Assembly (NCBI RefSeq): GCF_002019735.1
Contig: NZ_KV917378.1
Coordinates: 2,134,869-2,198,868, forward strand
Reading direction: 5' to 3'
DNA length: 64,000 bases
DNA from: Salipaludibacillus agaradhaerens
Lineage (GTDB): Bacteria; Bacillota; Bacilli; Bacillales; Salisediminibacteriaceae
Shown: piece by piece, positions 1-64,000 of the stretch
How positions within the stretch are numbered: the first letter of the stretch is position 1
How the letters are laid out: each line of letters starts with the position of its first letter
Notes under the pieces: generated by a model
The model's input: the letters and a program-made list of their open reading frames with translations, nothing else
The model's database searches: none
What the model was told of the DNA's origin: nothing
Translations under genes and position numbers: made by a program

Positions 1-1118
1 AGCTAGGGATCGAAAAGTCTTCCAAAATCATGGATATTATGGACAATGATGATCTTGCCGACTTACTTAGTGAAATTTCTCAAGAAAAGCTGGAAGAATA
101 CTTGTCAGCGATGCAAACAGATGAATCTAAAACGGTTCAACATTTAATGAGTTATCCACCAGAAACAGCTGGTGGGATTATGACGAACGAATTTGTTTGG
201 ATTAGAGATTATTACACTGTAAGAGATGCAGTAGACAAATTTAAAAGTTTCGCGGAGTATACGAGGAATATTTATTACTTATATGTTATTGATGAACATA
301 AAAAGCTTGTAGGTGTTGTTTCATACAGAGATCTCCTTTTAGCAGATATGAATGAGAAAATTTTTGATATCATGTTCAATCGTGTTATCTCGGTAGCCGC
401 CGATACAGATCAGGAGGATGTAGCGCAAATCATTCAGCGTTACGATTTTCTTGCTGTCCCAGTAGTTGATAAGCAAAATGTCTTAAAAGGGATTGTCACA
501 GTCGATGATGTCATTGACGTTGTATTAGAGGAAGCTCAAGAAGATATTGAAAAGTTATCAGCTTCTGGTAAAGATATCGATTTTCAAACGAAAGCTTATG
601 TGGCTTCATATCGACGATTGCCATGGCTCATTTTATTATTATTTATCGGACTTATTTCAGGTAGTATTTTAGATAGCTTCGAGGATACCCTCGAGCAAGT
701 CGTAGCACTTATTTTCTTTATGCCGATGATTGCAGGGATGACAGGAAACACCGGCACTCAATCACTAGCAGTCGTCGTCCGTGGACTCGTCACAAACGAA
801 ACTGATCGAAAAACCATTTTAAAACTTGTATGGCGAGAATTTAAAGTAGGTATTATTATCGGGCTTGTATGTGGTCTACTCGTATTTTTTGTGGCAACGT
901 TCTGGCAGTCTATTATGTTCGGTGTCGTCGTAGGTATTAGCCTTTTAGCCACCTTAATCATTGGTACGATGGCTGGTACAATCATTCCTTTGATTTTATA
1001 CAAAATAGGACTGGATCCCGCCGTTGCTTCTGGTCCATTAATCACAACACTTAACGATATTTTCTCACTCCTTATTTACTTCGGTATCGCCACAAATCTT
1101 ATGCATATGCTCATATAA
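1..1118 (+). CDS. mgtE: Magnesium transporter MgtE, 5' end outside window
   Basis: Mg2+ channel/transporter of the cytoplasmic membrane. The open frame runs in from the window edge (first full codon at base 3, reading LGIEKSSKIMDIMDNDDL), so the ATG at 30 is internal and most of the MgtE_N domain is missing. Visible in order: the end of MgtE_N, two CBS domains (about residues 60-185 of the visible part), then a five-helix membrane domain. The pore-region motif GNTGTQSLAVVVRGL is intact. CBS domains of this family sense cytosolic Mg2+. A hairpin terminator follows directly. An upstream M-box riboswitch, if any, would lie outside the window. Confidence 0.93.
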   Translation, partial: LGIEKSSKIMDIMDNDDLADLLSEISQEKLEEYLSAMQTDESKTVQHLMSYPPETAGGIMTNEFVWIRDYYTVRDAVDKFKSFAEYTRNIYYLYVIDEHKKLVGVVSYRDLLLADMNEKIFDIMFNRVISVAADTDQEDVAQIIQRYDFLAVPVVDKQNVLKGIVTVDDVIDVVLEEAQEDIEKLSASGKDIDFQTKAYVASYRRLPWLILLLFIGLISGSILDSFEDTLEQVVALIFFMPMIAGMTGNTGTQSLAVVVRGLVTNETDRKTILKLVWREFKVGIIIGLVCGLLVFFVATFWQSIMFGVVVGISLLATLIIGTMAGTIIPLILYKIGLDPAVASGPLITTLNDIFSLLIYFGIATNLMHMLI

Positions 1119-1123
1119 CCTTT

Positions 1124-1174
1124 GAAGAGGCTGTCCCACCTACCATTAAGGGGGACCCTCTTCCCATTTTTCCC
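1124..1174 (+). terminator. Rho-independent terminator after mgtE
   Basis: GAAGAGG (1124-1130) pairs with CCTCTTC (1157-1163). An inner TCCC/GGGA pairing extends the stem, and the sequence CCATTTTTCCC follows. It lies 5 bases after the mgtE stop codon. Confidence 0.6.
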
Positions 1175-1284
1175 TTTAATTCTTCTCAATGTCCTTTTCA
1201 TTAAACTAATAGAGCCACACTCTTAAATTTTCAGATTTATCTGGATTTTTAAATCCGACTACTTTTTCACCTCATGCCTTGACA

Positions 1285-2190
1285 TCACTTAGATAAGAGC
1301 CCTCTCAAAGCAAATGTTATATTCTGTGGGCGTTCAGCTAACCGTCTCATAAAATAACCATACCAATCGATACCGAACGGTACATAAACTCGCATTTTAT
1401 AACCGTCTTCAACTATTTTCAATTGTAGGTCTTGTCTGAATCCATAAAGCATTTGGAATTCAAATTGTGTTTTTTCAATTCCCTGTTCCTTCGTATAAGT
1501 GATCACCTCTTCAATAATACGATGGTCATGAGTGGCAATAGCTGTATAGCTCCCATTTAATAAATGTGCTTTAATAATTTTTAGATAATTACGATCAACT
1601 TCCTCTTGCTTTTGATAAGCGACTTCTGGTGATTCTTTGTAAGCTCCTTTAATTAACCGAAGATTGACCCCTTTTAAATCGCGTATATCTTTTTCGGACC
1701 GATGAAGATAGCCTTGTATCGCTGTGCCTACATTATTGAAATGCTGGCGTAGCTCATGCAAAAGATCTAGCGTGGCATCAAGATGCGAATAATCTTCCAT
1801 ATCAATACGGACGAAAATACCGAGTTCTTCTGCTTTTTTTAAAATTTTCATCATATTATCACGGCATAGATGTGGATTAACATCGAGGCCTAGTTGCGTC
1901 AACTTTAGTGATAAATGACATGACACTTTATGCGTTGCAATCGCTTCTAAGGTTTTCACACAATAATTAGCTGAATCTATCGCCTCTTCTCTTGTGTAAA
2001 CGAACTCCCCTAAATGATCAACAGTCGCTACGAGACCCTTTTCATTTAATGACTTAACCGTTTCCATTGCTTCTTCAATCGTTTCCCCAGCTATGACCGA
2101 TTTAGCACCAAACTTCGGCCCCCATTTCATCGCCCGCGTTTTAATAAAGTTATTTTGAGACAAAAACAGAAAGAAATGTCGTGTAATCAT
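1285..2190 (-). CDS. putB: Proline dehydrogenase (PutB/FadM type)
   Basis: FAD-dependent oxidation of L-proline to P5C, the first step of proline catabolism. The 301-aa length and the sequence track the B. subtilis PutB/FadM monofunctional enzyme. The N-terminus MITRHFFLF, the DMED region, the RLIKGAYKES segment (substrate/flavin barrel strand) and the C-terminal YGYFMRRLAERP motif (proline-carboxylate-binding arginines) are all present. An AAGGAG ribosome site precedes the ATG. It lies downstream of rocA-rocD on the same strand but is separated by 182 bases holding a repeat and a hairpin, so it may be a separate unit. Its product feeds RocA. Confidence 0.93.
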   Translation of the reverse strand: MITRHFFLFLSQNNFIKTRAMKWGPKFGAKSVIAGETIEEAMETVKSLNEKGLVATVDHLGEFVYTREEAIDSANYCVKTLEAIATHKVSCHLSLKLTQLGLDVNPHLCRDNMMKILKKAEELGIFVRIDMEDYSHLDATLDLLHELRQHFNNVGTAIQGYLHRSEKDIRDLKGVNLRLIKGAYKESPEVAYQKQEEVDRNYLKIIKAHLLNGSYTAIATHDHRIIEEVITYTKEQGIEKTQFEFQMLYGFRQDLQLKIVEDGYKMRVYVPFGIDWYGYFMRRLAERPQNITFALRGLLSK

Positions 2191-2216
2191 CGTTTACAAC
2201 TCCTTTCTAACGTTAA

Positions 2217-2312
2217 ATATAAAACGAACCTTCAATTCAGTGGCATTCGTTCTTCCCCTACTGATTGGTCGTTGAGTCACTCTGGATATTAGCGGCGGTT
2301 ATATGTGATAAA
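2217..2312 (+). repeat. Structured repeat family, copy A (short form)
   Basis: Begins ATAAAACGAACCTTCAAT and ends GTTATATGTGATAAA, like the longer copies at 26192, 28316, 28818 and 35633. It keeps the 5' hairpin (CAGTGG ... CCTACTG) but lacks the inner CCCGCC.../...GGCGGG stem. TTAGCG is joined directly to GCGGTTAT. Confidence 0.75.
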
Positions 2313-2317
2313 GGGAA

Positions 2318-2340
2318 TCCGGCCACATCATGTGACCGGA
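2318..2340 (-). terminator. Hairpin downstream of rocD
   Basis: TCCGG(C)CACAT/ATGTG(A)CCGGA inverted repeat, 33 bases past the rocD stop. Only a weak T-rich tract (ATTCCCTTTATC on the minus strand) follows, so termination may be partial and putB could be reached by readthrough. Confidence 0.4.
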
Positions 2341-2372
2341 GAGTACTAGAACAAGGGACATTAGCCTCCCTC

Positions 2373-3566
2373 TTAAGGGGTTAACACTTCACTAATCTGT
2401 TCAATTGCCCAGTCAAGATCTTCTTTTGAAATAACAAGAGGAGGGGCGAAGCGAATAACATTCTCGTGGGTCTCTTTACAGAGTAGCCCCTTTTCTTTTA
2501 GCTTTTCACAATAAGGTCTAGCAGGCTCCGTCAATTCAACTCCTATAAATAATCCTTTTCCTCTTACTTCTTTTATGTGTGGATTAGAAATTGTCTTAAG
2601 CCGTTCCTTGAGATAGTCACCTAGGCGATTGGATTTCTCTACGAGTTTTTCGTCTTCTATCACGTCTAGTGCAGCGATTGAAACAGCACACGCTAATGGA
2701 TTGCCGCCAAACGTTGAACCATGAGAGCCAGGCTCAAACACACCGAGAATATCATCATTCGCTGCAATCACAGAGATAGGCATCACACCGCCCCCGAGAG
2801 CTTTACCAAGGATATATATATCGGGCTCTACTTCTTCCCAATCACATGCAAACATCTTACCTGAACGCGCTAATCCGCATTGAATTTCATCTGCCACGTA
2901 CAACACTTGTTCTTTTTTGCAAATCGTATAAGCTTCCTTTAAGAACCCTTCTGGAGGAATGTTAATTCCCGCCTCTCCTTGAATTGGTTCAAACAAAAAG
3001 GCTGCTGTATTTGGGGTAATAGCGGCTCTTAAGGCGGCGCTATCACCATAAGGAATCACTTTTATACCCGGAAGCATCGGTCCAAAATCTTGTTTATAAG
3101 CATCATTCGATGACAACGAAACAGCTGTCATCGTGCGCCCATGAAAATTATCTTGGCACACGATTATTTCAGCTTTATTTGCTTCCACTCCCTTCACACG
3201 ATAAGCCCAGCGTCGGGCTGTTTTTGCCGCGGTTTCAACAGCCTCTGCTCCTGTATTCATAGGTAATACCATGTTTTTCCCTGTTAATCGAGAAACTTTT
3301 TCATAGAATATTCCGAGCTGATCATTGTGAAACGCTCTCGATGTTAAGGTGATCCGATCTGCTTGTTTTTTTAAGGCCTCGATGATTTTAGGATGTCTAT
3401 GTCCTTGGTTAACAGCAGAATAAGCACTTAGCATATCCATATACCGTCTGCCTTCCGGGTCCTCTACCCAAACACCTTCTGCCTTTGAAATAACGATAGG
3501 CAGCGGGTGATAATTATTTGCTCCATATGCTTCTGTCAGGTGAATAATCTCGGAGGATTTTGTCAT
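2373..3566 (-). CDS. rocD: Ornithine aminotransferase
   Basis: PLP enzyme converting ornithine and 2-oxoglutarate to glutamate-semialdehyde/P5C and glutamate (arginine/ornithine catabolism). The 397-aa product matches B. subtilis RocD closely: [13 protein letters not shown] near the N-terminus, [16 protein letters not shown], the PLP-phosphate loop [16 protein letters not shown], and the Schiff-base lysine in [15 protein letters not shown] chose the ATG at 3566 because AAGGGGAG lies 5 bases upstream and homologs start here; the frame stays open further upstream only because it overlaps rocA. Its start is 14 bases after the rocA stop, so the two are cotranscribed. Confidence 0.95.
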
Positions 3567-3580
3567 CGTTCTCCCCTTTC

Positions 3581-5131
3581 TTAAAACATATCTGAGACTG
3601 TTTTCGGCTGTAAGAAATGAAGTAGATAGTCTGGGCCACCTGCCTTTGAATCGGTTCCAGACATATTGAAACCTCCGAACGGATGATAGCCGACAATAGC
3701 AGCTGTACACCCTCGATTAAAATAGAGATTTCCCACATGAAAATCTTCACGTGCCTGCTCTAGGTGGTCACGATTATTAGAAATGACCGCCCCTGTCAGT
3801 CCATATTCTGTGTTGTTGGCAATCTCTATCAATTCATCAAAATCTTTAGCTTTCGCAAATGCCACTACTGGACCAAATATCTCTTCTTGCATAATTCGGG
3901 CGTCCGGTGCCACATCGGCAAAAACTGTCGGCTTAATAAAATAACCTGTGGTATTATCTCCCTCACCACCAACCATAAGTTTCCCTTCCTGTTTACCAAC
4001 CTCAATATAATTTAGTACTTTTTCAAACGCCGCTTGGTCGTTAACAGGTCCCATGAAGTTAGTGTTGTCTTGATAGACCGGCCCTACCGTCAATTCCTTC
4101 GTGCGATTAACAACTTTCTCAAGCACTGTGTCATAGACTTTTTCATGAATAACAGCACGAGAGCACGCTGAACATTTTTGGCCTGAAAAACCAAATGCCG
4201 AATACACGATTGATTCTGCTGCCAGATCTAGATCTGCATTGTCATCAACGATTATCGTATCTTTTCCGCCCATCTCAGCAATGACACGTTTCATCCAAAT
4301 TTGGCCATCTTGTACTTTTGCCGCCCTTTCAGCAATATGAAGACCTACTTTTTTAGAACCTGTAAAGTTAATAAATCGGGTGCGAGGATGATCAACAAGA
4401 TAATCCCCCATCTCAGCACTACTTCCTGGAATGTAATTAACGACGCCCTTTGGAAGACCTGCTTCCAATAACACTTCCATGAACTTATAGGCAATAACCG
4501 GTGTCGTACTGGCAGGCTTTAATAAAATAGTGTTTCCTGCTACCATTGGCCCCGCAGTGGTTCCAGCCATAATTGCAAAAGCAAAGTTCCAAGGTGAAAT
4601 CGTTACTCCTACACCTAATGGAATGTAAGTGAACTGATTATGTTCACCGTCTCTGGAATTTATCTCTATCCCATCTTTTAAACGTAGGATTTGTCGGGCA
4701 TAATACTCGAGAAAATCAATGGCTTCTGCCGTGTCTGCATCCGCTTCTTTCCACGGTTTTCCGGCTTCATAAGTTAACCATGCAGAAAATTCATGTTTCC
4801 TGCGGCGAATCATAGCAGACGCTTTAAATAAAATGTTCGCTCGTGCTGCCGGGTCCCACTTCTTCCAAGATTTAAAGGCTTCATCAGCAGCCTGCATCGC
4901 TTTTTCAGCCAATTCACGACTACACTTAGAAACGAAACCGACAACTTCTTTTTTGTTAGATGGATTTTCAGAAACTGTTTTATCCTCAGTAAACACTTTC
5001 TCACCATTAATAATAAGGGGATATTCTTGGCCCAATTGACCTTTGACAAAGTCAAGGGCTTCCTGATACGCCTTGCGATTTTCCTCAACTGTAAAATCTG
5101 TAAATGGCTCATGTCTGTAAGGTACTACCAT
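3581..5131 (-). CDS. rocA: 1-pyrroline-5-carboxylate dehydrogenase
   Basis: NAD-dependent oxidation of P5C/glutamate semialdehyde to glutamate, where the RocD and PutB branches meet. The 516-aa length is typical of RocA. Visible: [13 protein letters not shown] at the cofactor site, FTGSKKVG, the catalytic Glu in [14 protein letters not shown], the catalytic Cys in [13 protein letters not shown], and [11 protein letters not shown] chose the ATG at 5131 because AAAGGAGTG sits 9 bases upstream; an ATG at 5158 would put that ribosome site inside the gene. A sigma-54 promoter lies about 55 bases upstream, so expression should depend on RocR. Confidence 0.95.
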
Positions 5132-5184
5132 GATCAAATCCACTCCTTTAAATCTCATAGTTAAAATCCTTCAATGTTATAATG

Positions 5185-5202
5185 TTGCAAAAATTGTGCC
5201 AA
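5185..5202 (-). promoter_or_regulatory. Sigma-54 (-24/-12) promoter of rocA-rocD
   Basis: On the minus strand the sequence reads TTGGCAC-AATTT-TTGCAA, matching the SigL/sigma-54 consensus TGGCAC-N5-TTGCW at every position, with GG and GC at the canonical spacing. Its distance to the rocA ATG and the adjacent RocR-type activator gene support function. Confidence 0.88.
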
Positions 5203-5260
5203 CTTTTAAATCCTGTAACAAAGCCATTGGTTGGAGGTCACACCGCAAACTTATATGGCA

Positions 5261-5302
5261 TGCAAAAAATAAAATATCGCTAACTGCAAAACTATTTTGC
5301 AG
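5261..5302. promoter_or_regulatory. Probable RocR enhancer sites (UAS)
   Basis: CTGCAAAA-CTA-TTTTGCAG (5284-5302) is a perfect 8-bp-arm palindrome, like my recollection of the TGCAAAA/TTTTGCA upstream activating sequences of B. subtilis roc genes. A TGCAAAA half-site starts 24 bases away at 5261. Both lie about 80-100 bp upstream of the sigma-54 promoter and just before rocR, fitting a shared enhancer/autoregulatory position. Confidence 0.65.
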
Positions 5303-5350
5303 GAGGTTTATTTGTCTTTGTAGAATAAAACACTAAAGAGGAGGAATGAC

Positions 5351-6751
5351 ATGATGTTTAAGGAAATCCCTCAGTTACCGGGTGTTTACAGACAACTTCT
5401 CGATGCCATTGATATTGGCATACATGTTATCAACCACGAAGGAAAATCAATTATTTATAATAAAAAAATGTCCGAAATTGAAGACATGAATAAAGAGGAA
5501 GTTTTAAATAAGACTATTATGGATATTTTCTTATTCAATTCTGAGGAAGAAAGTAGGCTGCTACAAGCATTAAGTAATGGGAGCGTGCATCGTAACGCAA
5601 AACAAACCTATTTTAATTTTAAAGGTCAGGAAATTACAACGATCAACGATACCTTTCCTCTTGTTCATAACGACATGAGAATTGGAGCAGTGGAAATTGC
5701 AAAAGACATCACGAAGCTTGAACGCCTTACCCGTGAGACCTCCAGAGAGAAACATGATGCCAAGTTTACATTTGAACAAATTATTGGGGAGTCATCTGCA
5801 ATTAAAGAGGTTGTTCATAACGCACAACGCGCAGCAAGGACGTCATCATCTGTCCTCATCTCTGGCGAAACTGGTACTGGAAAAGAATTATTTGCCCAAA
5901 GCATTCATAATGGTAGCCATAGATCAGCAAAGCCGTTTATTAGTCAAAACTGTGCCGCTCTACCTGATTCCTTAATTGAAGGTATCTTATTCGGGTCTGT
6001 AAAAGGCGCTTTCACTGGTGCTACTGACCATCCTGGTTTATTTGAACAAGCAGATGGCGGGACGTTAATGCTTGACGAAATTAACTCATTGAACGCATCA
6101 TTACAAGCAAAACTACTGCGAGCCATCCAAGAAAAATCCATTAGACGAATAGGTGACACTAAGAATCGAATGATAGATGTTCGAATTATCGCCACAGTGA
6201 ATGAAGACCCTTTGCTCTCTCTTGAAAAGAACCGTCTACGAGAAGATCTATACTATCGTCTAAGCGTCGTATCACTGACAGTACCACCTCTAAGGAAACG
6301 AAAAGAAGACATCTCATTATTAGCCGACCATTTTGTCCAAAAGTACAATCATCGCTTCCAATTACATGTTCCAGGGCTCGCAGATGAAGTTAGCCACTTT
6401 TTTAAACAATACGATTGGCCTGGGAATGTCCGGGAATTAGAACATATGATTGAAGGGGCCATGAATTTAATTGATTACGACGAACCGATTCACACCATCC
6501 ATTTGCCTGTTCACGTGCGCAAAAAATTCCCACTCCCTGCTAATGATATGACAATAGGCGATTCAAACTCACTTAAACAGAAAGGAGTGGAAGCGGCTGT
6601 CAAACCTCTTCATGCTTATATAGAAGAAGTTGAAAAAATGTATCTCGCTAACGTCCTTTCTATCTATAACGGTAACATTAGCCAAGCGGCTGAAAAATTA
6701 GGTATTAAACGTCAAAGTTTACAGTATCGGCGAAGAAAATATAATTTATAG
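5351..6751 (+). CDS. rocR: Sigma-54-dependent activator RocR
   Basis: Enhancer-binding ATPase that opens sigma-54 promoters of arginine/ornithine catabolism in response to ornithine or citrulline. 466 aa: an N-terminal PAS-type sensor (about 10-120), AAA+ domain with Walker A GETGTGKE (172-179), the sigma-54 contact loop GAFTGA (219-224), Walker B GGTLMLDE and an arginine-finger region near RLREDLYYRL, then a Fis-type HTH at the C-terminus (NISQAAEKLGIKRQSLQYRR). GAGGAGG precedes the ATG; a second ATG follows at once. It is divergent from rocA across a region holding the sigma-54 promoter and UAS palindrome. Confidence 0.92.
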   Translation: MMFKEIPQLPGVYRQLLDAIDIGIHVINHEGKSIIYNKKMSEIEDMNKEEVLNKTIMDIFLFNSEEESRLLQALSNGSVHRNAKQTYFNFKGQEITTINDTFPLVHNDMRIGAVEIAKDITKLERLTRETSREKHDAKFTFEQIIGESSAIKEVVHNAQRAARTSSSVLISGETGTGKELFAQSIHNGSHRSAKPFISQNCAALPDSLIEGILFGSVKGAFTGATDHPGLFEQADGGTLMLDEINSLNASLQAKLLRAIQEKSIRRIGDTKNRMIDVRIIATVNEDPLLSLEKNRLREDLYYRLSVVSLTVPPLRKRKEDISLLADHFVQKYNHRFQLHVPGLADEVSHFFKQYDWPGNVRELEHMIEGAMNLIDYDEPIHTIHLPVHVRKKFPLPANDMTIGDSNSLKQKGVEAAVKPLHAYIEEVEKMYLANVLSIYNGNISQAAEKLGIKRQSLQYRRRKYNL

Positions 6752-6951
6752 AACGACATTCAACATACAAATGACATCTGCAAAAAATAATTTATACCTT
6801 GAACTTCTGGTATAGGCGGAGGCCTTCTTGAGGGGGAGCCTAAGGGGCCATTGACGTAAAATCACCCATTCAGGGAAGCAATTGATTTTAAGTTACTTGG
6901 ATATCATCCTTATTGGAAAGCCATCCGTTTCCTCCAGACCCTCTTTAACCT
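6752..6951. other. Intergenic stretch after rocR
   Basis: No open frame with a ribosome site and no recognisable RNA. It holds a G-rich patch (GGCGGAGGCC ... GGGGGAGCCT) and short stem possibilities only. rocR has no obvious terminator of its own unless the hairpin at 6963 works in both directions. Confidence 0.4.
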
Positions 6952-6991
6952 GACATAATAAAGGCTGTTAAGAGGATTCCTCTCAACAGCC
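6952..6991 (-). terminator. Terminator of the sigX-rsiX operon
   Basis: GGCTGTT (6963-6969) pairs with AACAGCC (6985-6991), with inner AGAGG/CCTCT. On the minus strand the stem is followed by TTTATTAT, so it best terminates transcription arriving from rsiX. Confidence 0.6.
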
Positions 6992-7067
6992 AAAGTGGCA
7001 CTTTCTTATAGTAGGTTTCTTTTAATTGTCAGTTTCAAACTATAAGCCATACCATCCATTGATTAAC

Positions 7068-8306
7068 TTAATTTTCTCCCATATCATACGTGATAGTGTC
7101 TCCACTATCTACGTTGATAATTTCCAGTGAATCAAGGGTAAAGGATTTAGCGGTTAGCTTGAGTGCTTCAAAAAACAGGTGAAGTTTTTCTTCTTCTACG
7201 TCTCCATCTTCGATAATACGGTAACCAACTCTAGCTGTATCACCAGGAATCGTTACACTTGTGACTTCAACAGGTGCAGGAATAGCTGATTCATACCAAC
7301 CTTCCTCTTCTTCTGTCGTAGCCATTTTTTCCACCGTTTGTTCAAATGTTAATGGCGTCCCATCTTCTCTCATGACTTCTCCTGCCATTCTAGCGCTTAT
7401 TAAACCTACCTCATTATTTTCTTCAACGAGATAATAACCTCTGTTATGTGTCGTCACATCGAGAGACTGCGCCATTCCTCGGGGACCAAAAATGAGACCA
7501 GGCTCTTCATCAACAAGAAATTCTACTTCATTGTAACCGTATAATGGGACAATTTCTTGAAACATTTCTTCGATAAAAGCATATTCTTGTGAACTTAATG
7601 CTTGGAGGGCTTCTGTATCCGTAAAGTGAAGCTGGACTGTGTCACCACTCGACGTCACATCCTGTAGACTATTTAAGTAGTGACCTGATGTTGTATCGCT
7701 CTCTTTAACTGAAGTAAGCAATGCCTTCTCTCTATTAACCGACTCATCTAGTTCATATTCTTCCACCGTAATATAGTGGTTAGCACTACTTCCCTCTCCA
7801 ACAGAGTAGCTCTTTGCAATATAAGCAACGCTAGCAACCCTTGCCGGTTTAGTCATCACTTGTGCTGGCTCATCATGTTCATTGAGCATTTCGTTATCAT
7901 CATCTTCTATAGATGGTGTTTCAGGGGCTTCTGGAAGTTCTTCCTCGTTGTTATTAACAGCCACCTCGTGAGAGTCAAGATCAGTATCATTTAAATCATT
8001 GTTTTCAACAGGAGCTGTTTCGTTCAAATTTGCCTCTTCTTGATTCATATTATCGGTCGTCAGTTGATTATCACTTGTAAAGAATGGAGGAATAATAAGA
8101 ATAGCTAAAAGTACTGCTGCCGCAGAAGCCATTGCCGGAAAGACCCAGGGCTTCTTTTTCCGCGGTGAAAAGCGTGTGGGCAATTCTTTTTCTGTCCTAC
8201 TCGCTATCGCCTGGAAAAGGTCATCCTTAGTTTGTCTATCTTGGACGGGAGGAAGCTTTGTCAACGTTTTCTCTACATCTTCTTCCGACCACTTTTTGTT
8301 GTTCAT
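7068..8306 (-). CDS. rsiX: Anti-sigma-X factor RsiX
   Basis: Membrane anti-sigma factor that holds SigX inactive. 412 aa: a cytoplasmic N-terminus (KWSEEDVEKTLTKLPPVQDRQTKDDLF) resembling the start of B. subtilis RsiX, one transmembrane helix at about 54-76 after a basic KKK stop, a very acidic Asn/Glu/Asp-rich linker (about 80-150), and an extracellular GerMN-like domain. It is somewhat longer than B. subtilis RsiX because of the linker. Its ATG overlaps the sigX stop by 4 bases (ATGA), indicating translational coupling and roughly equal production with SigX. Confidence 0.85.
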   Translation of the reverse strand: MNNKKWSEEDVEKTLTKLPPVQDRQTKDDLFQAIASRTEKELPTRFSPRKKKPWVFPAMASAAAVLLAILIIPPFFTSDNQLTTDNMNQEEANLNETAPVENNDLNDTDLDSHEVAVNNNEEELPEAPETPSIEDDDNEMLNEHDEPAQVMTKPARVASVAYIAKSYSVGEGSSANHYITVEEYELDESVNREKALLTSVKESDTTSGHYLNSLQDVTSSGDTVQLHFTDTEALQALSSQEYAFIEEMFQEIVPLYGYNEVEFLVDEEPGLIFGPRGMAQSLDVTTHNRGYYLVEENNEVGLISARMAGEVMREDGTPLTFEQTVEKMATTEEEEGWYESAIPAPVEVTSVTIPGDTARVGYRIIEDGDVEEEKLHLFFEALKLTAKSFTLDSLEIINVDSGDTITYDMGEN

Positions 8307-8851
8307 TTACTTACCTCCTTCTCACCCATCGCAGCATCAGCCTCTTCCAAATGTCTTTTCAATGCTTTAATCGCACGGTGTTGAGTCGTTTTCACTTTAC
8401 TTTCAGTCCAACCTAATATATCAGCTGCTTCAGCTATAGAAAGGGATTGAATATAGCGGAGTAAAACGACTTGTTGTTGATCTTGACTACACTTTTCTAG
8501 CATTTTATAAATGTGCTGCACTTCTTCTTTTTGAACAACGATTTCTTCAGGTAAAGGGTCGTTGTCTTCTATTTCAAACTCGCGTTCACTCCATTCGTAC
8601 TCTTTACCTTCTGATTTACGCTTTTTACGGGACTGCTTTCTTATCCAGTCGATAGCCACATGCTTCGCAATGGAGTAAAGCCAAGTCTTCTCACTGCTTT
8701 TCCCTTCAAACGTTTCGTAAGAATTTAAAACTTTTATATAAACCTCTTGCACGAGTTCTTCCGCTGTTTCTCGGTTCCGTACAAGGTAAAAGAGGTATTG
8801 GAAAAGTTGGTGGTGATAGGTTTGATATAACCGCTCAAACTCCTCTCTCAC
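8303..8851 (-). CDS. sigX: ECF sigma factor SigX
   Basis: Alternative sigma factor of the envelope stress/surface-modification type. 182 aa with region 2 (FQYLFYLVRNRETAEELVQEVYIKVL ..., split here as FQYLFYLVRNRETAEELV and QEVYIKVLNSYETFEGKSS) and region 4 (SIAEAADILGWTESKVKTTQHR) in the usual order. TWLYSIAKHVAIDWIRKQ matches B. subtilis SigX almost residue for residue. The start is GTG at 8851, preceded by GGGAGGG. An ECF promoter of SigX type lies directly upstream, consistent with autoregulation. Confidence 0.9.
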   Translation of the reverse strand: MREEFERLYQTYHHQLFQYLFYLVRNRETAEELVQEVYIKVLNSYETFEGKSSEKTWLYSIAKHVAIDWIRKQSRKKRKSEGKEYEWSEREFEIEDNDPLPEEIVVQKEEVQHIYKMLEKCSQDQQQVVLLRYIQSLSIAEAADILGWTESKVKTTQHRAIKALKRHLEEADAAMGEKEVSK

Positions 8852-8878
8852 ATTGTTCCCTCCCTGACTAATATATTG

Positions 8879-8904
8879 GTCGACATTTCGCTCTTTCTGT
8901 TACA
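8879..8904 (-). promoter_or_regulatory. ECF-type promoter of sigX
   Basis: The minus strand reads TGTAAC-N16-CGAC, matching the SigX consensus (TGTAAC ... CGAC). It sits about 28 bases upstream of the GTG start, so a positive feedback loop by SigX is likely. The same spacing recurs at 19361. Confidence 0.8.
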
Positions 8905-8943
8905 TATCAATTTGAGAAAAAAATTTATGAGAGAAGCTGGCAT

Positions 8944-9036
8944 TTACCTTGTGAATGCCCATACCCAGTAAAGTGCCCCTCCTATAAATCCTATTACAAG
9001 TAAAACAAATGCTAATTGCCAATTTTTAAGCTTCAT
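8944..9036 (-). CDS. Small single-helix membrane protein (30 aa)
   Basis: The ATG at 9036 is preceded by AAAGGTGA at good distance. The product starts MKLKNWQLAF, continues as one hydrophobic helix with a GFIGG turn, and ends WVWAFTR. It has a lysine-rich inside end and an aromatic outer edge, as expected for a small membrane peptide. I do not recognise a family. It is upstream of sigX on the same strand but separate from the sigX promoter. Only the ribosome site, start codon and membrane profile support it. Confidence 0.5.
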   Translation of the reverse strand: MKLKNWQLAFVLLVIGFIGGALYWVWAFTR

Positions 9037-9268
9037 TTTGTCACCTTTTCATTGAATAGAGTCTCATCACATTATATAGAAAAATAAAAAGCTTAGCTAT
9101 AACATGCGGGAACATTCTCCATAGAAACCATAATAATAGAGAATTGTCGATAAAAGTCGTGTGAATATTGCTATAAGATAAAATGGACTATTAAACATCC
9201 CACTACTCGTTACTATTAGTGTGGTTAAAATTCTCCTTTATCATTAGTTCTTTGGTGTGAATCACATC
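9037..9268. other. AT-rich intergenic region
   Basis: I see no gene, RNA motif or strong repeat between the small membrane ORF and the ugp terminator. A promoter for the small ORF may lie here, but no box is convincing. Confidence 0.35.
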
Positions 9269-9315
9269 AAAAAACACTTATTTCATCCACTATGCAGATG
9301 AAATAAGTGTTTTTT
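9269..9315 (-). terminator. Terminator of the ugp operon
   Basis: A 19-base perfect inverted repeat (9269-9287 and 9297-9315; arm core CACTTATTTCATC) with a 9-base loop. T-runs flank it on both strands, so it can work in both directions. It lies 25 bases after the ugpB stop. Confidence 0.8.
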
Positions 9316-9339
9316 TACAATAACAGGTGTTATTTACCG

Positions 9340-10719
9340 TTATTCTGAGGCACGCTTTGCCACATCAATCGCCCGATTTGTTCCCTCTACCGCTTGTTTT
9401 AAAGCTTCTTCTGGACTAGTTCCTTGATACAATGCTTCGAGTGACGTCACGACCTGTTCCCGCGATTCAGGAAAAACAGTAATCAAAGCTCCCTGAGTAG
9501 CTGACGAAGGAATCGTATCTTGCAATTGAGCGATAGGGACTGTTAACTGTGGGTATTTTTCATGTTCTTCATGGACGATCGTTTCTTCATAGGCATCAGG
9601 ATTTGTTGAGAAATAACCTGTATTCACGTGCCACTCTGCTTGCACTTCAGGCTCATTAAACCATTTCATAAAATCCCACGCCGCCTCTTGCTGTTCATCA
9701 CTAATGCCACTCCCCATCCATACAGATGCACCACCGATGACGACTCCGTGTCGCTCGACTTCATCAGCGTGTGGCATATAAGCTACCCCGACTTCAAAGC
9801 TTGCGTTATCTACCATTTCTTTCGTCCCTGCGGAAGAGTCCATATACATAGCGACATTTTCCGTCTGAAATGCGGCACGTAAATCATCCCAATCACGGCC
9901 ATAATAATTAAATACTTCTGAGTCATTCATATTCGCCAGCCATTCAAATGCTCGCAGCCCTTCTTCTCCACCGAAGAGTGCTTCGTTCGCATCTCCTTCT
10001 CGGCCGTTCTCTTCATCCACGTAATCTGCCCCTTGTGTTGAGATGAGCTGTTCAAAAAACCAACCATGCCCAAGCATAGAAAAGCCATAAGTATCATCAT
10101 TTGTTAATAATTCTGCTGCTTCAGCTACTTCACTAAACGTACTCGGAGGGTTTTCAGGATCTAACCCCACTTCTTCAAACATCTCTTTATTGTAAAAAAG
10201 AGCTGGGGTCGAAGAATTAAATGGCATTGAGTACAACTGGTCATCGACCATATAATAGCTTAAAATATTTTCTTCTAACTGAGTAATATCATAATTATCA
10301 CGGTCAATCCATTCTTGAACAGGGATAATATAATTACTCTCAATCATATATTTGGTGCCAACTTCAAACATTTGTATCAGGCCTGGAGCTGTGTCAGTTC
10401 CTCCTACTGTTCTGAACTGTGTTAAAAGTTCTTCATAGGACCCTTGATATTCAGGGGTAATGTGATAATCCGATTGTGAAGCATTATAATCACTAATTAA
10501 TGCTTCCAACGTATCACCAAGTCCTCCCCCCATCGCATGCCAAAATTCAATCTCAATCACGTCGTCTTGTTCGTTAGTTTCCATATTTGAATCATTGTTT
10601 TCTTCTTGCTCTACTGTAGATTCATCCGCAGTCACTTCTTCATCATCATTAGTTTGACAACCTGTCACCACTGTTAACATTAACGCCAAAGTCAAAAACC
10701 ACTTAGTCCTCTTTTTCAT
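9340..10719 (-). CDS. ugpB: Glycerol-3-phosphate-binding lipoprotein UgpB-like
   Basis: Solute receptor of an ABC importer, lipid-anchored outside the membrane. A signal peptide with lipobox ...TVVTGC puts the lipidated cysteine at residue 21, followed by an acidic linker and an extracellular solute-binding family 1 domain. FWHAMGGGLGDTLEALI, APGLIQMFEVGT, MPFNSSTPALFYNKEMF and VIGGASVWM closely resemble E. coli UgpB, so glycerol 3-phosphate (or a glycerophosphodiester) is the likely ligand. The ATG at 10719 is chosen because GGGAG precedes it and the signal peptide begins there; an ATG at 10740 adds seven unlikely residues. Last gene of ugpC-A-E-B. Confidence 0.85.
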   Translation of the reverse strand: MKKRTKWFLTLALMLTVVTGCQTNDDEEVTADESTVEQEENNDSNMETNEQDDVIEIEFWHAMGGGLGDTLEALISDYNASQSDYHITPEYQGSYEELLTQFRTVGGTDTAPGLIQMFEVGTKYMIESNYIIPVQEWIDRDNYDITQLEENILSYYMVDDQLYSMPFNSSTPALFYNKEMFEEVGLDPENPPSTFSEVAEAAELLTNDDTYGFSMLGHGWFFEQLISTQGADYVDEENGREGDANEALFGGEEGLRAFEWLANMNDSEVFNYYGRDWDDLRAAFQTENVAMYMDSSAGTKEMVDNASFEVGVAYMPHADEVERHGVVIGGASVWMGSGISDEQQEAAWDFMKWFNEPEVQAEWHVNTGYFSTNPDAYEETIVHEEHEKYPQLTVPIAQLQDTIPSSATQGALITVFPESREQVVTSLEALYQGTSPEEALKQAVEGTNRAIDVAKRASE

Positions 10720-10739
10720 ATCATCAACTCCCAGTATCA

Positions 10740-11546
10740 TTATTTAAGTGCCCCTTTTGTTAAACCTTTTTGTAACTGTTTTTGGCCAATCATAAGTAAA
10801 ATTAATGTAGGTAAAATAACAATGACAACACCCGCCATCACAATTCCCCAATTAGTTGCCACTTCATCTGCCTGCAGACGCCTCAATCCAATTTGCACAG
10901 TGCGAACAGAATCATTAGTCGTCACGAGTAATGGCCATAAATACATGTTCCACGTTGTTAAAAATCCAAAAATACCCAAAGTCACAAAACTCGTCTTAGC
11001 GTATGGGATCACCACCTTATAAAAAATTTGAAACGTGGATAACCCTTCCACTTGAGCCGCTTCATAAAGTTCTTGAGGGACCGTCTTAAAATGCTGCCTT
11101 AACAAAAATATCCCGAAGGCAAGGGCGAAAAAAGGCACTGTGAGGGCAAGGTAATGATTCATCCATCCGAACGATTGGATCGTTAAAAAATTAGGAATCA
11201 TCGTGGCTTCCCATGGGATAAGGAGCGTTGAAATAACTAATATGAACACTCCTCCTCGCCCTTTAAACGGCACGAACGCAAAGACAAATGCAGCTAGTGC
11301 ACTAACACACAACATACCGAGTGTAGTCACTGTAGCCACTATAAAACTATTTAATAAATAATGACCAATAGGCACTGATGCAAACATATCTACATAATTT
11401 TGAAAGGTTGGATTCGTAGGGACCAAAGAACGTTGCAAAATATCATCACTCGTCATAAAACTAACTGAGAAAGCATACATGATTGGAAAAAATAGGGCCA
11501 AGCCAGAAATACTTAGAAGGACATATAACATGCCTTTTCTCATCAC
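10740..11546 (-). CDS. ugpE: Sugar-phosphate ABC permease UgpE-like
   Basis: Inner-membrane permease of the MalG/UgpE group, 268 aa with six predicted helices. The EAA loop (LYEAAQVEGLSTFQIFYKVVIPYAK) that contacts the ATPase is clear. It overlaps ugpA by 4 bases (ATGA) and its stop is 20 bases before the ugpB start, so the operon is tightly packed. Confidence 0.85.
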   Translation of the reverse strand: MMRKGMLYVLLSISGLALFFPIMYAFSVSFMTSDDILQRSLVPTNPTFQNYVDMFASVPIGHYLLNSFIVATVTTLGMLCVSALAAFVFAFVPFKGRGGVFILVISTLLIPWEATMIPNFLTIQSFGWMNHYLALTVPFFALAFGIFLLRQHFKTVPQELYEAAQVEGLSTFQIFYKVVIPYAKTSFVTLGIFGFLTTWNMYLWPLLVTTNDSVRTVQIGLRRLQADEVATNWGIVMAGVVIVILPTLILLMIGQKQLQKGLTKGALK

Positions 11547-12517
11547 TGGTAATGCACCTTCCTTTCTCCAAACTTAAATTGTAGGAGTGTCAACACGAGA
11601 ACCGCTAAAAATAGAACAACGACTTGCGCACTAGCTGGTCCAAATTGATAGTAAACAAACGCTTCACGATAAATGGAGTAAATAATAAGGTTTGTTGCTT
11701 CCGCTGGACCGCCACCCGTTAAAATATCCACTTGTCCAAAGGATTGAAAAGAATTAATAAATGTAATGGTAATAATAAAGAAGAGGGTAGGCGACAGCAT
11801 AGGTACTGTAATTCTACCCAGTTGATAAAAATAGCCAGCACCATCGATCCTAGCACTTTCATATAAATGATCATCAATGTTTTGCAAGCCACCTAGCAGG
11901 ATTAGAAAAGCAAAACCGGTATTCATCCACACTGTTGTTAAAGCAACTGAAACAAGCGCCATTGTTGAATCCTGAAGCCAAGAAACGGACGGTAAATTAA
12001 TTGCTCCCAAAAAAGCATTTAATATTCCCGCTGTAGGGTGAAACATAAACAGCCAAATAACAGCTGAAGCGGCTACACTCATTCCCAAGGTGGAGGCAAA
12101 AATAGTTCTAAAAAAGCTGATGCCTCGTAGCTTTTCATTTGCAATAATAGCCAAAAATAAAGATATAATCACACTTGTTGGCACTGTATATAAAACGAAT
12201 AATAACGTTACCTTCATACTTTGTCTGAACGTCTCGGATTGAAATAAATATGTATAATTTTCAAAACCTACAAAGGCCGTTGCTTCACCCTGAGCATCAG
12301 TGAAAAAAAAGCTAAGAAAAAGTGAATTAAGCATGGGATAAAACATAAATAAACCAAACAGTATAAAGGATGGGAGTAAATATAGAGCAGCGGTCCGGTA
12401 ATTTTTCGAACGTTCCCATCGTGATAATGTCGTCTTCACACCATGCTTTTTTACCGCCTCCGATACTGTGAGCGGTTGCTTAACACCCTCTGAGTCATAA
12501 CTCGTTGCCTCACTCAC
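11543..12517 (-). CDS. ugpA: Sugar-phosphate ABC permease UgpA-like
   Basis: Partner permease of the MalF/UgpA group, 324 aa. A hydrophilic N-terminal extension of about 40 residues precedes six helices. The EAA loop reads LYESARIDGAGYFYQLGRIT, and GGGPAEATNLIIYSIY is typical of UgpA-type permeases. The start is GTG at 12517, with GAGGTGG upstream. It lies 13 bases after ugpC. Confidence 0.85.
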   Translation of the reverse strand: MSEATSYDSEGVKQPLTVSEAVKKHGVKTTLSRWERSKNYRTAALYLLPSFILFGLFMFYPMLNSLFLSFFFTDAQGEATAFVGFENYTYLFQSETFRQSMKVTLLFVLYTVPTSVIISLFLAIIANEKLRGISFFRTIFASTLGMSVAASAVIWLFMFHPTAGILNAFLGAINLPSVSWLQDSTMALVSVALTTVWMNTGFAFLILLGGLQNIDDHLYESARIDGAGYFYQLGRITVPMLSPTLFFIITITFINSFQSFGQVDILTGGGPAEATNLIIYSIYREAFVYYQFGPASAQVVVLFLAVLVLTLLQFKFGERKVHYQ

Positions 12518-12530
12518 TTATTTCCACCTC

Positions 12531-13664
12531 CTATGAATATAAAGTTGATGCTACAGCCAAATCATTTACAGCCTTAACTGTTAACAGCTTAGACGTCTCC
12601 ATATGAAATAATTGTATGTCCTTTTCATGAACATAAAAACGGATGCTCTCTCCTTTATTAACTGGCCACTGTCCAGACACTTTTGACTTCCACACAGTGT
12701 CACCACAATCAAATGTCACAATAGTTTCATCTCCCAAAAGTTCCACTTGGCGTATCTTCCCTAACAGACTGATATAATGTGTGTCGTCTACTGGTACCTC
12801 TATTAATAGTTTTTCAGGCCTGATGCCTACGCGCACTTGCGTTTCTAATAATGATGTTTTTGCCCCAATCACTTTTGTACTAAAGCCATCTTTAACAATT
12901 AATCTCCCTCCCTGAGTTAGATCACCAATAGCCATGTTCATTGGAGGTGCTCCGATAAACTCAGCAACAAACGTATTAGCAGGGGCATTATATATATCCA
13001 TAGGACGCCCGATTTGTTGAACTTCCCCTTCTTTCAATACCATAATTCGATCTCCCATTGTCATCGCTTCTACCTGATCGTGTGTCACATAAATCATCGT
13101 AATGCCTAACTCTTGCTGCAACTGACGAATTTCAGCACGCATTTGCCCACGAAGTTTAGCATCAAGGTTAGACAAAGGCTCATCCATAAGACAAATAGGC
13201 ATATGACTGACCACGGCTCTAGCTAACGCTACACGTTGTCTTTGCCCACCTGATAATTCCCTTGGCTTCCTTTTTAAATACTCTGTCATACCAAGCATCT
13301 CTACTGCCTCAAGACAGCGCCGCTTCCGCTCGCTTTTAGATACCTTCCTTACCTTTAGTCCAAATAAAATATTCTCTTCAACTGTTAAATGAGGATATAA
13401 TGCATAATTTTGAAAAACCATGGATAACTGCCGCTTATTTGGCGGCATATCATTAGCTAACTCATCGCCTATCTCTAGACGGCCTGCCGTTATTTTCTCA
13501 AGTCCGGCCATCATACGTAATAATGTACTTTTCCCACACCCTGAAGGCCCTACTAGAACAAAGAACTCACCTGGCTCTATCGTGACACTAGCGTTTTTAA
13601 CTGCAAATGTTGTACCATCGTAGCTTTTACTCACGTTTTTCAACTGTACACGGGCATCCGTCAT
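12531..13664 (-). CDS. ugpC: ABC transporter ATPase UgpC/MsmX-like
   Basis: ATP-binding subunit that powers the UgpAE permease. 377 aa with Walker A GPSGCGKS (39-46), signature ELSGGQRQRVALARA, Walker B ICLMDEPLSNLDAKLR, the H-loop YVTHD and a C-terminal regulatory OB-type domain, as in MalK/UgpC. First gene of the operon. A weak TTAACA-like element lies in the 200 bases upstream but is not enough to claim a PhoP site. Confidence 0.87.
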   Translation of the reverse strand: MTDARVQLKNVSKSYDGTTFAVKNASVTIEPGEFFVLVGPSGCGKSTLLRMMAGLEKITAGRLEIGDELANDMPPNKRQLSMVFQNYALYPHLTVEENILFGLKVRKVSKSERKRRCLEAVEMLGMTEYLKRKPRELSGGQRQRVALARAVVSHMPICLMDEPLSNLDAKLRGQMRAEIRQLQQELGITMIYVTHDQVEAMTMGDRIMVLKEGEVQQIGRPMDIYNAPANTFVAEFIGAPPMNMAIGDLTQGGRLIVKDGFSTKVIGAKTSLLETQVRVGIRPEKLLIEVPVDDTHYISLLGKIRQVELLGDETIVTFDCGDTVWKSKVSGQWPVNKGESIRFYVHEKDIQLFHMETSKLLTVKAVNDLAVASTLYS

Positions 13665-13869
13665 TTACGCATTCACTCCTTATTAATTCACTTTCCCTCT
13701 CACCTGACTCTCTCCAAAGGATAAAACACAAGTATTAACTGCTTATTAAGAACACTTATAGTTAACATGACAAACATTAAGTGGACTTTAATTTTATGAC
13801 ATACTATTAAGGTAATCGTGATATGAGATAGGAATGGTGACTGGAAATTTATCTATAATGAATAACAAA

Positions 13870-13906
13870 AAACTGGTGGGTGTCTTAATACGACACCCAC
13901 CAGTTT
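13870..13906 (-). terminator. Terminator of the gbsR-like gene
   Basis: A 15-bp perfect stem (arm AAACTGGTGGGTGTC) with a 7-base loop, followed by TTTTTTG on the minus strand. It lies 22 bases past the stop. Confidence 0.8.
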
Positions 13907-13928
13907 AATTTCCAATATAAGTATCTTG

Positions 13929-14495
13929 TTACAGCGTATCTGTTGCTTCTTTTTTAGGAATAATATCGAAAATATCACCTGTCTCAAAAAGGGCAATGAC
14001 ATCATTCAGCCAGTCATAATAAGCTTCTGCTTTTCCAAGCTTCATTAAATCCTGCTTTATTGTCTCTTTGATATCATCATGACTTGTCCGTTCACATAAC
14101 TCTGTCAACATATGCTTCGTATCTTTAATAGCGGTCATATTCATTTCCGTAGCGTGCCGCCAACGGGTAATAAAAACGTTAGAAAACGATTTATACCAAT
14201 CATCTTCGGTTTTGTAGAGGTCCTTTCTAACACCCCGTTCCCATACTTGTTCAACCATATTTGCCTCTGATAAGGCTCTAATTCCTGTACTCATACTTGT
14301 TTTGCTCATTCCTAATGCGTCACTCATCTCATCTAACGTCATCGGTTTATCAGCAAAAAACACGGTTCCATAAAGCCTGCCAACGGACGGTGTAATGTTA
14401 TATAAATGAATATTCTTAGCAATTTCTGAAATAAAGCGGTTTCTCGCATTCTCTAATTGAGCATAATCTAGCTCTAAATCAGTATTATGTCGCAT
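13929..14495 (-). CDS. GbsR/MarR-family regulator of osmoprotectant genes
   Basis: 188-aa winged-helix repressor of the GbsR/OpcR type. The N-terminal segment NITPSVGRLYGTVFFADKPMTLDEM and the recognition helix MSKTSMSTGIRALSEANMVE are hallmarks of the family, which in B. subtilis controls choline uptake and glycine betaine synthesis or uptake genes and senses choline. It is transcribed away from the opuA operon across 296 bases containing a GTACAG palindrome, so opuA control is the likely job (inference). Start ATG at 14495. Confidence 0.8.
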   Translation of the reverse strand: MRHNTDLELDYAQLENARNRFISEIAKNIHLYNITPSVGRLYGTVFFADKPMTLDEMSDALGMSKTSMSTGIRALSEANMVEQVWERGVRKDLYKTEDDWYKSFSNVFITRWRHATEMNMTAIKDTKHMLTELCERTSHDDIKETIKQDLMKLGKAEAYYDWLNDVIALFETGDIFDIIPKKEATDTL

Positions 14496-14623
14496 TTGTG
14501 GTCCCCTCCATCTGTCATGTCATGTATGATGTTAGCAAAATATACTGAAAAAAAGATAGTAGTGTTTCATATATCATACGGCAGTATTTTAACGTATTTA
14601 ACAGATACACCTATGTAATGTTC

Positions 14624-14704
14624 GTACAGTTTTTTCTGTACAAACTTTTACAACAAAATAGAGAGTATATGCAGTTTGAACATCTATATTTTAAACGGTA
14701 TAGT
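14624..14704 (+). promoter_or_regulatory. opuA promoter and candidate GbsR-type operator
   Basis: TTGAAC (14676-14681), 17-base spacer, TATAGT (14699-14704): a good SigA promoter 88 bases before the opuAA start. Upstream, GTACAG-TTTTTT-CTGTAC (14624-14641) is a perfect palindrome that could be the operator of the divergent regulator. The promoter is seen; the operator role is inferred. Confidence 0.6.
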
Positions 14705-14791
14705 AAGAAAGGTCGAGCAATCATAATAAAAAGGTACCTTTATGTAGCGCTTTCTTTACATCTATTACCAAACAAAACTGAGGTGTCTAAT

Positions 14792-15991
14792 GTGGCAAAA
14801 ATTAAAGTAGAGGGTCTGACTAAGATTTTCGGTAAACGTCCGAAGCAAGGTCTTAAGCTCTTGAAAGATGGAAAAACAAAAAATGATATATTAAAAGAAA
14901 CAGGTTTGACCGTTGGGGTTAATCAAGCTTCCTTCGAAGTACAAGAAGCGGAAGTCTTCGTTATCATGGGGCTGTCTGGGAGTGGTAAATCAACTCTCGT
15001 TCGTCTTCTTAACCGTCTTATTGAACCGACAGATGGCCAAGTTTGGATCGATGGGGAAGATTTAGCTCAAATGAACGAAAAGCAACTTCGTGATGTACGG
15101 AGGAAGAAACTTAGTATGGTCTTTCAGAAGTTTGGTTTATTCCCTTTTAGAACCATCCTTTCTAACGTTGAATACGGCTTGGAAGTTCAAGGTATAGCAG
15201 AGGACGTCCGCCGACAAAAAGCGATGGAATCATTAGAGTTAGTCGGATTAAAAGGATATGAGAACCAATATCCTGATCAATTATCAGGTGGTATGCAACA
15301 ACGTGTTGGATTAGCTCGGGCTTTGGCCAATGATCCAAGCGTTCTATTGATGGATGAAGCTTTCTCGGCTTTAGACCCTTTAATTAGAAAAGACATGCAG
15401 GACGAGCTGCTTGATTTGCAAGAAAAAATGCAAAAAACAATTATTTTTATTACGCATGACTTAGATGAAGCATTACGAATCGGTGACCGTATTACGATTA
15501 TGAAAGATGGTGAGATCGTTCAAATTGGTACCCCTGAGGATATTCTCACAAATCCAGCTGACGATTACGTGGAACGCTTCGTTGAAGATGTGGACCGCTC
15601 TAAGGTTTTCACTGCTGAAAACATTATGGTACGCCCAGAGACGGTGAATGTTGAAAAAGATGGCCCACGTGTTGCTTTACAACGTATGAAAGATGCTGGT
15701 ATCTCAAGTATTTACGTGATTAAACGTAATCGAGAGTTACTTGGAATTGTTCATGCTGACCAAGTATCTAAAGCGGTGAAGGAAAATGCAAAAGACCTAA
15801 AGCCACTTATTCAATCAGATATTCCAACTGTAAAACCAGATACACCAATGCATGACTTATTTGACGTTGTATCTACGTCACCGATTCCAATGGCAGTCGT
15901 CGGTGAAGATAAACGATTACTAGGTATCATTATTCGCAGTACAATTCTTTCTGCTCTTTCTGGAAATGAGGTGAACGGGCATGATAGCTGA
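14792..15991 (+). CDS. opuAA: Glycine betaine ABC importer, ATPase OpuAA
   Basis: ATPase of the OpuA osmoprotectant importer. 399 aa: the N-terminal extension (KIFGKRPKQGLKLLKDGKTKNDIL) typical of OpuAA/ProV, Walker A GLSGSGKS, signature QLSGGMQQRVGLARAL, Walker B VLLMDEAFSALDP, then two tandem CBS domains (about 270-395) that sense ionic strength or c-di-AMP in relatives. I chose GTG at 14792 (AGGTG upstream; homologs begin near KIKVEGLTKIFG); the open frame extends 58 codons further up across the promoter, which cannot be coding. Confidence 0.93.
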   Translation: MAKIKVEGLTKIFGKRPKQGLKLLKDGKTKNDILKETGLTVGVNQASFEVQEAEVFVIMGLSGSGKSTLVRLLNRLIEPTDGQVWIDGEDLAQMNEKQLRDVRRKKLSMVFQKFGLFPFRTILSNVEYGLEVQGIAEDVRRQKAMESLELVGLKGYENQYPDQLSGGMQQRVGLARALANDPSVLLMDEAFSALDPLIRKDMQDELLDLQEKMQKTIIFITHDLDEALRIGDRITIMKDGEIVQIGTPEDILTNPADDYVERFVEDVDRSKVFTAENIMVRPETVNVEKDGPRVALQRMKDAGISSIYVIKRNRELLGIVHADQVSKAVKENAKDLKPLIQSDIPTVKPDTPMHDLFDVVSTSPIPMAVVGEDKRLLGIIIRSTILSALSGNEVNGHDS

Positions 15992-16916
15992 CTTATGGCG
16001 TAATTTTATTCAATGGATCGCAAACATAACTGAACCTGTTTATGATTTCTTTGATGGTCTTTTAGCTTTTTTACCCGCAATTGGATTTGGTGATTGGGTG
16101 GCATCCTTTGTTGACTGGCTTCGAAATGATGCGCCTCTATCTGAGCCATTTTTCGATGGCTTGCGTAGCTTTATCGCATTTGTTGCAGACGATATTTTCT
16201 TAAGTATCTTTCAGCTCATTCCGCCCATTATCTTTATTTTAGCATTAACCTTTCTAGCATACAGGTTGATGCCTCGGTCTTACGGGTTACCGATACTTGT
16301 CTTTTTCGGGTTACTTTTAATCCAAAGTATCGGCTACTGGAATGACATGCTTATTACGCTGTCACTCGTCTTAACAGCAACCTTAATTTCAATTATTATT
16401 GGGATTCCAATCGGGATATGGATGGCCCGTAACGACACAGTGCGCGCTATCGTTACACCGGTTTTAGACTTTATGCAAACAATGCCGGCATTCGTATACC
16501 TTATTCCGGCCGTTGCATTTTTCTCAATTGGTATCGTGTCAGGTGTTGTGGCGTCAGTGATTTTCGCCATGCCCCCTACAGTGAGACTGACAAACCTTGG
16601 TATTCGCCAAGTACCGACTGAGTTGATTGAAGCATCTGATTCTTTCGGATCAACACCGAAGCAAAAATTGTATAAAGTTCAATTACCAATGGCTAAAACG
16701 ACTATTATGGCTGGTGTGAACCAAACGATCATGCTTGCTTTATCAATGGTTGTTATTGCCGCAATGATTGGAACTGACGGTATTGGACGTCAAGTGTATT
16801 ATGCCGTAGGACGAAATGATATCTCTATGGGATTTGAAGCAGGTATCTGCCTCGTTATTCTTGCAATTATTCTCGATCGGTTAACACAAGCTTTTAACAA
16901 ACCAAAGAATGCTTAA
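15981..16916 (+). CDS. opuAB: Glycine betaine ABC importer, permease OpuAB
   Basis: Membrane subunit of OpuA, 311 aa, ProW family. An amphipathic N-terminal region (WIANITEPVYDFFDGLLAFLP) precedes about seven helices. The coupling loop (LIEASDSFGSTPKQKLYKVQLP) and NQTIMLALSMVVIAAMIGT are typical. It overlaps the end of opuAA by 11 bases and has AGGTGA upstream of its ATG. Confidence 0.92.
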   Translation: MIADLWRNFIQWIANITEPVYDFFDGLLAFLPAIGFGDWVASFVDWLRNDAPLSEPFFDGLRSFIAFVADDIFLSIFQLIPPIIFILALTFLAYRLMPRSYGLPILVFFGLLLIQSIGYWNDMLITLSLVLTATLISIIIGIPIGIWMARNDTVRAIVTPVLDFMQTMPAFVYLIPAVAFFSIGIVSGVVASVIFAMPPTVRLTNLGIRQVPTELIEASDSFGSTPKQKLYKVQLPMAKTTIMAGVNQTIMLALSMVVIAAMIGTDGIGRQVYYAVGRNDISMGFEAGICLVILAIILDRLTQAFNKPKNA

Positions 16917-16925
16917 CAGCGAGTT

Positions 16926-16948
16926 TTAAGATTTTCGATCTTTTTAAA
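16926..16948 (+). promoter_or_regulatory. Possible weak attenuator between opuAB and opuAC
   Basis: AAGAT-TTTCG-ATCTT followed by TTTT within the 151-base gap. The 5-bp stem is weak. It could trim expression or stabilise the upstream mRNA. Confidence 0.25.
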
Positions 16949-17067
16949 AGGCCCTGTCTATGATATGTGTTGATTTAAACTTCTAAGATTTTCACACCAC
17001 TCCACTGTCTAGCTGGCCTTTAATAAAAGGTTACACATAAAACTATTCTTAAAAGGAGAGGTCATGT

Positions 17068-17976
17068 ATGAAAATGAAAAAACTTGGCGTATTAGCCGGA
17101 ATGTCATTAGCATTAATTGCCGCAGGTTGTGGAACAAACGATGGCAATAACACAGAAAATAACAATAATAACGAAGGTGCTGGGGCTGACGTAGGGGAAG
17201 AACTTAACTACACGATTACAGGTATCGATGCAGGCGCCGGAATTATGGGAGCTGCTGAAGAAGCTCTTGACGTTTACGATCTTGATGAATGGCAAGTTCA
17301 AGCAAGTTCTGATGCTGCTATGACACAAGCACTTGGCGATGCTTATGACAATGAAGAGCCTATCATTGTGACTGGGTGGACACCTCACTGGAAGTTTGCT
17401 GCTTATGACTTGAAATACCTTGAGGATCCAGAAGGCGTTTTCGGTGAAGCTGAAGATATTCACACTTTCGTACGTGAAGGTCTTGAAGAAGATATGCCTG
17501 AAGCTTATCAAGTATTAGATAACTTCCAATGGACTGAAGAAGACATGGGAGAAATCATGATGGACATCCAAGAAGGTACTGATGATCGTGAAGCAGCCCG
17601 TGCATGGGTTGAAGAGAATGAAGATAAAGTTAATGAATGGACTGAAGGGGTCGATCCAGTTGACGGTGAAACCATCGACCTTGTGTTCGTAGCATGGGAT
17701 TCTGAAATTGCGTCTACTAACATGATCGCTGTTGTTCTTGAAGACCTTGGTTATGAAGTCAACATGGACCCACTTGAAGCAAACTTTATGTTCCAAGCAG
17801 TTGCAGAAGGTGAAGCTGATGCAATGGTGGCGGCATGGTTACCTGGTACGCATTCACACCTTTTAGAAGATTACGGTGATGACATGGTTGACCTTGGTGC
17901 AAACCTTGAAGGCGCTGCTATCGGCCTTGTTGTTCCTGAATATATGGACATCGATTCAATTGAAGATCTACAATAA
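17068..17976 (+). CDS. opuAC: Glycine betaine-binding lipoprotein OpuAC
   Basis: Lipid-anchored substrate receptor of OpuA, 302 aa. Lipobox LIAAGC places the modified Cys at residue 21, followed by an Asn-rich linker. The ligand-cage tryptophans known from B. subtilis OpuAC lie in conserved contexts: ITGWTPHWKF-like (VTGWTPHWKFAAYDL), VAWDSEIASTN and AAWLPGTH, so glycine betaine is a safe ligand call. AAGGAGAGG precedes the ATG. The protein is strongly acidic, as in salt-tolerant bacilli. A strong terminator follows. Confidence 0.93.
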   Translation: MKMKKLGVLAGMSLALIAAGCGTNDGNNTENNNNNEGAGADVGEELNYTITGIDAGAGIMGAAEEALDVYDLDEWQVQASSDAAMTQALGDAYDNEEPIIVTGWTPHWKFAAYDLKYLEDPEGVFGEAEDIHTFVREGLEEDMPEAYQVLDNFQWTEEDMGEIMMDIQEGTDDREAARAWVEENEDKVNEWTEGVDPVDGETIDLVFVAWDSEIASTNMIAVVLEDLGYEVNMDPLEANFMFQAVAEGEADAMVAAWLPGTHSHLLEDYGDDMVDLGANLEGAAIGLVVPEYMDIDSIEDLQ

Positions 17977-17995
17977 TAAACATTAATAAAATGCG

Positions 17996-18036
17996 GAGGG
18001 GCGTTCAAAAGTAACTTTTGAACGCCCCTCTCTTAT
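17996..18036 (+). terminator. Terminator of the opuA operon
   Basis: 16-bp perfect stem (arm GAGGGGCGTTCAAAAG, 17996-18011 and 18015-18030) with a 3-base loop, followed by TCTTATC. Confidence 0.75.
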
Positions 18037-18059
18037 CATAACTCCTCAAACGAGGCACA

Positions 18060-19157
18060 CTACTGATTGACTTCTATACTGCCATTGCTCGTTCTGCTTT
18101 CAATCATATGTGTTCCATTCCCTATGACGGCTTCACCTCTCGTCCCCTTTTCTTGCCCTTCCCAAGCAAGATTTCCATGAACTCGGCCATTCGAGGTGCT
18201 ACCACGGAAGGTCACATGACTGTCTTCTGGTAAGCTAAGAGTGATTTTTCCATTTGAAGTACTTAAATCCCAATCACCACCGATAACCGTACTTTCAGCT
18301 GTTATGGCACCATTTGTCGTTTTCAGTGACGCATCTTTCATCATGTCTTCTCCCGTTATTTTCCCATTGGACGTGGAAACATCAACATTGCCGTCAATAG
18401 TTGTGAGTTCAATGTGTCCGTTTGTATTTCGAACATAAAGATCCCCAGTTATATTTGCCACTTTAACATGACCGTTTCTCGTCTCTATGACAACATCATT
18501 TGCCACATTATCTACCTGTACAGCACCACTCATCAACTCTGTCCGAACAATAACATGATCAGGGACGTTTATGACAATATCAGCTTTGAGATTTTCATCT
18601 GTGGGAAACCAACTGTTTTCCGTCTCAATCTTATAACTAAAAATGCCCCCATCTTCCTCAGCGATTCTCTCACTATTAAAGTGACGCTCTAATTCAGATT
18701 CGGTAGAGCTATTTCCTGTCACTGTACCTTCAATGACTATGTCATCACTCTCCGTCCCTTCTATGCGTACCTTCCCTGCCGGTAGTTCCACATAAATTTC
18801 TTTAATCGTATTGCTGAGAGGATAGTTTTCTTGAATGGTAATACTTTCGCCTCGTTCTAATAATTGAAAGAGAGCAGACCATCCGTTTTCATTCTCCGCA
18901 TAGCTTTGATAAAAATTACCGATTATGATCACAATAATCAACAACGTTATAGATCCTTTATCAAACGTAAGTCTATCCTCTTCTTCTCTTTTTTTATAAA
19001 AAAAGATGATTTCTAGTAAAAATGAGATAATGAGTAATGGCCATACATAATCAAACACATGACTATAAGGGAGTCCTGTCCAACGTTCTGTTAACAGCAA
19101 GATACCGAACAACACGATACATAAGCCTAACGTTCTTCTGCCAATTCTAGTTATCAT
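18060..19157 (-). CDS. DUF4097-type beta-helix membrane protein (LiaG-like)
   Basis: 365 aa. The N-terminus has three to four hydrophobic helices (RTLGLCIVLFGILLLTE, FDYVWPLLIISFLLEIIFFY, ITLLIIVIIIGNFYQ) like the membrane part of LiaF/DUF5668 proteins. The rest is a DUF4097 repeat domain with short beta-strand units such as DVVIETRNGHVKVANITGDLYV and recurring TSNGKI/TTNGAI turns. Family members sit in envelope-stress modules, but the exact function is unknown. I chose the ATG at 19157 (GGAGG 7 bases upstream). No partner kinase or sigma gene is adjacent. Confidence 0.75.
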   Translation of the reverse strand: MITRIGRRTLGLCIVLFGILLLTERWTGLPYSHVFDYVWPLLIISFLLEIIFFYKKREEEDRLTFDKGSITLLIIVIIIGNFYQSYAENENGWSALFQLLERGESITIQENYPLSNTIKEIYVELPAGKVRIEGTESDDIVIEGTVTGNSSTESELERHFNSERIAEEDGGIFSYKIETENSWFPTDENLKADIVINVPDHVIVRTELMSGAVQVDNVANDVVIETRNGHVKVANITGDLYVRNTNGHIELTTIDGNVDVSTSNGKITGEDMMKDASLKTTNGAITAESTVIGGDWDLSTSNGKITLSLPEDSHVTFRGSTSNGRVHGNLAWEGQEKGTRGEAVIGNGTHMIESRTSNGSIEVNQ

Positions 19158-19360
19158 CACTTTTCCTCCGATCTTTCCCATGTTATTTTACTGTATTAAT
19201 TTCAGAAGAGGAACCGCCTTACGGAATATTTCATATAAGACTTTAGACGGAATGTTGTGTCAATAGAAGGCCTCGTCTGCTTATAAATTTAATCTCCTTT
19301 TTAAACTATGGTATAGTGGCAGTTGTGCAAGAAAATTTGGACAAAAACAGCTCATATTTA

Positions 19361-19386
19361 TGTAACTTTCAAAAATCGACAGCGTC
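19361..19386 (+). promoter_or_regulatory. ECF-type promoter before the GerMN lipoprotein gene
   Basis: TGTAAC-N16-CGTC, with the same -35 hexamer and spacing as the sigX promoter at 8879. It ends 40 bases before the ATG, in the expected position. Confidence 0.65.
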
Positions 19387-19426
19387 TAACTTTATGAACT
19401 AATACAAATTTAAAGGGGTTTTAAAT

Positions 19427-20098
19427 ATGAAAAAGTTAACAGGGTTATGTCTTGCGATAAGTTTCATTATCGTATTGGCTGCATGTAATCAAAATGAGAA
19501 CACGACTGGTAATGAAAACAATACGTTAAATGACACTAATGACGTGACGAATCACGAAGAGAATGCCAATAATGACGAAAATGCTAATAACGAAAACGAT
19601 ACGACTGTCAATAACAGTTCGGTTGAAGAAGAAGCAAATAATGAAGCTAAAAACGCTGCCACTGAAGAAGTCGATACTATTGACAACCTGACCCTCTATT
19701 TTTCCGATGATCAACTCATGCATACGTATCGCGTAGAATCAGGTGTGAGTGTTGCTGCTAACGAAGCTGGGGCATTAGAAGCTATGCAGTTATGGGCAGC
19801 AGGTCCAACGCATGAAGATTTATATCCTCTTTTACCTGCAGGAACAACAGTCGATTCTGTTGAATTCAATGACGATGTCGCCCATGTCTCTTTCTCAGTT
19901 GAGATTAATGAAGCTAACTTCGGCTCAGGCGGTGAAGTTATGATGACAGAGCAAGTCGCCATGATGATGGAACAGTTCGGCTATGATGAAACAGTTATCC
20001 TTATCGATGGCCAAGAGCCAGGTGAAATTTTAAGTCATATGGAATATTCTGAACCGATTCCTGCTAATGACCCTGAAGATTATGAATGGATAGATTAA
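19427..20098 (+). CDS. GerMN-domain lipoprotein
   Basis: 223 aa. Signal peptide with lipobox IVLAAC (Cys at residue 20), then about 60 residues of Asn/Asp/Glu-rich linker, then a GerMN domain (NLTLYFSDDQLMHTYRV ... AMQLWAAGP ... LYPLLPAGTTV ... VHFD-like VAHVSFS). The GerMN fold is found in spore germination protein GerM and in the extracellular part of RsiX. AAAGGGG precedes the ATG. The ECF promoter suggests SigX control, linking it to the sigX-rsiX locus 10 kb away. Function unknown beyond an extracytoplasmic anchored domain. Confidence 0.82.
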   Translation: MKKLTGLCLAISFIIVLAACNQNENTTGNENNTLNDTNDVTNHEENANNDENANNENDTTVNNSSVEEEANNEAKNAATEEVDTIDNLTLYFSDDQLMHTYRVESGVSVAANEAGALEAMQLWAAGPTHEDLYPLLPAGTTVDSVEFNDDVAHVSFSVEINEANFGSGGEVMMTEQVAMMMEQFGYDETVILIDGQEPGEILSHMEYSEPIPANDPEDYEWID

Positions 20099-20171
20099 TT
20101 AAAAAAGAGACTTTCCAACCTTAACTCTTTTATGGAAAGTTAGTTCTCTGAAAACTTTTCGCTTCTAGCTT

Positions 20172-20225
20172 AAGATGTCTCAAAAAGCGCAGGATTACTG
20201 CCTTTATGAGACATCTTTTCTTTAT
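20172..20225 (+). terminator. Terminator after the GerMN lipoprotein gene
   Basis: AAGATGTCTCA (20172-20182) pairs with TGAGACATCTT (20207-20217), followed by TTCTTTATTTT. A smaller hairpin (ACTTTCC/GGAAAGT) lies just before it. Confidence 0.65.
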
Positions 20226-20851
20226 TTTCTGAAATGATGATGTCACATTTAAAGTTCATGGAGGAGATAGGTGATTACTTCATAATTTTTAAAATGAGAG
20301 GTGCTGGCCAATTTTGAGTCGTCCTATGTTCCATTTATTTAGGGGGTACCATTAAAGGATTTCATTTAAATCAAGATGCACCGTACTATTAGTATTTTAG
20401 CAAATACTCTCCTTAAGGTGAGGGAGGCTAAATGATCTTAATAGAGATGCTCAGTTATTGTAAAAATTTGATTGACAAATTTAAGAATGTTATTAAACTA
20501 AAACATAGTTCTACCTCAGACTTCTCTTTAAATTTCTTCTAGACCTCGTTTTCTTTTCAATTCTTTTTTTACTCGCATTAAGACCCGAAAAAATAACCTT
20601 TCCAAAGTTCAAATAAATTAATACTCAAGATGGCATACGTATGAAGATTAAAGGGGTTATTTTGGGCCATTGCCGTTATTCTTTTTAAAGTAAATATTAG
20701 GAAAAGATCGTTCCGTGACTGAAGTTAACACTAGACTTTGATAGTGGAAGAGATTGGGGAAAGAACAGTAGTTTAGCCCGCTAGTTTTGTCTAAATGATT
20801 TATCATTAAGTGCCTTGTAAAAGGCATGATCATCGATAGGAGGATGATGTT
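20226..20851. other. Long AT-rich gene-free stretch
   Basis: No open frame above 40 codons with a ribosome site and no recognisable RNA. Short inverted repeats exist (AAAATAACC near 20590 with GGGGTTATTTT near 20655), but they are not embedded in a recognisable element. It may be decayed coding DNA. Confidence 0.4.
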
Positions 20852-21367
20852 ATGGGATTTTCAGAAGACTATCAGACCTTTATGCATACTCACTTGCAGG
20901 CAAGAACCGGTGAACGATTGCGACGCTTACAAGAAGGGCACAAACATGCTGAAAGGTTGTTTTTAAAGCAAGTGTGGTGGCCATTATTCCATCAATTTAG
21001 TTATCTGTATCCAGAGTATGAAGTCCATGATTTTAAGGACGGTCAAAGATTTTTGGATTTTGCTTATATTCGTCCCGGCATCCGTATTTGCCTTGAGATT
21101 GACGGCTACGGCCCTCACTTAAAGAACATAAGCAGATGGCAATTTTCCGACAGTCTAGAACGTCAAAACCAGCTAGTAATTGACGGATGGACCGTGATCC
21201 GCTTTTCATATGACCAAGTTAAAGAGAAACCTCGTCGATGCCAACAAATTGTTCAGCAAGTGATCGCCCGCTGGCTAGGAGATGAGTTGGACCAGACCAG
21301 TCTCTCTTTAGTAGAAAAGGAAGTGCTGCGACTAGCAATTCGAAAAGGAGAAGTCATAAAGTCATAA
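20852..21367 (+). CDS. DUF559/Vsr-like endonuclease-fold protein, frameshifted
   Basis: 171 aa before a premature stop. The central part looks like the PD-(D/E)XK nuclease variant of DUF559/Vsr proteins: D69 in RFLDFAYI, then E82-I-D84-G in ICLEIDGYGPH, a basic helix (DSLERQNQLVIDGW) and the terminal strand WTVIRFSYDQV. The N-terminus is rich in Arg/His helices. AGGAGGATG precedes the ATG. The frame breaks at an 8-bp tandem duplication (GTCATAAA/GTCATAAC, 21353-21368). Without it the protein would run on into a winged-helix domain, to about 220 aa. The substrate is unknown; the fold call is moderately sure. Confidence 0.65.
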   Translation: MGFSEDYQTFMHTHLQARTGERLRRLQEGHKHAERLFLKQVWWPLFHQFSYLYPEYEVHDFKDGQRFLDFAYIRPGIRICLEIDGYGPHLKNISRWQFSDSLERQNQLVIDGWTVIRFSYDQVKEKPRRCQQIVQQVIARWLGDELDQTSLSLVEKEVLRLAIRKGEVIKS

Positions 21368-21522
21368 CCCCTATAGAAGTCCAAAAGCATTTAAATCTAA
21401 GTGACAAGACCGTAAAAAAGGTGCTTTCTCAACTACTCGAAAAAAAGATGCTGCTTCCTGCATCTGGGATCATGAGAATCCGCTCTTATCGATTGGGAGA
21501 GCAGATTAAGAACCCGATCTGA
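21361..21522 (+). pseudogene. Displaced winged-helix C-terminus of the DUF559-like gene
   Basis: Read from 21361 in the shifted frame: VITPIEVQKHLNLSDKTVKK, then a helix and hairpin wing (VLSQLLEKKMLLPASGIM, RIRSYRL), ending at TGA 21520-21522. This is a clean winged helix-turn-helix. It joins seamlessly to ...AIRKGE of the upstream part if 8 bases are removed, so it is the original C-terminus, now out of frame and lacking a start. Confidence 0.7.
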
Positions 21523-21571
21523 GAAATAAAGCTAAGCTTCCATTAGTGGGGATTTTACTGCTCCTTAAAGA

Positions 21572-21770
21572 GTGAGATAAGCGGAAAAAATTCTCTTAAA
21601 TAGGCATTAGCCATGATAATCGCTTAAATAGACGGAGAGATTCCGCTAATGATCCGAAAAATCTGAGAAATGGGGCGTTTTGCTTTGCATAACCGGAAAA
21701 ATTCCCCCTATATTCCCCAAATTGAGCTCTCTTCTGTATCTAACCGAAAAATATCCGCTTATTTTACTCT
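21572..21770. repeat. Cluster of degenerate CGGAAAAATTCCG-type repeats
   Basis: Five related units start near 21581 (GCGGAAAAAATTC), 21632 (ACGGAGAGATTCCGCT), 21653 (TCCGAAAAATCTGAG), 21692 (ACCGGAAAAATTCCCC) and 21742 (AACCGAAAAATATCCGCTTA). Approximate consensus ACCGGAAAAATTCCGCTTA, itself nearly palindromic. Spacings are about 20-50 bases. No gene lies in the 420 bases between 21523 and 21943. Confidence 0.5.
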
Positions 21771-21943
21771 CACTAAAAGACTCTAATCTAAATAAAGAGG
21801 TGAACAGGTCCATAAAAGATTTTTACGCCTAGCCTACTATATGAGGATTGCACTTGTCTTTTTGTCCCTAATGCAATGCTTTCAGACATGGTAAGTAATG
21901 ATGGCGAGCGAACGTTATAAAATTGATTCGAATGGCATTTATG

Positions 21944-22438
21944 TCACAACAGCTTGTAAAAACAATACTCATCCACAGGTTCTCCATCAATAATTAACGA
22001 CTGTTTTCTATCTCCTTCTATAATAAAACCCATTTTTTTGTACAAATTAACGGCCTTGCTATTATCTTTTATGGCTGTTAATTCCAACCGTGTCAATCGC
22101 TTTTCTTTTGCCCAATTAAATAACCTTTTAAATAATTGTGACGCAACACCTTTCCCCCGATGCTCTGAACTAACACCCAAAACTATGTAAGCCCCATGCC
22201 TTGTACGATTAACAGTTCCTCCAAAAGCTCCTATGTAGCCAATAAGCGCCTCTTTTTCTTCACATACAAAAATGGTTGAGTTTTGTTGAGCTATTATTTT
22301 CTCCAATTGTTTTTCTTGTTCCGCTACCGTTGTTTTTCTTTCCCCTGGTTCATATAACATCCATCCTGACTCATCTATTTCATTGCATAAATTAAGAAAT
22401 GCATGAGCATCTTCCACTTTAATCGGTCTGATTAACAT
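21944..22438 (-). CDS. GNAT-family N-acetyltransferase
   Basis: 164-aa acetyl-CoA-dependent acyltransferase of unknown acceptor. The GNAT signature is clear: beta strand TIFVCEEKEALIGYIGAF, the acetyl-CoA loop VSSEHRGKGVASQLF (motif A, RGKGVA), and the C-terminal LELTAIKDNSKAVNLYKKMGF. The ATG at 22438 has GAGGTGA upstream; an ATG 24 bases earlier is less likely. Layout resembles RimI/PanM-like small-molecule or protein acetylases, but no specific call is possible. Confidence 0.8.
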   Translation of the reverse strand: MLIRPIKVEDAHAFLNLCNEIDESGWMLYEPGERKTTVAEQEKQLEKIIAQQNSTIFVCEEKEALIGYIGAFGGTVNRTRHGAYIVLGVSSEHRGKGVASQLFKRLFNWAKEKRLTRLELTAIKDNSKAVNLYKKMGFIIEGDRKQSLIIDGEPVDEYCFYKLL

Positions 22439-22559
22439 GTTCGTCACCTCACTCTTTTTCATTTATTCTATCATTATACTTTCGATTGTGTGTCTTAATA
22501 GATTCAAAATAATGTTACATCATTATGATCGTTTCTTTTAAAGAGTGCAAGACTGTTAA

Positions 22560-23189
22560 ATGTTAATTATAATTAAGAACATGATTGGAAAAAATGGGAG
22601 GTTATTTTCAATACTAAAAAGTACATCTCAATTAGTATTACACAGCTACCCTGGACTCATTGCACTCGTCACAGCCAAACATGATTCTCATGCAAATATG
22701 ATGGCGGCTGGTTGGCATTCTTACATGTCCGTAGCACCCCCAATATACGGGGTAGCAATAGGAAAAGAACGATTTACATATGAGCTTATTCAAAAAAGCG
22801 GTTCCTTTGCTATTAACTTTGTATCTGCAGAATATGCTCACTACATTGAAGTTTCTGGTAAAACAAGTGGACGAGACGGGGATAAGCTGGAAAAAATGAT
22901 GGCAAAGTGGCAGGCTGGTGAAGCGACTGGTGCGCCTATTCTCGAAAATGCCTATGTGGCTTACGAATGTACTGTAAGGGACTGTAAAACATATGGGGAC
23001 CATGATTGGATGAGTGGTGATATAAAACGGTTTTACAAAAATAACGATTTGTTTGAGGAAAATGGGTTACCGAATTTCACAAAACTGCAAATCCCACTTT
23101 TTCTCGGTCAGTCTCATTATTTAATTGCAGATAATGGCACAACGACGAAACACATTCAGCTTGAACCTGAAAACACTAAATCGGAATAG
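22560..23189 (+). CDS. Flavin reductase-like (FMN-binding split barrel) protein
   Basis: Up to 209 aa. The flavin reductase domain is recognisable from PGLIALVTAKH, NMMAAGWHSYMSVAPPIYGVAIGKERFTYELI, SGSFAINFVS and CTVRDCKTYGDHDWMSGDI, typical of FMN-binding oxidoreductases acting on small molecules. The start is uncertain: ATGs at 22560 and 22581 have weak ribosome sites, while a good GGGAGG at 22593 has no standard start codon in this frame at the right distance. A terminator follows. Confidence 0.8.
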   Translation: MLIIIKNMIGKNGRLFSILKSTSQLVLHSYPGLIALVTAKHDSHANMMAAGWHSYMSVAPPIYGVAIGKERFTYELIQKSGSFAINFVSAEYAHYIEVSGKTSGRDGDKLEKMMAKWQAGEATGAPILENAYVAYECTVRDCKTYGDHDWMSGDIKRFYKNNDLFEENGLPNFTKLQIPLFLGQSHYLIADNGTTTKHIQLEPENTKSE

Positions 23190-23273
23190 GCGACTCTCTG
23201 ACTTTAAAACATAGCCGTTTTTATTCATCATTAACGCTAATAGTGGCTTTCCACTCAGGGAGAGAGCGTGAAA

Positions 23274-23316
23274 GGCTAAGAGAGCAGTATGGACACTGCT
23301 CCCTTAGCCTTCTTTT
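23274..23316 (+). terminator. Terminator after the flavin reductase gene
   Basis: GGCTAAG-A-GAGCAGT pairs with ACTGCTC-C-CTTAGCC (23274-23309), followed by TTCTTTTATTTTTT on the plus strand. It abuts the stop codon of the convergent cadA. Confidence 0.75.
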
Positions 23317-25423
23317 ATTTTTTTAAAAGTCGTAAGCTATTCAGTGTGACAAGTAAGGTTGCTCCCATATCTGCCATAATGGCGATCCATAAGGTCAACC
23401 ATCCGAAAGGAACGAGCATAAGGGCTAGTAACTTCAATCCGAGTGAGAACGCAATGTTCTGCTTTATAATAGTTAATGTTTTTCTACTTAACTTAATAAG
23501 ATAAGGAATTTTTTTCAAGTCATCACTCATAAGGGCGATATCAGCAGTCTCTAATGCCGTATCAGTTCCTGTCCCACCCATCGCTATACCTAAGTCTGCC
23601 CTAGCTAATGCAGGCGCATCATTCATGCCGTCACCTACCATAGCAATCGTCTTTCCCTTCTTTTTTAAACTTTTAATCTCCAGTAGCTTCTCGTCAGGAA
23701 GGAGATTAGACATCACACGAATCCCTCCTGCTTCCTGACCAATCGCTTCAGCAGTGTAGCGCTGATCACCAGTAAGCATCACCAATTCCGAAACCCCTAG
23801 CTGCTTCAAAGCAGAAACGACCACTCTTGCTTCCTCTCTCACATCATCTCTGAGTGCCGCCAGTCCATAAAGGCGTGAGGATGTCCCAATGACAACTGTT
23901 GTTTTCCCTTGTTGTTCAAGACGTTGAAGCTTATGTTGCATCACCTCGCTAAGTGTGTGAGGGTGATACTCTTGTACATAGGAGGGACTGGCTGCAAAGA
24001 CGGTTTCCCCATTGATATCTGCCTTTACCCCTTTTCCTGTTATAGCCTCAACATTGGCTATTGGAAGATCTTTTAGCCTTTCCAAATGCTCAGAAGCGTA
24101 AGAGACTAATGTCTTTGCTAGTGGGTGATTCGATTGCTTTTCAACGTGATAAATAATCATTAATAAGTCATCTCCAGACACGCCATCCTCAGGCAAAATA
24201 TTTGTAACTGCCGGCATCCCCTTAGTCAAGGTCCCTGTTTTATCAAAGGCTAGCGAATTCAACTTACCTGCTTTTTCAAGGTAAACGCCACCTTTTATAA
24301 GAATACCTTGTTTTGCGCTGTTACCGATCGCTGTCACGATCGCCACAGGTGTGGAAATTACTAATGCACACGGACATCCAACAACGAGTGTGGCAAGCCC
24401 AAGATAAATCCATTCCTCCCAAGGAGCATTCAGCAAGAGTGGTGGGCCAATCATGAGAAGAAATGCCAGTAACATAATGGCTGGTGTGTAATAAGACGCA
24501 AATTTATCAATAAATTGTTGTGCAGGGGCTCTTTCACCTTGAGCTTCTTCTACAAGATGTATAATTTTCGCTAACGTCGTATCTTTCACATATTTTGTGA
24601 CGCGAATTGTTAATAGACCTTCTTCATTTAATGTTCCTGCATAAACTGGGTCATCGATCGTTTTATCTACAGGTATACTTTCTCCTGTAATAGCCGCCTC
24701 GTTTAGTGTGGAGGTCCCAGCGATGATATCACCGTCCAACGGAATTTTTTCCCCTGGTCGTACACTGATCTCTGTTCCTATCCTCACATCTTCAACTAAC
24801 ACCATCTCTTCTTGACCATTAGTTATAACTCTTGCTTCTTTAGGACCTTTCTCAACTAAAGATCGTATAGATTTTCTTGCTTTGTCCATCGAATACGTTT
24901 CTAAAGCTTCACTAATAGCAAATAACACGACGACAACAGCGGCTTCCCCCCATTCCCCAATTAAGGCGGCCCCTATAATGGCAATGGTCATGAGCGTCTT
25001 CATATCAAAAACGAGCTGACGTATATTTTTTAACCCTTGCCAAAACATGGCATAACCACCAACGATGATACTTATTAAAAATAATGTGACAGGAAGCACA
25101 TGCTGGTCGTGTAATATAAAGTGAAAAGTCCACCCAAACGCAGCTAGTATAGCTGATAAAGACACTTGTAATCGATTTTTATGCCAAAAAGAACGGCGTT
25201 CCTTCGTTTCTTCCTCATCAGTTGATCTTACCTTTAAATTTTCAAATGCCCCTGCTTGCTCAAGTTCTGAAACGGATACCTCACCATCTATGACAATTTT
25301 TTCAGCAGGAAAATTTACTTGTGCATCTTTTACACCTGGGAGATTTTTCACGTTCCTTTCAAACCGAGCGGCGCAGTTTGCACATGAAAAACCATCTATT
25401 TTAAATTGTTGTTCATTAGACAT
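23315..25423 (-). CDS. cadA: Cadmium/zinc-exporting P1B-type ATPase CadA
   Basis: Pumps Cd2+/Zn2+ (and probably Pb2+/Co2+) out across the cytoplasmic membrane. 702 aa: N-terminal HMA domain with GFSCANCAA (Cys14/Cys17), transmembrane metal site CPC in VVGCPCALVIS, phosphorylation motif DKTGTLT, the SNHPLAKTL histidine-proline motif and hinge GDGMNDAPAL. The ATG at 25423 overlaps the cadC stop by 8 bases (ATGTCTAA), so the genes are translationally coupled; an upstream in-frame ATG at 25444 lies deeper in cadC. The repressor CadC controls both. Confidence 0.93.
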   Translation of the reverse strand: MSNEQQFKIDGFSCANCAARFERNVKNLPGVKDAQVNFPAEKIVIDGEVSVSELEQAGAFENLKVRSTDEEETKERRSFWHKNRLQVSLSAILAAFGWTFHFILHDQHVLPVTLFLISIIVGGYAMFWQGLKNIRQLVFDMKTLMTIAIIGAALIGEWGEAAVVVVLFAISEALETYSMDKARKSIRSLVEKGPKEARVITNGQEEMVLVEDVRIGTEISVRPGEKIPLDGDIIAGTSTLNEAAITGESIPVDKTIDDPVYAGTLNEEGLLTIRVTKYVKDTTLAKIIHLVEEAQGERAPAQQFIDKFASYYTPAIMLLAFLLMIGPPLLLNAPWEEWIYLGLATLVVGCPCALVISTPVAIVTAIGNSAKQGILIKGGVYLEKAGKLNSLAFDKTGTLTKGMPAVTNILPEDGVSGDDLLMIIYHVEKQSNHPLAKTLVSYASEHLERLKDLPIANVEAITGKGVKADINGETVFAASPSYVQEYHPHTLSEVMQHKLQRLEQQGKTTVVIGTSSRLYGLAALRDDVREEARVVVSALKQLGVSELVMLTGDQRYTAEAIGQEAGGIRVMSNLLPDEKLLEIKSLKKKGKTIAMVGDGMNDAPALARADLGIAMGGTGTDTALETADIALMSDDLKKIPYLIKLSRKTLTIIKQNIAFSLGLKLLALMLVPFGWLTLWIAIMADMGATLLVTLNSLRLLKK

Positions 25424-25778
25424 CCGCTTTACCTTCTTTTTCATGCTCGACTGCGGTCCGAATAAGTTGGATCACATGTTCATCATCTAACCTGTAATAA
25501 GCAAGCTTGCCTTCTTTACGGAATTGTGCAAGTCCTTGCTTTTTTAACGCGCGTAAATGGTGAGACGCTGTAGCTGTAGAGCTTCCAATAACTTGAGCGA
25601 CATCACATACACACAATTCCTTTTGTATCGTCAATGCATAAGCAACTTTTAATCGAGTGTCATCTGCCAAAACCTTAAAAATTCTGCTCGTTCCTTGAAC
25701 GATCGTATCATCAATTGCAGCTTTAATATCAGCTACTTTACTTTCATCTACACAATAGATATCACACGTATCTTTCAT
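25416..25778 (-). CDS. cadC: Metal-sensing repressor CadC (ArsR/SmtB family)
   Basis: 120-aa winged-helix repressor released from DNA by Cd2+/Pb2+/Zn2+. It aligns closely with plasmid pI258 CadC. The sulfur ligands are present: Cys5 and Cys9 at the N-terminus and Cys56/Cys58 in ELCVCDVA. The recognition helix SSTATASHHLRALKKQGL and the wing FRKEGKLAYYRLDDEH are intact. First gene of the cadC-cadA operon, behind two matching operators. Confidence 0.93.
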   Translation of the reverse strand: MKDTCDIYCVDESKVADIKAAIDDTIVQGTSRIFKVLADDTRLKVAYALTIQKELCVCDVAQVIGSSTATASHHLRALKKQGLAQFRKEGKLAYYRLDDEHVIQLIRTAVEHEKEGKADV

Positions 25779-25807
25779 CCGTTATGTCCTCTCCTTCATT
25801 ATTAGAC

Positions 25808-25877
25808 ATTCAAATATCTGTTTGACTAATAATTATTATACGGGTGACTACTGTTTTATTCAAATATTTGTTTGAAT
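25808..25877 (-). promoter_or_regulatory. cadC-cadA promoter with two CadC operators
   Basis: Minus-strand promoter TTGAAT (25858-25863), 17-base spacer, TATAAT (25835-25840). Two copies of an operator-like palindrome, ATTCAAATAT(C/T)TGTTTGA(AT), start at 25808 and 25858, exactly 50 bp apart. One covers the -35 box and the other the region just after +1. The sequence resembles the pI258 cad operator (TCAAATA.../...TATTTGA). Confidence 0.8.
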
Positions 25878-26004
25878 GTTCATATACCTGTCATATTGCT
25901 ACCTAATGAATACTTCATGCTCTTCCCATCTTCACATATCATCATTCTCCCCCTCCCGAATGAGTCTGGGATAAAATGGATAGATGAAGCAGAACGGTGT
26001 TTAT

Positions 26005-26160
26005 TTGGCTAGGAGTAAATTTTCTAAAGAAGAAAAATCGAGGCATTAAAGCTGTTTTTAAAGATGGAAAAGACATAGGTGAATGTAGTCTGTCATGCTA
26101 ATCGGTAGTGAAGTGGATTCTTTTGATGAAGGTATTAAGCAGAAGTTGTAGAAGATATTA
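26005..26160 (+). pseudogene. Remnant of an IS3-family (IS150-type) transposase OrfA
   Basis: Starting at TTG 26005 the frame reads LARSKFSKEEK, then needs a one-base shift to continue as IEALKAVFKDGKDIGE-like sequence. This is the usual beginning of IS150-type OrfA (MARSKFSKEEKIEAL...). It then decays; no OrfB or terminal repeats are visible. The call rests on a short stretch. Confidence 0.4.
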
Positions 26161-26191
26161 ACTAACTAGTTCATCGCTAGTTAGTCATTTT

Positions 26192-26339
26192 ATCATAGAT
26201 AACCGTTGATAAAACTCCCGGCTCAAAATAGAGAGGAGAGCGAACGCTATTTAGGCGGGAGGTCACGCTTATGTCCTGATTCACTCTAAAATCAGTGAGA
26301 GAAGAACAAAAACAGTCATTGATTGAAAGCCGTTTTATA
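26192..26339 (-). repeat. Structured repeat family, copy B (inverted orientation)
   Basis: On the minus strand it reads ATAAAACGGCTTTCAATCAA ... GAATCAGGACATAAGCGTGA ... CCCGCCTAAATAG ... CTCTATTTTGAGCCGGGAG ... GGTTATCTATGATAAAA, matching copies C and D along its length. It ends 12 bases before the small ORF at 26351. Confidence 0.8.
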
Positions 26340-26350
26340 GGAGGGTTAAC

Positions 26351-26470
26351 ATGTCGATTTATGTATTTGCGATTTTAGGATATATTGTGTTATTTTTAAC
26401 AGCCATTGTATTGATAAGATCCCTATTTAGTTATTTTAGAAAAAAATTTACTAGTCGTGATAATAATTAA
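26351..26470 (+). CDS. Small single-helix membrane protein (39 aa)
   Basis: Starts MSIYVFAILGYIVLFLTAI, continues hydrophobic, then a basic tail SYFRKKFTSRDNN. TAGGAGGG sits 6 bases before the ATG, a strong ribosome site, and a clear terminator follows at 26539, so this looks like a real short gene. One transmembrane helix with the positive end inside. Family not recognised. Confidence 0.6.
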   Translation: MSIYVFAILGYIVLFLTAIVLIRSLFSYFRKKFTSRDNN

Positions 26471-26538
26471 GTTCAACATTAATAAAACAAGATAAAAAAT
26501 TAGAAAGCTGTCTTTAAAGAAACACCAAGACTTTTTGG

Positions 26539-26562
26539 ACTGTCCTCAGGGCAGTTTTTTTC
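26539..26562 (+). terminator. Terminator after the 39-aa ORF
   Basis: ACTGTCC-TCA-GGGCAGT followed by TTTTTTTC on the plus strand. Confidence 0.8.
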
Positions 26563-26586
26563 TTAAAAGTAAGATCAAGGCGTTTA

Positions 26587-27201
26587 TTAGCTATTTGGGG
26601 ATACCATCATCTCTAATAAATCCCTAAACGCTTCCTCTGAGTCTATACCGGCTGCTTTCCTAACACTTAGATCATAATATCCCCCGCCATTAAGCCAGTT
26701 TGCCCGCCATTGACGGCCATCATGAATAACCATGACAGTCGTACCATCCACCTCCCAAGTTTCCGTTTCTTCAAAATCTGTCAGCACATTTAAAAATCCA
26801 TTCGTACTTATTATCAATCTGGCATATTCTTCATCCGAAGTATGATAATATAATTGACGATGGGTCCCTTCATTTAACGCTTGTTCTCGATTATATTGAT
26901 CAATCATCTTATCTGTTATTAGGTTTTCTGTGGCATTTCTACCAAAGTTAAATTCATACCGATAAGGGATCCCTGCATATTGATGGTTCTCCGGATCTTC
27001 GTCTCTGTATGTCAGTCTCACACGTGATGAGATCGCCGTTACATTCCACGATTCAGGGAAAGCAAATCCCCCATATTTAAAACCCTCTACGATATAATTG
27101 TAAGGGAATGGTTCCTCCGAATCAGCTGCTTCTCCGAAGGTACAGGCAGATAATAAGCATAACGCTGATAATGTAAGAAATAGTCGTTTAAATTTAGCCA
27201 T
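26587..27201 (-). CDS. Lipoprotein of unknown function (DUF4367-like C-terminus)
   Basis: 204 aa. Signal peptide with lipobox LLSAC (Cys at about residue 20), then an acidic extracytoplasmic domain. The C-terminal segment (VDGTTVMVIHDGRQWRANWLNGGGYYDLSV, ending in an amphipathic helix) resembles DUF4367-type domains common in bacillar anti-sigma and envelope proteins, but I am not certain of the family. No neighbour suggests a partner; it converges with the 39-aa ORF. AGGGAGGGG precedes the ATG. Confidence 0.6.
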   Translation of the reverse strand: MAKFKRLFLTLSALCLLSACTFGEAADSEEPFPYNYIVEGFKYGGFAFPESWNVTAISSRVRLTYRDEDPENHQYAGIPYRYEFNFGRNATENLITDKMIDQYNREQALNEGTHRQLYYHTSDEEYARLIISTNGFLNVLTDFEETETWEVDGTTVMVIHDGRQWRANWLNGGGYYDLSVRKAAGIDSEEAFRDLLEMMVSPNS

Positions 27202-27375
27202 TCTGTTTCCCCTCCCTCCTCATCATTATATGTTAGCCATCGCTATTTTTCACTATAAAGGACGTTTTATGCCATATCGTGCAAAATGGTCGCATATGTA
27301 GGTATGTTATTTTAGGGTTTTGTGAATCAATGTTACACTATATAAGAAAGTTATTTATAAGGGAGATTAACGCTC

Positions 27376-28281
27376 ATGACCCACCAACAACCATTCTCAG
27401 AACATGACTTTTTAGCTAGAAGTGACGATATCCAACCTCTTATTGCAACTAATGTCACTTATTATTTTAACAAATGGCATGCATCGCCCGCTCCTTTTTC
27501 ATTTAGTGGATGGAATTGGGCTGCTTTTCTCTTAGCACCATTCTGGCTTGCCTATAGACACATGTATGGAAGTCTACTTATCACTTCTCTCATCTATTTT
27601 ATGTGTCAACTTCTCGTTACGTATCTACCGTTAACGACTTATTTAGGTTTAAGCCAAGAGCTTAGTGACACTCTCACCGTTGTCTGGCAAATCAGTTATC
27701 TTATTATGATCCATCTTTTTTTCGGTTGGAAAGGAAATGCGCTTTATGCCCGTAGAATAGCCATGCTCGCTCAATGGAAAAAGGGGCTACGTGACAAGCC
27801 GCTAGCACCTTTATTTTCTAAGTCAGGTACGTCAATGGTCACTGCCATCATCATACCTTTCTTGTTATTACTGGGCGGAAGCCTCTCCTTATTTGCGGTA
27901 AAAGATGCGCTGACGCCATCCCTTCCGCCTGGTGTGTATATCTTTTCTGATAGTGAGCCGTCCCCATCAGACATGAGAAATACCACATTAAATCCGTCTT
28001 TTGAAAAATATTCTGCGAGAATTAACTTCGTTTATATTGGGGAAGAACCTGTAGAAGGGCGACCGTTCACTATACGCCTTTATCATAAAGCTGATGAGGG
28101 GATGGAGTGGGTGCTTGAAAGAGAAAGAGAATATGACATTTTCACATCTAATCGCGTTGTACTAGATGTGGTGGATGCCGAAGATCCTGCTGTTAAAACA
28201 GGGCGTTATCGTTTGATCATCTACGTGGAAGATGAGGTAGAAGCAGAAGAACAATTCACCATTGTGCCTCCTAGTCAATGA
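27376..28281 (+). CDS. DUF2628 membrane protein with extracellular C-terminal domain
   Basis: 301 aa. The N-terminal half carries the DUF2628 signature (FSGWNWAAFLLAPFWLAYRHMY ... FFGWKGNALYARR) with about four helices. A further helix (VTAIIIPFLLLLGGSLSLF, about 157-176) is followed by a soluble, acidic beta-rich region (SARINFVYIGEEPVEGRPFT ... TGRYRLIIYVEDEVEAEEQF) resembling a ligand- or polymer-binding Ig-like sheet. Function unknown. AAGGGAG precedes the ATG. Repeat copy C starts 34 bases after the stop. Confidence 0.7.
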   Translation: MTHQQPFSEHDFLARSDDIQPLIATNVTYYFNKWHASPAPFSFSGWNWAAFLLAPFWLAYRHMYGSLLITSLIYFMCQLLVTYLPLTTYLGLSQELSDTLTVVWQISYLIMIHLFFGWKGNALYARRIAMLAQWKKGLRDKPLAPLFSKSGTSMVTAIIIPFLLLLGGSLSLFAVKDALTPSLPPGVYIFSDSEPSPSDMRNTTLNPSFEKYSARINFVYIGEEPVEGRPFTIRLYHKADEGMEWVLEREREYDIFTSNRVVLDVVDAEDPAVKTGRYRLIIYVEDEVEAEEQFTIVPPSQ

Positions 28282-28315
28282 TCATGTTTAAGGTGGAAAG
28301 GTCAACATGACCTCT

Positions 28316-28475
28316 GTATAAAACGGACCTTCTATCAGTGGAAGTTTTCGTTCTTTTCCCACTGCTTGGTAGTTGATTAATCAGGACATTAGCATCCGTT
28401 ATCTCCCGCCTGAATAGATTTATCTCTACTCTCTATTTTGAGGCGGGAATTTTACGGACGGTTATCTGTGATAAG
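28316..28475 (+). repeat. Structured repeat family, copy C (full length)
   Basis: Reads TATAAAACGGACCTTCTATC ... TTAATCAGGACATTAGCATC ... CCCGCCTGAATAGA ... TCTATTTTGAGGCGGG ... TTTACGGACGGTTATCTGTGATAA. Stems visible: CAGTGG/CCCACTG, ATCCGT.../ACGGA, and CCCGCCT/AGGCGGG. Confidence 0.85.
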
Positions 28476-28541
28476 CATTTTGCGCTGCCCCTGCTTCGAA
28501 CATACACATCATTTTCTTCAGGCGGCTGACAAGTTTTCCAT

Positions 28542-28570
28542 GTTGAGAGAGAATAGGCTTCTCTCTCAAC
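28542..28570. terminator. Strong hairpin without T-run
   Basis: Perfect 12-bp inverted repeat GTTGAGAGAGAA/TTCTCTCTCAAC with a 5-base loop. No T-tract on either strand. It could terminate or stabilise RNA from the gene at 27376, or be the remains of an element. Confidence 0.35.
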
Positions 28571-28670
28571 TGTCAAGATATATAAACAATATATAATCAT
28601 TTGCAGTTGACCATGACTGACACTTTTTGTCTCAGCCTCACTTTCTTTGACCTAGACACTGTTTCATCAT

Positions 28671-29204
28671 TTACTCCGTATCTTTAAGCAGGTCACTTAC
28701 TGACAATGGCGATATAGTGCCTTGGTGAAAATAAAGTTGCCATATCCCATCAACCTGCTTCCATATAGAACTGCGCCATGTGTTACGATTTCTCGTTTTA
28801 TCTACTATAAAATAAGTTGATAAAACGAACCTTCAATCAGGGGGAGGTTCGTTCTTTTTCCACTGATTGGTAGTGGAGTCAATCAGGACATTAGCGTCCG
28901 TTAGTTCCCGCCTAAATAGAGTTACCTCTCCTGTCTATTTTAAGCCCGGAGGTTTACGGACGCTTATCTGTGATAAAACGACATCGGGTGCTAACGGATA
29001 AAGTTCATACTGATGTAGTGACATCTCCGACAATACAACTCCAGTTTCAAGACACTCTTTTTTATCATACCTATACCCTGAACTCCCTATTTCAAAGAAC
29101 TGGTCTGCCAGAATTGCCTCTAGTTTTTCACGATTATGGCGAACAGCTAGGTTTATGTGGCTTTCCTCTAACTCTTTTAAATGTTCCTTTAACGCCATAT
29201 CCAC
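28671..29204 (-). pseudogene. DUF4440 (NTF2-like) gene interrupted by repeat copy D
   Basis: The first half (GTG at 29204, AAGGTG upstream) encodes VDMALKEHLKELEE ... CLETGVVLSEMSLHQYELYP, a DUF4440/SnoaL-like start. It then runs into repeat copy D, giving a false end. Beyond the repeat, in the same frame, the missing half appears: TYFIVDKTRNRNTWRSSIWK, VDGIWQLYFHQGTIS, stop TAA at 28671-28673. Removing 153 bases (element plus one 10-bp target copy) restores about 127 codons, the usual family length. DUF4440 proteins are small cone-shaped dimers of mixed function. Confidence 0.85.
28818..28980 (+). mobile_element. Structured repeat family, copy D, inserted in the DUF4440 gene
   Basis: Flanked by identical TGATAAAACG (28818-28827 and 28971-28980). 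Interior: AACGAACC/GGTTCGTT and CAATCAG.GG/CC.CTGATTG at the 5' end; AGCGTCCGT/ACGGACGCT enclosing CCCGCCTAAATAGA/TCTATTTTAAGCCCGG. No open frame, so it must depend on proteins supplied elsewhere. MITE-like size and structure. Confidence 0.8.
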
Positions 29205-29251
29205 TTCTGCAACACCTTACTTTCCTTATGTCTCCAGAACCATCTGTTATT

Positions 29252-29707
29252 TTATAATAATTCTTTATTTTTCTTGTAAGAACGTTTTAAAGAAATATAA
29301 CTCGATAAAAACCATACTAAGCTAACACTTATTAATAATCCTAACAATTCAATACCTTCAGTTAGACTTGTAAGTCCATTCATGAAAATAATATATAACG
29401 ATAGGAAAATAACAACAAAACCCATTGTTCTTATGACTATCAATCTGAACGCTTTTCTATACGTCTCTTCTGTTGCAACATCCGTATATTCGATACCTGA
29501 TACTATATATCTTCCACACACGTAAAAGAGGAAGAGTGCAATAGATGCCAATAAGATTACTTCTATATTCACATTAAAATACCTGTTGCCGACAGTCATT
29601 ACGATAAGAAAAAGAAAGAGCATTATGGCGCCTTCTGCGAAAAAATATAACATCTTGAGTTTCTTATATTCATCATTTGGTAATAAGAAAGAGATCCAAG
29701 AGTCCAT
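29252..29707 (-). CDS. Four-helix membrane protein, unknown family
   Basis: 151 aa with about four helices (AEGAIMLFLFLIVMTVG, VILLASIALFLFYVCGRYI, LIVIRTMGFVVIFLSLYIIF, LLGLLISVSLVWFLSSYI) and a lysine-rich C-terminus. I chose the ATG at 29707 (AGAGG about 10 bases upstream); an ATG at 29767 lies inside csaA. It follows csaA on the same strand, but nothing known links the two. It resembles small DUF3278-like integral proteins, not certain. Confidence 0.6.
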   Translation of the reverse strand: MDSWISFLLPNDEYKKLKMLYFFAEGAIMLFLFLIVMTVGNRYFNVNIEVILLASIALFLFYVCGRYIVSGIEYTDVATEETYRKAFRLIVIRTMGFVVIFLSLYIIFMNGLTSLTEGIELLGLLISVSLVWFLSSYISLKRSYKKNKELL

Positions 29708-29732
29708 TAAGCTTCTACCTCTATCCCTCTCT

Positions 29733-30065
29733 TCAACTAATCTTAGTGCCATTAGGAACTTTCCCATCTACATTTAACAAGATAACATCCCCTTTTTCCG
29801 GAATTCCTCCCATGACAAGCACTTCTGATGAAAATCCAGCGATCTTCATTGGTGGAAAGTTAACGACAGCCACTACCTGCCTGCCAATAAGTTCTTTCGG
29901 GCTATATCGTTTTGTAATTTGAGCACTTGATTGTTTCACCCCAAGTTCAGCACCGAAATCAACCTTTAATTTAATAGCAGGGACACGTGCTTCAGGGAAG
30001 GGCTGTGCTTCTATAACTGTTCCAACTCTCATATCTAGCTTTTGAAAATCGTCAATGGTTGCCAT
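29733..30065 (-). CDS. csaA: CsaA, tRNA-binding-domain chaperone
   Basis: 110-aa OB-fold protein with the tRNA-binding domain of the Arc1p/MetRS-beta type, described in B. subtilis as a secretion-related chaperone binding SecA and preproteins. Motifs: KLDMRVGTVIEAQPFPEARVPA, GVKQSSAQITKRYSPKELIG, QVVAVVNFPPMKIAGF, SEVLVMGG. The ATG at 30065 with GAGGTGA upstream matches the homologous start (MATIDDFQKLD). Confidence 0.9.
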   Translation of the reverse strand: MATIDDFQKLDMRVGTVIEAQPFPEARVPAIKLKVDFGAELGVKQSSAQITKRYSPKELIGRQVVAVVNFPPMKIAGFSSEVLVMGGIPEKGDVILLNVDGKVPNGTKIS

Positions 30066-30437
30066 ACCTATCACCTCTATCATTATTTGTGTAAGATTAT
30101 TCTCTCATACAACCAAGCTACACATTAGAAACAACATTTTTTTAGTGTGCTCTATTAATTAATTCTTAAGAGTTGCCTGTTTCCCTTCAAAACCGTGACA
30201 TTTTTCTAAATTTTATACGTTGCTGTCCCGTCTAGGATCAAATTTGATGACACATGTCCGCTCAAATGACATCACTATCCCACAGTCATTTTGCTCTTTT
30301 TCTTGGGTGATATTTCCCAAACCTACATAATAATAATGGTGTTTCACTTGATAAATAAACGGGAAAGTGTAGTTATTATCGCCAGTGTCATTTATCTATT
30401 ATTGGTCTACATAACGGAAGGAGGATCATCCAATTGG
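30066..30437. other. Intergenic region between csaA and the BCCT carrier
   Basis: Contains the divergent promoters, though no box stands out. The carrier frame stays open back to 30291, but the extra 49 residues have no homolog-like character and the best ribosome site (AAGGAGG, 30418-30424) serves the ATG at 30438. Confidence 0.4.
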
Positions 30438-32408
30438 ATGCCATCTACTATGGAAAAATACGAATATAAAACAAAAAAACCAAACATCGTCTTTTACGTT
30501 TCAGCACCACTCGTAGCATTATTTGTGCTGTGGGGGGCAATAGGACCTGGCTCATTAGCAAGCATATCAGAAAGTGCCCTTATATTTACATTGGATAATT
30601 TCGGCTGGTTTTACATGTTATCTACCGCTTTTTTTATCGCCTTTGTTTTATTTTTGGCCATTAGCCCTTTTGGCAAGTTAAAGCTTGGCAAACAGCACGA
30701 AAAACCCGAATATAAATTTTTCACATGGCTCGGCATGCTATTTTCTGCAGGGATTGGCGTCGGTTTCGTCTTCTGGGGTGTCGCAGAACCCGTGTTGTAT
30801 TATTTTGACCCACACCCTGACTATGTTAATGCTTCAGACGGTGTGAGAGCTGCTGCTGGCTTACGCTATGGCGTCTTTCATTGGGCGCTCCATCCATGGG
30901 CAATCTTTTCTCTCGTCGCTTTAACGTTGGCATATGTGCAATTTCGTAAGGACCAGCCTGCGTTAATTAGCTCAGCGTTTCATCCTATTTTAGGAGATAA
31001 AGCTTACGGAACTTTCGGTAAAGGGATCGACACGTTAGCTGTCCTTGCTACCTCAACTGGTGTGGCAACCACCTTCGGGTTGAGTGCCCTCCAAATATCC
31101 GGTGGCCTCTCTTATCTTATTGAAGGGATACATAACACTGCCACAACCCAATTTACGATTATTGCAATCGTAACGGTTTTATTTATATTTTCTGCTGCTA
31201 CAGGTGTAAATAAAGGAATCAAAATTTTAAGTACGATTAACTTAAGTATCGCTGCTTTACTGTTACTTTTTGTGATTATCGTAGGACCCACATTATTTAT
31301 TGCACAAAATTTCGTAACGACGCTAGGTGGCTACATAGCAAATGTCACGCAAATGAGCCTAGATCTTGACCCTTTCGGTGATGGGGAATGGTTAGGAAAC
31401 AACACGATTTTCTTTTGGGCTTGGCATATTTCATGGGCACCTTTTATGGGAATCTTTATCGCTCGCATCTCACGAGGACGTACAATTCGTGAATTTGTAG
31501 CTGGTGTGTTAATTGTTCCGTCTGTTTTAGCAGCCATTTGGTTCACATCTTTCGGAGGTTCTGCACTTGATATGATTTTAGCAGGTAATGAGCAGATCGG
31601 GATCCTTGTAATGGAGGAAGTGGAAGTTGCCTTGTTCACCACTTTAGGCCATTTACCACTTAGCTTCATAACGAGTCTTCTCGCTGTCTTATTGATCATT
31701 ATCTTTTTTATTACCTCCGCAGACTCTGCTTCTTATGTTCTTGGAGCTATGACCAGTTCCGGTAGCCTCAACCCGAAATTGAGTATAAAAATTATTTGGG
31801 GGTTTCTTATCGCTGGTACGGCCAGTGTTTTATTAATAAGTGGCGGACTAGAAGGTTTACAAACAGCCTCCATTGTCGCGGCTCTACCATTTGCTTTTAT
31901 CATGCTCGTGATGATGTTCTCTCTCCTAATTATGATGGGAAAAGATTTAAGAATGGATAAGCTGCGAAAATCAAAGCGCGAACGAAGGAAAGTGAAAGAA
32001 GAAGTGTACAGTGGTATGAAGGATACGATTTATGATGATTTCAAAGAAGAGGCTTATGAAGAAATTAAAGAGGACATGTATGAGCAAATGAAAGACGACG
32101 TGTATGATGACTTTAAAGACGATGCGAGTAGCACACTAAAAACTAAAGTGTATGAACAAGTTAAAGAAGACGTCTATGAAGATTTTAAAGAGGAAGCTTA
32201 TGAGGAGATTAAAGAGGAAGTCTACGAACAAGTCAAAGACGATGTTTACAACGAGATTAAACAAGAAGTTTATGAACAATTTAAAGATAAAATATATGAA
32301 GATTTACGAGAAGACACAGGCGATCAGTTACCGAGTAATGAAAATGACCAGAAAAAAGGTGAAGACGTCATTCGTAAAAAGAATAAAAGAACAGATAACG
32401 ACCATTAA
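30438..32408 (+). CDS. BCCT-family betaine/choline carrier with octapeptide-repeat tail
   Basis: Na+-coupled uptake of glycine betaine or a related compatible solute (OpuD/BetP type). 656 aa with 12 helices in residues about 15-510. The glycine segment GIGVGFVFWGVAEP (sodium/substrate site), HWALHPWAIFSLVALTLAY and FFWAWHISWAPFMGIFIARISRGRTIREF with the betaine-cage tryptophans are intact. After the last helix comes a basic stretch (KLRKSKRERRK), then 14 tandem octapeptides (residues 520-631) and a short Lys/Asp tail. Tails of BetP-like carriers act in osmosensing, so this one may do so too (inference). AAGGAGG lies 13 bases before the ATG. Confidence 0.88.
   Translation: MPSTMEKYEYKTKKPNIVFYVSAPLVALFVLWGAIGPGSLASISESALIFTLDNFGWFYMLSTAFFIAFVLFLAISPFGKLKLGKQHEKPEYKFFTWLGMLFSAGIGVGFVFWGVAEPVLYYFDPHPDYVNASDGVRAAAGLRYGVFHWALHPWAIFSLVALTLAYVQFRKDQPALISSAFHPILGDKAYGTFGKGIDTLAVLATSTGVATTFGLSALQISGGLSYLIEGIHNTATTQFTIIAIVTVLFIFSAATGVNKGIKILSTINLSIAALLLLFVIIVGPTLFIAQNFVTTLGGYIANVTQMSLDLDPFGDGEWLGNNTIFFWAWHISWAPFMGIFIARISRGRTIREFVAGVLIVPSVLAAIWFTSFGGSALDMILAGNEQIGILVMEEVEVALFTTLGHLPLSFITSLLAVLLIIIFFITSADSASYVLGAMTSSGSLNPKLSIKIIWGFLIAGTASVLLISGGLEGLQTASIVAALPFAFIMLVMMFSLLIMMGKDLRMDKLRKSKRERRKVKEEVYSGMKDTIYDDFKEEAYEEIKEDMYEQMKDDVYDDFKDDASSTLKTKVYEQVKEDVYEDFKEEAYEEIKEEVYEQVKDDVYNEIKQEVYEQFKDKIYEDLREDTGDQLPSNENDQKKGEDVIRKKNKRTDNDH
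31995..32330 (+). repeat. 14 tandem 24-bp units coding octapeptides
   Basis: Consensus octad K-[ED]-[ED]-[VAMI]-Y-[ED]-x-[FIMVL]. Examples: KEEAYEEI (twice), KDDVYDDF, KEDVYEDF, KEEVYEQV, KDDVYNEI. The sixth (KDDASSTL) and fourteenth (REDTGDQL) units have lost the Tyr. Third-base differences between units show the array is old and kept at protein level. Confidence 0.9.
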
Positions 32409-32423
32409 TCTTACTATTCTCTC

Positions 32424-32455
32424 CAGCCAGAGGACTGATCTAGTCTCTCTGGCTG
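32424..32455. terminator. Convergent-gene hairpin
   Basis: CAGCCAGAG...CTCTGGCTG imperfect stem between the BCCT gene and crcB. No long T-run. Confidence 0.45.
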
Positions 32456-32481
32456 TAGACATTCATATCCGTTAACTCTTT

Positions 32482-32862
32482 TTAACCTGCCGTAATCAGC
32501 ATGGCGAGAACGAAACACATAATACTTCCTATAATAGAGCTACCAACATATAAAGCACAATCCCGCCATTTCTTTTTTCTGATAAGAGTAGAGGTTTCTA
32601 TACTAAACGTTGAGAACGTTGTAAACGCACCAAAAAAACCAACACCAATAAATAAATACCGAAGATCATCATAAACCATTGAGGGCACTTCCCGATAGAC
32701 CCATCCGAAAAACAAACCGAGTCCGAATGCACCAAGAATATTAACGATAAGCATCGCGGTAGGAATACGTCTCTCCTTCGTCCTAGCTTTTATTAAATTT
32801 CCAAGTAAATATCTCGAAACCGCCCCTAGGCCTCCCCCTACTGCAACTAATAAAACCGTCAT
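32482..32862 (-). CDS. crcB: Fluoride channel subunit FluC (CrcB), second copy
   Basis: 126-aa four-helix membrane protein. FluC/CrcB proteins form dual-topology dimers that export F-. The family core is clear: GGGLGAVSRYLLG near the N-terminus, NILGAFGLGLFFGW (conserved Asn) and GFFGAFTTFSTFS (phenylalanine box, Na+-site turn). It overlaps the upstream copy by 4 bases. Gram-positive bacteria often carry such pairs, which work as heterodimers. Confidence 0.92.
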   Translation of the reverse strand: MTVLLVAVGGGLGAVSRYLLGNLIKARTKERRIPTAMLIVNILGAFGLGLFFGWVYREVPSMVYDDLRYLFIGVGFFGAFTTFSTFSIETSTLIRKKKWRDCALYVGSSIIGSIMCFVLAMLITAG

Positions 32863-33266
32863 AATAAATCACCTGCTTTTTGCCGTCTTGATGCTACCTC
32901 TTCACCTGCTTTTAACCCGGCTAACGCAAGGATGACACCTCCGAAAAGGGAGATGATTATGTAAACAGCAGCTGCCATAAGAGAGCGTTCACCGCCTATA
33001 AATACAGTATCAGCCGCTAGTGTTGACATGGTCGTAAATCCGCCACAAAAACCGACACCTATCCCCTCTTTCCAAGCACCCGGGAGCACTTTTACAGCTC
33101 CCCATCCTGTGAGAGCGCCAAGTAAGAAGCTTCCTAGTAAATTTTCTAAAATAGTTCCTAATGGGAATAGCAAGTTTATCGTTTGTAAATTAATTGCATA
33201 ACGCAGTAGAGTACCCAGAACCCCCCCAATAAAAATAGATAGTAGAATCGCTAACTGCTGTTTCAT
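32859..33266 (-). CDS. crcB: Fluoride channel subunit FluC (CrcB), first copy
   Basis: 135 aa. IFIGGVLGTLLRYAIN, NLLGSFLLGALTGW and GFCGGFTTMSTLAAD correspond to the three FluC core motifs. I chose the ATG at 33266 with AAGGTGA upstream. First gene of the pair. I looked for a fluoride riboswitch in the 300 bases upstream and did not find its conserved GGCGAUG.../...GAUGGC pattern. Confidence 0.9.
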   Translation of the reverse strand: MKQQLAILLSIFIGGVLGTLLRYAINLQTINLLFPLGTILENLLGSFLLGALTGWGAVKVLPGAWKEGIGVGFCGGFTTMSTLAADTVFIGGERSLMAAAVYIIISLFGGVILALAGLKAGEEVASRRQKAGDLL

Positions 33267-33578
33267 TAAAATCACCTTTATCTTAAACATCATCAATTGC
33301 TTTATCACTATTATAAGTCATCCCTATGTATTATAAAAGTTTCGCCCTATTACCGGCCTATGCTTATAGACTTATTTATGTTTTAATAGTTTTCATCACT
33401 TCGAAAATAAGGTACAATGTAAGTATAAATATTCTATAAATTTACAATCTTTTAGATATTAATAATGGATTTATTATTATTTTATGTGAACTTGTTATTC
33501 ACTAAAAAGAATAACGCGTGGCGGAAATTTTACATAAAATAACTTCACTCACTATTAAATAGAGGGGCGGTGATTGCT
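33267..33578. other. Divergent intergenic region, possible promoter of the FapA-like gene
   Basis: TTTTCA (33390-33395), 17 bases, TACAAT (33413-33418) could drive the FapA-like gene with a leader of about 160 bases. That leader holds the hairpin GTTATTC-N8-GAATAAC (33494-33515), which has no T-run. No riboswitch recognised. Confidence 0.4.
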
Positions 33579-35627
33579 TTGAAAGATGCTCTTATGTTTC
33601 AAGGCAAAAGTGTTGAATCAGCTATAGAAAAGGCGCTAAATGAACTACAATTGGAGAAAGACGATGTTTATATTGAAATTATTGAGGAAAGCTCTCAGAA
33701 GCTATTTGGCTTAGCTAGATCCAAAGCAAAGATAATGGTTTCTAAAATAGATAAACCAGAAGTTGAAAGCGTAACCACCGATTGGGAAGAGTGGCTTATA
33801 AATGAGATGAAAGAAAACCCTTCTTTTGATTTGCGACAATCTGCCTTACCCACTGACATTATCAACACGTGGGAAGGCAAGGCGTGGATTAAAGACAGTA
33901 ATTTGTATTACCAAGATTCTGAGACAAAAAAGCCTGTGGTTGAATTAACAGATGGCATCACTTTAATGAAAAATGGTGAAAAGGTTGAAAATCAGACGAC
34001 CCTTACTAAAGGTGATCAACTGGAAATTGATTTTGAAACGACTATCGTGGAAACCGAATGGTCCATTGAAGTAAATGAAGAGAAACAACAGGCCATTCTC
34101 AGTGTAACGCCTGGCTATTATCTTGTTGCTTATTTAGAAGACCATCCCCCATCAGAGAAAATAGTCTTAAAGCCAAACCACCGTAAACAACCTAACAATC
34201 AATTAACTGTGGAAGATGTCTATCAACAACTTGAAACAATGGGCATAAATACAGGTATAAACAAGGCAATGATCCAAGAAGCTTGTATCACCTTAAAAAC
34301 GGAAACATTTATTATAGCTGAAGGTGTACTTCCTAAGCATGGTGATGATGGTAAAGTACACTTCGAAATAGACCTAAAAGAACGTACAAAAGCGTTTGCC
34401 GAAAAGCATGACGGGACAATCGATTTCCGCGAATCCATTTATATCCCCTCTATTGAAAAAGGAGAGCTATTAGGAACAGTAGAAGATCCGACTCCAGGTG
34501 AAGATGGCGTAAGTGTATTCGGTGAAACATTAAAGGCGGAAGCTGGGGACCCTATTCTTCTAAAACCCGGACAAGGGGTTACATTTTTAGAAGAAGAAAA
34601 TAAAATCATCGCTGTAGAAAATGGCCGACCTAAAGTGGATCGAACAGGTCAAATGCTCAAAGTATATATTCTACCAAAACTCCAGCACCGTGGAGACTTA
34701 AACTTAGAGGATGGTAACATTCATTTCGTAGGTGATGTTGAAATTTCAGGCCACGTTAATGAACATATGGTTGTAAATGCTGAGGGATCAGCATGGATTC
34801 ACAAAAGTGTTCTTCACAGCTCCGTTCAAACACGAAATAAGATTACCGTTGGAGCAAATGCCATCAAAAGCTCGTTAGTCGCCGGTAAAAACAGTTTAGT
34901 ATTCGAAGAGATGACTAAAAAATTAGCTCCGTTTATGGAAGTACTTACGCCATTTACGCAAGTGGTTAAACAGCTTGTCCAGACTGAAAACTTCCAACAA
35001 ACTTATGCCATTAACCAAAGTCTTGGACCTGTGATCAAACTGCTGACTGAATCCAAATTTAAAACGCTTATTCCGCTTGCAAAGGATTTATTAAATACCA
35101 TTAATACGAAACAAAATGTGTTAGATAAGAGCTGGCAAAGTTTTGCTGTTTCCTTATACAAAGGTATCCTCATCTATCACCACAACCAATTTAAAACGAT
35201 AAAGGATTTAGAAAAGTTTGTGCATGCCGGGGCTAAATTATTAGAAGTATGTCAAAGCCCACTTCAAAATCACTCTTCTATCGTTGTTCAATACGCCATG
35301 AACAGTGAACTTCATTGTAATGGAGATATTCATATTCAAGGTAAAGGTTGTGTTCATACAATCATTCACTCAGATGGAAATGTTCAAATTGATGGACAGA
35401 TGATTGGGGGAAAACTATTCGCTAAAGAAGGTGTGGAGATCGGTGTGGCAGGATCTGCTGGTGGTGTTAAAACATTGATTGAAGTTCCTTACGATCAAAC
35501 AATTAAAATAAAAGAAGTTCACCCTGATGTCACCCTAAAAATAGGTGATCGGCAATATGTCTTTACTAAGAGCCATTCAATGGTTCGAGCAAGGCTCGAT
35601 GCTGATGACGTTGTGACCTTATATTAG
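33579..35627 (+). CDS. FapA (DUF342) family protein with Jag-N domain
   Basis: 682 aa from TTG at 33579 (GAGGGGCGGTGA upstream; GTG 33570 and ATG 33594 are alternatives). The N-terminus FQGKSVESAIEKALNELQLEKDDV ... LFGLARSKAKI is a Jag_N domain, shared with the cell-shape RNA-binding protein KhpB/Jag. The rest is the FapA/DUF342 region: YIPSIEKGELLGTVEDPTPGEDG, GETLKA, GQGVTFLEEE and right-handed beta-helix strands (GDVEISGHVNEHMVV, GDIHIQGKGCVHTII, EGVEIGVAGSAGG). Members are described as polymerising or cell-division/flagellum-localisation factors; the exact role is unknown. Confidence 0.82.
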   Translation: MKDALMFQGKSVESAIEKALNELQLEKDDVYIEIIEESSQKLFGLARSKAKIMVSKIDKPEVESVTTDWEEWLINEMKENPSFDLRQSALPTDIINTWEGKAWIKDSNLYYQDSETKKPVVELTDGITLMKNGEKVENQTTLTKGDQLEIDFETTIVETEWSIEVNEEKQQAILSVTPGYYLVAYLEDHPPSEKIVLKPNHRKQPNNQLTVEDVYQQLETMGINTGINKAMIQEACITLKTETFIIAEGVLPKHGDDGKVHFEIDLKERTKAFAEKHDGTIDFRESIYIPSIEKGELLGTVEDPTPGEDGVSVFGETLKAEAGDPILLKPGQGVTFLEEENKIIAVENGRPKVDRTGQMLKVYILPKLQHRGDLNLEDGNIHFVGDVEISGHVNEHMVVNAEGSAWIHKSVLHSSVQTRNKITVGANAIKSSLVAGKNSLVFEEMTKKLAPFMEVLTPFTQVVKQLVQTENFQQTYAINQSLGPVIKLLTESKFKTLIPLAKDLLNTINTKQNVLDKSWQSFAVSLYKGILIYHHNQFKTIKDLEKFVHAGAKLLEVCQSPLQNHSSIVVQYAMNSELHCNGDIHIQGKGCVHTIIHSDGNVQIDGQMIGGKLFAKEGVEIGVAGSAGGVKTLIEVPYDQTIKIKEVHPDVTLKIGDRQYVFTKSHSMVRARLDADDVVTLY

Positions 35628-35632
35628 CAGGC

Positions 35633-35770
35633 TCAAACGAACCTTCAATCAGTGGGCGTTTCGCCTTCTCCCACTGATTGGTCGTTGAGTCAATCAGGAC
35701 TTTACCGACTGTTAGCCTCGTCTAAATAAAATTACCCTTCCTCTCTATGTTGAGCCGCAAGCTTTATACA
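35633..35770 (+). repeat. Structured repeat family, copy E (3' end degraded)
   Basis: Starts CTCAAACGAACCTTCAATC 5 bases after the FapA-like stop. It has the best 5' hairpin of the family: CAATCAGTGGG (35646-35656) pairs perfectly with CCCACTGATTG (35670-35680). The 3' part (GTCTAAATAAA ... TCTATGTTGAGCCGCAAG) is diverged and the end is missing. Confidence 0.75.
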
Positions 35771-35771
35771 C

Positions 35772-35827
35772 TAAAAGCACTTTGCAAAATTCGCTTTAAG
35801 CGAGCTAATGTAAAGTGCTTTTATTTG
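35772..35827 (+). terminator. Terminator of the FapA-like gene
   Basis: TAAAAGCACTTT (35772-35783) pairs with AAAGTGCTTTTA (35812-35823), with an inner TTCGCTT/AAGCGAG stem-loop. T-run on both strands. Confidence 0.7.
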
Positions 35828-35941
35828 CCAAAAAATTATTGACGTTTGATGTAAAAATCCCTCCTCTATAACCTACTGTTATAGGCGACAGTCACTTCTA
35901 TCCTTTTTGTCAAAGCTTAATTAAAGATAGTAAAAAGACGC

Positions 35942-35984
35942 TACAATTAAAAAGCTGTTCCAAAATTTCCTTTTGGAACAGCTT
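35942..35984 (-). terminator. Terminator of the PTS gene
   Basis: AAGCTGTTCCAAAA pairs with TTTTGGAACAGCTT. The minus strand continues TTTTTAATTG. It lies 12 bases past the stop. Confidence 0.8.
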
Positions 35985-35995
35985 GATGTCAGTTC

Positions 35996-37408
35996 TTAAC
36001 CATCAATAGACTCTTTAATTTTATCATTGAATCCAAACATCCACGTTAGGATAAAAGCAACGCCAAGTGCAATCACATTGGTAATAACGTAAAGAAGAAG
36101 GCTTGGCAGTTCATAAATGTATAACAGTGATCCCGGGATAACCGTTATAGCCATTCCTGATGCTTGTAAGTTGAACAATGCTGCAAAGAAACCACCGGCT
36201 GCGCCACCAATCAGCCCCATAATGAATGGTTTGATGTATCGTAGGTTTACACCGAAAATAGCTGGCTCTGTAATACCTAAGAAAGCTGAAAAAGATGATG
36301 GCAATGCCAAAGCTTTTAATTTTTTCGACTTTGTCTTCAGACCGACCGCAAGTGCTGCTCCACCTTGCGCAGCAATACCTGCGGTAATAAGAGCATTAAA
36401 TGGATTTAAATCATACTGATTTAGTAGTTGAATCTCAAACAAATTAAAGATATGGTGCACCCCGGTAATAACGATCACTTGGTGAAGTCCACCGACAATC
36501 AATCCGCTTAAGCCAAGTGGCAGTTCAAGTACTACAAGAGTTCCTGTCATGATACCGCTTTCTACCAATGAAAAGATTGGTCCTATAACAAACAACGCAG
36601 CAGTGATCATAATTAACAACGTAAGAAACGGTGTAAGAATTAAGTCTAAAGCTTCTGGAACTCGTTGTCTTAACCATTTTTCTAATTTCGCTCCCACTAT
36701 ACCTGCGATAAATGCCGGTAAAACTGATCCTTGATACCCAACAACCGGGATGAATCCTAGAAACATGAGTGGGTCAGCATCTCCTGAACCTACCGCATAC
36801 GCATTTGGCAATACAGGGTTCACGAGCATAAGACCGAGTACAATCCCTATAACAGGACTTCCTCCAAATACCCGAAACGTTGACCAAGCAATAAGTGCTG
36901 GTAAGAATGCAAATGCTGTATCCGTTAACACTTCAGTAAACAATAAAAAGTTTGCTGGAATATCCTCAGGGGTCATTCCGAATAATCCGAGAACTTCTGG
37001 TTGGGTAATTAACCCTCTCAACCCCATGAATAAACCGGTTGCTACAAGAACTGGAATAATTGGTACAAAGATATCCCCGAACGTTCGTAACATACGCTGA
37101 ATCTTTGTTCCTTGTTGCTTAGCTTCATTTTTTTGCTCTGATGTTGATGACTCTGGTGCTCCTAAATTAATGACTTGTTCATAGATACGGTTAACCGTAC
37201 CCGTTCCAAAAATGATTTGAAATTGTCCAGAGTTATAGAAAGCACCTTTAACTTTATCCACACTTTCTACTTTTTCTTGATCAATTTTCTCTTTGTCTTT
37301 CAACATGATCCGAAGTCTTGTGGCACAGTGGGCAACTGATGAAATGTTGTCCTGTCCTCCGATAGCTTCTATAATTTCTTTTGCAATTTGACGATTTTCA
37401 TCAGACAT
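35996..37408 (-). CDS. PTS EIIBC, sucrose/trehalose-type
   Basis: Sugar uptake with phosphorylation. 470 aa: the EIIB domain has the phosphocysteine in SVAHCATRLR (Cys28), then a linker, and an EIIC domain of about ten helices with FVPIIPVLVATGLFMGL, GLHQVIVITGVHHIFN and FLGITEPAIFGVNLRYIKPF. Pattern and length fit ScrA/SacP sucrose permeases. There is no EIIA domain, so a glucose-type EIIA must be supplied in trans. No sugar hydrolase is adjacent, which leaves the exact sugar open (sucrose, or another beta-fructoside or disaccharide). Its LacI regulator lies upstream. Confidence 0.85.
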   Translation of the reverse strand: MSDENRQIAKEIIEAIGGQDNISSVAHCATRLRIMLKDKEKIDQEKVESVDKVKGAFYNSGQFQIIFGTGTVNRIYEQVINLGAPESSTSEQKNEAKQQGTKIQRMLRTFGDIFVPIIPVLVATGLFMGLRGLITQPEVLGLFGMTPEDIPANFLLFTEVLTDTAFAFLPALIAWSTFRVFGGSPVIGIVLGLMLVNPVLPNAYAVGSGDADPLMFLGFIPVVGYQGSVLPAFIAGIVGAKLEKWLRQRVPEALDLILTPFLTLLIMITAALFVIGPIFSLVESGIMTGTLVVLELPLGLSGLIVGGLHQVIVITGVHHIFNLFEIQLLNQYDLNPFNALITAGIAAQGGAALAVGLKTKSKKLKALALPSSFSAFLGITEPAIFGVNLRYIKPFIMGLIGGAAGGFFAALFNLQASGMAITVIPGSLLYIYELPSLLLYVITNVIALGVAFILTWMFGFNDKIKESIDG

Positions 37409-37469
37409 TGAAAAACACTCCTCTCATAATAATTATCTACAAGAAAATAAAAATAATGCATTTAGACTA

Positions 37470-37525
37470 TGGAATCGATTCCACATTATAAAAAAAGAAG
37501 ATAAACACCAATGTAACCGATTCCA
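37470..37525 (-). promoter_or_regulatory. PTS promoter and two LacI-type operators
   Basis: TGGAATCGATTCCA (37470-37483) is a perfect 14-bp palindrome directly after a TATAAT -10 box (37485-37490, minus strand). A second, imperfect copy, TGTAACCGATTCCA (37512-37525), lies 42 bp away (about four helical turns), just before the lacI stop codon. Likely bound by the adjacent regulator. Confidence 0.72.
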
Positions 37526-37528
37526 CCT

Positions 37529-38530
37529 CTATAATAAACTATCTCTTTCAATAAGTCTATAGTCCATAGAAATTTTTTTTGTAGAAACCTCCTTTGTCCT
37601 AATTTGAGTTAGCATGAGCTTTGCTGTTTCTCTTCCAGCCTTCTCATGAAAATAATTCACTGTTGCTAGCGGTGGTGTGACATACTCAGATAAATCAGAT
37701 GCTCCAATACTCATAACAGACATAGTATCTGGAACAGCGACTCCTTCTTGTTTTAGTGTTTGCATCGCACCTACTGCTAAGCGATCTGTCACCGCAAAAA
37801 CGGCCGTAGGTTGTCTGTCTGATTTTTTCAACATACGTTCCATCGCCGCAGCACCTGAATCAATATTAAACACACCTTTTTGAACCCAGCCTTCTTCCAC
37901 TTCCAATCCTGCTTTCTTCATGCAATCATAGTAAGCTTTTTTCCTTTCTATTCCAACAGCCGGGTCCGCTTCATCCACACCTATAAAACCAATACGTGTA
38001 TGCCCTTTTTTTATGAGCAATGAGACAACATCGTAAGCTGCTTCATAATCTTTATAAAGAACACACGACACACCTGGAATATCTTGCCCTAATGCTGTAA
38101 CAGGTATAGTCAAACTTTGAATCATCTTAACTAACTCATCATTTGTATTTGTCGCTACTAAGATAATCCCTTCTACACGCCTGCTCTGTAACAGCTGCAA
38201 ATGCTCTAATTCTTTTGCTGCCACTAAATTAGCGCTGGCAAGTAAAATATGGTAGCCATTCTCACTTAATACATACTCGATTCCCTCCACAATACGACTG
38301 ATTGTTTCCGTACTTACTTTTGGTAAAAGGACACCGATAACCTTCGTTTTCTTCGTTCGTAATGACTTAGCATGCTCACTAGGAACATAGCCTGTTTGTT
38401 CGATTACCTTTAATACTTTTTTCCTTGCCTTCTCGCTCACATAACCAGAACTATTTAAAACACGTGAGACTGTCGTTCGTGAAACTCCTGCTAAATCTGC
38501 AATATCATTTATCGTTACCATCTCGTCCAT
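37529..38530 (-). CDS. LacI-family repressor of the PTS gene
   Basis: 333 aa. N-terminal lambda-type HTH with hinge helix (VTINDIADLAGVSRTTVSRVLN, then SEKARKKVLKVIEQTGYVPSEHAKSLR), followed by a periplasmic-binding-protein-like sensor domain (VIGVLLPKVSTETISRIVEGIEY ... GHTRIGFIGVDEADPAVGIERKKAY ... PTAVFAVTDRLAVGAMQTL). Recognition residues and gene context fit ScrR-type sucrose or fructoside regulators. I chose the ATG at 38530, 5 bases after GAGGTGA; an upstream ATG at 38548 is possible. Confidence 0.87.
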   Translation of the reverse strand: MDEMVTINDIADLAGVSRTTVSRVLNSSGYVSEKARKKVLKVIEQTGYVPSEHAKSLRTKKTKVIGVLLPKVSTETISRIVEGIEYVLSENGYHILLASANLVAAKELEHLQLLQSRRVEGIILVATNTNDELVKMIQSLTIPVTALGQDIPGVSCVLYKDYEAAYDVVSLLIKKGHTRIGFIGVDEADPAVGIERKKAYYDCMKKAGLEVEEGWVQKGVFNIDSGAAAMERMLKKSDRQPTAVFAVTDRLAVGAMQTLKQEGVAVPDTMSVMSIGASDLSEYVTPPLATVNYFHEKAGRETAKLMLTQIRTKEVSTKKISMDYRLIERDSLL

Positions 38531-38653
38531 CTCATTCACCTCGTTCACGCCAACAAAGTAGCGCCTCCTCGATCATCCGTTAAGTCATTGCTCCACCATA
38601 TTATCAAATATAAGCGTTTTAAACGACATATATAGGCCATTTTATTTCGCAAT

Positions 38654-38693
38654 CATGTAAAAAACCTGCCCCCTCATATGAGCGGAGCAGGTA
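38654..38693 (-). terminator. Terminator of cspA
   Basis: The minus strand reads ACCTGCTCCGCTCATATGAG, then GGGGCAGGTTTTTTAC: a GC-rich stem with a T6 run, 19 bases past the csp stop. Confidence 0.8.
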
Positions 38694-38713
38694 CGTATGT
38701 GTTAGACAATTAA

Positions 38714-38911
38714 TTAGAGTTTAACAACGTTAGAAGCTTGTGGCCCACGATTTCCTTCGACGATTTCGAATTCTACCTCTTGACCTTCTTCTAAAGTTTT
38801 AAATCCTTCATCTTGGATAGCTGAGAAGTGAACGAATACGTCATCTCCATCTTCACGCTCGATAAATCCAAAACCTTTTTCTGAGTTAAACCATTTTACT
38901 TTGCCTGTCAT
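38714..38911 (-). CDS. csp: Cold-shock protein (CspA/CspB family)
   Basis: 65-aa single-stranded nucleic-acid-binding OB-fold protein. RNP1 KGFGFIE and RNP2 VFVHFS are intact, and the length is standard. The ATG at 38911 has GGAGG at the right distance; an upstream in-frame ATG at 38950 lies before the ribosome site and is not the start. RNA chaperone acting in cold adaptation and general growth. Confidence 0.93.
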
Positions 38912-39134
38912 AATAACGGCCTCCTTAAATAAAATCTTTGAATACCGCAAAACGTTTCATGCCTTACAAAATACTTAGTTGAGGCCGAAATGTGTTTTTC
39001 GAATTCAAATAAAACTTACTGCTTAACTTTATCATACAATCCAATTAAAGGCAAGGATGAAGAGGTTTATTTTCAAAAGAAATCCTTTAAGTATCAATAC
39101 GTTATGCGTTTTCACTCCATCGCTTTCCCAATGA

Positions 39135-39590
39135 CTAATCACCATTTCCTTGAATGTCTATTGTTTGAATTTTAAAATGCCCATACTCTGGTGGCATATT
39201 TTCTTCAGGCCATTCCCCTATATGCATAAAATATTCGGCTGTGAGATACACATCATAAATCCCCGGTTCAACAGTCAGTTCTATCGTAAATCCACCCCGT
39301 TCATCTTCATGTCCCAATGTGGTTTTCTGATCAACATCCACTGGCTCACCTTCATACTGATAGATAATCTCGTCTTCCTGCTCCACTTTATCTATCCATG
39401 CTATACTACTACCGAACTGAAAGGTTGCTTCTTCTTCTCCCTCATAAACAACATACGGTGTTAAGTACAATGTGCCACCTGAATAAACAGAATCTAACCC
39501 TAATGTCACATCATCATGCGGATTTAAATCATCACAGCTTCGAAATGTGATGACGGATAGTAGCATGACAACTAATGATAGTGATTTCAT
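39135..39590 (-). CDS. Secreted or lipid-anchored protein, unknown function
   Basis: About 151 aa. A hydrophobic N-terminal segment (SLSLVVMLLSVITF) ends in RSCDD, which could be a poor lipobox (Cys near residue 19) or a signal-peptidase I site. The mature part is acidic and beta-rich (YSGGTLYLTPYVVYEGEEEATFQ ... GGFTIELTVEPGIYDVYLTAEY), resembling an Ig-like domain such as BsuPI/intracellular proteinase inhibitor folds, but not a clear match. AGGTG precedes two consecutive ATGs. Confidence 0.55.
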   Translation of the reverse strand: MKSLSLVVMLLSVITFRSCDDLNPHDDVTLGLDSVYSGGTLYLTPYVVYEGEEEATFQFGSSIAWIDKVEQEDEIIYQYEGEPVDVDQKTTLGHEDERGGFTIELTVEPGIYDVYLTAEYFMHIGEWPEENMPPEYGHFKIQTIDIQGNGD

Positions 39591-39720
39591 CATAAACACC
39601 TGCTTTTATTTTTAAATGGAAAGCATATGTTTATTGTACACTAAATTAGCACTATTTTTATACTGTTAGTCCGGTTAAGACGGGCTTCAACCACTTAAAA
39701 TTTCGGTGATTATTTCAAAC

Positions 39721-40467
39721 TTAGACGGATGAGAAAGTACGTGTGACACCACTTAATGCCGCTTCATCTGCGATAACTGTTAAATGTGGATGACCTTGTA
39801 AAGCAGTGGCAGGTATGTCTTCCGATTGATCACCTTCTATCAATGCTTTAACCGCCTCTGCTTTTTCCTTACCAGACGCTAAGAGTAGAATTTGTCTGCT
39901 TTTCATAATGGTTTTAATGCCCATCGTGATTGCTTGTCGTGGAACATCATTTTTTGAAGAAAAATAACGAGCATTCGCTTCAATAGTAGAAGGTGCTAAA
40001 TCAACGATTCTTGTCCGTCCATTAAAGGGGCTACCAGGCTCATTAAACCCGATATGACCGTTCTGTCCAATCCCAAGCAGCTGTAAATCTACTCCTCCAA
40101 GGCTTTCAATTAACTCTTCATATCTTGTACATTCCTCCACCACATCATCAACATATCCATTTGGTAGGTGTGTATTCTCTTTTGGAATTGGGATATGTTT
40201 AAAGAATATATCCTGCATATAATAATGATAACTTGCTGGTGAATCAGCGGGTAAACCGATATATTCATCTAAATTTACAGTATGAAGATGATTGAGCGAT
40301 AGCGCCTTTTCGTTGATTTTCTCGCGTAAAATCTGGTATAGGCCTTCAGGTGTTCCTCCTGTAGCCAACCCGAGAACGTTCAATCGCTTCTTTATTAGTT
40401 GTGTTAAAATATGATCTGCCCCTTCAATACTCATCGCCTCATAGTTTGCTACCTTTATAATTTTCAT
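39721..40467 (-). CDS. nagB: Glucosamine-6-phosphate deaminase
   Basis: Converts glucosamine 6-phosphate to fructose 6-phosphate and ammonia. 248 aa, the short bacillar length without the allosteric extension of E. coli NagB. Motifs: LGLATGGTPEGLYQIL (phosphate loop), TVNLDEYIGL (catalytic Asp), LGIGQNGHIGFNEPG (catalytic His). It follows nagA by 20 bases; the pair degrades N-acetylglucosamine. No nagR follows, unlike in B. subtilis. Confidence 0.94.
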   Translation of the reverse strand: MKIIKVANYEAMSIEGADHILTQLIKKRLNVLGLATGGTPEGLYQILREKINEKALSLNHLHTVNLDEYIGLPADSPASYHYYMQDIFFKHIPIPKENTHLPNGYVDDVVEECTRYEELIESLGGVDLQLLGIGQNGHIGFNEPGSPFNGRTRIVDLAPSTIEANARYFSSKNDVPRQAITMGIKTIMKSRQILLLASGKEKAEAVKALIEGDQSEDIPATALQGHPHLTVIADEAALSGVTRTFSSV

Positions 40468-40487
40468 ACTTTTTTCCTCCCTTTCTT

Positions 40488-41654
40488 TTAGCCAAATACC
40501 TTCTCTCCCATCACATACGTTTGTAGTACTGTCATATCCGGAGATAATACAGTAAAGTCTGCATCTTTCCCAGCTGCTAGACTGCCTTTTCGATCATCGA
40601 TACGGAGTTGTCTAGCAGGATTTAATGTAGCCATTTGCACTGCCTCTTCCAACGAACAGCCAGTAAATATCATCATATTTTTTATAGCGTCATTCATTTT
40701 CAAAACACTTCCTGCCAATGTCCCATCTTCTAAAGTGGCTCTATCGTGCTTCACGGATACTTTTTGTCCTCCTAGAGTGGACTCCCCTTCAGCCAATCCT
40801 TTTGCTCTCATAGCATCCGTAATTAAAATAAGCTTATCCGGCCCTTTTGATTTGTACGCAAGCTTAACCACGGGAGGAGAAACATGAATACCATCTACAA
40901 TTAGTTCCGTGTTTAACTCATCATGCAACAGAGCAGCACCTGCCACACCTAAATCTCGATGATGAACCCCTTTCATCCCATTAAAGAGGTGAGTGACATG
41001 ATTCATCCCTTTCTCGATAGCCTCGACCATCTCATCATAAGTGGCATCCGAATGACCTATTGAAGCAATGATTTGTTGATCACATAGAAGAGAGATCAAC
41101 TTGCCACTTGGATCCTCTTCAGGTGCCATCGTCACAAGCTTAATATAATGGCCACTAGCTTCCTGAAATGCTTGAAAAGGCGCTGTATCAGCTTGCTGAA
41201 TAAATTCAGCTGGCTGGGCTCCGGCACGCTTTTTAGAAATAAACGGTCCTTCCAGATGAACACCTAGAATCTCGGCTCCTCGTTTATCTTGTTGGAGGAT
41301 AACCTCTTTTACAACCTTTAGTGCCTTTAGCTTGGCCTCTGGTTGTTGCGTAATGGTCGTCGCTAAAAAAGAAGTAGTGCCTTCTGCTGGAAGGGCGTGT
41401 CTCATTGTTTGTAAAGCCCCCGCTTCTCCATCCATGACATCAGCACCTGCAGCCCCGTGTATATGTATATCAATGAAGCCTGGCACGATCGCTACAGGCT
41501 CAGATTCATTAAATCTAACTTCCTCATCGATGGAAGCAACCTCCGACTTGGTTTTAATGGACACAATTTGGCTGTTTTTAATTGAGATGACTGGCTCTTT
41601 TATTTTCCCTGCTTCACTATATAAAATGGCATTATTAAAACAAATTGATTTCAT
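40488..41654 (-). CDS. nagA: N-acetylglucosamine-6-phosphate deacetylase
   Basis: Removes the acetyl group from GlcNAc-6-P, giving the NagB substrate. 388 aa amidohydrolase barrel with metal ligands in VPGFIDIHIHGAAG, the metal-binding Glu in GVHLEGPFIS, SIGHSDATYDE, HLFNGMKGVHHRD, and the catalytic Asp in LILITDAMRAKG. The ATG at 41654 is chosen (AGGAAAGGAAG upstream); 7 further upstream residues are possible. A NagR-type operator overlaps its promoter. Confidence 0.93.
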   Translation of the reverse strand: MKSICFNNAILYSEAGKIKEPVISIKNSQIVSIKTKSEVASIDEEVRFNESEPVAIVPGFIDIHIHGAAGADVMDGEAGALQTMRHALPAEGTTSFLATTITQQPEAKLKALKVVKEVILQQDKRGAEILGVHLEGPFISKKRAGAQPAEFIQQADTAPFQAFQEASGHYIKLVTMAPEEDPSGKLISLLCDQQIIASIGHSDATYDEMVEAIEKGMNHVTHLFNGMKGVHHRDLGVAGAALLHDELNTELIVDGIHVSPPVVKLAYKSKGPDKLILITDAMRAKGLAEGESTLGGQKVSVKHDRATLEDGTLAGSVLKMNDAIKNMMIFTGCSLEEAVQMATLNPARQLRIDDRKGSLAAGKDADFTVLSPDMTVLQTYVMGEKVFG

Positions 41655-41722
41655 ATATCTTCTTCCTTTCCTCATGTAAGAGGGTAATTAACCTTCCCCA
41701 TCTTAACGAGATCACTATAAAA

Positions 41723-41762
41723 AGTGTATCACACATATGTTTAGTTGTCTATACCACTAAAC
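41723..41762 (-). promoter_or_regulatory. nagAB promoter with NagR (dre-type) operator
   Basis: Minus-strand TAGACA (41746-41751), 17 bases, TACACT (41723-41728). The -35 box is inside AGTTGTCTATACCACT (41743-41758), one mismatch from the palindromic GntR/NagR dre core AGTGGTCTATACCACT as I recall it; the flanking GTTT/AAAC extends the palindrome. Confidence 0.7.
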
Positions 41763-41947
41763 GTAATGTATGCTCTTGCACCACTTGACGTTTAATTTCT
41801 TTAGATTTTTAATACAAGCAGCTTAGATTTGCTTTTCTCTAATATGCCTATAAAATATTCAACTAAGCATTGTTAATCCTTATAAACAATTTTGGGGCTG
41901 TTTTTTTCACATACACATAACACGATACACATACCAAATGAGCACAA

Positions 41948-42058
41948 GTTTAACGATGACCAATCGCCTCAGAAAGTCTCCACGTCACTCCCTTGCAATG
42001 ATGACATCGTTAAACCCTGTAACTTCACTATTGGAGACTAAGCGAGTTTTGGATTGGT
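41948..42058. other. Region of three interleaved complementary segment pairs
   Basis: A: GTTTAACGATG (41948-41958) with CATCGTTAAAC (42005-42015). B: ACCAATC (41959-41965) with GATTGGT (42052-42058). C: AGTCTCC (41975-41981) with GGAGACT (42033-42039). Order A-B-C-A'-C'-B', so A-A' crosses B-B' and C-C': either a pseudoknot or two alternative folds. No ORF. The rest of the 41763-41947 gap shows nothing. Confidence 0.45.
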
Positions 42059-42066
42059 AGTGTGTT

Positions 42067-42852
42067 TTAGGCTGAAAAAGATGTAAGAATATGCTTTTCG
42101 ATAAAGTCAGCCAGCCCATCATCCTCACAAGGAAGCGCAATAAAATCTGCTACCGCTTTTACACCATTTCCAGCATTCCCCATAGCCACACCTGTGCCAG
42201 CTTCTTTAAGCATTTCCATATCATTAGGTCCATCACCGATGGCGATCACGTCATGTTTTGTAAGTCGGTATTTATTCATAACATACTGTATCCCAGTCCA
42301 CTTTGACACACCTTTTGGTCCTATTTCGATTCCGTCCTGCCACCTAATGATGTCATTCTTATGTTGAATAACCTGATCGAGTGAACGATCAAGTGAGCGA
42401 GCCATCACACTATATTTCAGAGCATTTTCACATCTAATTTTTGTTAAGTCGCCTACATAAACGGGGCCTTTATGCCCTTCTTGTACCCATCTTTGCACCA
42501 CACTGTCTAACTCTTTACAATACATACCATGTGTAGTGTGAATAATAACGTTACCAGAGGAATTTACAACTATATCATGTAATGTTTTTTCAAGCCAGAA
42601 TGTTCTAAGGATTAATGGGTCTAACGAAAATGACTCATAAATAGCTGCTCCATTAAGGCATATCATTGGTGTCTTAAGACCTAGCATCTGATGATATGGT
42701 ACAGTAATGTCCATTTGTCTACCTGTGGCAAGAAAAACGTAAACACCTTGTTGTTTTAAATGATGAATAACTTGTAAATTTCGCGGTGAAATAACATGAT
42801 CATGTGTTAATAAAGTGCCATCCATATCAATAAACACTGCCTTAATTTTCAT
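42067..42852 (-). CDS. Cof-type HAD hydrolase (sugar-phosphate phosphatase-like)
   Basis: 261-aa haloacid dehalogenase phosphatase of subclass IIB. Motif I FIDMDGTLLTHD, motif II FLATGR, Lys motif III region GPKGVSKWTGIQYVM, motif IV IGDGPNDMEMLKEAG. Substrates in this group are sugar phosphates, FMN or pyridoxal phosphate; the sequence does not decide. The ATG at 42852 has AAGGAAGG upstream. Not obviously linked to its neighbours. Confidence 0.88.
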   Translation of the reverse strand: MKIKAVFIDMDGTLLTHDHVISPRNLQVIHHLKQQGVYVFLATGRQMDITVPYHQMLGLKTPMICLNGAAIYESFSLDPLILRTFWLEKTLHDIVVNSSGNVIIHTTHGMYCKELDSVVQRWVQEGHKGPVYVGDLTKIRCENALKYSVMARSLDRSLDQVIQHKNDIIRWQDGIEIGPKGVSKWTGIQYVMNKYRLTKHDVIAIGDGPNDMEMLKEAGTGVAMGNAGNGVKAVADFIALPCEDDGLADFIEKHILTSFSA

Positions 42853-43031
42853 TTGTTTTCCTTCCTTTCCGTTTATCCTCTCCTTTTTCATTATAATGTC
42901 CTTTTATTAACCTCATTTTAATGGTATGTTTGCATAATATGTCATACATTAAAATCTTGTAAATCTCCCCCCACTTATTAACACCTTCCGTCTAATAGTA
43001 AAATCTGACGAGAGATCGCCAGGCGAGAGAA

Positions 43032-43832
43032 CTATTCCATTGCTTGTAAAGTGACTCTATCAGATTTGTTCTTTAAATAACGCGTTAGGAGCTCAGCACA
43101 TAAAATCATGGCGAAAATAACGAGTGTAATTCCGAGCACCTCATCGTAAGCCATGATACGGGAAGCTCGGACTAGCTCCCAACCAATCCCCCCTGCTCCT
43201 ACGACCCCTAATACAGCAGCATATCGAATATTAATGTCAAATCTAAAGATGGACCATGAAATAATAATTGACATGACACTTGGCATGACCCCTTGCATAA
43301 TGACCTGGAACTTAGAGGCTCCCGTCGCTTTTAGTGCTTCAATGACGCCTTGATCGATTTCTTCTATTGCTTCAGCGTATACCTTCAACAGCATACCAAT
43401 ACTGTTGACAGCAAGAGCTAATATGCCAGGAGTCGGTCCAAGGCCTATAGCTACGATAAAGAGTAACGCCCATATTAATGCAGGAACCGCTCTAACGAAG
43501 GCAGCAAATGCTTTCACTCCGTAACTAATACTTATATGAGGTGCCACATTTTTAGCAGCAAACATCGCTAATACAATGGAAAAAACAATTCCCCATAACG
43601 TACCCATTACAGCTACTTGTAGAGATTCAATAGCGGCTCCAGCAATGTCAATCGGCTCAGAAATAGCCGGAGGAAACATACCAATCAGTAAAGATTCCAC
43701 CCTTGATGGCGCTTCAAAGAGTCGTCTATCTAAAATGCCAACTTGTACGAGACTAAATATAAAAATGATAAGAAATAAACCGCTATATATCACTTTTGTC
43801 AGCTGTTTTTTTTGATTCACATAAGGTGTCAT
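43032..43832 (-). CDS. phnE: Phosphonate ABC permease PhnE (second)
   Basis: 266-aa permease with about six helices. The coupling loop reads IDQGVIEALKATGASKFQVIMQGVMPSVM, and IRYAAVLGVVGAGGIGWEL is the PhnE/PtxC signature. It overlaps the preceding phnE by 4 bases. Last gene of phnD-C-E-E. Confidence 0.88.
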   Translation of the reverse strand: MTPYVNQKKQLTKVIYSGLFLIIFIFSLVQVGILDRRLFEAPSRVESLLIGMFPPAISEPIDIAGAAIESLQVAVMGTLWGIVFSIVLAMFAAKNVAPHISISYGVKAFAAFVRAVPALIWALLFIVAIGLGPTPGILALAVNSIGMLLKVYAEAIEEIDQGVIEALKATGASKFQVIMQGVMPSVMSIIISWSIFRFDINIRYAAVLGVVGAGGIGWELVRASRIMAYDEVLGITLVIFAMILCAELLTRYLKNKSDRVTLQAME

Positions 43833-44674
43833 AATAACTTCTCCCTTATTTTAGCTGTGGTAAATTCAACACTCAGAATGAGCACAAAGATCATGATAAT
43901 GCCGACACTCGCTTGTTTATATTGAAACAAATTGATATTCCCTTGCAGGGTATAGCCAATGCCCCCTGCCCCTATTAAGCCTAAAACAGCCGCTTCGCGA
44001 ATATTTAAATCCATTTTATAGAGAGACCATGCCACAAACCCTGTTTTAAACTGAGGCCACACACCTTGACCCATTGTTTGAAACCAGGAAGCACCAGTGG
44101 CTTTTACTGCTTCCACTTGGGCGCTATCAATCTCTTCTAGAACATCAGCAAATGCTTTTCCTAAAACGCCAATGCCTGAAAGTCCTAAAGCAAGGGTTCC
44201 CGCCAGTGAACCGATCCCAAACGCAACGACCAGTGTCATCCCCCAAATGATGGCGGGAATGGCTCTTAAAAAAGCAATAAATGCCCTTGAACTAAACGCT
44301 AATACAGGATGAAATGACGTATTTTTCGCAGCCATAAATCCAAGTACGAGTGAAAAAACAACAGCAAATATCATGCCTACGAAGCTCATATATAAGGTTT
44401 GGAGAGCTGGCTGGATATAACGACCGGCAGCTGAAAAATCTGGTGGTAGTAATTCCGTAAATATGAACGCGGTCATATTTGCTGCACCTGTATATATAAA
44501 TGAAAGACTAAACCCTGTGCCATGCCAAGCCCATACTATTAAAGCTGTTATGATTGTCAAAATAACTAACCGGTTTTGTAAGACCATTTTCCTTCGCCGC
44601 TTTAATTCGGGCATTAAGTCACGCTTCGTTGTTTTATTTAATGGCTGAGTAAGTTGTTTTGCTAAAGAGCTCAT
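43829..44674 (-). CDS. phnE: Phosphonate ABC permease PhnE (first)
   Basis: 281 aa. Basic N-terminus, six helices, coupling loop IDSAQVEAVKATGASWFQTMGQGVWPQF and IREAAVLGLIGAGGIGYTLQ. Paralogue of the next gene; the two probably form a heterodimeric pore. It starts 17 bases after phnC. Confidence 0.88.
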   Translation of the reverse strand: MSSLAKQLTQPLNKTTKRDLMPELKRRRKMVLQNRLVILTIITALIVWAWHGTGFSLSFIYTGAANMTAFIFTELLPPDFSAAGRYIQPALQTLYMSFVGMIFAVVFSLVLGFMAAKNTSFHPVLAFSSRAFIAFLRAIPAIIWGMTLVVAFGIGSLAGTLALGLSGIGVLGKAFADVLEEIDSAQVEAVKATGASWFQTMGQGVWPQFKTGFVAWSLYKMDLNIREAAVLGLIGAGGIGYTLQGNINLFQYKQASVGIIMIFVLILSVEFTTAKIREKLL

Positions 44675-44691
44675 GTCTTGTCTTACCCTCC

Positions 44692-45441
44692 TTACGCGGA
44701 ATAATAAAGATAGTCAGTGATGCCATCAGTTAGTTCTCTTGGCGTGCCATCAAACACTATTTCTCCTGCCTTCACACCAATAATTCTATCTGCAAATTGC
44801 TTCGCAAAATCTACTTGGTGAAGATTTACGATTGACGTCAGGCCATCTTCCTGACAGACACTTTTTAAATAGGCCATGACATTTTCAGAAGAAGATGGAT
44901 CAAGACTTGCAATCGGTTCATCAGCCAATAGTAATGAGGGTGATTGCGCAATTGCTCGTGCTATCCCCACCCGTTGCTGTTGACCTCCAGATAATTCGTC
45001 CGCCCGTTTAAACGCCTGATCTTCCAAACCAACCCGTCGTAAGATCTCTAATGCTCCCCGCGTATCTGCTTCAGAAAACCGTCCTAAACCGCCTTTAATT
45101 GTTGATACATAACCGAGACGTCCATGCAAAACATTTAAATAAGCTGGAGAGCGTTTAACGAGATTGAAATGCTGAAAGACCATGCCAATCCTTCTGCGAA
45201 TGTGTCGTAACTGTCGCCCTTTAGCAGCAATCACATCTTCTCCTTCAAATGAAATACTGCCATCGGTCGGCTTATTAAGGAGATTGAGAGACCTCATAAG
45301 TGTGCTTTTCCCGGCCCCACTTGGCCCGATAATTGAAACAAGCTCACCCTTTTTTATTGTAAAGTTAATGCCTTTTAATGCTTCAGTGCCATCTGGAAAA
45401 ACCATGGTGACGTTCTTTACCTCTAATAGTGTTTCTTGCAT
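44692..45441 (-). CDS. phnC: Phosphonate ABC ATPase PhnC
   Basis: 249-aa ATPase with Walker A GPSGAGKS, signature ELSGGQQQRVGIARAI, Walker B LLLADEPIASLDPSSS and H-loop VNLHQVDFA. VTMVFPDGTEALKGINF and HGRLGYVST are typical of PhnC. Drives import by PhnE/PhnE. Confidence 0.9.
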   Translation of the reverse strand: MQETLLEVKNVTMVFPDGTEALKGINFTIKKGELVSIIGPSGAGKSTLMRSLNLLNKPTDGSISFEGEDVIAAKGRQLRHIRRRIGMVFQHFNLVKRSPAYLNVLHGRLGYVSTIKGGLGRFSEADTRGALEILRRVGLEDQAFKRADELSGGQQQRVGIARAIAQSPSLLLADEPIASLDPSSSENVMAYLKSVCQEDGLTSIVNLHQVDFAKQFADRIIGVKAGEIVFDGTPRELTDGITDYLYYSA

Positions 45442-45487
45442 CGCGCCATCTTCCTTTCTAAATCTACATGTCTAAACAGGGGAAGCA

Positions 45488-46477
45488 TTATTCCAACAAT
45501 TCTTCCGGACTCATCCCTAGAGCTTCTGCTGTTTCTTGAACAACATCGTATGTGTCATGATCGATTTCAAAAAAGCCGCCATGATACTCATTTGCTTCAA
45601 GAAATTCTTGTCCTACTTCACTGTCTCCCATCGTTAAAAAGGCTTCCTTAACCGCTTGTTTAAAAGAATCAGGTAAATCTCCTTGAATCACATAAGGGCC
45701 GCCTGGAATTGGTTCTGACTCATGAAAAACTTTTAATTGATCAAAGTTTTCATGGTCTTCAACTCTTTCAAATACGAGTTCTATGCATGTGCTACACACG
45801 CCAGCAGCTTTTACATCTCCATTCAAGACAGAGTATAATGACGCTTCATGACTTCCTGAGAACACCACATCAGAAGGGAACTCATCCACATTATCTAAGG
45901 TTAAACCTAGTTCATTAATTAACATCGCTTTTGGAAATAGATGACCAGATGCTGATGCAGGATCGGCATATGCTAATGATTGACCTTCAATGTCTGCTAG
46001 AGCGTCAATGTTATGTTCCTCCAAGGTAATCATTTGCGCATAGTAATAAATATCTTCTGCCGTTCCTCCTTCTTCATTTACAGGAATAGCAAAGGCTTCA
46101 CCATTCGCTCTTTCATGCGCTACTAGATATGAGAAAGGCCCGAAGGTAGAGGCATGCAGATGACCATTTGCCATCGCCTCAATGAGAGCTGTATAGCTCG
46201 TAGCATTGTAAAATTCCACATCGATACCTAGCTCATCTTCTAAATAACTGATTAACGGCTCATGACGCTTCATTAACTCTCCTTGATCTTCTATCGGCAA
46301 AAGACCAAAAATGAACGTTTCTGGCCATCCTTCTCGCTCATCACTTGCTGCCTCCACAGCATCATTATTTCCCTCACTGCTTTCTGTTTCGTCAGCAGAA
46401 GGTTCAGAGTTCTCTCCACACGCAGACATGACTATTAACATGATAAAAGCAGTTAAACTTAAATAAACCTTTGACAT
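45488..46477 (-). CDS. phnD: Phosphate/phosphite/phosphonate-binding lipoprotein PhnD
   Basis: 329 aa. Signal peptide with lipobox LIVMSAC (Cys20), acidic linker, and PhnD/SsuA/transferrin-like fold. FIFGLLPIEDQGELMKRHEPLISYLEDEL, GPFSYLVAHE, YADPASASGHLFPKAML and DVVFSGSHEASLYSVLNGDVKAAGVCSTC are strongly conserved in PhnD receptors for phosphonate or phosphite. No C-P lyase or phosphonatase is in the window, so the ligand could also be phosphite or an ester. AAGGAGGAG precedes the ATG. Confidence 0.9.
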   Translation of the reverse strand: MSKVYLSLTAFIMLIVMSACGENSEPSADETESSEGNNDAVEAASDEREGWPETFIFGLLPIEDQGELMKRHEPLISYLEDELGIDVEFYNATSYTALIEAMANGHLHASTFGPFSYLVAHERANGEAFAIPVNEEGGTAEDIYYYAQMITLEEHNIDALADIEGQSLAYADPASASGHLFPKAMLINELGLTLDNVDEFPSDVVFSGSHEASLYSVLNGDVKAAGVCSTCIELVFERVEDHENFDQLKVFHESEPIPGGPYVIQGDLPDSFKQAVKEAFLTMGDSEVGQEFLEANEYHGGFFEIDHDTYDVVQETAEALGMSPEELLE

Positions 46478-46501
46478 AATTGCAAATCTCCTCCTTGTTT
46501 T

Positions 46502-46547
46502 CGTTTAAATACGATCAATTGCTACGCTCCTTATCGTATCGAAAACG
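46502..46547 (-). promoter_or_regulatory. Large inverted repeat in the phnD leader
   Basis: CGTTTAAATACGAT (46502-46515) pairs with ATCGTATCGAAAACG (46533-46547): 7 perfect bp next to the 17-base loop, then 5 more after a bulge. It lies 25 bases upstream of phnD. Operator or leader hairpin; nothing known matches. The rest of the 46548-46768 gap shows no other feature. Confidence 0.45.
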
Positions 46548-46768
46548 TGTTAACAGAAGTTTGAGAGAATGTATGGTTTAGGTGAAAATATTGGAGCTAG
46601 TGTTAAGATATATAAATAAATTGTCATAATACATATGTCATTTCAATGAACAGATGACTTATTAAGCGAAAAACGAAGTTAAAGAGAGAATAAGTGAGAT
46701 GATACACGATTACATGGCATTTTGTGTTTTTCAGAAAACCTGTTAAACTTCTCTTGTTCTTGCCGACC

Positions 46769-46797
46769 GAGCTTCTTACGGAGAAGCTCACCTATTT
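46769..46797 (+). promoter_or_regulatory. Terminator-like hairpin in the sulP leader
   Basis: GAGCTTCT-TACGG-AGAAGCTC followed by ACCTATTTTTAAC, ending about 30 bases before the sulP start on the same strand. Either an attenuator or the end of an upstream small RNA. Confidence 0.45.
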
Positions 46798-46828
46798 TTA
46801 ACTAAAAACAATTGAAAGAGGTGCACGT

Positions 46829-48292
46829 GTGAGTTACGTAGAAAAACTGAAAAATGAATGGCTTGGAAATGTGAGAGGTGATGTCCTTGCAGGGATCGTT
46901 GTTGCTCTCGCCCTTATTCCTGAAGCTATTGCCTTCTCAATCATTGCGGGGGTCGACCCGATGGTAGGTTTGTATGCAGCATTTTGTATCGCTGTTGTTA
47001 TTGCGTTTATAGGAGGGAGACCTGGGATGATTTCCGGGGCTACTGGGGCCATGGCTTTGCTAATGACTACCCTTGTGGCAGATCACGGGCTGGAATATTT
47101 ATTGGCCGCCACTATTTTAACAGGAATTATTCAATTGTTATTCGGAGTATTTAAACTTTCCGTTTTTATGAAATTCATTCCTCGTTCCGTGATGATCGGC
47201 TTTGTTAATGCACTAGCAATTTTAATTTTCACAGCACAATTGCAGCATTTTGTTGGAGAAACATGGATTATGTATGCGTTAGTGGCGTTAACGCTAGCGA
47301 TTATATATATCCTCCCACGATTTACAAAGGCGGTTCCGTCAACATTGGTCGCTATTATCATTGTGACAGCCATCGCTATCACAATGAATATGGGTATTCG
47401 TACAGTAGGAGATATGGGAACGTTAACCCAGTCTTTACCTATGTTTGCTTTTCCAACTATTCCATTAAACGTTGAAACACTTATGATTATTCTTCCTTAT
47501 TCTATTGCTTTAGCCATTGTTGGCTTACTAGAGTCTTTGTTAACAGCTTCCATTGTGGATGATATGACAGATACTGAGAGTAATAAAAACAAGGAAAGCC
47601 GTGGGCAAGGTATAGCCAATATTATTACTGGATGTTTTGGTGGGATGGCAGGTTGCGCTATGATCGGTCAGTCTGTTATTAACGTAAAGTCCGGTGGAAG
47701 CGGGCGGTTATCATCACTCGTTGCTGGCGGGTTCTTAATGTTTCTTATCATCGTACTCGGTGGTGTTGTGGTGCAAATTCCGATGGCGGCACTCGCCGGT
47801 GTCATGATCATGGTATCCATAGGTACTTTTGACTGGTCATCAGTGAAAAACATTCACAAGATCCCACGTACCGATGCCGTGGTCATGATCGTCACTGTTA
47901 GTACAGTCGTTTATACACATGACCTATCTATCGGTGTACTAGCCGGTGTTGTATTAAGTGCCTTTTTCTTTGCATGGAAGGTATCTAAAATTCGTGTGGA
48001 AACGTTTTTGAATTCAGAGAAAAACGTTAGAACGTATCATATTCACGGTCAATTGTTTTTTGCCTCTGTGACAGATTTCCTGGAAAAAATCGATTATAAT
48101 GATAATGTAGATAAAGTTGTGCTTGATATTTCCAATGCCCACTTATGGGATGATTCTGCGGTCGGTGCCATCGACAAAATTGAAAGTAAATTTGAGCAAC
48201 GAAACATTGCCGTAGAATTAATAGGTATGAACAAAGAAAGTAACGATTTAATCAACCGTATCGGTGGCTTAAGTAAAGCGTCAGGGCATTAA
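46829..48292 (+). CDS. SulP-family anion transporter with STAS domain
   Basis: 487 aa. SulP domain with about 12-14 hydrophobic segments. [27 protein letters not shown] is the SulP signature, [18 protein letters not shown] is the anion-site region, and a C-terminal STAS domain follows (about 390-487; ...[22 protein letters not shown]). Substrate is sulfate or bicarbonate; pairing with UspA and close similarity to BicA/YvdB-like carriers favour bicarbonate, but sequence alone does not settle it. Start GTG at 46829, with AGAGGTG upstream. Confidence 0.88.
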
Positions 48293-48307
48293 AACGGGGG
48301 GAAAACG

Positions 48308-48733
48308 ATGTTTAAGAACTTATTACTAGCGATTGATGGCTCTGACCACTCTATACGGGCTGCGGATAAAGCCATTTCTCTCGCTCTATTAGAAGAAAAT
48401 GCATCAATTGAGATTCTTTACGTTGTAGCAGGTAGTAAATCGAAGACAGATGTGTTACACTACGGTGATTCAGACAGCGCGTCTCGTAAACGGCAGGAAA
48501 TGCTTCAACCATTTGAAAACAAGATCAGAGAAGCTGGAATTGCTACTAAAACGACAATTTTACACGGTAGCAATGGCGCAGCCGAATCCATTATTGCGCA
48601 CGCGAACAATGGCGATTATGACGCTTTAGTTATTGGGAGCCGAGGTCTTGGGACAGTGCAAACGATGGTTTTAGGCAGTGTCAGCCATAAAGTGATTAAG
48701 CACGTTAAAGCCCCTGTTCTCATGGTGAAATAA
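48308..48733 (+). CDS. Universal stress protein UspA family
   Basis: 141-aa alpha/beta protein. LLLAIDGSDHSIRAADKAI at the N-terminus and the ATP-binding motif IGSRGLGTVQTMVLGSVSHKV (G-2X-G-9X-G-S) are intact, so it probably binds ATP. It follows sulP by 15 bases with a GGGGGGAAAACG ribosome site. SulP-UspA pairing is common and suggests regulation of the transporter. Confidence 0.92.
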   Translation: MFKNLLLAIDGSDHSIRAADKAISLALLEENASIEILYVVAGSKSKTDVLHYGDSDSASRKRQEMLQPFENKIREAGIATKTTILHGSNGAAESIIAHANNGDYDALVIGSRGLGTVQTMVLGSVSHKVIKHVKAPVLMVK

Positions 48734-48752
48734 CGCGCTATATGACATAATC

Positions 48753-48790
48753 AATCCCGGTACAGATCAGCCTGTACCGGGATTTTATAG
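48753..48790 (+). terminator. Terminator of sulP-uspA
   Basis: AATCCCGGTACAG pairs with CTGTACCGGGATT (48753-48765, 48772-48784), followed by TTAT. 13-bp stem. Confidence 0.8.
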
Positions 48791-48954
48791 TTTATTAATC
48801 AACGCGTTTACTGTCGTTTAACAAATCTATGTTCAGTTAAGATAAAAAGAAGATTTAGTGTGGCGAATTTGGTTTCCTCTCACTATCCTTCTAACGCTTT
48901 TTCTATAATAGACTAGTAAATAGTGCGACGACAAACAGTACTTCAAACAAAGTA

Positions 48955-49443
48955 TTAGCTTAGCTTCTGCAAATGACTCCTGCCATTAATAACCCTCTCA
49001 ATTTGATTAAAGTGATGACGATCATGGTCCGCTAAGTAGCTCAAATAGTCATACAATGATAGCGATTTATCACCCAACAAAAACGTGGCACTTAATTGAC
49101 TATCAGGTATTTCCTTAATCACTTTATAAATGCCTTTTCTATTAAGAATAAACTTATCAATCGTGACTTGCTGCGGCTCAGCTCTACTAATAGAAGCTGC
49201 CATAGTATTTGTTATTTGTGGGTCTGGTGCTTCCGGCAGGGCTTTTTCTAAAAATATATAGGGTAATCGCTGATAGAGCACGAATTCATCCCATGGCTTA
49301 AAATGCCCGATGATTTCAGCGATCGTCCATTTACCTTCGCTAATTTCACTTCTCCATAATTCGTCCCTTAAAGCTCGTAAAGAGTTAACAAATTTGATTG
49401 CCTCTAACTGATGGTTGATCATTTCCCTTTTATGCTTTTGCAT
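48955..49443 (-). CDS. DinB-family metal-dependent protein
   Basis: 162-aa four-helix bundle of the DinB/bacillithiol S-transferase group. The three metal-binding histidines fit: EIIGHFKPWD near the middle of helix 2, and LADHDRHHFNQIERV at the C-terminus. Possible thiol-transferase or detoxification enzyme; substrate unknown. ATG at 49443 chosen. Confidence 0.82.
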   Translation of the reverse strand: MQKHKREMINHQLEAIKFVNSLRALRDELWRSEISEGKWTIAEIIGHFKPWDEFVLYQRLPYIFLEKALPEAPDPQITNTMAASISRAEPQQVTIDKFILNRKGIYKVIKEIPDSQLSATFLLGDKSLSLYDYLSYLADHDRHHFNQIERVINGRSHLQKLS

Positions 49444-49624
49444 GAAAATCAACTCTTTTCTTAGATGTCAATGTTGAAAATAGGCTTTCTTCTAATCAAC
49501 TGCACTAACTAGGAAACCCATCAGTTTAAAGGCTGATGGATTAGGAACTATTCGTACACCTTCATTAATCTCAATCTCTTTACTAGGTCTATCTTTTCAC
49601 ATACACTTGTTTAGCCGTGTGAGT

Positions 49625-51016
49625 TCAGGAAGACGCCGGCTGCTTATTTTCAAATGCTATCTCTTCTTCCCCCCCGGTAAAGAAGAGCTTACGGTCTTTA
49701 TACATAAAGAAAATTGAAAGAGCAAATGCCAATATATCCGCTAAAGGAAAGGCAATAAACACACCCCAAACCCCGAAAAACTGCGGTAAGATTAAGACGA
49801 GAGGCACTAAGAACAAAATCTGACGGGCCATCGACAATATAAGAGCTGGCTTTGCTTTCCCCAACGCCTGATATAAACCACCACTTACAACTTGCGCCCC
49901 TATTAAGAAGGCGCACGCAAATATAATGCGCATTCCTATTGATCCTGTCTCAATAACTGCTGTATCAGCAGTAAACACTCTCATTAACACATTTGGAAAA
50001 GCCATCATAATAATAAAAACAGCAATGGAAAAAACGGTCACGACTTTAAATCCTACTAAGATCGTTTCTCGCATGCGCTCTAATTGTTTCGCCCCAAAAT
50101 TGTACCCGACAATTGGTTGCATTCCTTGAAGTATCCCCATCATCGGCATAAGAGCAAACATGGAAACCCTCTGCACGATACCGAAAACGCCAACATAAAA
50201 TTCACTGCCATGAATGATTAGCATACTGTTGATGGCTACCATCATCACACTGCCGGCCACTTGGCGGACAAACGCTGGCATGCCAATAACCACCACTTCT
50301 TTCGTAATCGACCAACGAGGCAGCATTTCTTTCACGACAATCAACAATGAGCTTTTACCACTTAAGAAGTACCATAAGACTATAAATGAAATACTTGCCT
50401 GTGCCAAAACGGTGGCGATTGCGGCACCTTGAACCCCCATATCCAACCAGATGATAAAAATCGGGTCGAGAATAATATTAAGGACAGCCGGCACGATCAT
50501 CGTCATCATCGCAAATTTCGAATTTCCTTCTGAACGAATAATGGCGTTGGTAGCGAACGCAAACGAGAAAAAGACGGTACCTAACATAATTGGAAAAATA
50601 TAATCATGAGCACCTTGCATAAGCTCTGGGGTAGCCCCAAACATGCGGAGGATAGGCTCCAAGATGGTAAATGAGCTTATAACCCCGGCCATACTCACTA
50701 TAACAACTAATGATATGACAGTGTTGAACACACGGTTTGCCTCTGCTTCTCGTTGTTCACCTAGTCTTCGAGAAATGAGTGAAGCCCCCCCGATACCGAG
50801 TGCGGCAGCTACAGCCATTACTATTAGCATAATTGGAAAAGCAATGGTGACTGCAGCGACACCATCAATCCCTACTGCGTAGGAAATAAAAATAGTATCA
50901 ACCACATTATAAATAGACATAACAAGCATGCCAATAATTGCGGGAATAGATAATTTTCTAAGCAACTTAGGAATAGGTTCTGTTCCTAACTGCATACTTT
51001 GATCACTTTGTTTCAT
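49625..51016 (-). CDS. MATE-family multidrug/Na+ efflux protein
   Basis: 463-aa exporter with 12 helices in two repeats. PIPKLLRKLSIPAIIGMLVMSIYNVVDTIFISYAVG (in shorter terms: the PAIIGM and YNVVDTIFI signature of helix 1), GGASLISRRLGE, and MMGILQGMQPIVGYNFGAKQ in the second half are typical of NorM/MepA-like proteins. ATG at 51016, 14 bases inside the end of marR, so the pair is coupled. Probably exports cationic drugs or dyes; the MarR gene would sense them. Confidence 0.9.
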   Translation of the reverse strand: MKQSDQSMQLGTEPIPKLLRKLSIPAIIGMLVMSIYNVVDTIFISYAVGIDGVAAVTIAFPIMLIVMAVAAALGIGGASLISRRLGEQREAEANRVFNTVISLVVIVSMAGVISSFTILEPILRMFGATPELMQGAHDYIFPIMLGTVFFSFAFATNAIIRSEGNSKFAMMTMIVPAVLNIILDPIFIIWLDMGVQGAAIATVLAQASISFIVLWYFLSGKSSLLIVVKEMLPRWSITKEVVVIGMPAFVRQVAGSVMMVAINSMLIIHGSEFYVGVFGIVQRVSMFALMPMMGILQGMQPIVGYNFGAKQLERMRETILVGFKVVTVFSIAVFIIMMAFPNVLMRVFTADTAVIETGSIGMRIIFACAFLIGAQVVSGGLYQALGKAKPALILSMARQILFLVPLVLILPQFFGVWGVFIAFPLADILAFALSIFFMYKDRKLFFTGGEEEIAFENKQPASS

Positions 51017-51491
51017 GGGTGTTCCCTTCTTTCTTAACAGCCTGTGACGAGACATCGTCTGTCATCGCTTGTAAATTTTGCTTCATTAATTTTAGCCAAT
51101 TTATCAGCATGCTCTTTTCTTCTTCTGAAAAACCTGTTAGTAACTGCTTTTCAACACGTTTAATTTCATTAGCTAAATCTTTTTCTAATTTTTTTCCCTT
51201 ATTTGTAAGACTAATCACTTTAGTGCGTCGATCAGCTTCGCTAGCATCCTTTTTAATAAGCATGTTCTTTAACAACGACTCTACTATCCCATTCATTGTT
51301 GATGCTTGGATGTAAAGGCGTTTTTGCAAGTCAGATTGTGTTAAGTCGCCGTGCTTTGCTAATAAATAAAGAGCTTTCGCCTGTGCTCTTGTAACGCCAT
51401 AGTCCGCTAGATAACGATTATGTTGATTATGGATAAAATGTGAGACAACACTCAGCTGATAGCCTGCAAAATCCTCTATCTTTTGATCCAT
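51003..51491 (-). CDS. MarR-family repressor of the MATE exporter
   Basis: 162-aa winged-helix dimer. The HTH HGDLTQSDLQKRLYIQASTMNGIVESLLKNMLI and the wing DASEADRRTKVISLTNKGKKLEKDL are clear, including the DxRxxxxxLT motif. It lies upstream of and overlaps the MATE gene, similar to mepR-mepA in staphylococci. An inverted repeat just before its start is the likely operator. Confidence 0.9.
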   Translation of the reverse strand: MDQKIEDFAGYQLSVVSHFIHNQHNRYLADYGVTRAQAKALYLLAKHGDLTQSDLQKRLYIQASTMNGIVESLLKNMLIKKDASEADRRTKVISLTNKGKKLEKDLANEIKRVEKQLLTGFSEEEKSMLINWLKLMKQNLQAMTDDVSSQAVKKEGNTHETK

Positions 51492-51504
51492 TAGTTAGCC
51501 CCCT

Positions 51505-51521
51505 AAGTAATTGACTTACTT
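51505..51521 (-). promoter_or_regulatory. Probable MarR operator
   Basis: AAGTAA-TTGAC-TTACTT, perfect 6-bp arms, 14 bases upstream of the marR ATG; a further TTACT direct repeat flanks it. Confidence 0.55.
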
Positions 51522-51781
51522 ACTATATCAAATGGTTTATGAGAAGTGCAATAAATTTCACCCTATTTAACATAGTTCTTTTTCATTCCCTTCTAAAAAA
51601 TATCATTCATAAGCTTTCATTAAACTAAGTAGGAGAATAGGAGTGAGGTAAGTAAGGGATAATAGATGAACCATCACCTCTTACTCTTAGCCTTGTTAAA
51701 TGACTGTGTTTAATGGTCACAACCATAGGGAAATAAATGAGTAAATATGTTAACGATTTTTTCCTCATCAATATTCCTTAT

Positions 51782-51826
51782 TTATAATAATTATTATTTG
51801 ATTTTATTTTTAATTTGATATATACT
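51782..51826 (+). promoter_or_regulatory. dps promoter with PerR-type box
   Basis: TTGATT (51798-51803), 17 bases, TATACT (51821-51826). Directly upstream, TTATAATAATTATTA (51782-51796) matches the PerR/Fur-family consensus TTATAATNATTATAA in 14 of 15 positions. Peroxide-derepressed expression of dps fits. The remaining 51522-51781 bases show nothing else. Confidence 0.72.
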
Positions 51827-51879
51827 ATTAAATATAAAAGAGATAATAAAAGGATAACAACTAAAGGAGTGCTTTAACT

Positions 51880-52353
51880 ATGGCAAACAAAAATTTAACA
51901 CAAGAAATGAATAAGCAATTAGCGAATTGGAATGTATTAAACACAAAGCTCCACAATTACCACTGGTATGTTACTGGTCCAAGCTTTTTTACACTTCATG
52001 AGAAATTTGAAGCTTTTTACAACGAAGCTGCCACAAATATTGATGAGATTGCAGAACGGATATTAACAATCGGTGAAAGCCCAATTGCTACTTTAAAAGA
52101 GTATTTGAATGAAGCAACTATCAAAGAAGCGACAGGTGATGAAACACCAGCTGACATGGTAGCAGCGTTAGTAAAAGATTTTGAAACAATTAGTGACGAA
52201 TCAGCACAACTTATCGAAGTAGCTGAAGATAACCATGATAATGTGACAGCGGACATGTTCATTGCCATTAAATCCTCAATTGAACAACACATTTGGATGC
52301 TGAACGCTTATCTAGGTAATAAAAGAAGCTCTAGACGCCGTACAACAGTTTAA
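51880..52353 (+). CDS. dps: Dps/MrgA-type ferritin-like DNA-protecting protein
   Basis: 157 aa. Oxidises Fe2+ with H2O2 and stores iron in 12-mer shells, protecting DNA. The ferroxidase-site pattern is present: NTKLHNYHWYVTGPSFFTLHEKFEAFYNEAATNIDEIAERI (His, His, Asp/Glu ligands). The C-terminus is basic (KRSSRRRTTV), possibly for DNA contact. AAGGAG precedes the ATG; the PerR-like box supports an oxidative-stress role. Confidence 0.93.
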   Translation: MANKNLTQEMNKQLANWNVLNTKLHNYHWYVTGPSFFTLHEKFEAFYNEAATNIDEIAERILTIGESPIATLKEYLNEATIKEATGDETPADMVAALVKDFETISDESAQLIEVAEDNHDNVTADMFIAIKSSIEQHIWMLNAYLGNKRSSRRRTTV

Positions 52354-52367
52354 TTGATATAAACTTT

Positions 52368-52397
52368 CCGACACCTGCATCAGGTGTCGGTTTCATT
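52368..52397 (+). terminator. Terminator of dps
   Basis: CCGACACCTG-CAT-CAGGTGTCGG followed by TTTCATTT. Confidence 0.85.
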
Positions 52398-52415
52398 TAT
52401 GTCTTGTATTAACAT

Positions 52416-52457
52416 CTTGATTTATCTGACTCGCAGCTTGATTTATCTGACTCGCAG
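52416..52457. repeat. 21-bp perfect tandem duplication
   Basis: Two adjacent identical 21-base units (52416-52436 and 52437-52457; core TTATCTGACTCGC). They lie in apparently non-coding DNA after dps. Confidence 0.85.
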
Positions 52458-52685
52458 CTATTGTACTCAATAGTTGCTGAAACAAAACGGCAGGTTATAT
52501 CAGGAAACAACTGTATCAGCCTTTCCTTGGGCAATTTATCCCACCCCACTCTATTCAGAAGACGTGACCTTCCCTGTGAATGAAAAAAGGCTCCAAAAAC
52601 TATTGTCACGGACCATTTTAGTTATATTTGGAAATATATTGACTTTTATATGTCATTATGTTAAGATTGGTTTTGGTTGAAGAAG

Positions 52686-52885
52686 GTGCGTCGTTATGAT
52701 GAACCGACTATGTCAAGTGACACTGATTATATTCATTAGGTTATAACTAACCTTCTGGAATCCTGCGAATACGTGGAAACGCCAAAAGTTACACTGGCGC
52801 GGTTACGGAACCGCAAGGATGAAAGAGAGGCAGGGCTTTCATTATTTAAGTAATACAAGACTTCTGCTGCAGGAATTTACCGCGG
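52686..52885 (+). other. Structured non-coding segment, possible group II intron 5' fragment
   Basis: Begins GTGCG, the usual group II intron 5' end. It then has three consecutive hairpins within 80 bases: GCCA-N10-TGGC, CGGTT-ACGG-AACCG and TGAAAG-N10-CTTTCA. The stretch from 52750 to 52870 is richer in G+C than its surroundings. No intron-encoded reverse transcriptase is present, so at most a truncated remnant. Alternative: an unrecognised RNA. Confidence 0.3.
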
Positions 52886-52962
52886 CGTGTATTTAATCAA
52901 AGATTTTATCATAGCGATAACTAACATATGAACACCATTTAAAAAACTATTCTGAAACCGAT

Positions 52963-52995
52963 AAAAAGCAGGATCCTTAGGGACTCCTGCTTTTT
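52963..52995. terminator. Strong bidirectional terminator
   Basis: AAAAAGCAGGA pairs with TCCTGCTTTTT (52963-52973, 52985-52995). No annotated gene ends just before it, which suggests that a transcript, perhaps the structured segment at 52686, ends here. Confidence 0.65.
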
Positions 52996-53139
52996 CCAAT
53001 TTGTGATATTACCTGGTTCATTCACACATGACGTCTATCATTAAAGAAGTTATCATATACCATAACCGCACATTTTCTTTTATACCTCCTCCTCCCACAT
53101 GTTAAAATAAAACTTTATTTCTATTAAAGGAGCGATTAT

Positions 53140-53547
53140 ATGTCACATAGTAAAAAATTACTTATTGCCTCTGCCTTATTTGGCGTTATTGGCGTTATGA
53201 TGGGTGGGCATATGGCAGGGGCTGGTTCTTATGCATTAAGACCTGTCCATGCCCATGTCCTCGTCGTTGGATGGCTAACATTATTTGCTTGGAGTCTTTT
53301 TTATAAAATTTATAAACCTAAACATAAACTGTTAGCAACGCTTCATGTTTGGACTGCTTTAATTGGGACTTTCGGTTTAAATGCAGGCATGTATGTCTTC
53401 ATGGTTGGGACAATCCCTCTTCCTGAAACATTCTCACTCATTTTTTATATCGTTAGCGGTTCGATTCTTTCCTTAAGCTTCATCTTTTTTCTTCTCCTTA
53501 CCCTATTACAGCCTGATACTGAAGGAGATCCCACTACCAATGGTTAA
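53140..53547 (+). CDS. Small COX1-like (heme-copper oxidase subunit I-related) membrane protein
   Basis: 135 aa with four helices. It resembles only the N-terminal part of cytochrome oxidase subunit I/cbb3-type proteins: MMGGHMAG (His24) and RPVHAHVLVVGWLTLFAWSLFYKI (His37, His39). A full oxidase is about 450-550 aa, so this is a stand-alone mini-protein, possibly heme-binding. Such proteins occur in bacilli as uncharacterised cytochrome-oxidase-like ORFs. AAAGGAG precedes the ATG, and a perfect terminator follows. Confidence 0.75.
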   Translation: MSHSKKLLIASALFGVIGVMMGGHMAGAGSYALRPVHAHVLVVGWLTLFAWSLFYKIYKPKHKLLATLHVWTALIGTFGLNAGMYVFMVGTIPLPETFSLIFYIVSGSILSLSFIFFLLLTLLQPDTEGDPTTNG

Positions 53548-53552
53548 ATGCT

Positions 53553-53600
53553 GGAACAGTAAGGAGCGTCCGTATTTGGACGCTCCTTACTGTTCCTTTT
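53553..53600 (+). terminator. Long terminator after the COX1-like gene
   Basis: 19-bp perfect stem (arm GGAACAGTAAGGAGCGTCC, 53553-53571 and 53578-53596) with a 6-base loop and a TTTT run. It reaches the stop codon of the convergent LOV-STAS gene. Confidence 0.85.
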
Positions 53601-54363
53601 AGTTTTCAAGAGCCTCCACAGCTTGTTTCACTGAGCCAAATGTCGTAAAACGAGATAAATCGATGTTATAGCGATTTGTTCTCATAGCAATTTTCGGTGT
53701 AATGCCTGTTATGATTAAGTGTATTCCTTTTAACTTTAATAAATCATTGAGTTGGAAAATGCCGGTCGTTGCACTCTCGTCCATATTCGTAAACCCTGAA
53801 AAATCAAGAATAAGTGTCTCTATCTCATCCTTCTCCATTTCAGTTAAAACATTATTGACAATAATCTCTACGCGACGTTCATCAATATCTCCGATTAATG
53901 GCAAGACAGAAACCCCTACTTTCACTGGTACGAGAGGAACTGAAAGAAGTTCAATTTCACGATGGTATTTTGCCAATTGTTGTTCTGCTAGTTTCACATC
54001 TGTAATATCCTTTTGAATACCGACAAAATAATGTTTATCCTCTTCCTCTAAATAAATCGGGTCTATATGGAGCAGGTTCCAAAAAGACTCACCATTCTTT
54101 TTGTAATTTAAGATTTGAACAGAAACGGCTTGGCGATTTTTTATTGCCTCATTTAATTTATATACTGTTTCTGGATCGGTATCCTCACCTTGAAGTAAGC
54201 GGCAATTTTGTCCAATGACCTCCTCTTGAGAATACCCTGTTAAAGCCGTAAATCCTTCATTGGCATAGATAATGGGATTATCCTCTTGATCTGGGTCTGT
54301 CACAATGAAAACTAAATGAGTTTTTTCTAATATTTTGTTCTTTAAGTTCTGAATGTTAGGCAT
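53599..54363 (-). CDS. LOV-STAS blue-light photoreceptor (YtvA-like)
   Basis: 254 aa. LOV (PAS) domain at about 10-120 with the FMN-adduct motif GQNCRLLQG (photoactive Cys54); the segment IIYANEGFTALTGYSQEEVIG and ILNYKKNGESFWNLLHI contain the other flavin contacts. A helical linker (about 120-145) leads to a STAS domain (LILDFSGFTNMDESATTGIFQL). This is the architecture of B. subtilis YtvA, which feeds light signals to the stressosome and sigma-B. The phospho-acceptor positions of RsbR-type STAS are changed (MDES), as in YtvA. Single gene. Confidence 0.92.
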   Translation of the reverse strand: MPNIQNLKNKILEKTHLVFIVTDPDQEDNPIIYANEGFTALTGYSQEEVIGQNCRLLQGEDTDPETVYKLNEAIKNRQAVSVQILNYKKNGESFWNLLHIDPIYLEEEDKHYFVGIQKDITDVKLAEQQLAKYHREIELLSVPLVPVKVGVSVLPLIGDIDERRVEIIVNNVLTEMEKDEIETLILDFSGFTNMDESATTGIFQLNDLLKLKGIHLIITGITPKIAMRTNRYNIDLSRFTTFGSVKQAVEALEN

Positions 54364-54494
54364 GATAGGTCTCTCCTCATTAAATATGTAACTTAAGGAT
54401 TATTCTTCATCCATCATACCAGAAAAAGGGGCTTAAAACACGGTCAGAGCTCACGCATATGACAGTAGCCTTATTTAGCGCATTATATGTTCTT

Positions 54495-55721
54495 TCACTT
54501 GCTGTGAACATGAGAAAAGAGTTCTGATAATACGAGTGTACAGGCACCGATTAATGACCCTTCGTCACCTAACTCAGATACGACAATTGTCGTTTTAGCC
54601 GCTTCATGAGTTAACGCATGAGATTGAATCACATCTTTAGCCGGTTCGAGAATCCATTTGCCGGATTTAGAAACACCGCCGCCAATAATCACCATACTAG
54701 GATTAAGAAAATGGATAATGTTTAGTAACCCAAACCCTAGAAACGTCCCTGTTTCTTCCAGAACCTGCCTAGCTATTTCATCGCCTTCTTCAGCACATTT
54801 AAAGATGAGTTGGCCGTCCAAGGCTTTCAAATCTTCTCCTGCTTGCGCTACTAGCGACGTCTTTTTTCCTTCTTTAATATAAGTATGAGCTCGTTCCTTG
54901 ACTGCCTGGCCAGAGGCTAACGTCTGAAAGCATCCATTGTTTCCACAAGAACATTTTGGGCCGTTAATATCTATTCTTGTATGACCAATTTCACCAGCGA
55001 GGCTATTATTGCCATGGAACAATTGATCATTTAAAATAATTCCTCCACCAATACCTTCCCCAACATTTAAACAGACAAAATGATCGACGTCTCTTCCTGC
55101 CCCAAACCACTTTTCGCCTAGGGCGAGTGCTTTCGCATCATTTTCTACTCTGACCGGGAGATTGAATGCCTGTTCCAACACCTGTTTAACAGGGACATGT
55201 TCAAGTTTCAATGTAGGAGCATGGATAGCGACCCCTTCTTCATGATCAACAATACCATGCATCGCTACGCCAATCCCTATTATTTTGCTTTTCTGAGTTA
55301 TGTTTTCAGTAAGAAAAGTATCGATCCCTTGCAACAAAAGGTCTAGGAAGCGCTCTGTTGTTAGCGCATGTGTATGTGGCATTGGAAGAAGTTTACGTTG
55401 TATTACGTTTGCATCCAGATTAGTGAGTGCCAATCTCACTTTTTTGACACCTACGTCCACACCTATAATGTAACGACTATCTGAATTAATCGTGAGTAAT
55501 ATTGGCTTTCGTCCACCATTTGAAGAACCTGCTCGACTTTCTACTACTAATTCCTCATCAAGAAGTTCACTGACAATATTCGTTACCGTGGGAGGGGTTA
55601 ACCCCGTTTGTTTGGCAATTTCTGATCGGGGAATGGCACCACTGGTTCGAATAATATTTAAGATAAGTGAGCGATTTAATGATTTCATCAATTGAAAACT
55701 TCCTGTTAAATGTGTTGCCAT
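54495..55721 (-). CDS. ROK-family repressor (XylR/NagC-like), gal operon
   Basis: 408 aa. N-terminal winged HTH (NRSLILNIIRTSGAIPRSEIAKQTGLTPPTVTNIVSELL), then a ROK sugar-kinase-like domain with ATP loop VGVDVGVKKVRLALTN, the catalytic-type Asp in RVENDAKALALGE and the zinc motif GPKCSCGNNGCFQ, plus GGGVSKSG. The presence of the HTH makes it a transcriptional regulator. It starts 30 bases after galT, so it is probably the last gene of galK-E-T-rok and controls the operon (inference). Confidence 0.87.
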   Translation of the reverse strand: MATHLTGSFQLMKSLNRSLILNIIRTSGAIPRSEIAKQTGLTPPTVTNIVSELLDEELVVESRAGSSNGGRKPILLTINSDSRYIIGVDVGVKKVRLALTNLDANVIQRKLLPMPHTHALTTERFLDLLLQGIDTFLTENITQKSKIIGIGVAMHGIVDHEEGVAIHAPTLKLEHVPVKQVLEQAFNLPVRVENDAKALALGEKWFGAGRDVDHFVCLNVGEGIGGGIILNDQLFHGNNSLAGEIGHTRIDINGPKCSCGNNGCFQTLASGQAVKERAHTYIKEGKKTSLVAQAGEDLKALDGQLIFKCAEEGDEIARQVLEETGTFLGFGLLNIIHFLNPSMVIIGGGVSKSGKWILEPAKDVIQSHALTHEAAKTTIVVSELGDEGSLIGACTLVLSELFSHVHSK

Positions 55722-55751
55722 TCTATCCCTCTCCCTTTTTCAACGTCATCG

Positions 55752-57269
55752 CTATGACGTGAGACTTCTCATAAATGTCAAAAATGCCGCCTGCCCTTTT
55801 TTGTCTCGTTTGAACACCCCTGAATGTGTAAGAATGGTTTTGAAAACATCTCCAAGCGCTTCTTTTAAAATAGGCTGAGCGTTAGTTTGATTCATATCTG
55901 GATGACGTCGTTTTAATTCTAGAGCCCAATTTAAATGCTTTGCAATTGGGGCGCGTGAAGCAATGTCCTTTTCTGGATTCGCTGTGAGAAGAGCGGCTGT
56001 AAGTTCTTCTAACTCGTCTTTTAACCTGCCTGGAAGAACGGCCAATCCCATCACTTCAATTAATCCGATGTTTTCTTTTTTAATATGATGGACATGATCA
56101 TGCGGATGAAAAATTCCCATCGGATGGTCTTCAGACGTACGGTTGTTCCGCAATACGATATCCACTTCAAATTTTCCATCTCTCATACGTGCTATTGGTG
56201 TTACCGTATGATGCGGTATATCTCCAGTAGTAGAAATAATGTCGACACTTTCATCATTATAGACAGACCATTTTTGAAAAATCATATGACACGCTTCAGC
56301 CACTTTTTCTTTATTTTTTCCTTTTACTCTTATGACCGACATCGGCCATCTCAACTTACTGACTATCACATCTTCAAAATCACGAAGCGTCTCTGATTCC
56401 TCTTCCTCCGCTCGCGCCATTGGAAATTCGTACTTCCCTGCTTGATAATGATCGTGACTTAAAATCGAGCCGCCAACTATAGGAAGATCTGCATTAGAAC
56501 CTATAAAGTAGTGAGGAAATTGATTGACAAAGTCAAGGAGCCTATAAAATGTTTTGCCCGTTATTCTCATTGGTTCATGCTTCGCTGATAACACAATGGC
56601 ATGTTCATGGTAATAGACGTATGGTGAGAATTGAAGGTGCCATTCCTCCCCCTGTAACTGTACTGGTATCGTACGTAAATTTTGACGAGCTGGATGGTTT
56701 AACCGCCCTTCATAACCCACGTTCTCTTTGCATAAAACGCAAGAGGGATAATTAGCCGTTGCAGCTTGTTTTGCCGCTTCTATTTCTTTAGGGTCTTTTT
56801 CCGGTTTTGAAAGATTAATCGTTATGTCCAGCTTACCGTACTCTGTCTCAGTTCGCCAGCTGACATTTTTTTCGATCCGATCACGTCTTATATAATGAAT
56901 ATCTTTATTCAATTCATAAAACCAGGCAGTTGCCTCTTCTACATTTTCATCCCGTTTTAATTCATGAAAATCAGCCATTACTTCCGATGGCCGTTTCATA
57001 AACACAGCCATTAGCTTTGTATCTAACAAATCACGTTCTGTCACTGTATTATTGTTTATTATTCCATTTTCAGCAGCCCAATTTAGAATCTCGTCTAAAA
57101 TAATAGGGAGCGCTAGATCTTCTGATTCATAGTCGAGGGGTGAGATACGTGATTCGGCTAATTGAAGTATAGCTATCAGTTGATTTTTACAAAAATCAGC
57201 ATCCTCTGCTTCAATCAATTTTTTCCTTACAGCATAGTGTATAAGTTCGTTTAAATACTTATCAATCAT
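55752..57269 (-). CDS. galT: Galactose-1-phosphate uridylyltransferase, type 2
   Basis: 505 aa, the Gram-positive type 2 GalT (the type 1 enzyme is about 350 aa and unrelated in length). Exchanges UMP between UDP-glucose and Gal-1-P. Landmarks: CVLCKENVGYEGRLNHPARQN, IVLSAKHEPMRITGKTF, FIGSNADLPIVGGSILSHDHYQAG (the HxH type site, SHDHYQ) and FHPHDHVHHIKKENIGLIEVMG. It is 17 bases after galE. AGGAGG precedes the ATG. Confidence 0.93.
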   Translation of the reverse strand: MIDKYLNELIHYAVRKKLIEAEDADFCKNQLIAILQLAESRISPLDYESEDLALPIILDEILNWAAENGIINNNTVTERDLLDTKLMAVFMKRPSEVMADFHELKRDENVEEATAWFYELNKDIHYIRRDRIEKNVSWRTETEYGKLDITINLSKPEKDPKEIEAAKQAATANYPSCVLCKENVGYEGRLNHPARQNLRTIPVQLQGEEWHLQFSPYVYYHEHAIVLSAKHEPMRITGKTFYRLLDFVNQFPHYFIGSNADLPIVGGSILSHDHYQAGKYEFPMARAEEEESETLRDFEDVIVSKLRWPMSVIRVKGKNKEKVAEACHMIFQKWSVYNDESVDIISTTGDIPHHTVTPIARMRDGKFEVDIVLRNNRTSEDHPMGIFHPHDHVHHIKKENIGLIEVMGLAVLPGRLKDELEELTAALLTANPEKDIASRAPIAKHLNWALELKRRHPDMNQTNAQPILKEALGDVFKTILTHSGVFKRDKKGQAAFLTFMRSLTS

Positions 57270-57286
57270 GTTCTCAACCTCCTTTT

Positions 57287-58276
57287 TTAAGAGTCATAAC
57301 CTTCAGGGTGGCGCTGATGCCATTGCCATGCTGTTTCAATAATCGTTTCTAAGTCTGCATATTGTGGTGTCCAACCGAGAGTTGATCGTGCTTTCTCTGA
57401 AGAGGCTACAAGAACGGCTGGGTCACCACTTCTTCTCGGAGCAATTTCCCGGGAAATGTCTTGTCCTGTCACTTTTTCCACTGTATCAATGACTTCTTTC
57501 ACACTGAATCCTTGACCGTTACCAAGATTAAACGTATTAGAAGACCCACCTTCTCTTAAATAGGTTAAGGCAAGTAGATGGGCTTGAATTAAATCGTTCA
57601 CATGAATATAGTCACGAATACACGTGCCGTCCTCTGTGGGGTAATCATCGCCGAACACCATTATTTTGTCACGTTGTCCAAGAGCCACTTGCATGACGAT
57701 CGGGATGAGGTGCGTTTCCGGTTTATGATCCTCACCGATATCCTGTACTGGATGGGCCCCTGCCACATTAAAGTATCTAAGCGCTACATAAGTCATATCA
57801 TAAGCTTCAGAACACCACGCTAGCATTCTTTCTATGGCTAACTTAGTTTCACCGTATGGATTTGTCGGTTTTGTTGGTTCTTCTTCTTTAATTGGCACAT
57901 TTTCCGCCTCACCATATGTGGCAGCTGTTGAAGAAAACACAATATGCTTCACATTGTGTTGATACATTTTTTTCACTAAGGATAATGCCCCTCCTACATT
58001 ATTGTCATAATAATCAAGTGGCTTTTCCATACTGACTCCGACGAGAGAATCTGCTGCAAAATGGAGAACAGAGTCTATCTTATGCTGAGTAAAAACCGTA
58101 TCTAATAGCGATTCATCACGTAAATCCCCTTTATAAAAAACGGCTTCCTTTAACACAGCTCCTGCATGGCCAGTTTGTAAATTATCAATGACAACGACGT
58201 CTTCACCTGCAGCTATTAATTCTGCTACTGCGTGACTACCTATATAACCTGCTCCACCACACACTAATACTGCCAT
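57287..58276 (-). CDS. galE: UDP-glucose 4-epimerase
   Basis: 329-aa short-chain dehydrogenase fold. NAD-binding VCGGAGYIGSHAVAEL, the VVIDNLQTGH loop, catalytic Ser/Thr-Tyr-Lys in FSSTAATYGE and NPYGETKLAIERML, and LRYFNVAGAHP. The ATG at 58276 follows GAAGGTG; GTG/ATG codons 3 triplets upstream overlap that site. Completes the Leloir pathway with GalK and GalT. Confidence 0.94.
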   Translation of the reverse strand: MAVLVCGGAGYIGSHAVAELIAAGEDVVVIDNLQTGHAGAVLKEAVFYKGDLRDESLLDTVFTQHKIDSVLHFAADSLVGVSMEKPLDYYDNNVGGALSLVKKMYQHNVKHIVFSSTAATYGEAENVPIKEEEPTKPTNPYGETKLAIERMLAWCSEAYDMTYVALRYFNVAGAHPVQDIGEDHKPETHLIPIVMQVALGQRDKIMVFGDDYPTEDGTCIRDYIHVNDLIQAHLLALTYLREGGSSNTFNLGNGQGFSVKEVIDTVEKVTGQDISREIAPRRSGDPAVLVASSEKARSTLGWTPQYADLETIIETAWQWHQRHPEGYDS

Positions 58277-58290
58277 ATGCATCACCTTCC

Positions 58291-59466
58291 TTATTTAAGC
58301 TTTGTAAGCTCCTGAGTTCCTCCGCCAATATCAGCTACATAAAATGTCGTCTCTGTGCCCGTTCTTTGTTTATAAGCTTTCGCAATACGTTCAAGTGTTT
58401 CATCTAACCCCTCTTCTTTGACAAGGTTAACAGTACAACCACCAAAACCTGCGCCTGTCATACGCGCACCCAATACATTTTCTTCTTGCCACGCAGATTC
58501 TGCAAGTGCATCCAAATGTTCGCCAGTCACTTCATAATCGTCCTTAAGTGACCGATGAGAGGCGTTCATCAGCTCACCAAATGTCACTAAATCACCTTCA
58601 TTTAATTTTTTGTGAGCCTCAATTGTACGGGCATTTTCTTCCACAGCATGCCTCGCTCTCTTCTTCGCTATAGTATCCGTTATCTTTGACTGATAAGTGT
58701 CAAACTGATCTGGAGTAAGTTCACATAAATATCTAATCGATACAGCTTGTTGAAGGTCTGCCAACGCTTTTTCACATTCCTGACGCCGTTCATTATATTT
58801 AGAGTCTGCCAAGCCTCTTCGTTGATTAGTGTTGGCAATCACAAGCTTAAACCCATCAAGTTTCATAGGGGCATACTTGTATTCTAATGTGTTACAATCG
58901 AGCAAAATAGCATGATCTTCCTTTCCCATCCCAATAGCAAACTGATCCATAATACCGCAATTAACACCAATATACTCATTTTCTGCTCTTTGACAAAGTT
59001 CTACCATATCAACACGGTCGATGCCAAAGTCATTCATTGCATCCCATGATACCGCCATGGCCAATTCAATTGAAGCTGAGGAGGAGAGTCCTGCTCCGTT
59101 AGGAATATTTCCGTAAAAGTAAGCATCGAAGCCTTTTTCACCTTTGTAACCTGCTTGCTCAAGAACGGTAAGGACACCCTTTGGATAATTGGCCCAGTCA
59201 TCCTGATCACGAAATGCTAACGCATCTAAATGGCCATCAATAATACCTAATTCTTCAAAGTTAGCTGAAAAAAATCGCAGCTTACGATCGTCACGAGGTT
59301 GAATAGCCACATAGTTGCCAACACTCAAGGCACATGGAAACACATAGCCACCATTGTAATCTGTATGTTCGCCAATTAAATTAACTCTCCCAGGAGAAAA
59401 GAAAACCCTGGGTTTCTCATTTGTCTTAAATGTTTCCTGAAACCCTTTCACTAACGCTTCCAGCAT
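58291..59466 (-). CDS. galK: Galactokinase
   Basis: 391-aa GHMP kinase phosphorylating galactose at C1. Signature 1 GRVNLIGEHTDYNGGYVFP, ATP loop NGAGLSSSASIELA, catalytic Asp region GVNCGIMDQFAIGMG and the C-terminal GARMTGAGFGGCTVNLV. First gene of the operon; GGGAGTGG precedes the ATG. Upstream (minus strand) TTTACA-N17-CATTAT could be the promoter. Confidence 0.94.
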   Translation of the reverse strand: MLEALVKGFQETFKTNEKPRVFFSPGRVNLIGEHTDYNGGYVFPCALSVGNYVAIQPRDDRKLRFFSANFEELGIIDGHLDALAFRDQDDWANYPKGVLTVLEQAGYKGEKGFDAYFYGNIPNGAGLSSSASIELAMAVSWDAMNDFGIDRVDMVELCQRAENEYIGVNCGIMDQFAIGMGKEDHAILLDCNTLEYKYAPMKLDGFKLVIANTNQRRGLADSKYNERRQECEKALADLQQAVSIRYLCELTPDQFDTYQSKITDTIAKKRARHAVEENARTIEAHKKLNEGDLVTFGELMNASHRSLKDDYEVTGEHLDALAESAWQEENVLGARMTGAGFGGCTVNLVKEEGLDETLERIAKAYKQRTGTETTFYVADIGGGTQELTKLK

Positions 59467-59506
59467 AAAACCACTCCCTCAATTAAATTTCCCTCTACTT
59501 TCTTTA

Positions 59507-59523
59507 TTAATTTATTTAATTAA
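59507..59523 (-). promoter_or_regulatory. Candidate operator of the gal operon
   Basis: TTAATT-TATTT-AATTAA, perfect 6-bp arms, about 40 bases upstream of galK, downstream of the putative promoter. AT-rich like ROK-family operators; the low complexity weakens the call. Confidence 0.35.
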
Positions 59524-59820
59524 CTATCTATAATGCTATTATATACAATGGCTGTAAAAGATGAAATATGTATTCATAAATTTATTTATTTTTTACACTA
59601 GGAGCCTTTAAATCACATATTATAATGAAATTTTTAAGGAGTCATTTAAGAGAACGCACTGATTGGATGTCTCCTAATGTAAAATATTCGATTGTTGAGA
59701 CAAACTCCTCAAAACAGCTCGTTAAGCAGCACGCTTTGCCTTTACATCATCGCAAGTACGTTTTCCCATAGCTTTTCACAATGCTTTGAGTGTCTGTACT
59801 CTAAAAATCAGGGCAACATT
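59524..59820. other. Intergenic region between galK and tetR
   Basis: The part from 59680 to 59800 (TTGAGACAAACTCCTCAAAA ... AGCAGCACGCTTTGCC ... GCAAGTACGTTTTCCC) has a codon-like texture and a higher GC content than its flanks, as if it were the edge of a decayed insertion sequence. No frame is open and no family is recognised. Confidence 0.3.
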
Positions 59821-60684
59821 CTATAATGAACGTTTAAGTTCTTCTATATAAATCTCTACCTCTTTAATATTAATATCTTCTAGATTAGATAACATGCCTT
59901 TAATAACAGGATATCTAGGTGTTTCTCGATCCAGTTCCTCTTCTATCACGTCGAGTGAGACTAGATAGTTTTCGTTCTGAGAACTTTTCCGTAGCTCATC
60001 CTTTATTATCGTTACGAGCTCGGTGAGCCTAGCACCCGTAAGTGACACGTTCCCCATATTTCGAGGAGGATTCACGTCGCTCTCTTGTAAGAGAGGCTTT
60101 TCGTTACTATTAATCATTCCTTCTACAATATTATCTATGCGATTTACGATATATTTTACTAACTTTTCTATCTGTAGCTCCCTGCCATTTTGTAAAAGCA
60201 TGCGTATGAATGTATGTGCTATACCTTCTAACATAATAGCCAAATCCCACAAATAGGGTGTCACTTGTTCGCCATATATCATCTGTAAACCACGGCGATA
60301 AAATGCTCTTCTTTTAGTTTGTATATGCAAGATCCTTCTTTTAACGGTGGCATTTAACCGTGTAATTTGTTCATAAGCATAGGTGATTATAAATTCTCTA
60401 TGTTTATAGATCCCTTCATAAAGGTGAGTCAATTGCACAATGAAAGTTTCTCTTGGTTGTAGCTTCATATGATCTACTTCTTGTATACGTTTTTCAATCA
60501 TGCGATAGTGATGCGTTAATATAGTGACTAACAATGCATCCTTTGATTTAAAATACGAATAGAAGGATCCTTTAGAAATGCCACATTCATCTACGATATC
60601 TTGAACAGAAGTAGCCTCAAAGCCTTTTTCAGAGAAAAGCTTCATGCCCGCTTCCTGAATACGCTCCTCTTTATGCTGATCCAC
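59821..60684 (-). CDS. TetR/AcrR-family regulator
   Basis: 287 aa, longer than the usual 190-210. N-terminal TetR HTH: RIQEAGMKLFSEKGFEATSVQDIVDECGISKGSFYSYFKSKDALLV. The ligand domain is all-helical, with an extra C-terminal portion (about 200-287, acidic, ending ISIKE-like DINIKEVEIYIEELKRSL). Effector and targets unknown. It is divergent from khtTU; a palindrome near 60724 may be its operator. Confidence 0.82.
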   Translation of the reverse strand: MDQHKEERIQEAGMKLFSEKGFEATSVQDIVDECGISKGSFYSYFKSKDALLVTILTHHYRMIEKRIQEVDHMKLQPRETFIVQLTHLYEGIYKHREFIITYAYEQITRLNATVKRRILHIQTKRRAFYRRGLQMIYGEQVTPYLWDLAIMLEGIAHTFIRMLLQNGRELQIEKLVKYIVNRIDNIVEGMINSNEKPLLQESDVNPPRNMGNVSLTGARLTELVTIIKDELRKSSQNENYLVSLDVIEEELDRETPRYPVIKGMLSNLEDINIKEVEIYIEELKRSL

Positions 60685-60723
60685 GGAGATCCCCCCTTTT
60701 TATACCCTTGCTCTCACATTTAT

Positions 60724-60737
60724 TGACTCATCGGTCA
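60724..60737. promoter_or_regulatory. Candidate TetR operator
   Basis: TGAC-TCATCG-GTCA, 40 bases upstream of the tetR start. The form is typical of TetR-family sites, but the arms are only 4 bp. Confidence 0.35.
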
Positions 60738-60946
60738 TTATCAGTATACCTTTATTAAAATAGACCGTCAAAAAGAAGATTTTTCTTGCTATAATAAATG
60801 TGTTAGGCTAAACTAATTAAAATGACCAGATAGTCAAATAATGATACAAGCAACTACCTAATCGTATGTATGAAGACGATAATCACTTTACTTAAAAAAT
60901 GGCTACGATAGTTAGAAGTAGATGTTAATTACTAGAGGGATGTGTG

Positions 60947-61453
60947 ATGCTCATGAAATTTAAAATGGTCGATTTACCGGGAGTCGGTAAGAAATTAACT
61001 TTCATTAACGGAAAGAACCAAATGATGGGGATGGTCATTCACCATAGCGGGAAACGTGAACTCTATTTCTTCGAAGATGCCGACGATGACGAAGCAGTCT
61101 TTACCTTTGATTTGTCATCTGAAGAAACGAGACATTTAGGCACACAATTATTAAGTGCCACACTGGATCCAGTTATGAATGAAAAAATAGAAAGGCTACA
61201 AATCTTACGTAAAAAAGTGATTGTTGAATGGCTTGAGATAAGTAAGAAATCATCATTATTAGGGGCGTCATATGAGACACTCACAAACATGTTGCCTAGT
61301 GGTGTCTCCATCGTCGGTATTTTCCATGATGACGAGTTTGAAGTGGACCCACCAAATGATATGGCGATGCAACAAGGTCATACAATTATGATTGTGGGAA
61401 AAAGGGATCCTGTCGAAGCATTCATTGACCTTTGTGAAAGTGAGGATGATTAA
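60947..61453 (+). CDS. khtT: K+/H+ antiporter regulatory subunit KhtT
   Basis: 168 aa. N-terminal domain (KMVDLPGVGKKLTFINGKNQMMGMVIHHSGKRELYFF), then an RCK_C/TrkA-C domain (about 90-165: LGASYETLTNMLPSGVSIVGIFHDDEFEVDPP ... GHTIMIVGKRDPVEAFI). In B. subtilis KhtT gates KhtU and binds c-di-AMP. ATG at 60947 with AGAGGGA upstream; a GTG one codon before and an ATG two codons after are alternatives. khtU starts 5 bases after the stop. Confidence 0.9.
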   Translation: MLMKFKMVDLPGVGKKLTFINGKNQMMGMVIHHSGKRELYFFEDADDDEAVFTFDLSSEETRHLGTQLLSATLDPVMNEKIERLQILRKKVIVEWLEISKKSSLLGASYETLTNMLPSGVSIVGIFHDDEFEVDPPNDMAMQQGHTIMIVGKRDPVEAFIDLCESEDD

Positions 61454-61458
61454 TAGTT

Positions 61459-62619
61459 ATGGCTCTTCCTGAATTATTTGGAGCTGGAATCGTTCTTCTT
61501 CTTTTATTTTTCACAGGCTTTTTTGGTGCAAAAATGAAGATTCCCGATGTCATCGTTTATATTTTATTAGGAATTGTTGTTAGTGGTTTTTTATATGAAT
61601 CACACACCTTACATTTTGCAGGAGAAATAGGCATTGTATTACTTTTCTTTATGTTAGGTATGGAATTTCCAATTAAACAATTAATGAGTGTGGCTAAAAA
61701 AGTGATGGGGGCTGGTATCCTGGATGTAGTGTTAAGCTTCGGCATCACTACCGGTATATGCCTTTTAATGGGTGTAGACGTGATTTCTTCTTTACTCATT
61801 GGAGGCGTTGCTTATGCCACCAGCTCTTCGATTACAGCAAAAATGCTGGAAAGTTCAAAACGCATGGCCAATCCTGAATCAGAATTTATGCTCGGACTTC
61901 TCATTTTTGAAGACTTAGTCGCACCTATTCTAGTAGCGGTTCTCGTTGGACTCACAGCAGGAACAGCTATTACAACTGGCACGTTATCAATACTAGTATT
62001 AAAAGTAATTTTATTAGTTGCCGGTGCTGTGTTACTTGGTTACTTCCTGTTTAGTAAGCTAGGGCCTTTTTTCGACCGCCATATGACGTCAGATGTCTTT
62101 ATTTTATTCGTTATCGGTGTCGCCCTTTCGTATGGCGGATTAGCTTTATATCTTGATTTATCAGAAGTACTAGGCGCATTTTTAGCTGGCATTATGTTAG
62201 CAGAAGTCCGTAGAACCCACGAACTTGAAAAACTTGTTGTTCAATTTAGAGATCTATTATTACCGCTTTTCTTCTTATATTTCGGGACGACGATCAGCTT
62301 TAGTGAAGGCATTCCGATGGTTGGCTTACTATTACTTATTACTGTTTGGTCAATCGCTGCAAAGATCATTGTTGGATTTATCGGTGGTCAATGGTATGGT
62401 TTGTCCAAGAGAGTGTCATTAAGAGCAGGCCTTTCACTCACACAAAGAGGGGAGTTTTCTATTATTATCGCTACCCTTGCCGCTGGTTCGATTAAAGCAT
62501 TCAGTAGTGTCTTCATTTTATCATCTGCTATTATCGGTATCATTTTATTTCAATGTGCCCCGATGATATCTCGTAAGCTATATGGACGAAAAAAATTACG
62601 AGAACAAAGTGCCATGTGA
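61459..62619 (+). CDS. khtU: K+/H+ antiporter KhtU (CPA2 family)
   Basis: 386-aa membrane antiporter, about 12 helices, exporting K+ (and possibly NH4+) in exchange for H+. CPA2 signatures: PDVIVYILLGIVVSGF, GIVLLFFMLGMEFPIKQL, GLLIFEDLVAPILVAVL (the conserved acidic ED pair of the ion site), LGAFLAGIMLAEV and LTQRGEFSIIIATLAAG. It lacks the C-terminal RCK domain of KefC, whose role is taken by KhtT. Important for K+ homeostasis at high pH or after osmotic downshift. Confidence 0.92.
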   Translation: MALPELFGAGIVLLLLFFTGFFGAKMKIPDVIVYILLGIVVSGFLYESHTLHFAGEIGIVLLFFMLGMEFPIKQLMSVAKKVMGAGILDVVLSFGITTGICLLMGVDVISSLLIGGVAYATSSSITAKMLESSKRMANPESEFMLGLLIFEDLVAPILVAVLVGLTAGTAITTGTLSILVLKVILLVAGAVLLGYFLFSKLGPFFDRHMTSDVFILFVIGVALSYGGLALYLDLSEVLGAFLAGIMLAEVRRTHELEKLVVQFRDLLLPLFFLYFGTTISFSEGIPMVGLLLLITVWSIAAKIIVGFIGGQWYGLSKRVSLRAGLSLTQRGEFSIIIATLAAGSIKAFSSVFILSSAIIGIILFQCAPMISRKLYGRKKLREQSAM

Positions 62620-62701
62620 GAAAGTTTTTAATTATATAGTTGAATCGATTTCATAAATCATGGTTACATCGTTATTTTCGAAAGTTATGATTCTTTTCAC
62701 T

Positions 62702-62816
62702 ACAGATGGCCGCTTTCCGTGGGGCTCGTCTTCAACTGATTCTGCCTTTGTAAAGCTCAGTCAGAATAGATTTTCAGATGGCGCTTCTTCCCACAGGAAT
62801 CGCCACCTTTCGTTCC
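62702..62816. repeat. Copy of a widespread Bacillaceae intergenic repeat
   Basis: Contains CCGCTTTCCGTGGGGCTCGT, CAACTGATTCTG ... CAGAAT and CCCACAGGAATCGCCACC. I recall this pattern (CCGCTTTCCGCGGGGC ... CTCCTGCGGGA ... CGGAAAGCG on the other strand) as one of the most frequent intergenic repeats in bacilli. Ends pair imperfectly (GGCCGCTTTCC ... GTGGGG with CCCAC ... GGAATCGCCACC). The rest of the 62620-62927 gap shows nothing. Confidence 0.65.
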
Positions 62817-62927
62817 AATTCTCCGTTTCTAATAACCAACATTTATTGTTAATTTCCAATAATAGTCGTTATAAGCATGACCTTGCATTATGACATTCAT
62901 TCAGTTAAATAGAATCATCAAATAAAT

Positions 62928-62963
62928 ACCCTGATCATTGCCAGCACCAACAATGATCAGGGT
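62928..62963 (-). terminator. Terminator of the DHA2 exporter gene
   Basis: 13-bp perfect stem ACCCTGATCATTG/CAATGATCAGGGT, followed by ATTTATTTG on the minus strand. Confidence 0.75.
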
Positions 62964-62977
62964 TCTTCAATTCAATC

Positions 62978-64000
62978 CTATTCTTTTTCTGTTACGGGAA
63001 TGACCGTTCGTTTCATAAAGAGCGCTAAAATAAATGCTACGATGGCAAAAATGAAGCCTACTTGAAATGACCTTTGAACACCCGCTGTAAGGGCATTAGA
63101 AAGTGCGAGCTGTGAAGAGGGATCACTAACACCCTCTAAATACCGTGCTTGCCCAGCAGACATAACCCCAATAAATAAGGCGATGCCAATTGCTCCACTA
63201 ATTTGCATCAACGTATTAATAACAGCAGTGCCATGTGGATAATAGTCTGGCGGCAGTTGATTTAAGCCATTCGTTTGACCTGGCATCATAACCATGGCTA
63301 CCCCTATCATTAATAAACTATGCAAGATAATAAACATATAGACAGGCGTATCAGCCGACACGTTAGTAAAGAGAAACATCACACAGACTAGCAACAGCGT
63401 CCCAGGAATAACGAGAACCCGCGGTCCAAAGCGGTCAAAAATTTTACCTGCAATCGGCGACATGAGGCCATTTAAGATTCCTCCAGGTAATAACGCTAAT
63501 CCTGCAGCTGCAGCTGCCAAAGCTAACGGTCCCTGTAAGAATAACGGTAAGATAATCATCGTAGAAAACATCGTCATCATCATAATGATTAATAATGCCG
63601 TCGTCAAAGAAAACATTGGTGATTTAAATACACGGAATTCAAGAATAGGGTCCTTTAATTTTAATTGACGTGTTATAAACAATGTCAATGAAACAAGGCT
63701 GACGATAATCGGCAGATATACCTCTGGGCTTGACCAACCTGCTTCCCCCTCACCAACGCTACTAAAGCCGAAAACCATACCACCAAAACCTAGCGTTGAC
63801 AGAATGATTGATAGCACATCTACTCGAGGTCTCGTCACATTCGAGACATTTTTCAAATATACAAAGGCAAACGTAATCGAAATAAGTGCGAATGGGATGA
63901 CGATAATAAACAACCAGCGCCAATTCAATGATTCTATAATTAGTCCGGAAAGGGTAGGACCAATAGCAGGAGCGAACATTATAACAAGCCCCACCATCCC
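62978..64000 (-). CDS. MFS drug exporter, DHA2 (EmrB/QacA) family, 5' end outside window
   Basis: About 340 C-terminal residues visible; the frame is open to the window edge, so the first four or so helices are missing. The visible start MFAPAIGPTLSGLIIESLNWRWLF is motif C of 14-helix DHA2 antiporters. Later helices and loops (FDRFGPRVLVIPGTLLLV, MMPGQTNGLNQLPPDYYPHGTAVINTLMQISGAIG) fit EmrB/QacA/MdeA exporters. H+-driven efflux of drugs or lipophilic compounds; substrate not predictable. Terminator 15 bases downstream. Confidence 0.88.
   Translation of the reverse strand, partial: GMVGLVIMFAPAIGPTLSGLIIESLNWRWLFIIVIPFALISITFAFVYLKNVSNVTRPRVDVLSIILSTLGFGGMVFGFSSVGEGEAGWSSPEVYLPIIVSLVSLTLFITRQLKLKDPILEFRVFKSPMFSLTTALLIIMMMTMFSTMIILPLFLQGPLALAAAAAGLALLPGGILNGLMSPIAGKIFDRFGPRVLVIPGTLLLVCVMFLFTNVSADTPVYMFIILHSLLMIGVAMVMMPGQTNGLNQLPPDYYPHGTAVINTLMQISGAIGIALFIGVMSAGQARYLEGVSDPSSQLALSNALTAGVQRSFQVGFIFAIVAFILALFMKRTVIPVTEKE

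Follow-up and report, generated by a model that had tools for sequence, protein, structure and literature searches.

A Bacillales-wide family of short folded repeats, probably related to bcr1, with insertion next to TTTAT and an orientation that follows replication

What kind of element is a short structured repeat that occurs five times within a 64,000-nucleotide stretch of the Salipaludibacillus agaradhaerens genome (hereafter the window), and what moves it? An initial annotation had proposed a non-autonomous mobile element that folds, and did not recognise the family. We found all five copies within a few bases of the positions it gave, and their profile E-values rule out chance resemblance. 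Copy 1 (2219..2312, plus strand, profile E 1.4e-17) is flanked by genes for a proline dehydrogenase and a class-III aminotransferase and has two intact ends, ATAAAACGAACC ... GTGATAAA, with the second hairpin mostly gone. Copy 2 (26189..26338, minus strand, profile E 9.6e-32) is full length, orientated opposite to the direction usual on its chromosome arm, and bordered by TTTAT at both sides, with AGGAGGG, a Shine-Dalgarno-like run, directly after. Copies 3 (28318..28475, plus strand, profile E 1.4e-46) and 4 (28820..28977, plus strand, profile E 4.5e-49) are also full length; the right end of copy 3 reads ATAAG, and copy 4 is followed by ACG, so that its right end repeats its left end (ATAAAACG). 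In copy 5 (35635..35767, plus strand, profile E 8.1e-30) the left end has decayed (TCAAACG) and the right terminus is gone. Separate profile scoring gave E-values from 3.9e-18 to 9.9e-49 over the five copies. The stems follow the order first described, a 5' hairpin followed by an inner stem enclosed in an outer one. The accompanying claim of shared ends and a shared stem set holds for the ends of copy 1 but not for most of its second hairpin, and for neither end of copy 5. No copy falls within a credible gene; mechanical open reading frames of 89 and 95 amino acids extend over part of copy 4, on its right side. A weak extra piece at 21526-21565 scored at noise level (E 0.013).

The five copies belong to a much larger set. 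In the genome of the window (G000) we obtained at least 150 covariance-model matches, all at E ≤ 2.8e-20, from 2001 first-look candidates, and at least 56 blastn matches from 40 scored of 380 candidates. Model R1 used RNAalifold's own consensus, in which there are just 16 pairs and most of the fold is absent; R1 is mainly sequence-driven. The unit is about 154 bases long with mostly ATAAA at each end, and some copies stand in head-to-tail arrays. At many sites a short form lacks the first hairpin, which may mean that the element can do without one hairpin or loses it readily. At E ≤ 1e-8, searching the genomes of relatives, which had been put forward as a check, matched the element in 59 of 397 genomes and 36 of 135 genera, making the family Bacillales-wide; named hosts include Amphibacillus jilinensis and Pseudalkalibacillus hwajinpoensis. 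Within the genus the element occurs in G000, G006 and G007, and none was found in G001-G005. Rfam gave no element match across the whole window at the gathering score, and only microRNA matches (E about 0.9) for the five loci at a lax threshold; as far as Rfam is concerned, the family is indeed unrecognised. Phages and plasmids searched with the G000 form of the element DNA gave no match, while relatives' forms matched a few plasmids, none of them from B. cereus, and no phage. Three element patterns matched 1, 0 and 0 contigs in IMG/VR.

Evidence for movement came from sites that are occupied in some genomes and empty in others. Upstream of gnd the empty site reads ...GGATTATTTTATTGG, and the occupied site reads ...GGATTATTTTAT followed directly by the element, which ends ...CACTTTAT, and then TGG. 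Among 15 genomes aligned here, three were occupied and 12 empty, seven of the latter still with TTTAT, placing the insertion point at this one locus directly 3' of TTTAT. The orthologous place of copy 2 in G007 lacks the copy and reads GTTAGTCTATTCTT then AGGAGGG, which fits an insertion of the gnd type; a short way upstream, G007 carries another, partial copy that is oppositely orientated. Because the far end of the element is also TTTAT, gain by target duplication would look the same. At places matched by coordinates, G007 carries copies corresponding to copies 1, 3 and 4 and a partial copy (model 38-159) corresponding to copy 5. At about 6.8, 9.1 and 30.2 kb the window is copy-free and a copy, full or partial, is present in G007; these alignments were too poor for the joins to be located, and we did not count them as empty sites.

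Movement also appears to be recent. An identical 158-base element sits at different loci in the related species G314 and G334, and the G314 site is empty in G334. Sampled copies look young, being up to 99.4% identical in G048 and having a median identity of 98.1% in G363. Array lengths differ between the related species G000 and G007 within flanks that are 94-98% identical. Several arrays have ATATA at their inner junctions and ATAAA at the two outer ends; a simple carried end explains this pattern only in part. The consensus left end, ATAAAGTGAAACTTC, does not match the reverse complement of the right end, TTTATCCCGCATTAA, so we found no terminal inverted repeats; TTTAT is a direct repeat. 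The empty site, the identical copy at different loci and the covariation described below give good support to the original proposal of a non-autonomous mobile element, now with a fold under selection.

The element folds into two adjacent hairpins that are unlike each other. In an alignment of 42 copies from 36 genomes, 93.1% of 1818 cells were paired. The covarying stem bases that the initial annotation had named as a check were present: we counted 155 double-change cells, compared with 48.5 in shuffles and at most 36 when the structure was slid, a control biased in favour of the structure, as this was derived from that alignment's own consensus. Pairing is therefore kept by compensatory change, and the fold is under selection across genera. 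Among resident copies 87.1% of cells were paired, against 86.8% when shuffled, showing little preservation of pairs during decay, as would fit selection on the moving lineage only. Wobble pairs give mixed evidence on which strand folds. Across genera the ATAAA strand has 73 G-T cells against 50 A-C cells, which leans towards a fold of that strand rather than of the TTTAT strand proposed below, whereas at the 15 G-C pairs in resident copies A-C outnumbers G-T by 136 to 96.

We observed a strong bias in orientation. On the two replication arcs of G000, set by GC skew alone, copies were distributed 68 plus to 13 minus and 8 plus to 60 minus, so that 128 of 149 agree with replication, one of the 150 lying between arcs. 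The TTTAT strand falls on the presumed lagging-strand template, itself assigned from GC skew. The supply of targets does not explain this. TTTAT occurs 52 times on the favoured strand and 57 on the other in intergenic DNA of the window, 232 and 195 times in the whole window, and 660 and 551 times in the sum of nine 20-kb pieces, a skew of at most 1.2-fold set against a 6-fold (86%) orientation bias, and another cause is needed. Transcription was rejected as that cause, as none of the seven copies whose neighbouring genes both oppose replication was antisense; the element followed replication in 7 of 7 such cases. This comparison used 87 loci enriched for unusually orientated copies, in which the other ratios are not population values. 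The replication-strand bias points to the element acting as folded single-stranded DNA; a folded RNA, which the initial annotation had also suggested, is a possible alternative.

We therefore favour, with a probability of roughly 0.6, the view that these repeats are non-autonomous mobile DNA of a Bacillales-wide, bcr1-like superfamily that inserts as a single strand 3' of TTTAT. One strand (TTTAT, then C...TTTAT) would fold into two neighbouring hairpins and enter the single-stranded lagging-strand template directly 3' of TTTAT, carrying its own TTTAT at the 3' end. The outcome would resemble a direct repeat with a new target, so that head-to-tail arrays could grow. Insertion 3' of TTTAT together with replication-linked orientation resembles the single-stranded, target-adjacent behaviour of IS200/IS605 elements. 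The moving form would then be single-stranded DNA, the TTTAT strand would be the one that folds, and the fold may be the feature that the mover enzyme recognises. Having no gene, the element must be moved in trans. Counting against this explanation are the 21 of 149 copies in the other orientation, the absence of Y1_Tnp from 4 of 16 carriers tested, the lean of wobble cells across genera to the ATAAA strand, the ATATA junctions inside arrays, and the short form that lacks the first hairpin. We also found no autonomous copy or mover enzyme, and the same ends would arise if a double-strand enzyme duplicated 5 bases of target. By eye, no element-like or transposase-like sequence was seen in the inspected gaps between array parts, where an autonomous long copy might lie.

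A resident Y1 (HUH) transposase, making the element a classical IS200/IS605 or REP/RAYT derivative, would account for the terminal hairpins, for the lagging-strand-template bias and for the placement of insertions 3' of one short, fixed sequence, and Y1 genes occur in 12 of 16 carriers tested, including G006 and G008. We nevertheless think it unlikely, since the other four, G000, G007, G314 and G334, gave zero matches to PF01797 (Y1_Tnp), G314 and G334 share the identical copy at different loci without it, and Y1 genes are present in the element-free G001-G005. Y1_Tnp was accordingly rejected as resident mover in those four genomes only. Double-stranded movement, through a circle with site-specific insertion or a MITE-like transposon with a 5-base TTTAT duplication, would make the strand bias secondary. 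It fits the ends and the empty site equally well, the ATAAA outer ends around ATATA junctions resemble a duplication, and bcr1-3 are termed MITE-like in a passage of PMC3446304. The lack of terminal inverted repeats, the small strand difference in TTTAT (≤1.2-fold), which leaves the 86% bias needing another cause, and an orientation set by replication and not by genes make it quite unlikely.

Decidedly improbable, in our judgement, is an integron-like route in which a tyrosine recombinase consisting of the catalytic domain only (about 180 amino acids) acts on the folded strand in trans, in the manner of IntI and attC. A candidate (L244:3119-3658) and its orthologs occur among similar neighbours in the element-bearing G000, G006 and G007, an ortholog 53-54% identical is found in G314 and G334, and the element-free G001, G002, G003, G004 and G005 have weaker matches only. 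In a survey of 397 genomes, with eight candidates scored in each, it was present at E ≤ 1e-55 in 24 of 59 element-bearing and 110 of 338 element-free genomes (one-sided p = 0.14). Nine carriers (G048, G310, G319, G197, G235, G258, G210, G063 and G102) had no match at E ≤ 1e-25; copies in G048 and G363 look young, yet the relatives in G363 are weaker (best 180.8 bits). As a general mover this non-universal enzyme is thus promising in the genus and unsupported across the order. Retro-movement, in which the 3' AUAAA of a structured RNA pairs with a TTTAT primer at the target and is copied in place, would use the complementarity of these ends, the conserved fold and the G-T excess on the ATAAA strand across genera (73 against 50). 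RVT_1 (PF00078) had zero matches in G000, G007, G314 and G334, for which alone it was rejected as resident mover, and the resident copies show the reverse (A-C 136, G-T 96); we regard this route as very improbable indeed.

Returning to single-strand insertion, a more speculative reading, which we hold to be less likely than not, extends it to a class of gene-less folded-strand transposons, acting throughout the Bacillales at lagging-template TTTAT, whose mover would fall outside Y1 and reverse transcriptases and could be either a recombinase that has gone unrecognised or one of the host's own replication or repair enzymes. Short structured repeats like bcr1 have long been called mobile, with no known mover in the portions of the literature on them consulted here. 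This bcr1-like family is now order-wide, with a defined target in TTTAT, a selected fold, a replication-strand rule and carriers without obvious enzymes, which makes the question of the mover testable in the close pairs G314/G334 and G000/G007. Our alignment could also seed a covariance model to annotate many intergenic repeats.

Among known systems, integron attC sites are folded single strands of conserved shape. The element shares such a fold and shape, and head-to-tail arrays, but has no gene cassette, is scattered rather than gathered at one platform, and no recombinase that tracks with it was found. PMC6006769 describes IS608 and ISDra2 as elements with subterminal structures whose target is the lagging strand template. 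Like IS200/IS605 elements, ours has hairpins at both ends and is biased to the lagging-strand template, and it seems to enter immediately 3' of one short, fixed sequence, though a target duplication would leave the same picture; in contrast, 4 of 16 carriers lack Y1, the two hairpins are dissimilar and the far end is the target sequence. REP/RAYT repeats, thought in the same source to be moved as single strands, are likewise intergenic and palindromic, but the element is much longer, with two different hairpins, and no RAYT-type (PF01797) gene was found in G000. The B. cereus repeat bcr1 (BCR group A) comes nearest. As the consulted parts of these papers describe it, bcr1 is 147 and 167 bases long (PMC2267715) and mostly chromosomal, with a high copy number, a TTTAT motif tied to its mobility and a conserved secondary structure (PMC6542083, PMC2267715, PMC3446304). 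Our units of about 154 bases, with TTTAT at both ends and an empty site reading TTTTAT, are similar in length, ends and conserved structure, and are likewise abundant and mainly on chromosomes. According to PMC6542083 bcr1 is confined to the B. cereus group, whereas our family occurs in 36 of 135 sampled genera. The match to its published anatomy makes a known relative likely, and bcr1 is probably, by description, the closest one.

Comparison of related genomes shows that the repeat, an element of about 154 bases with two hairpins, is mobile and non-autonomous and inserts 3' of TTTAT. The clearest case is the site upstream of gnd, which was aligned in 15 of the 31 genomes of another Bacillales genus and is empty in 12 and occupied in three (G314, G408 and G425). 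The sole difference between the G314 join and the empty sites of G334 and G403 is the element itself, which lies directly after TTTTAT and ends in CACTTTAT, so the initial annotation was right to suspect a non-autonomous mobile element. Over the 1.4-kb query, G314 shares 94-95% identity with G334, G403, G405 and G410, and its element recurs without any difference (158/158) at a different locus in G334. TTTAT is still read in seven of the 12 empty sites and not in the other five. The occupation of the same site in G408 and G425 implies either that it has been used more than once or that the element has been lost precisely. Within the window's own genus, copy 2 of the window (26189..26338, minus strand) is missing in the close relative G007, where the matching site reads ATTCTT and the sequence otherwise continues at AGGAGGG; a different partial copy lies a short way upstream in the other orientation. 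Arrays at matching places also differ between the window's genome (G000) and G007, with two against five units in one case and six against five in another, between flanks that are 94-98% identical.

The five copies first noticed in the window were all found again by direct extraction, alignment and profile search. Three are full length; of the other two, one is missing most of the second hairpin and the other no longer has its right end. At 52769-52855 on the minus strand, the window also matches the small RNA BsrC (Rfam RF01410, 70.4 bits). Using copy 4 (28820..28977, plus strand) as a blastn query against G000, a 4.32-Mb single-contig genome with the window at G000:C1:2134869-2198868, we obtained at least 56 matches, the best 40 of 380 candidates being scored. 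A covariance-model search, the kind of check that the initial annotation had proposed, was run with a model built from 27 copies and gave at least 150 matches, all at E <= 2.8e-20; since these are 150 of 2001 first-look candidates, the true copy number is probably higher. Five 20-kb pieces of G007 contained 16 full and partial hits at E < 1e-6. Three of the eight genomes of the genus carry the element (G000, G006 and G007), each with at least 150 matches, and the covariance model found none in G001-G005. Across the order, matches at E <= 1e-8 occur in at least 59 of 397 genomes and at least 36 of 135 genera, a lower bound given the seven candidates scored per genome and the strict filters; the element is full length among the matches listed. 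Amphibacillus jilinensis has four loci, a Pseudalkalibacillus hwajinpoensis plasmid matches the whole query, and hits covering 38-54% of it come from plasmids of Cytobacillus oceanisediminis and Peribacillus asahii. A match to 47% of this Bacillales repeat also occurs in a plasmid record that bears the name Klebsiella grimontii (CP079755.1, 221561-221630); the record may be wrongly labelled or a chimera, or the similarity may be spurious. One viral contig (IMGVR_UViG_2926488731_000002) has the left end that is conserved in the superfamily.

On the ATAAA strand, the direction read by the initial annotation, a copy runs ATAAAACGAACC TTCAATCAGTGGG ... to ... GGTTATCTGTGATAAA, and the flanks of the loci compared have no common sequence beyond ATAAA. 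In the arrays of the genus, which reach nine units in locus L072, neighbouring units share a single ATAAA or ATATA with a period of 150-157 bases. ATATA at internal junctions with ATAAA at the outer ends is frequent in L072, L077, L078, L080, L082, L085 and L086. The fold has two hairpins: the first is extended briefly at its base, and the second comprises an outer stem and an inner one. The A-rich termini are unpaired, and the stems stand in the order originally described.

This fold is strongly supported by a cross-genus alignment of 42 copies from 36 genomes (five rows from G000, three from G390 and one from each of 34 others), in which pairing across 44 pairs in three helices is kept in 93.1% of 1818 cells. 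The stem bases covary, a check suggested at the outset: 155 cells show a double change, against 48.5 in shuffles (0/500 reach 155) and 10-36 when the structure is slid. Deriving the structure from this alignment's own consensus in itself favours it in the slid comparison. Column pair 80-150, for example, is G-C in 23 of the 42 copies, C-G in 11, U-A in seven and A-U in one. In a set of 160 copies, almost all of them from the genus, 87.1% of cells are paired against 86.8% when shuffled (9/200 shuffles reach it), with 23 double-change cells against 13.8 (2/200). Because pairing is kept across genera and is barely above shuffles in resident copies, we take the fold to be under selection in the spreading lineage and to decay in resident copies. 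Wobble-type cells on the ATAAA strand, which bear on the question of which strand folds, point both ways: they number 73 G-T and 50 A-C across genera, and 96 G-T and 136 A-C in resident copies (15 G-C pairs, manual count).

Two variants were observed. Between their hairpins, four long copies in G000 (L044-L047) have the same linker module, a GC-rich palindrome of about 65-70 bases that contains CGTCCTG and has paired arms, and the gnd-site elements of G408 and G425 (L177 and L179) have a similar-looking module in the same linker in the opposite orientation; the module thus occurs in two different genera. In the short form the first hairpin is missing, mostly exactly between two CAATCAG words. 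It accounts for 14 distinct rows (18 minus the four module copies) among 285 profile hits, in which overlapping loci are counted more than once; the 14 include one row from Amphibacillus (L033) and a G000/G007 pair whose flanks are alike. The short form recurs at many sites (L074, L347, L353 and L033 among others), most often with the join at the CAATCAG direct repeat, and resembles either the product of slippage across the hairpin or a short form that is itself mobile.

The copies in G000 follow a strand rule. Replication arcs were drawn from the GC skew of 95 stretches without using element orientation; the negative arc holds 68 plus and 13 minus copies and the region outside it eight plus and 60 minus, with one of the 150 between arcs, placing the TTTAT...TTTAT strand of the element on the G-rich strand. 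Judged by GC skew and the usual convention, this would be the lagging-strand template. Transcription might have set the orientation instead: in a sample of 87 loci enriched for unusual orientation, the element is antisense in 37 cases and sense in 14 where both neighbours run with replication. Where both neighbours run against replication, however, it is sense in 7/7 of the same sample, which rules this out and shows that orientation follows replication. No ORF of at least 100 aa runs through a copy at any of these 87 loci. The supply of targets is close to even: TTTAT occurs 52 times on the favoured strand and 57 on the other in intergenic DNA of the window, and, with element ends included, 232 against 195 in the whole window and 660 against 551 in nine 20-kb pieces summed, so the strands differ at most 1.2-fold. 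The best explanation for the rule is that the element inserts into single-stranded DNA of the lagging-strand template.

What moves the element was sought among its carriers. The IS200/IS605 transposase domain Y1_Tnp (PF01797) was found in 12 of 16 carriers tested, including G006 and G008, and gave no match in the carriers G000, G007, G314 and G334; G001-G005 have Y1_Tnp and lack the element. The reverse transcriptase domain RVT_1 likewise gave no match in G000, G007, G314 and G334. Among nine genomes surveyed, one small tyrosine recombinase without an N-terminal domain is common to G000, G006, G007, G314 and G334. In G000 it is a solitary, catalytic-domain-only protein of about 180 aa (L244:3119-3658; G000:C1:2356618-2357157), and its G334 counterpart lies ahead of genes that were identified by eye as ruvA and ruvB. 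It matches PF00589 and PHROG 216 (integrase), and even its best-scoring NCBIfam model falls far short of the cut-off. At a threshold chosen here (best E <= 1e-55) close relatives occur in 134 of 397 Bacillales genomes, 24 of the 59 with the element and 110 of the 338 others (one-sided p = 0.14). The recombinase does not track the element across the order and is lacking in some genomes with young-looking copies; it is not supported as an order-wide mover and is retained as a lead for the genus only.

The literature searched yielded no account of the wider family. In its behaviour the element resembles single-strand elements such as IS608/ISDra2 (PMC6006769). Judged on features described in PMC6542083, PMC2267715 and PMC3446304, the closest described family is bcr1 of the Bacillus cereus group. 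Homology between bcr1 and the family described here would be expected. PMC6542083 ties TTTAT to mobility and regards the first of the BCR elements as confined to the B. cereus group.
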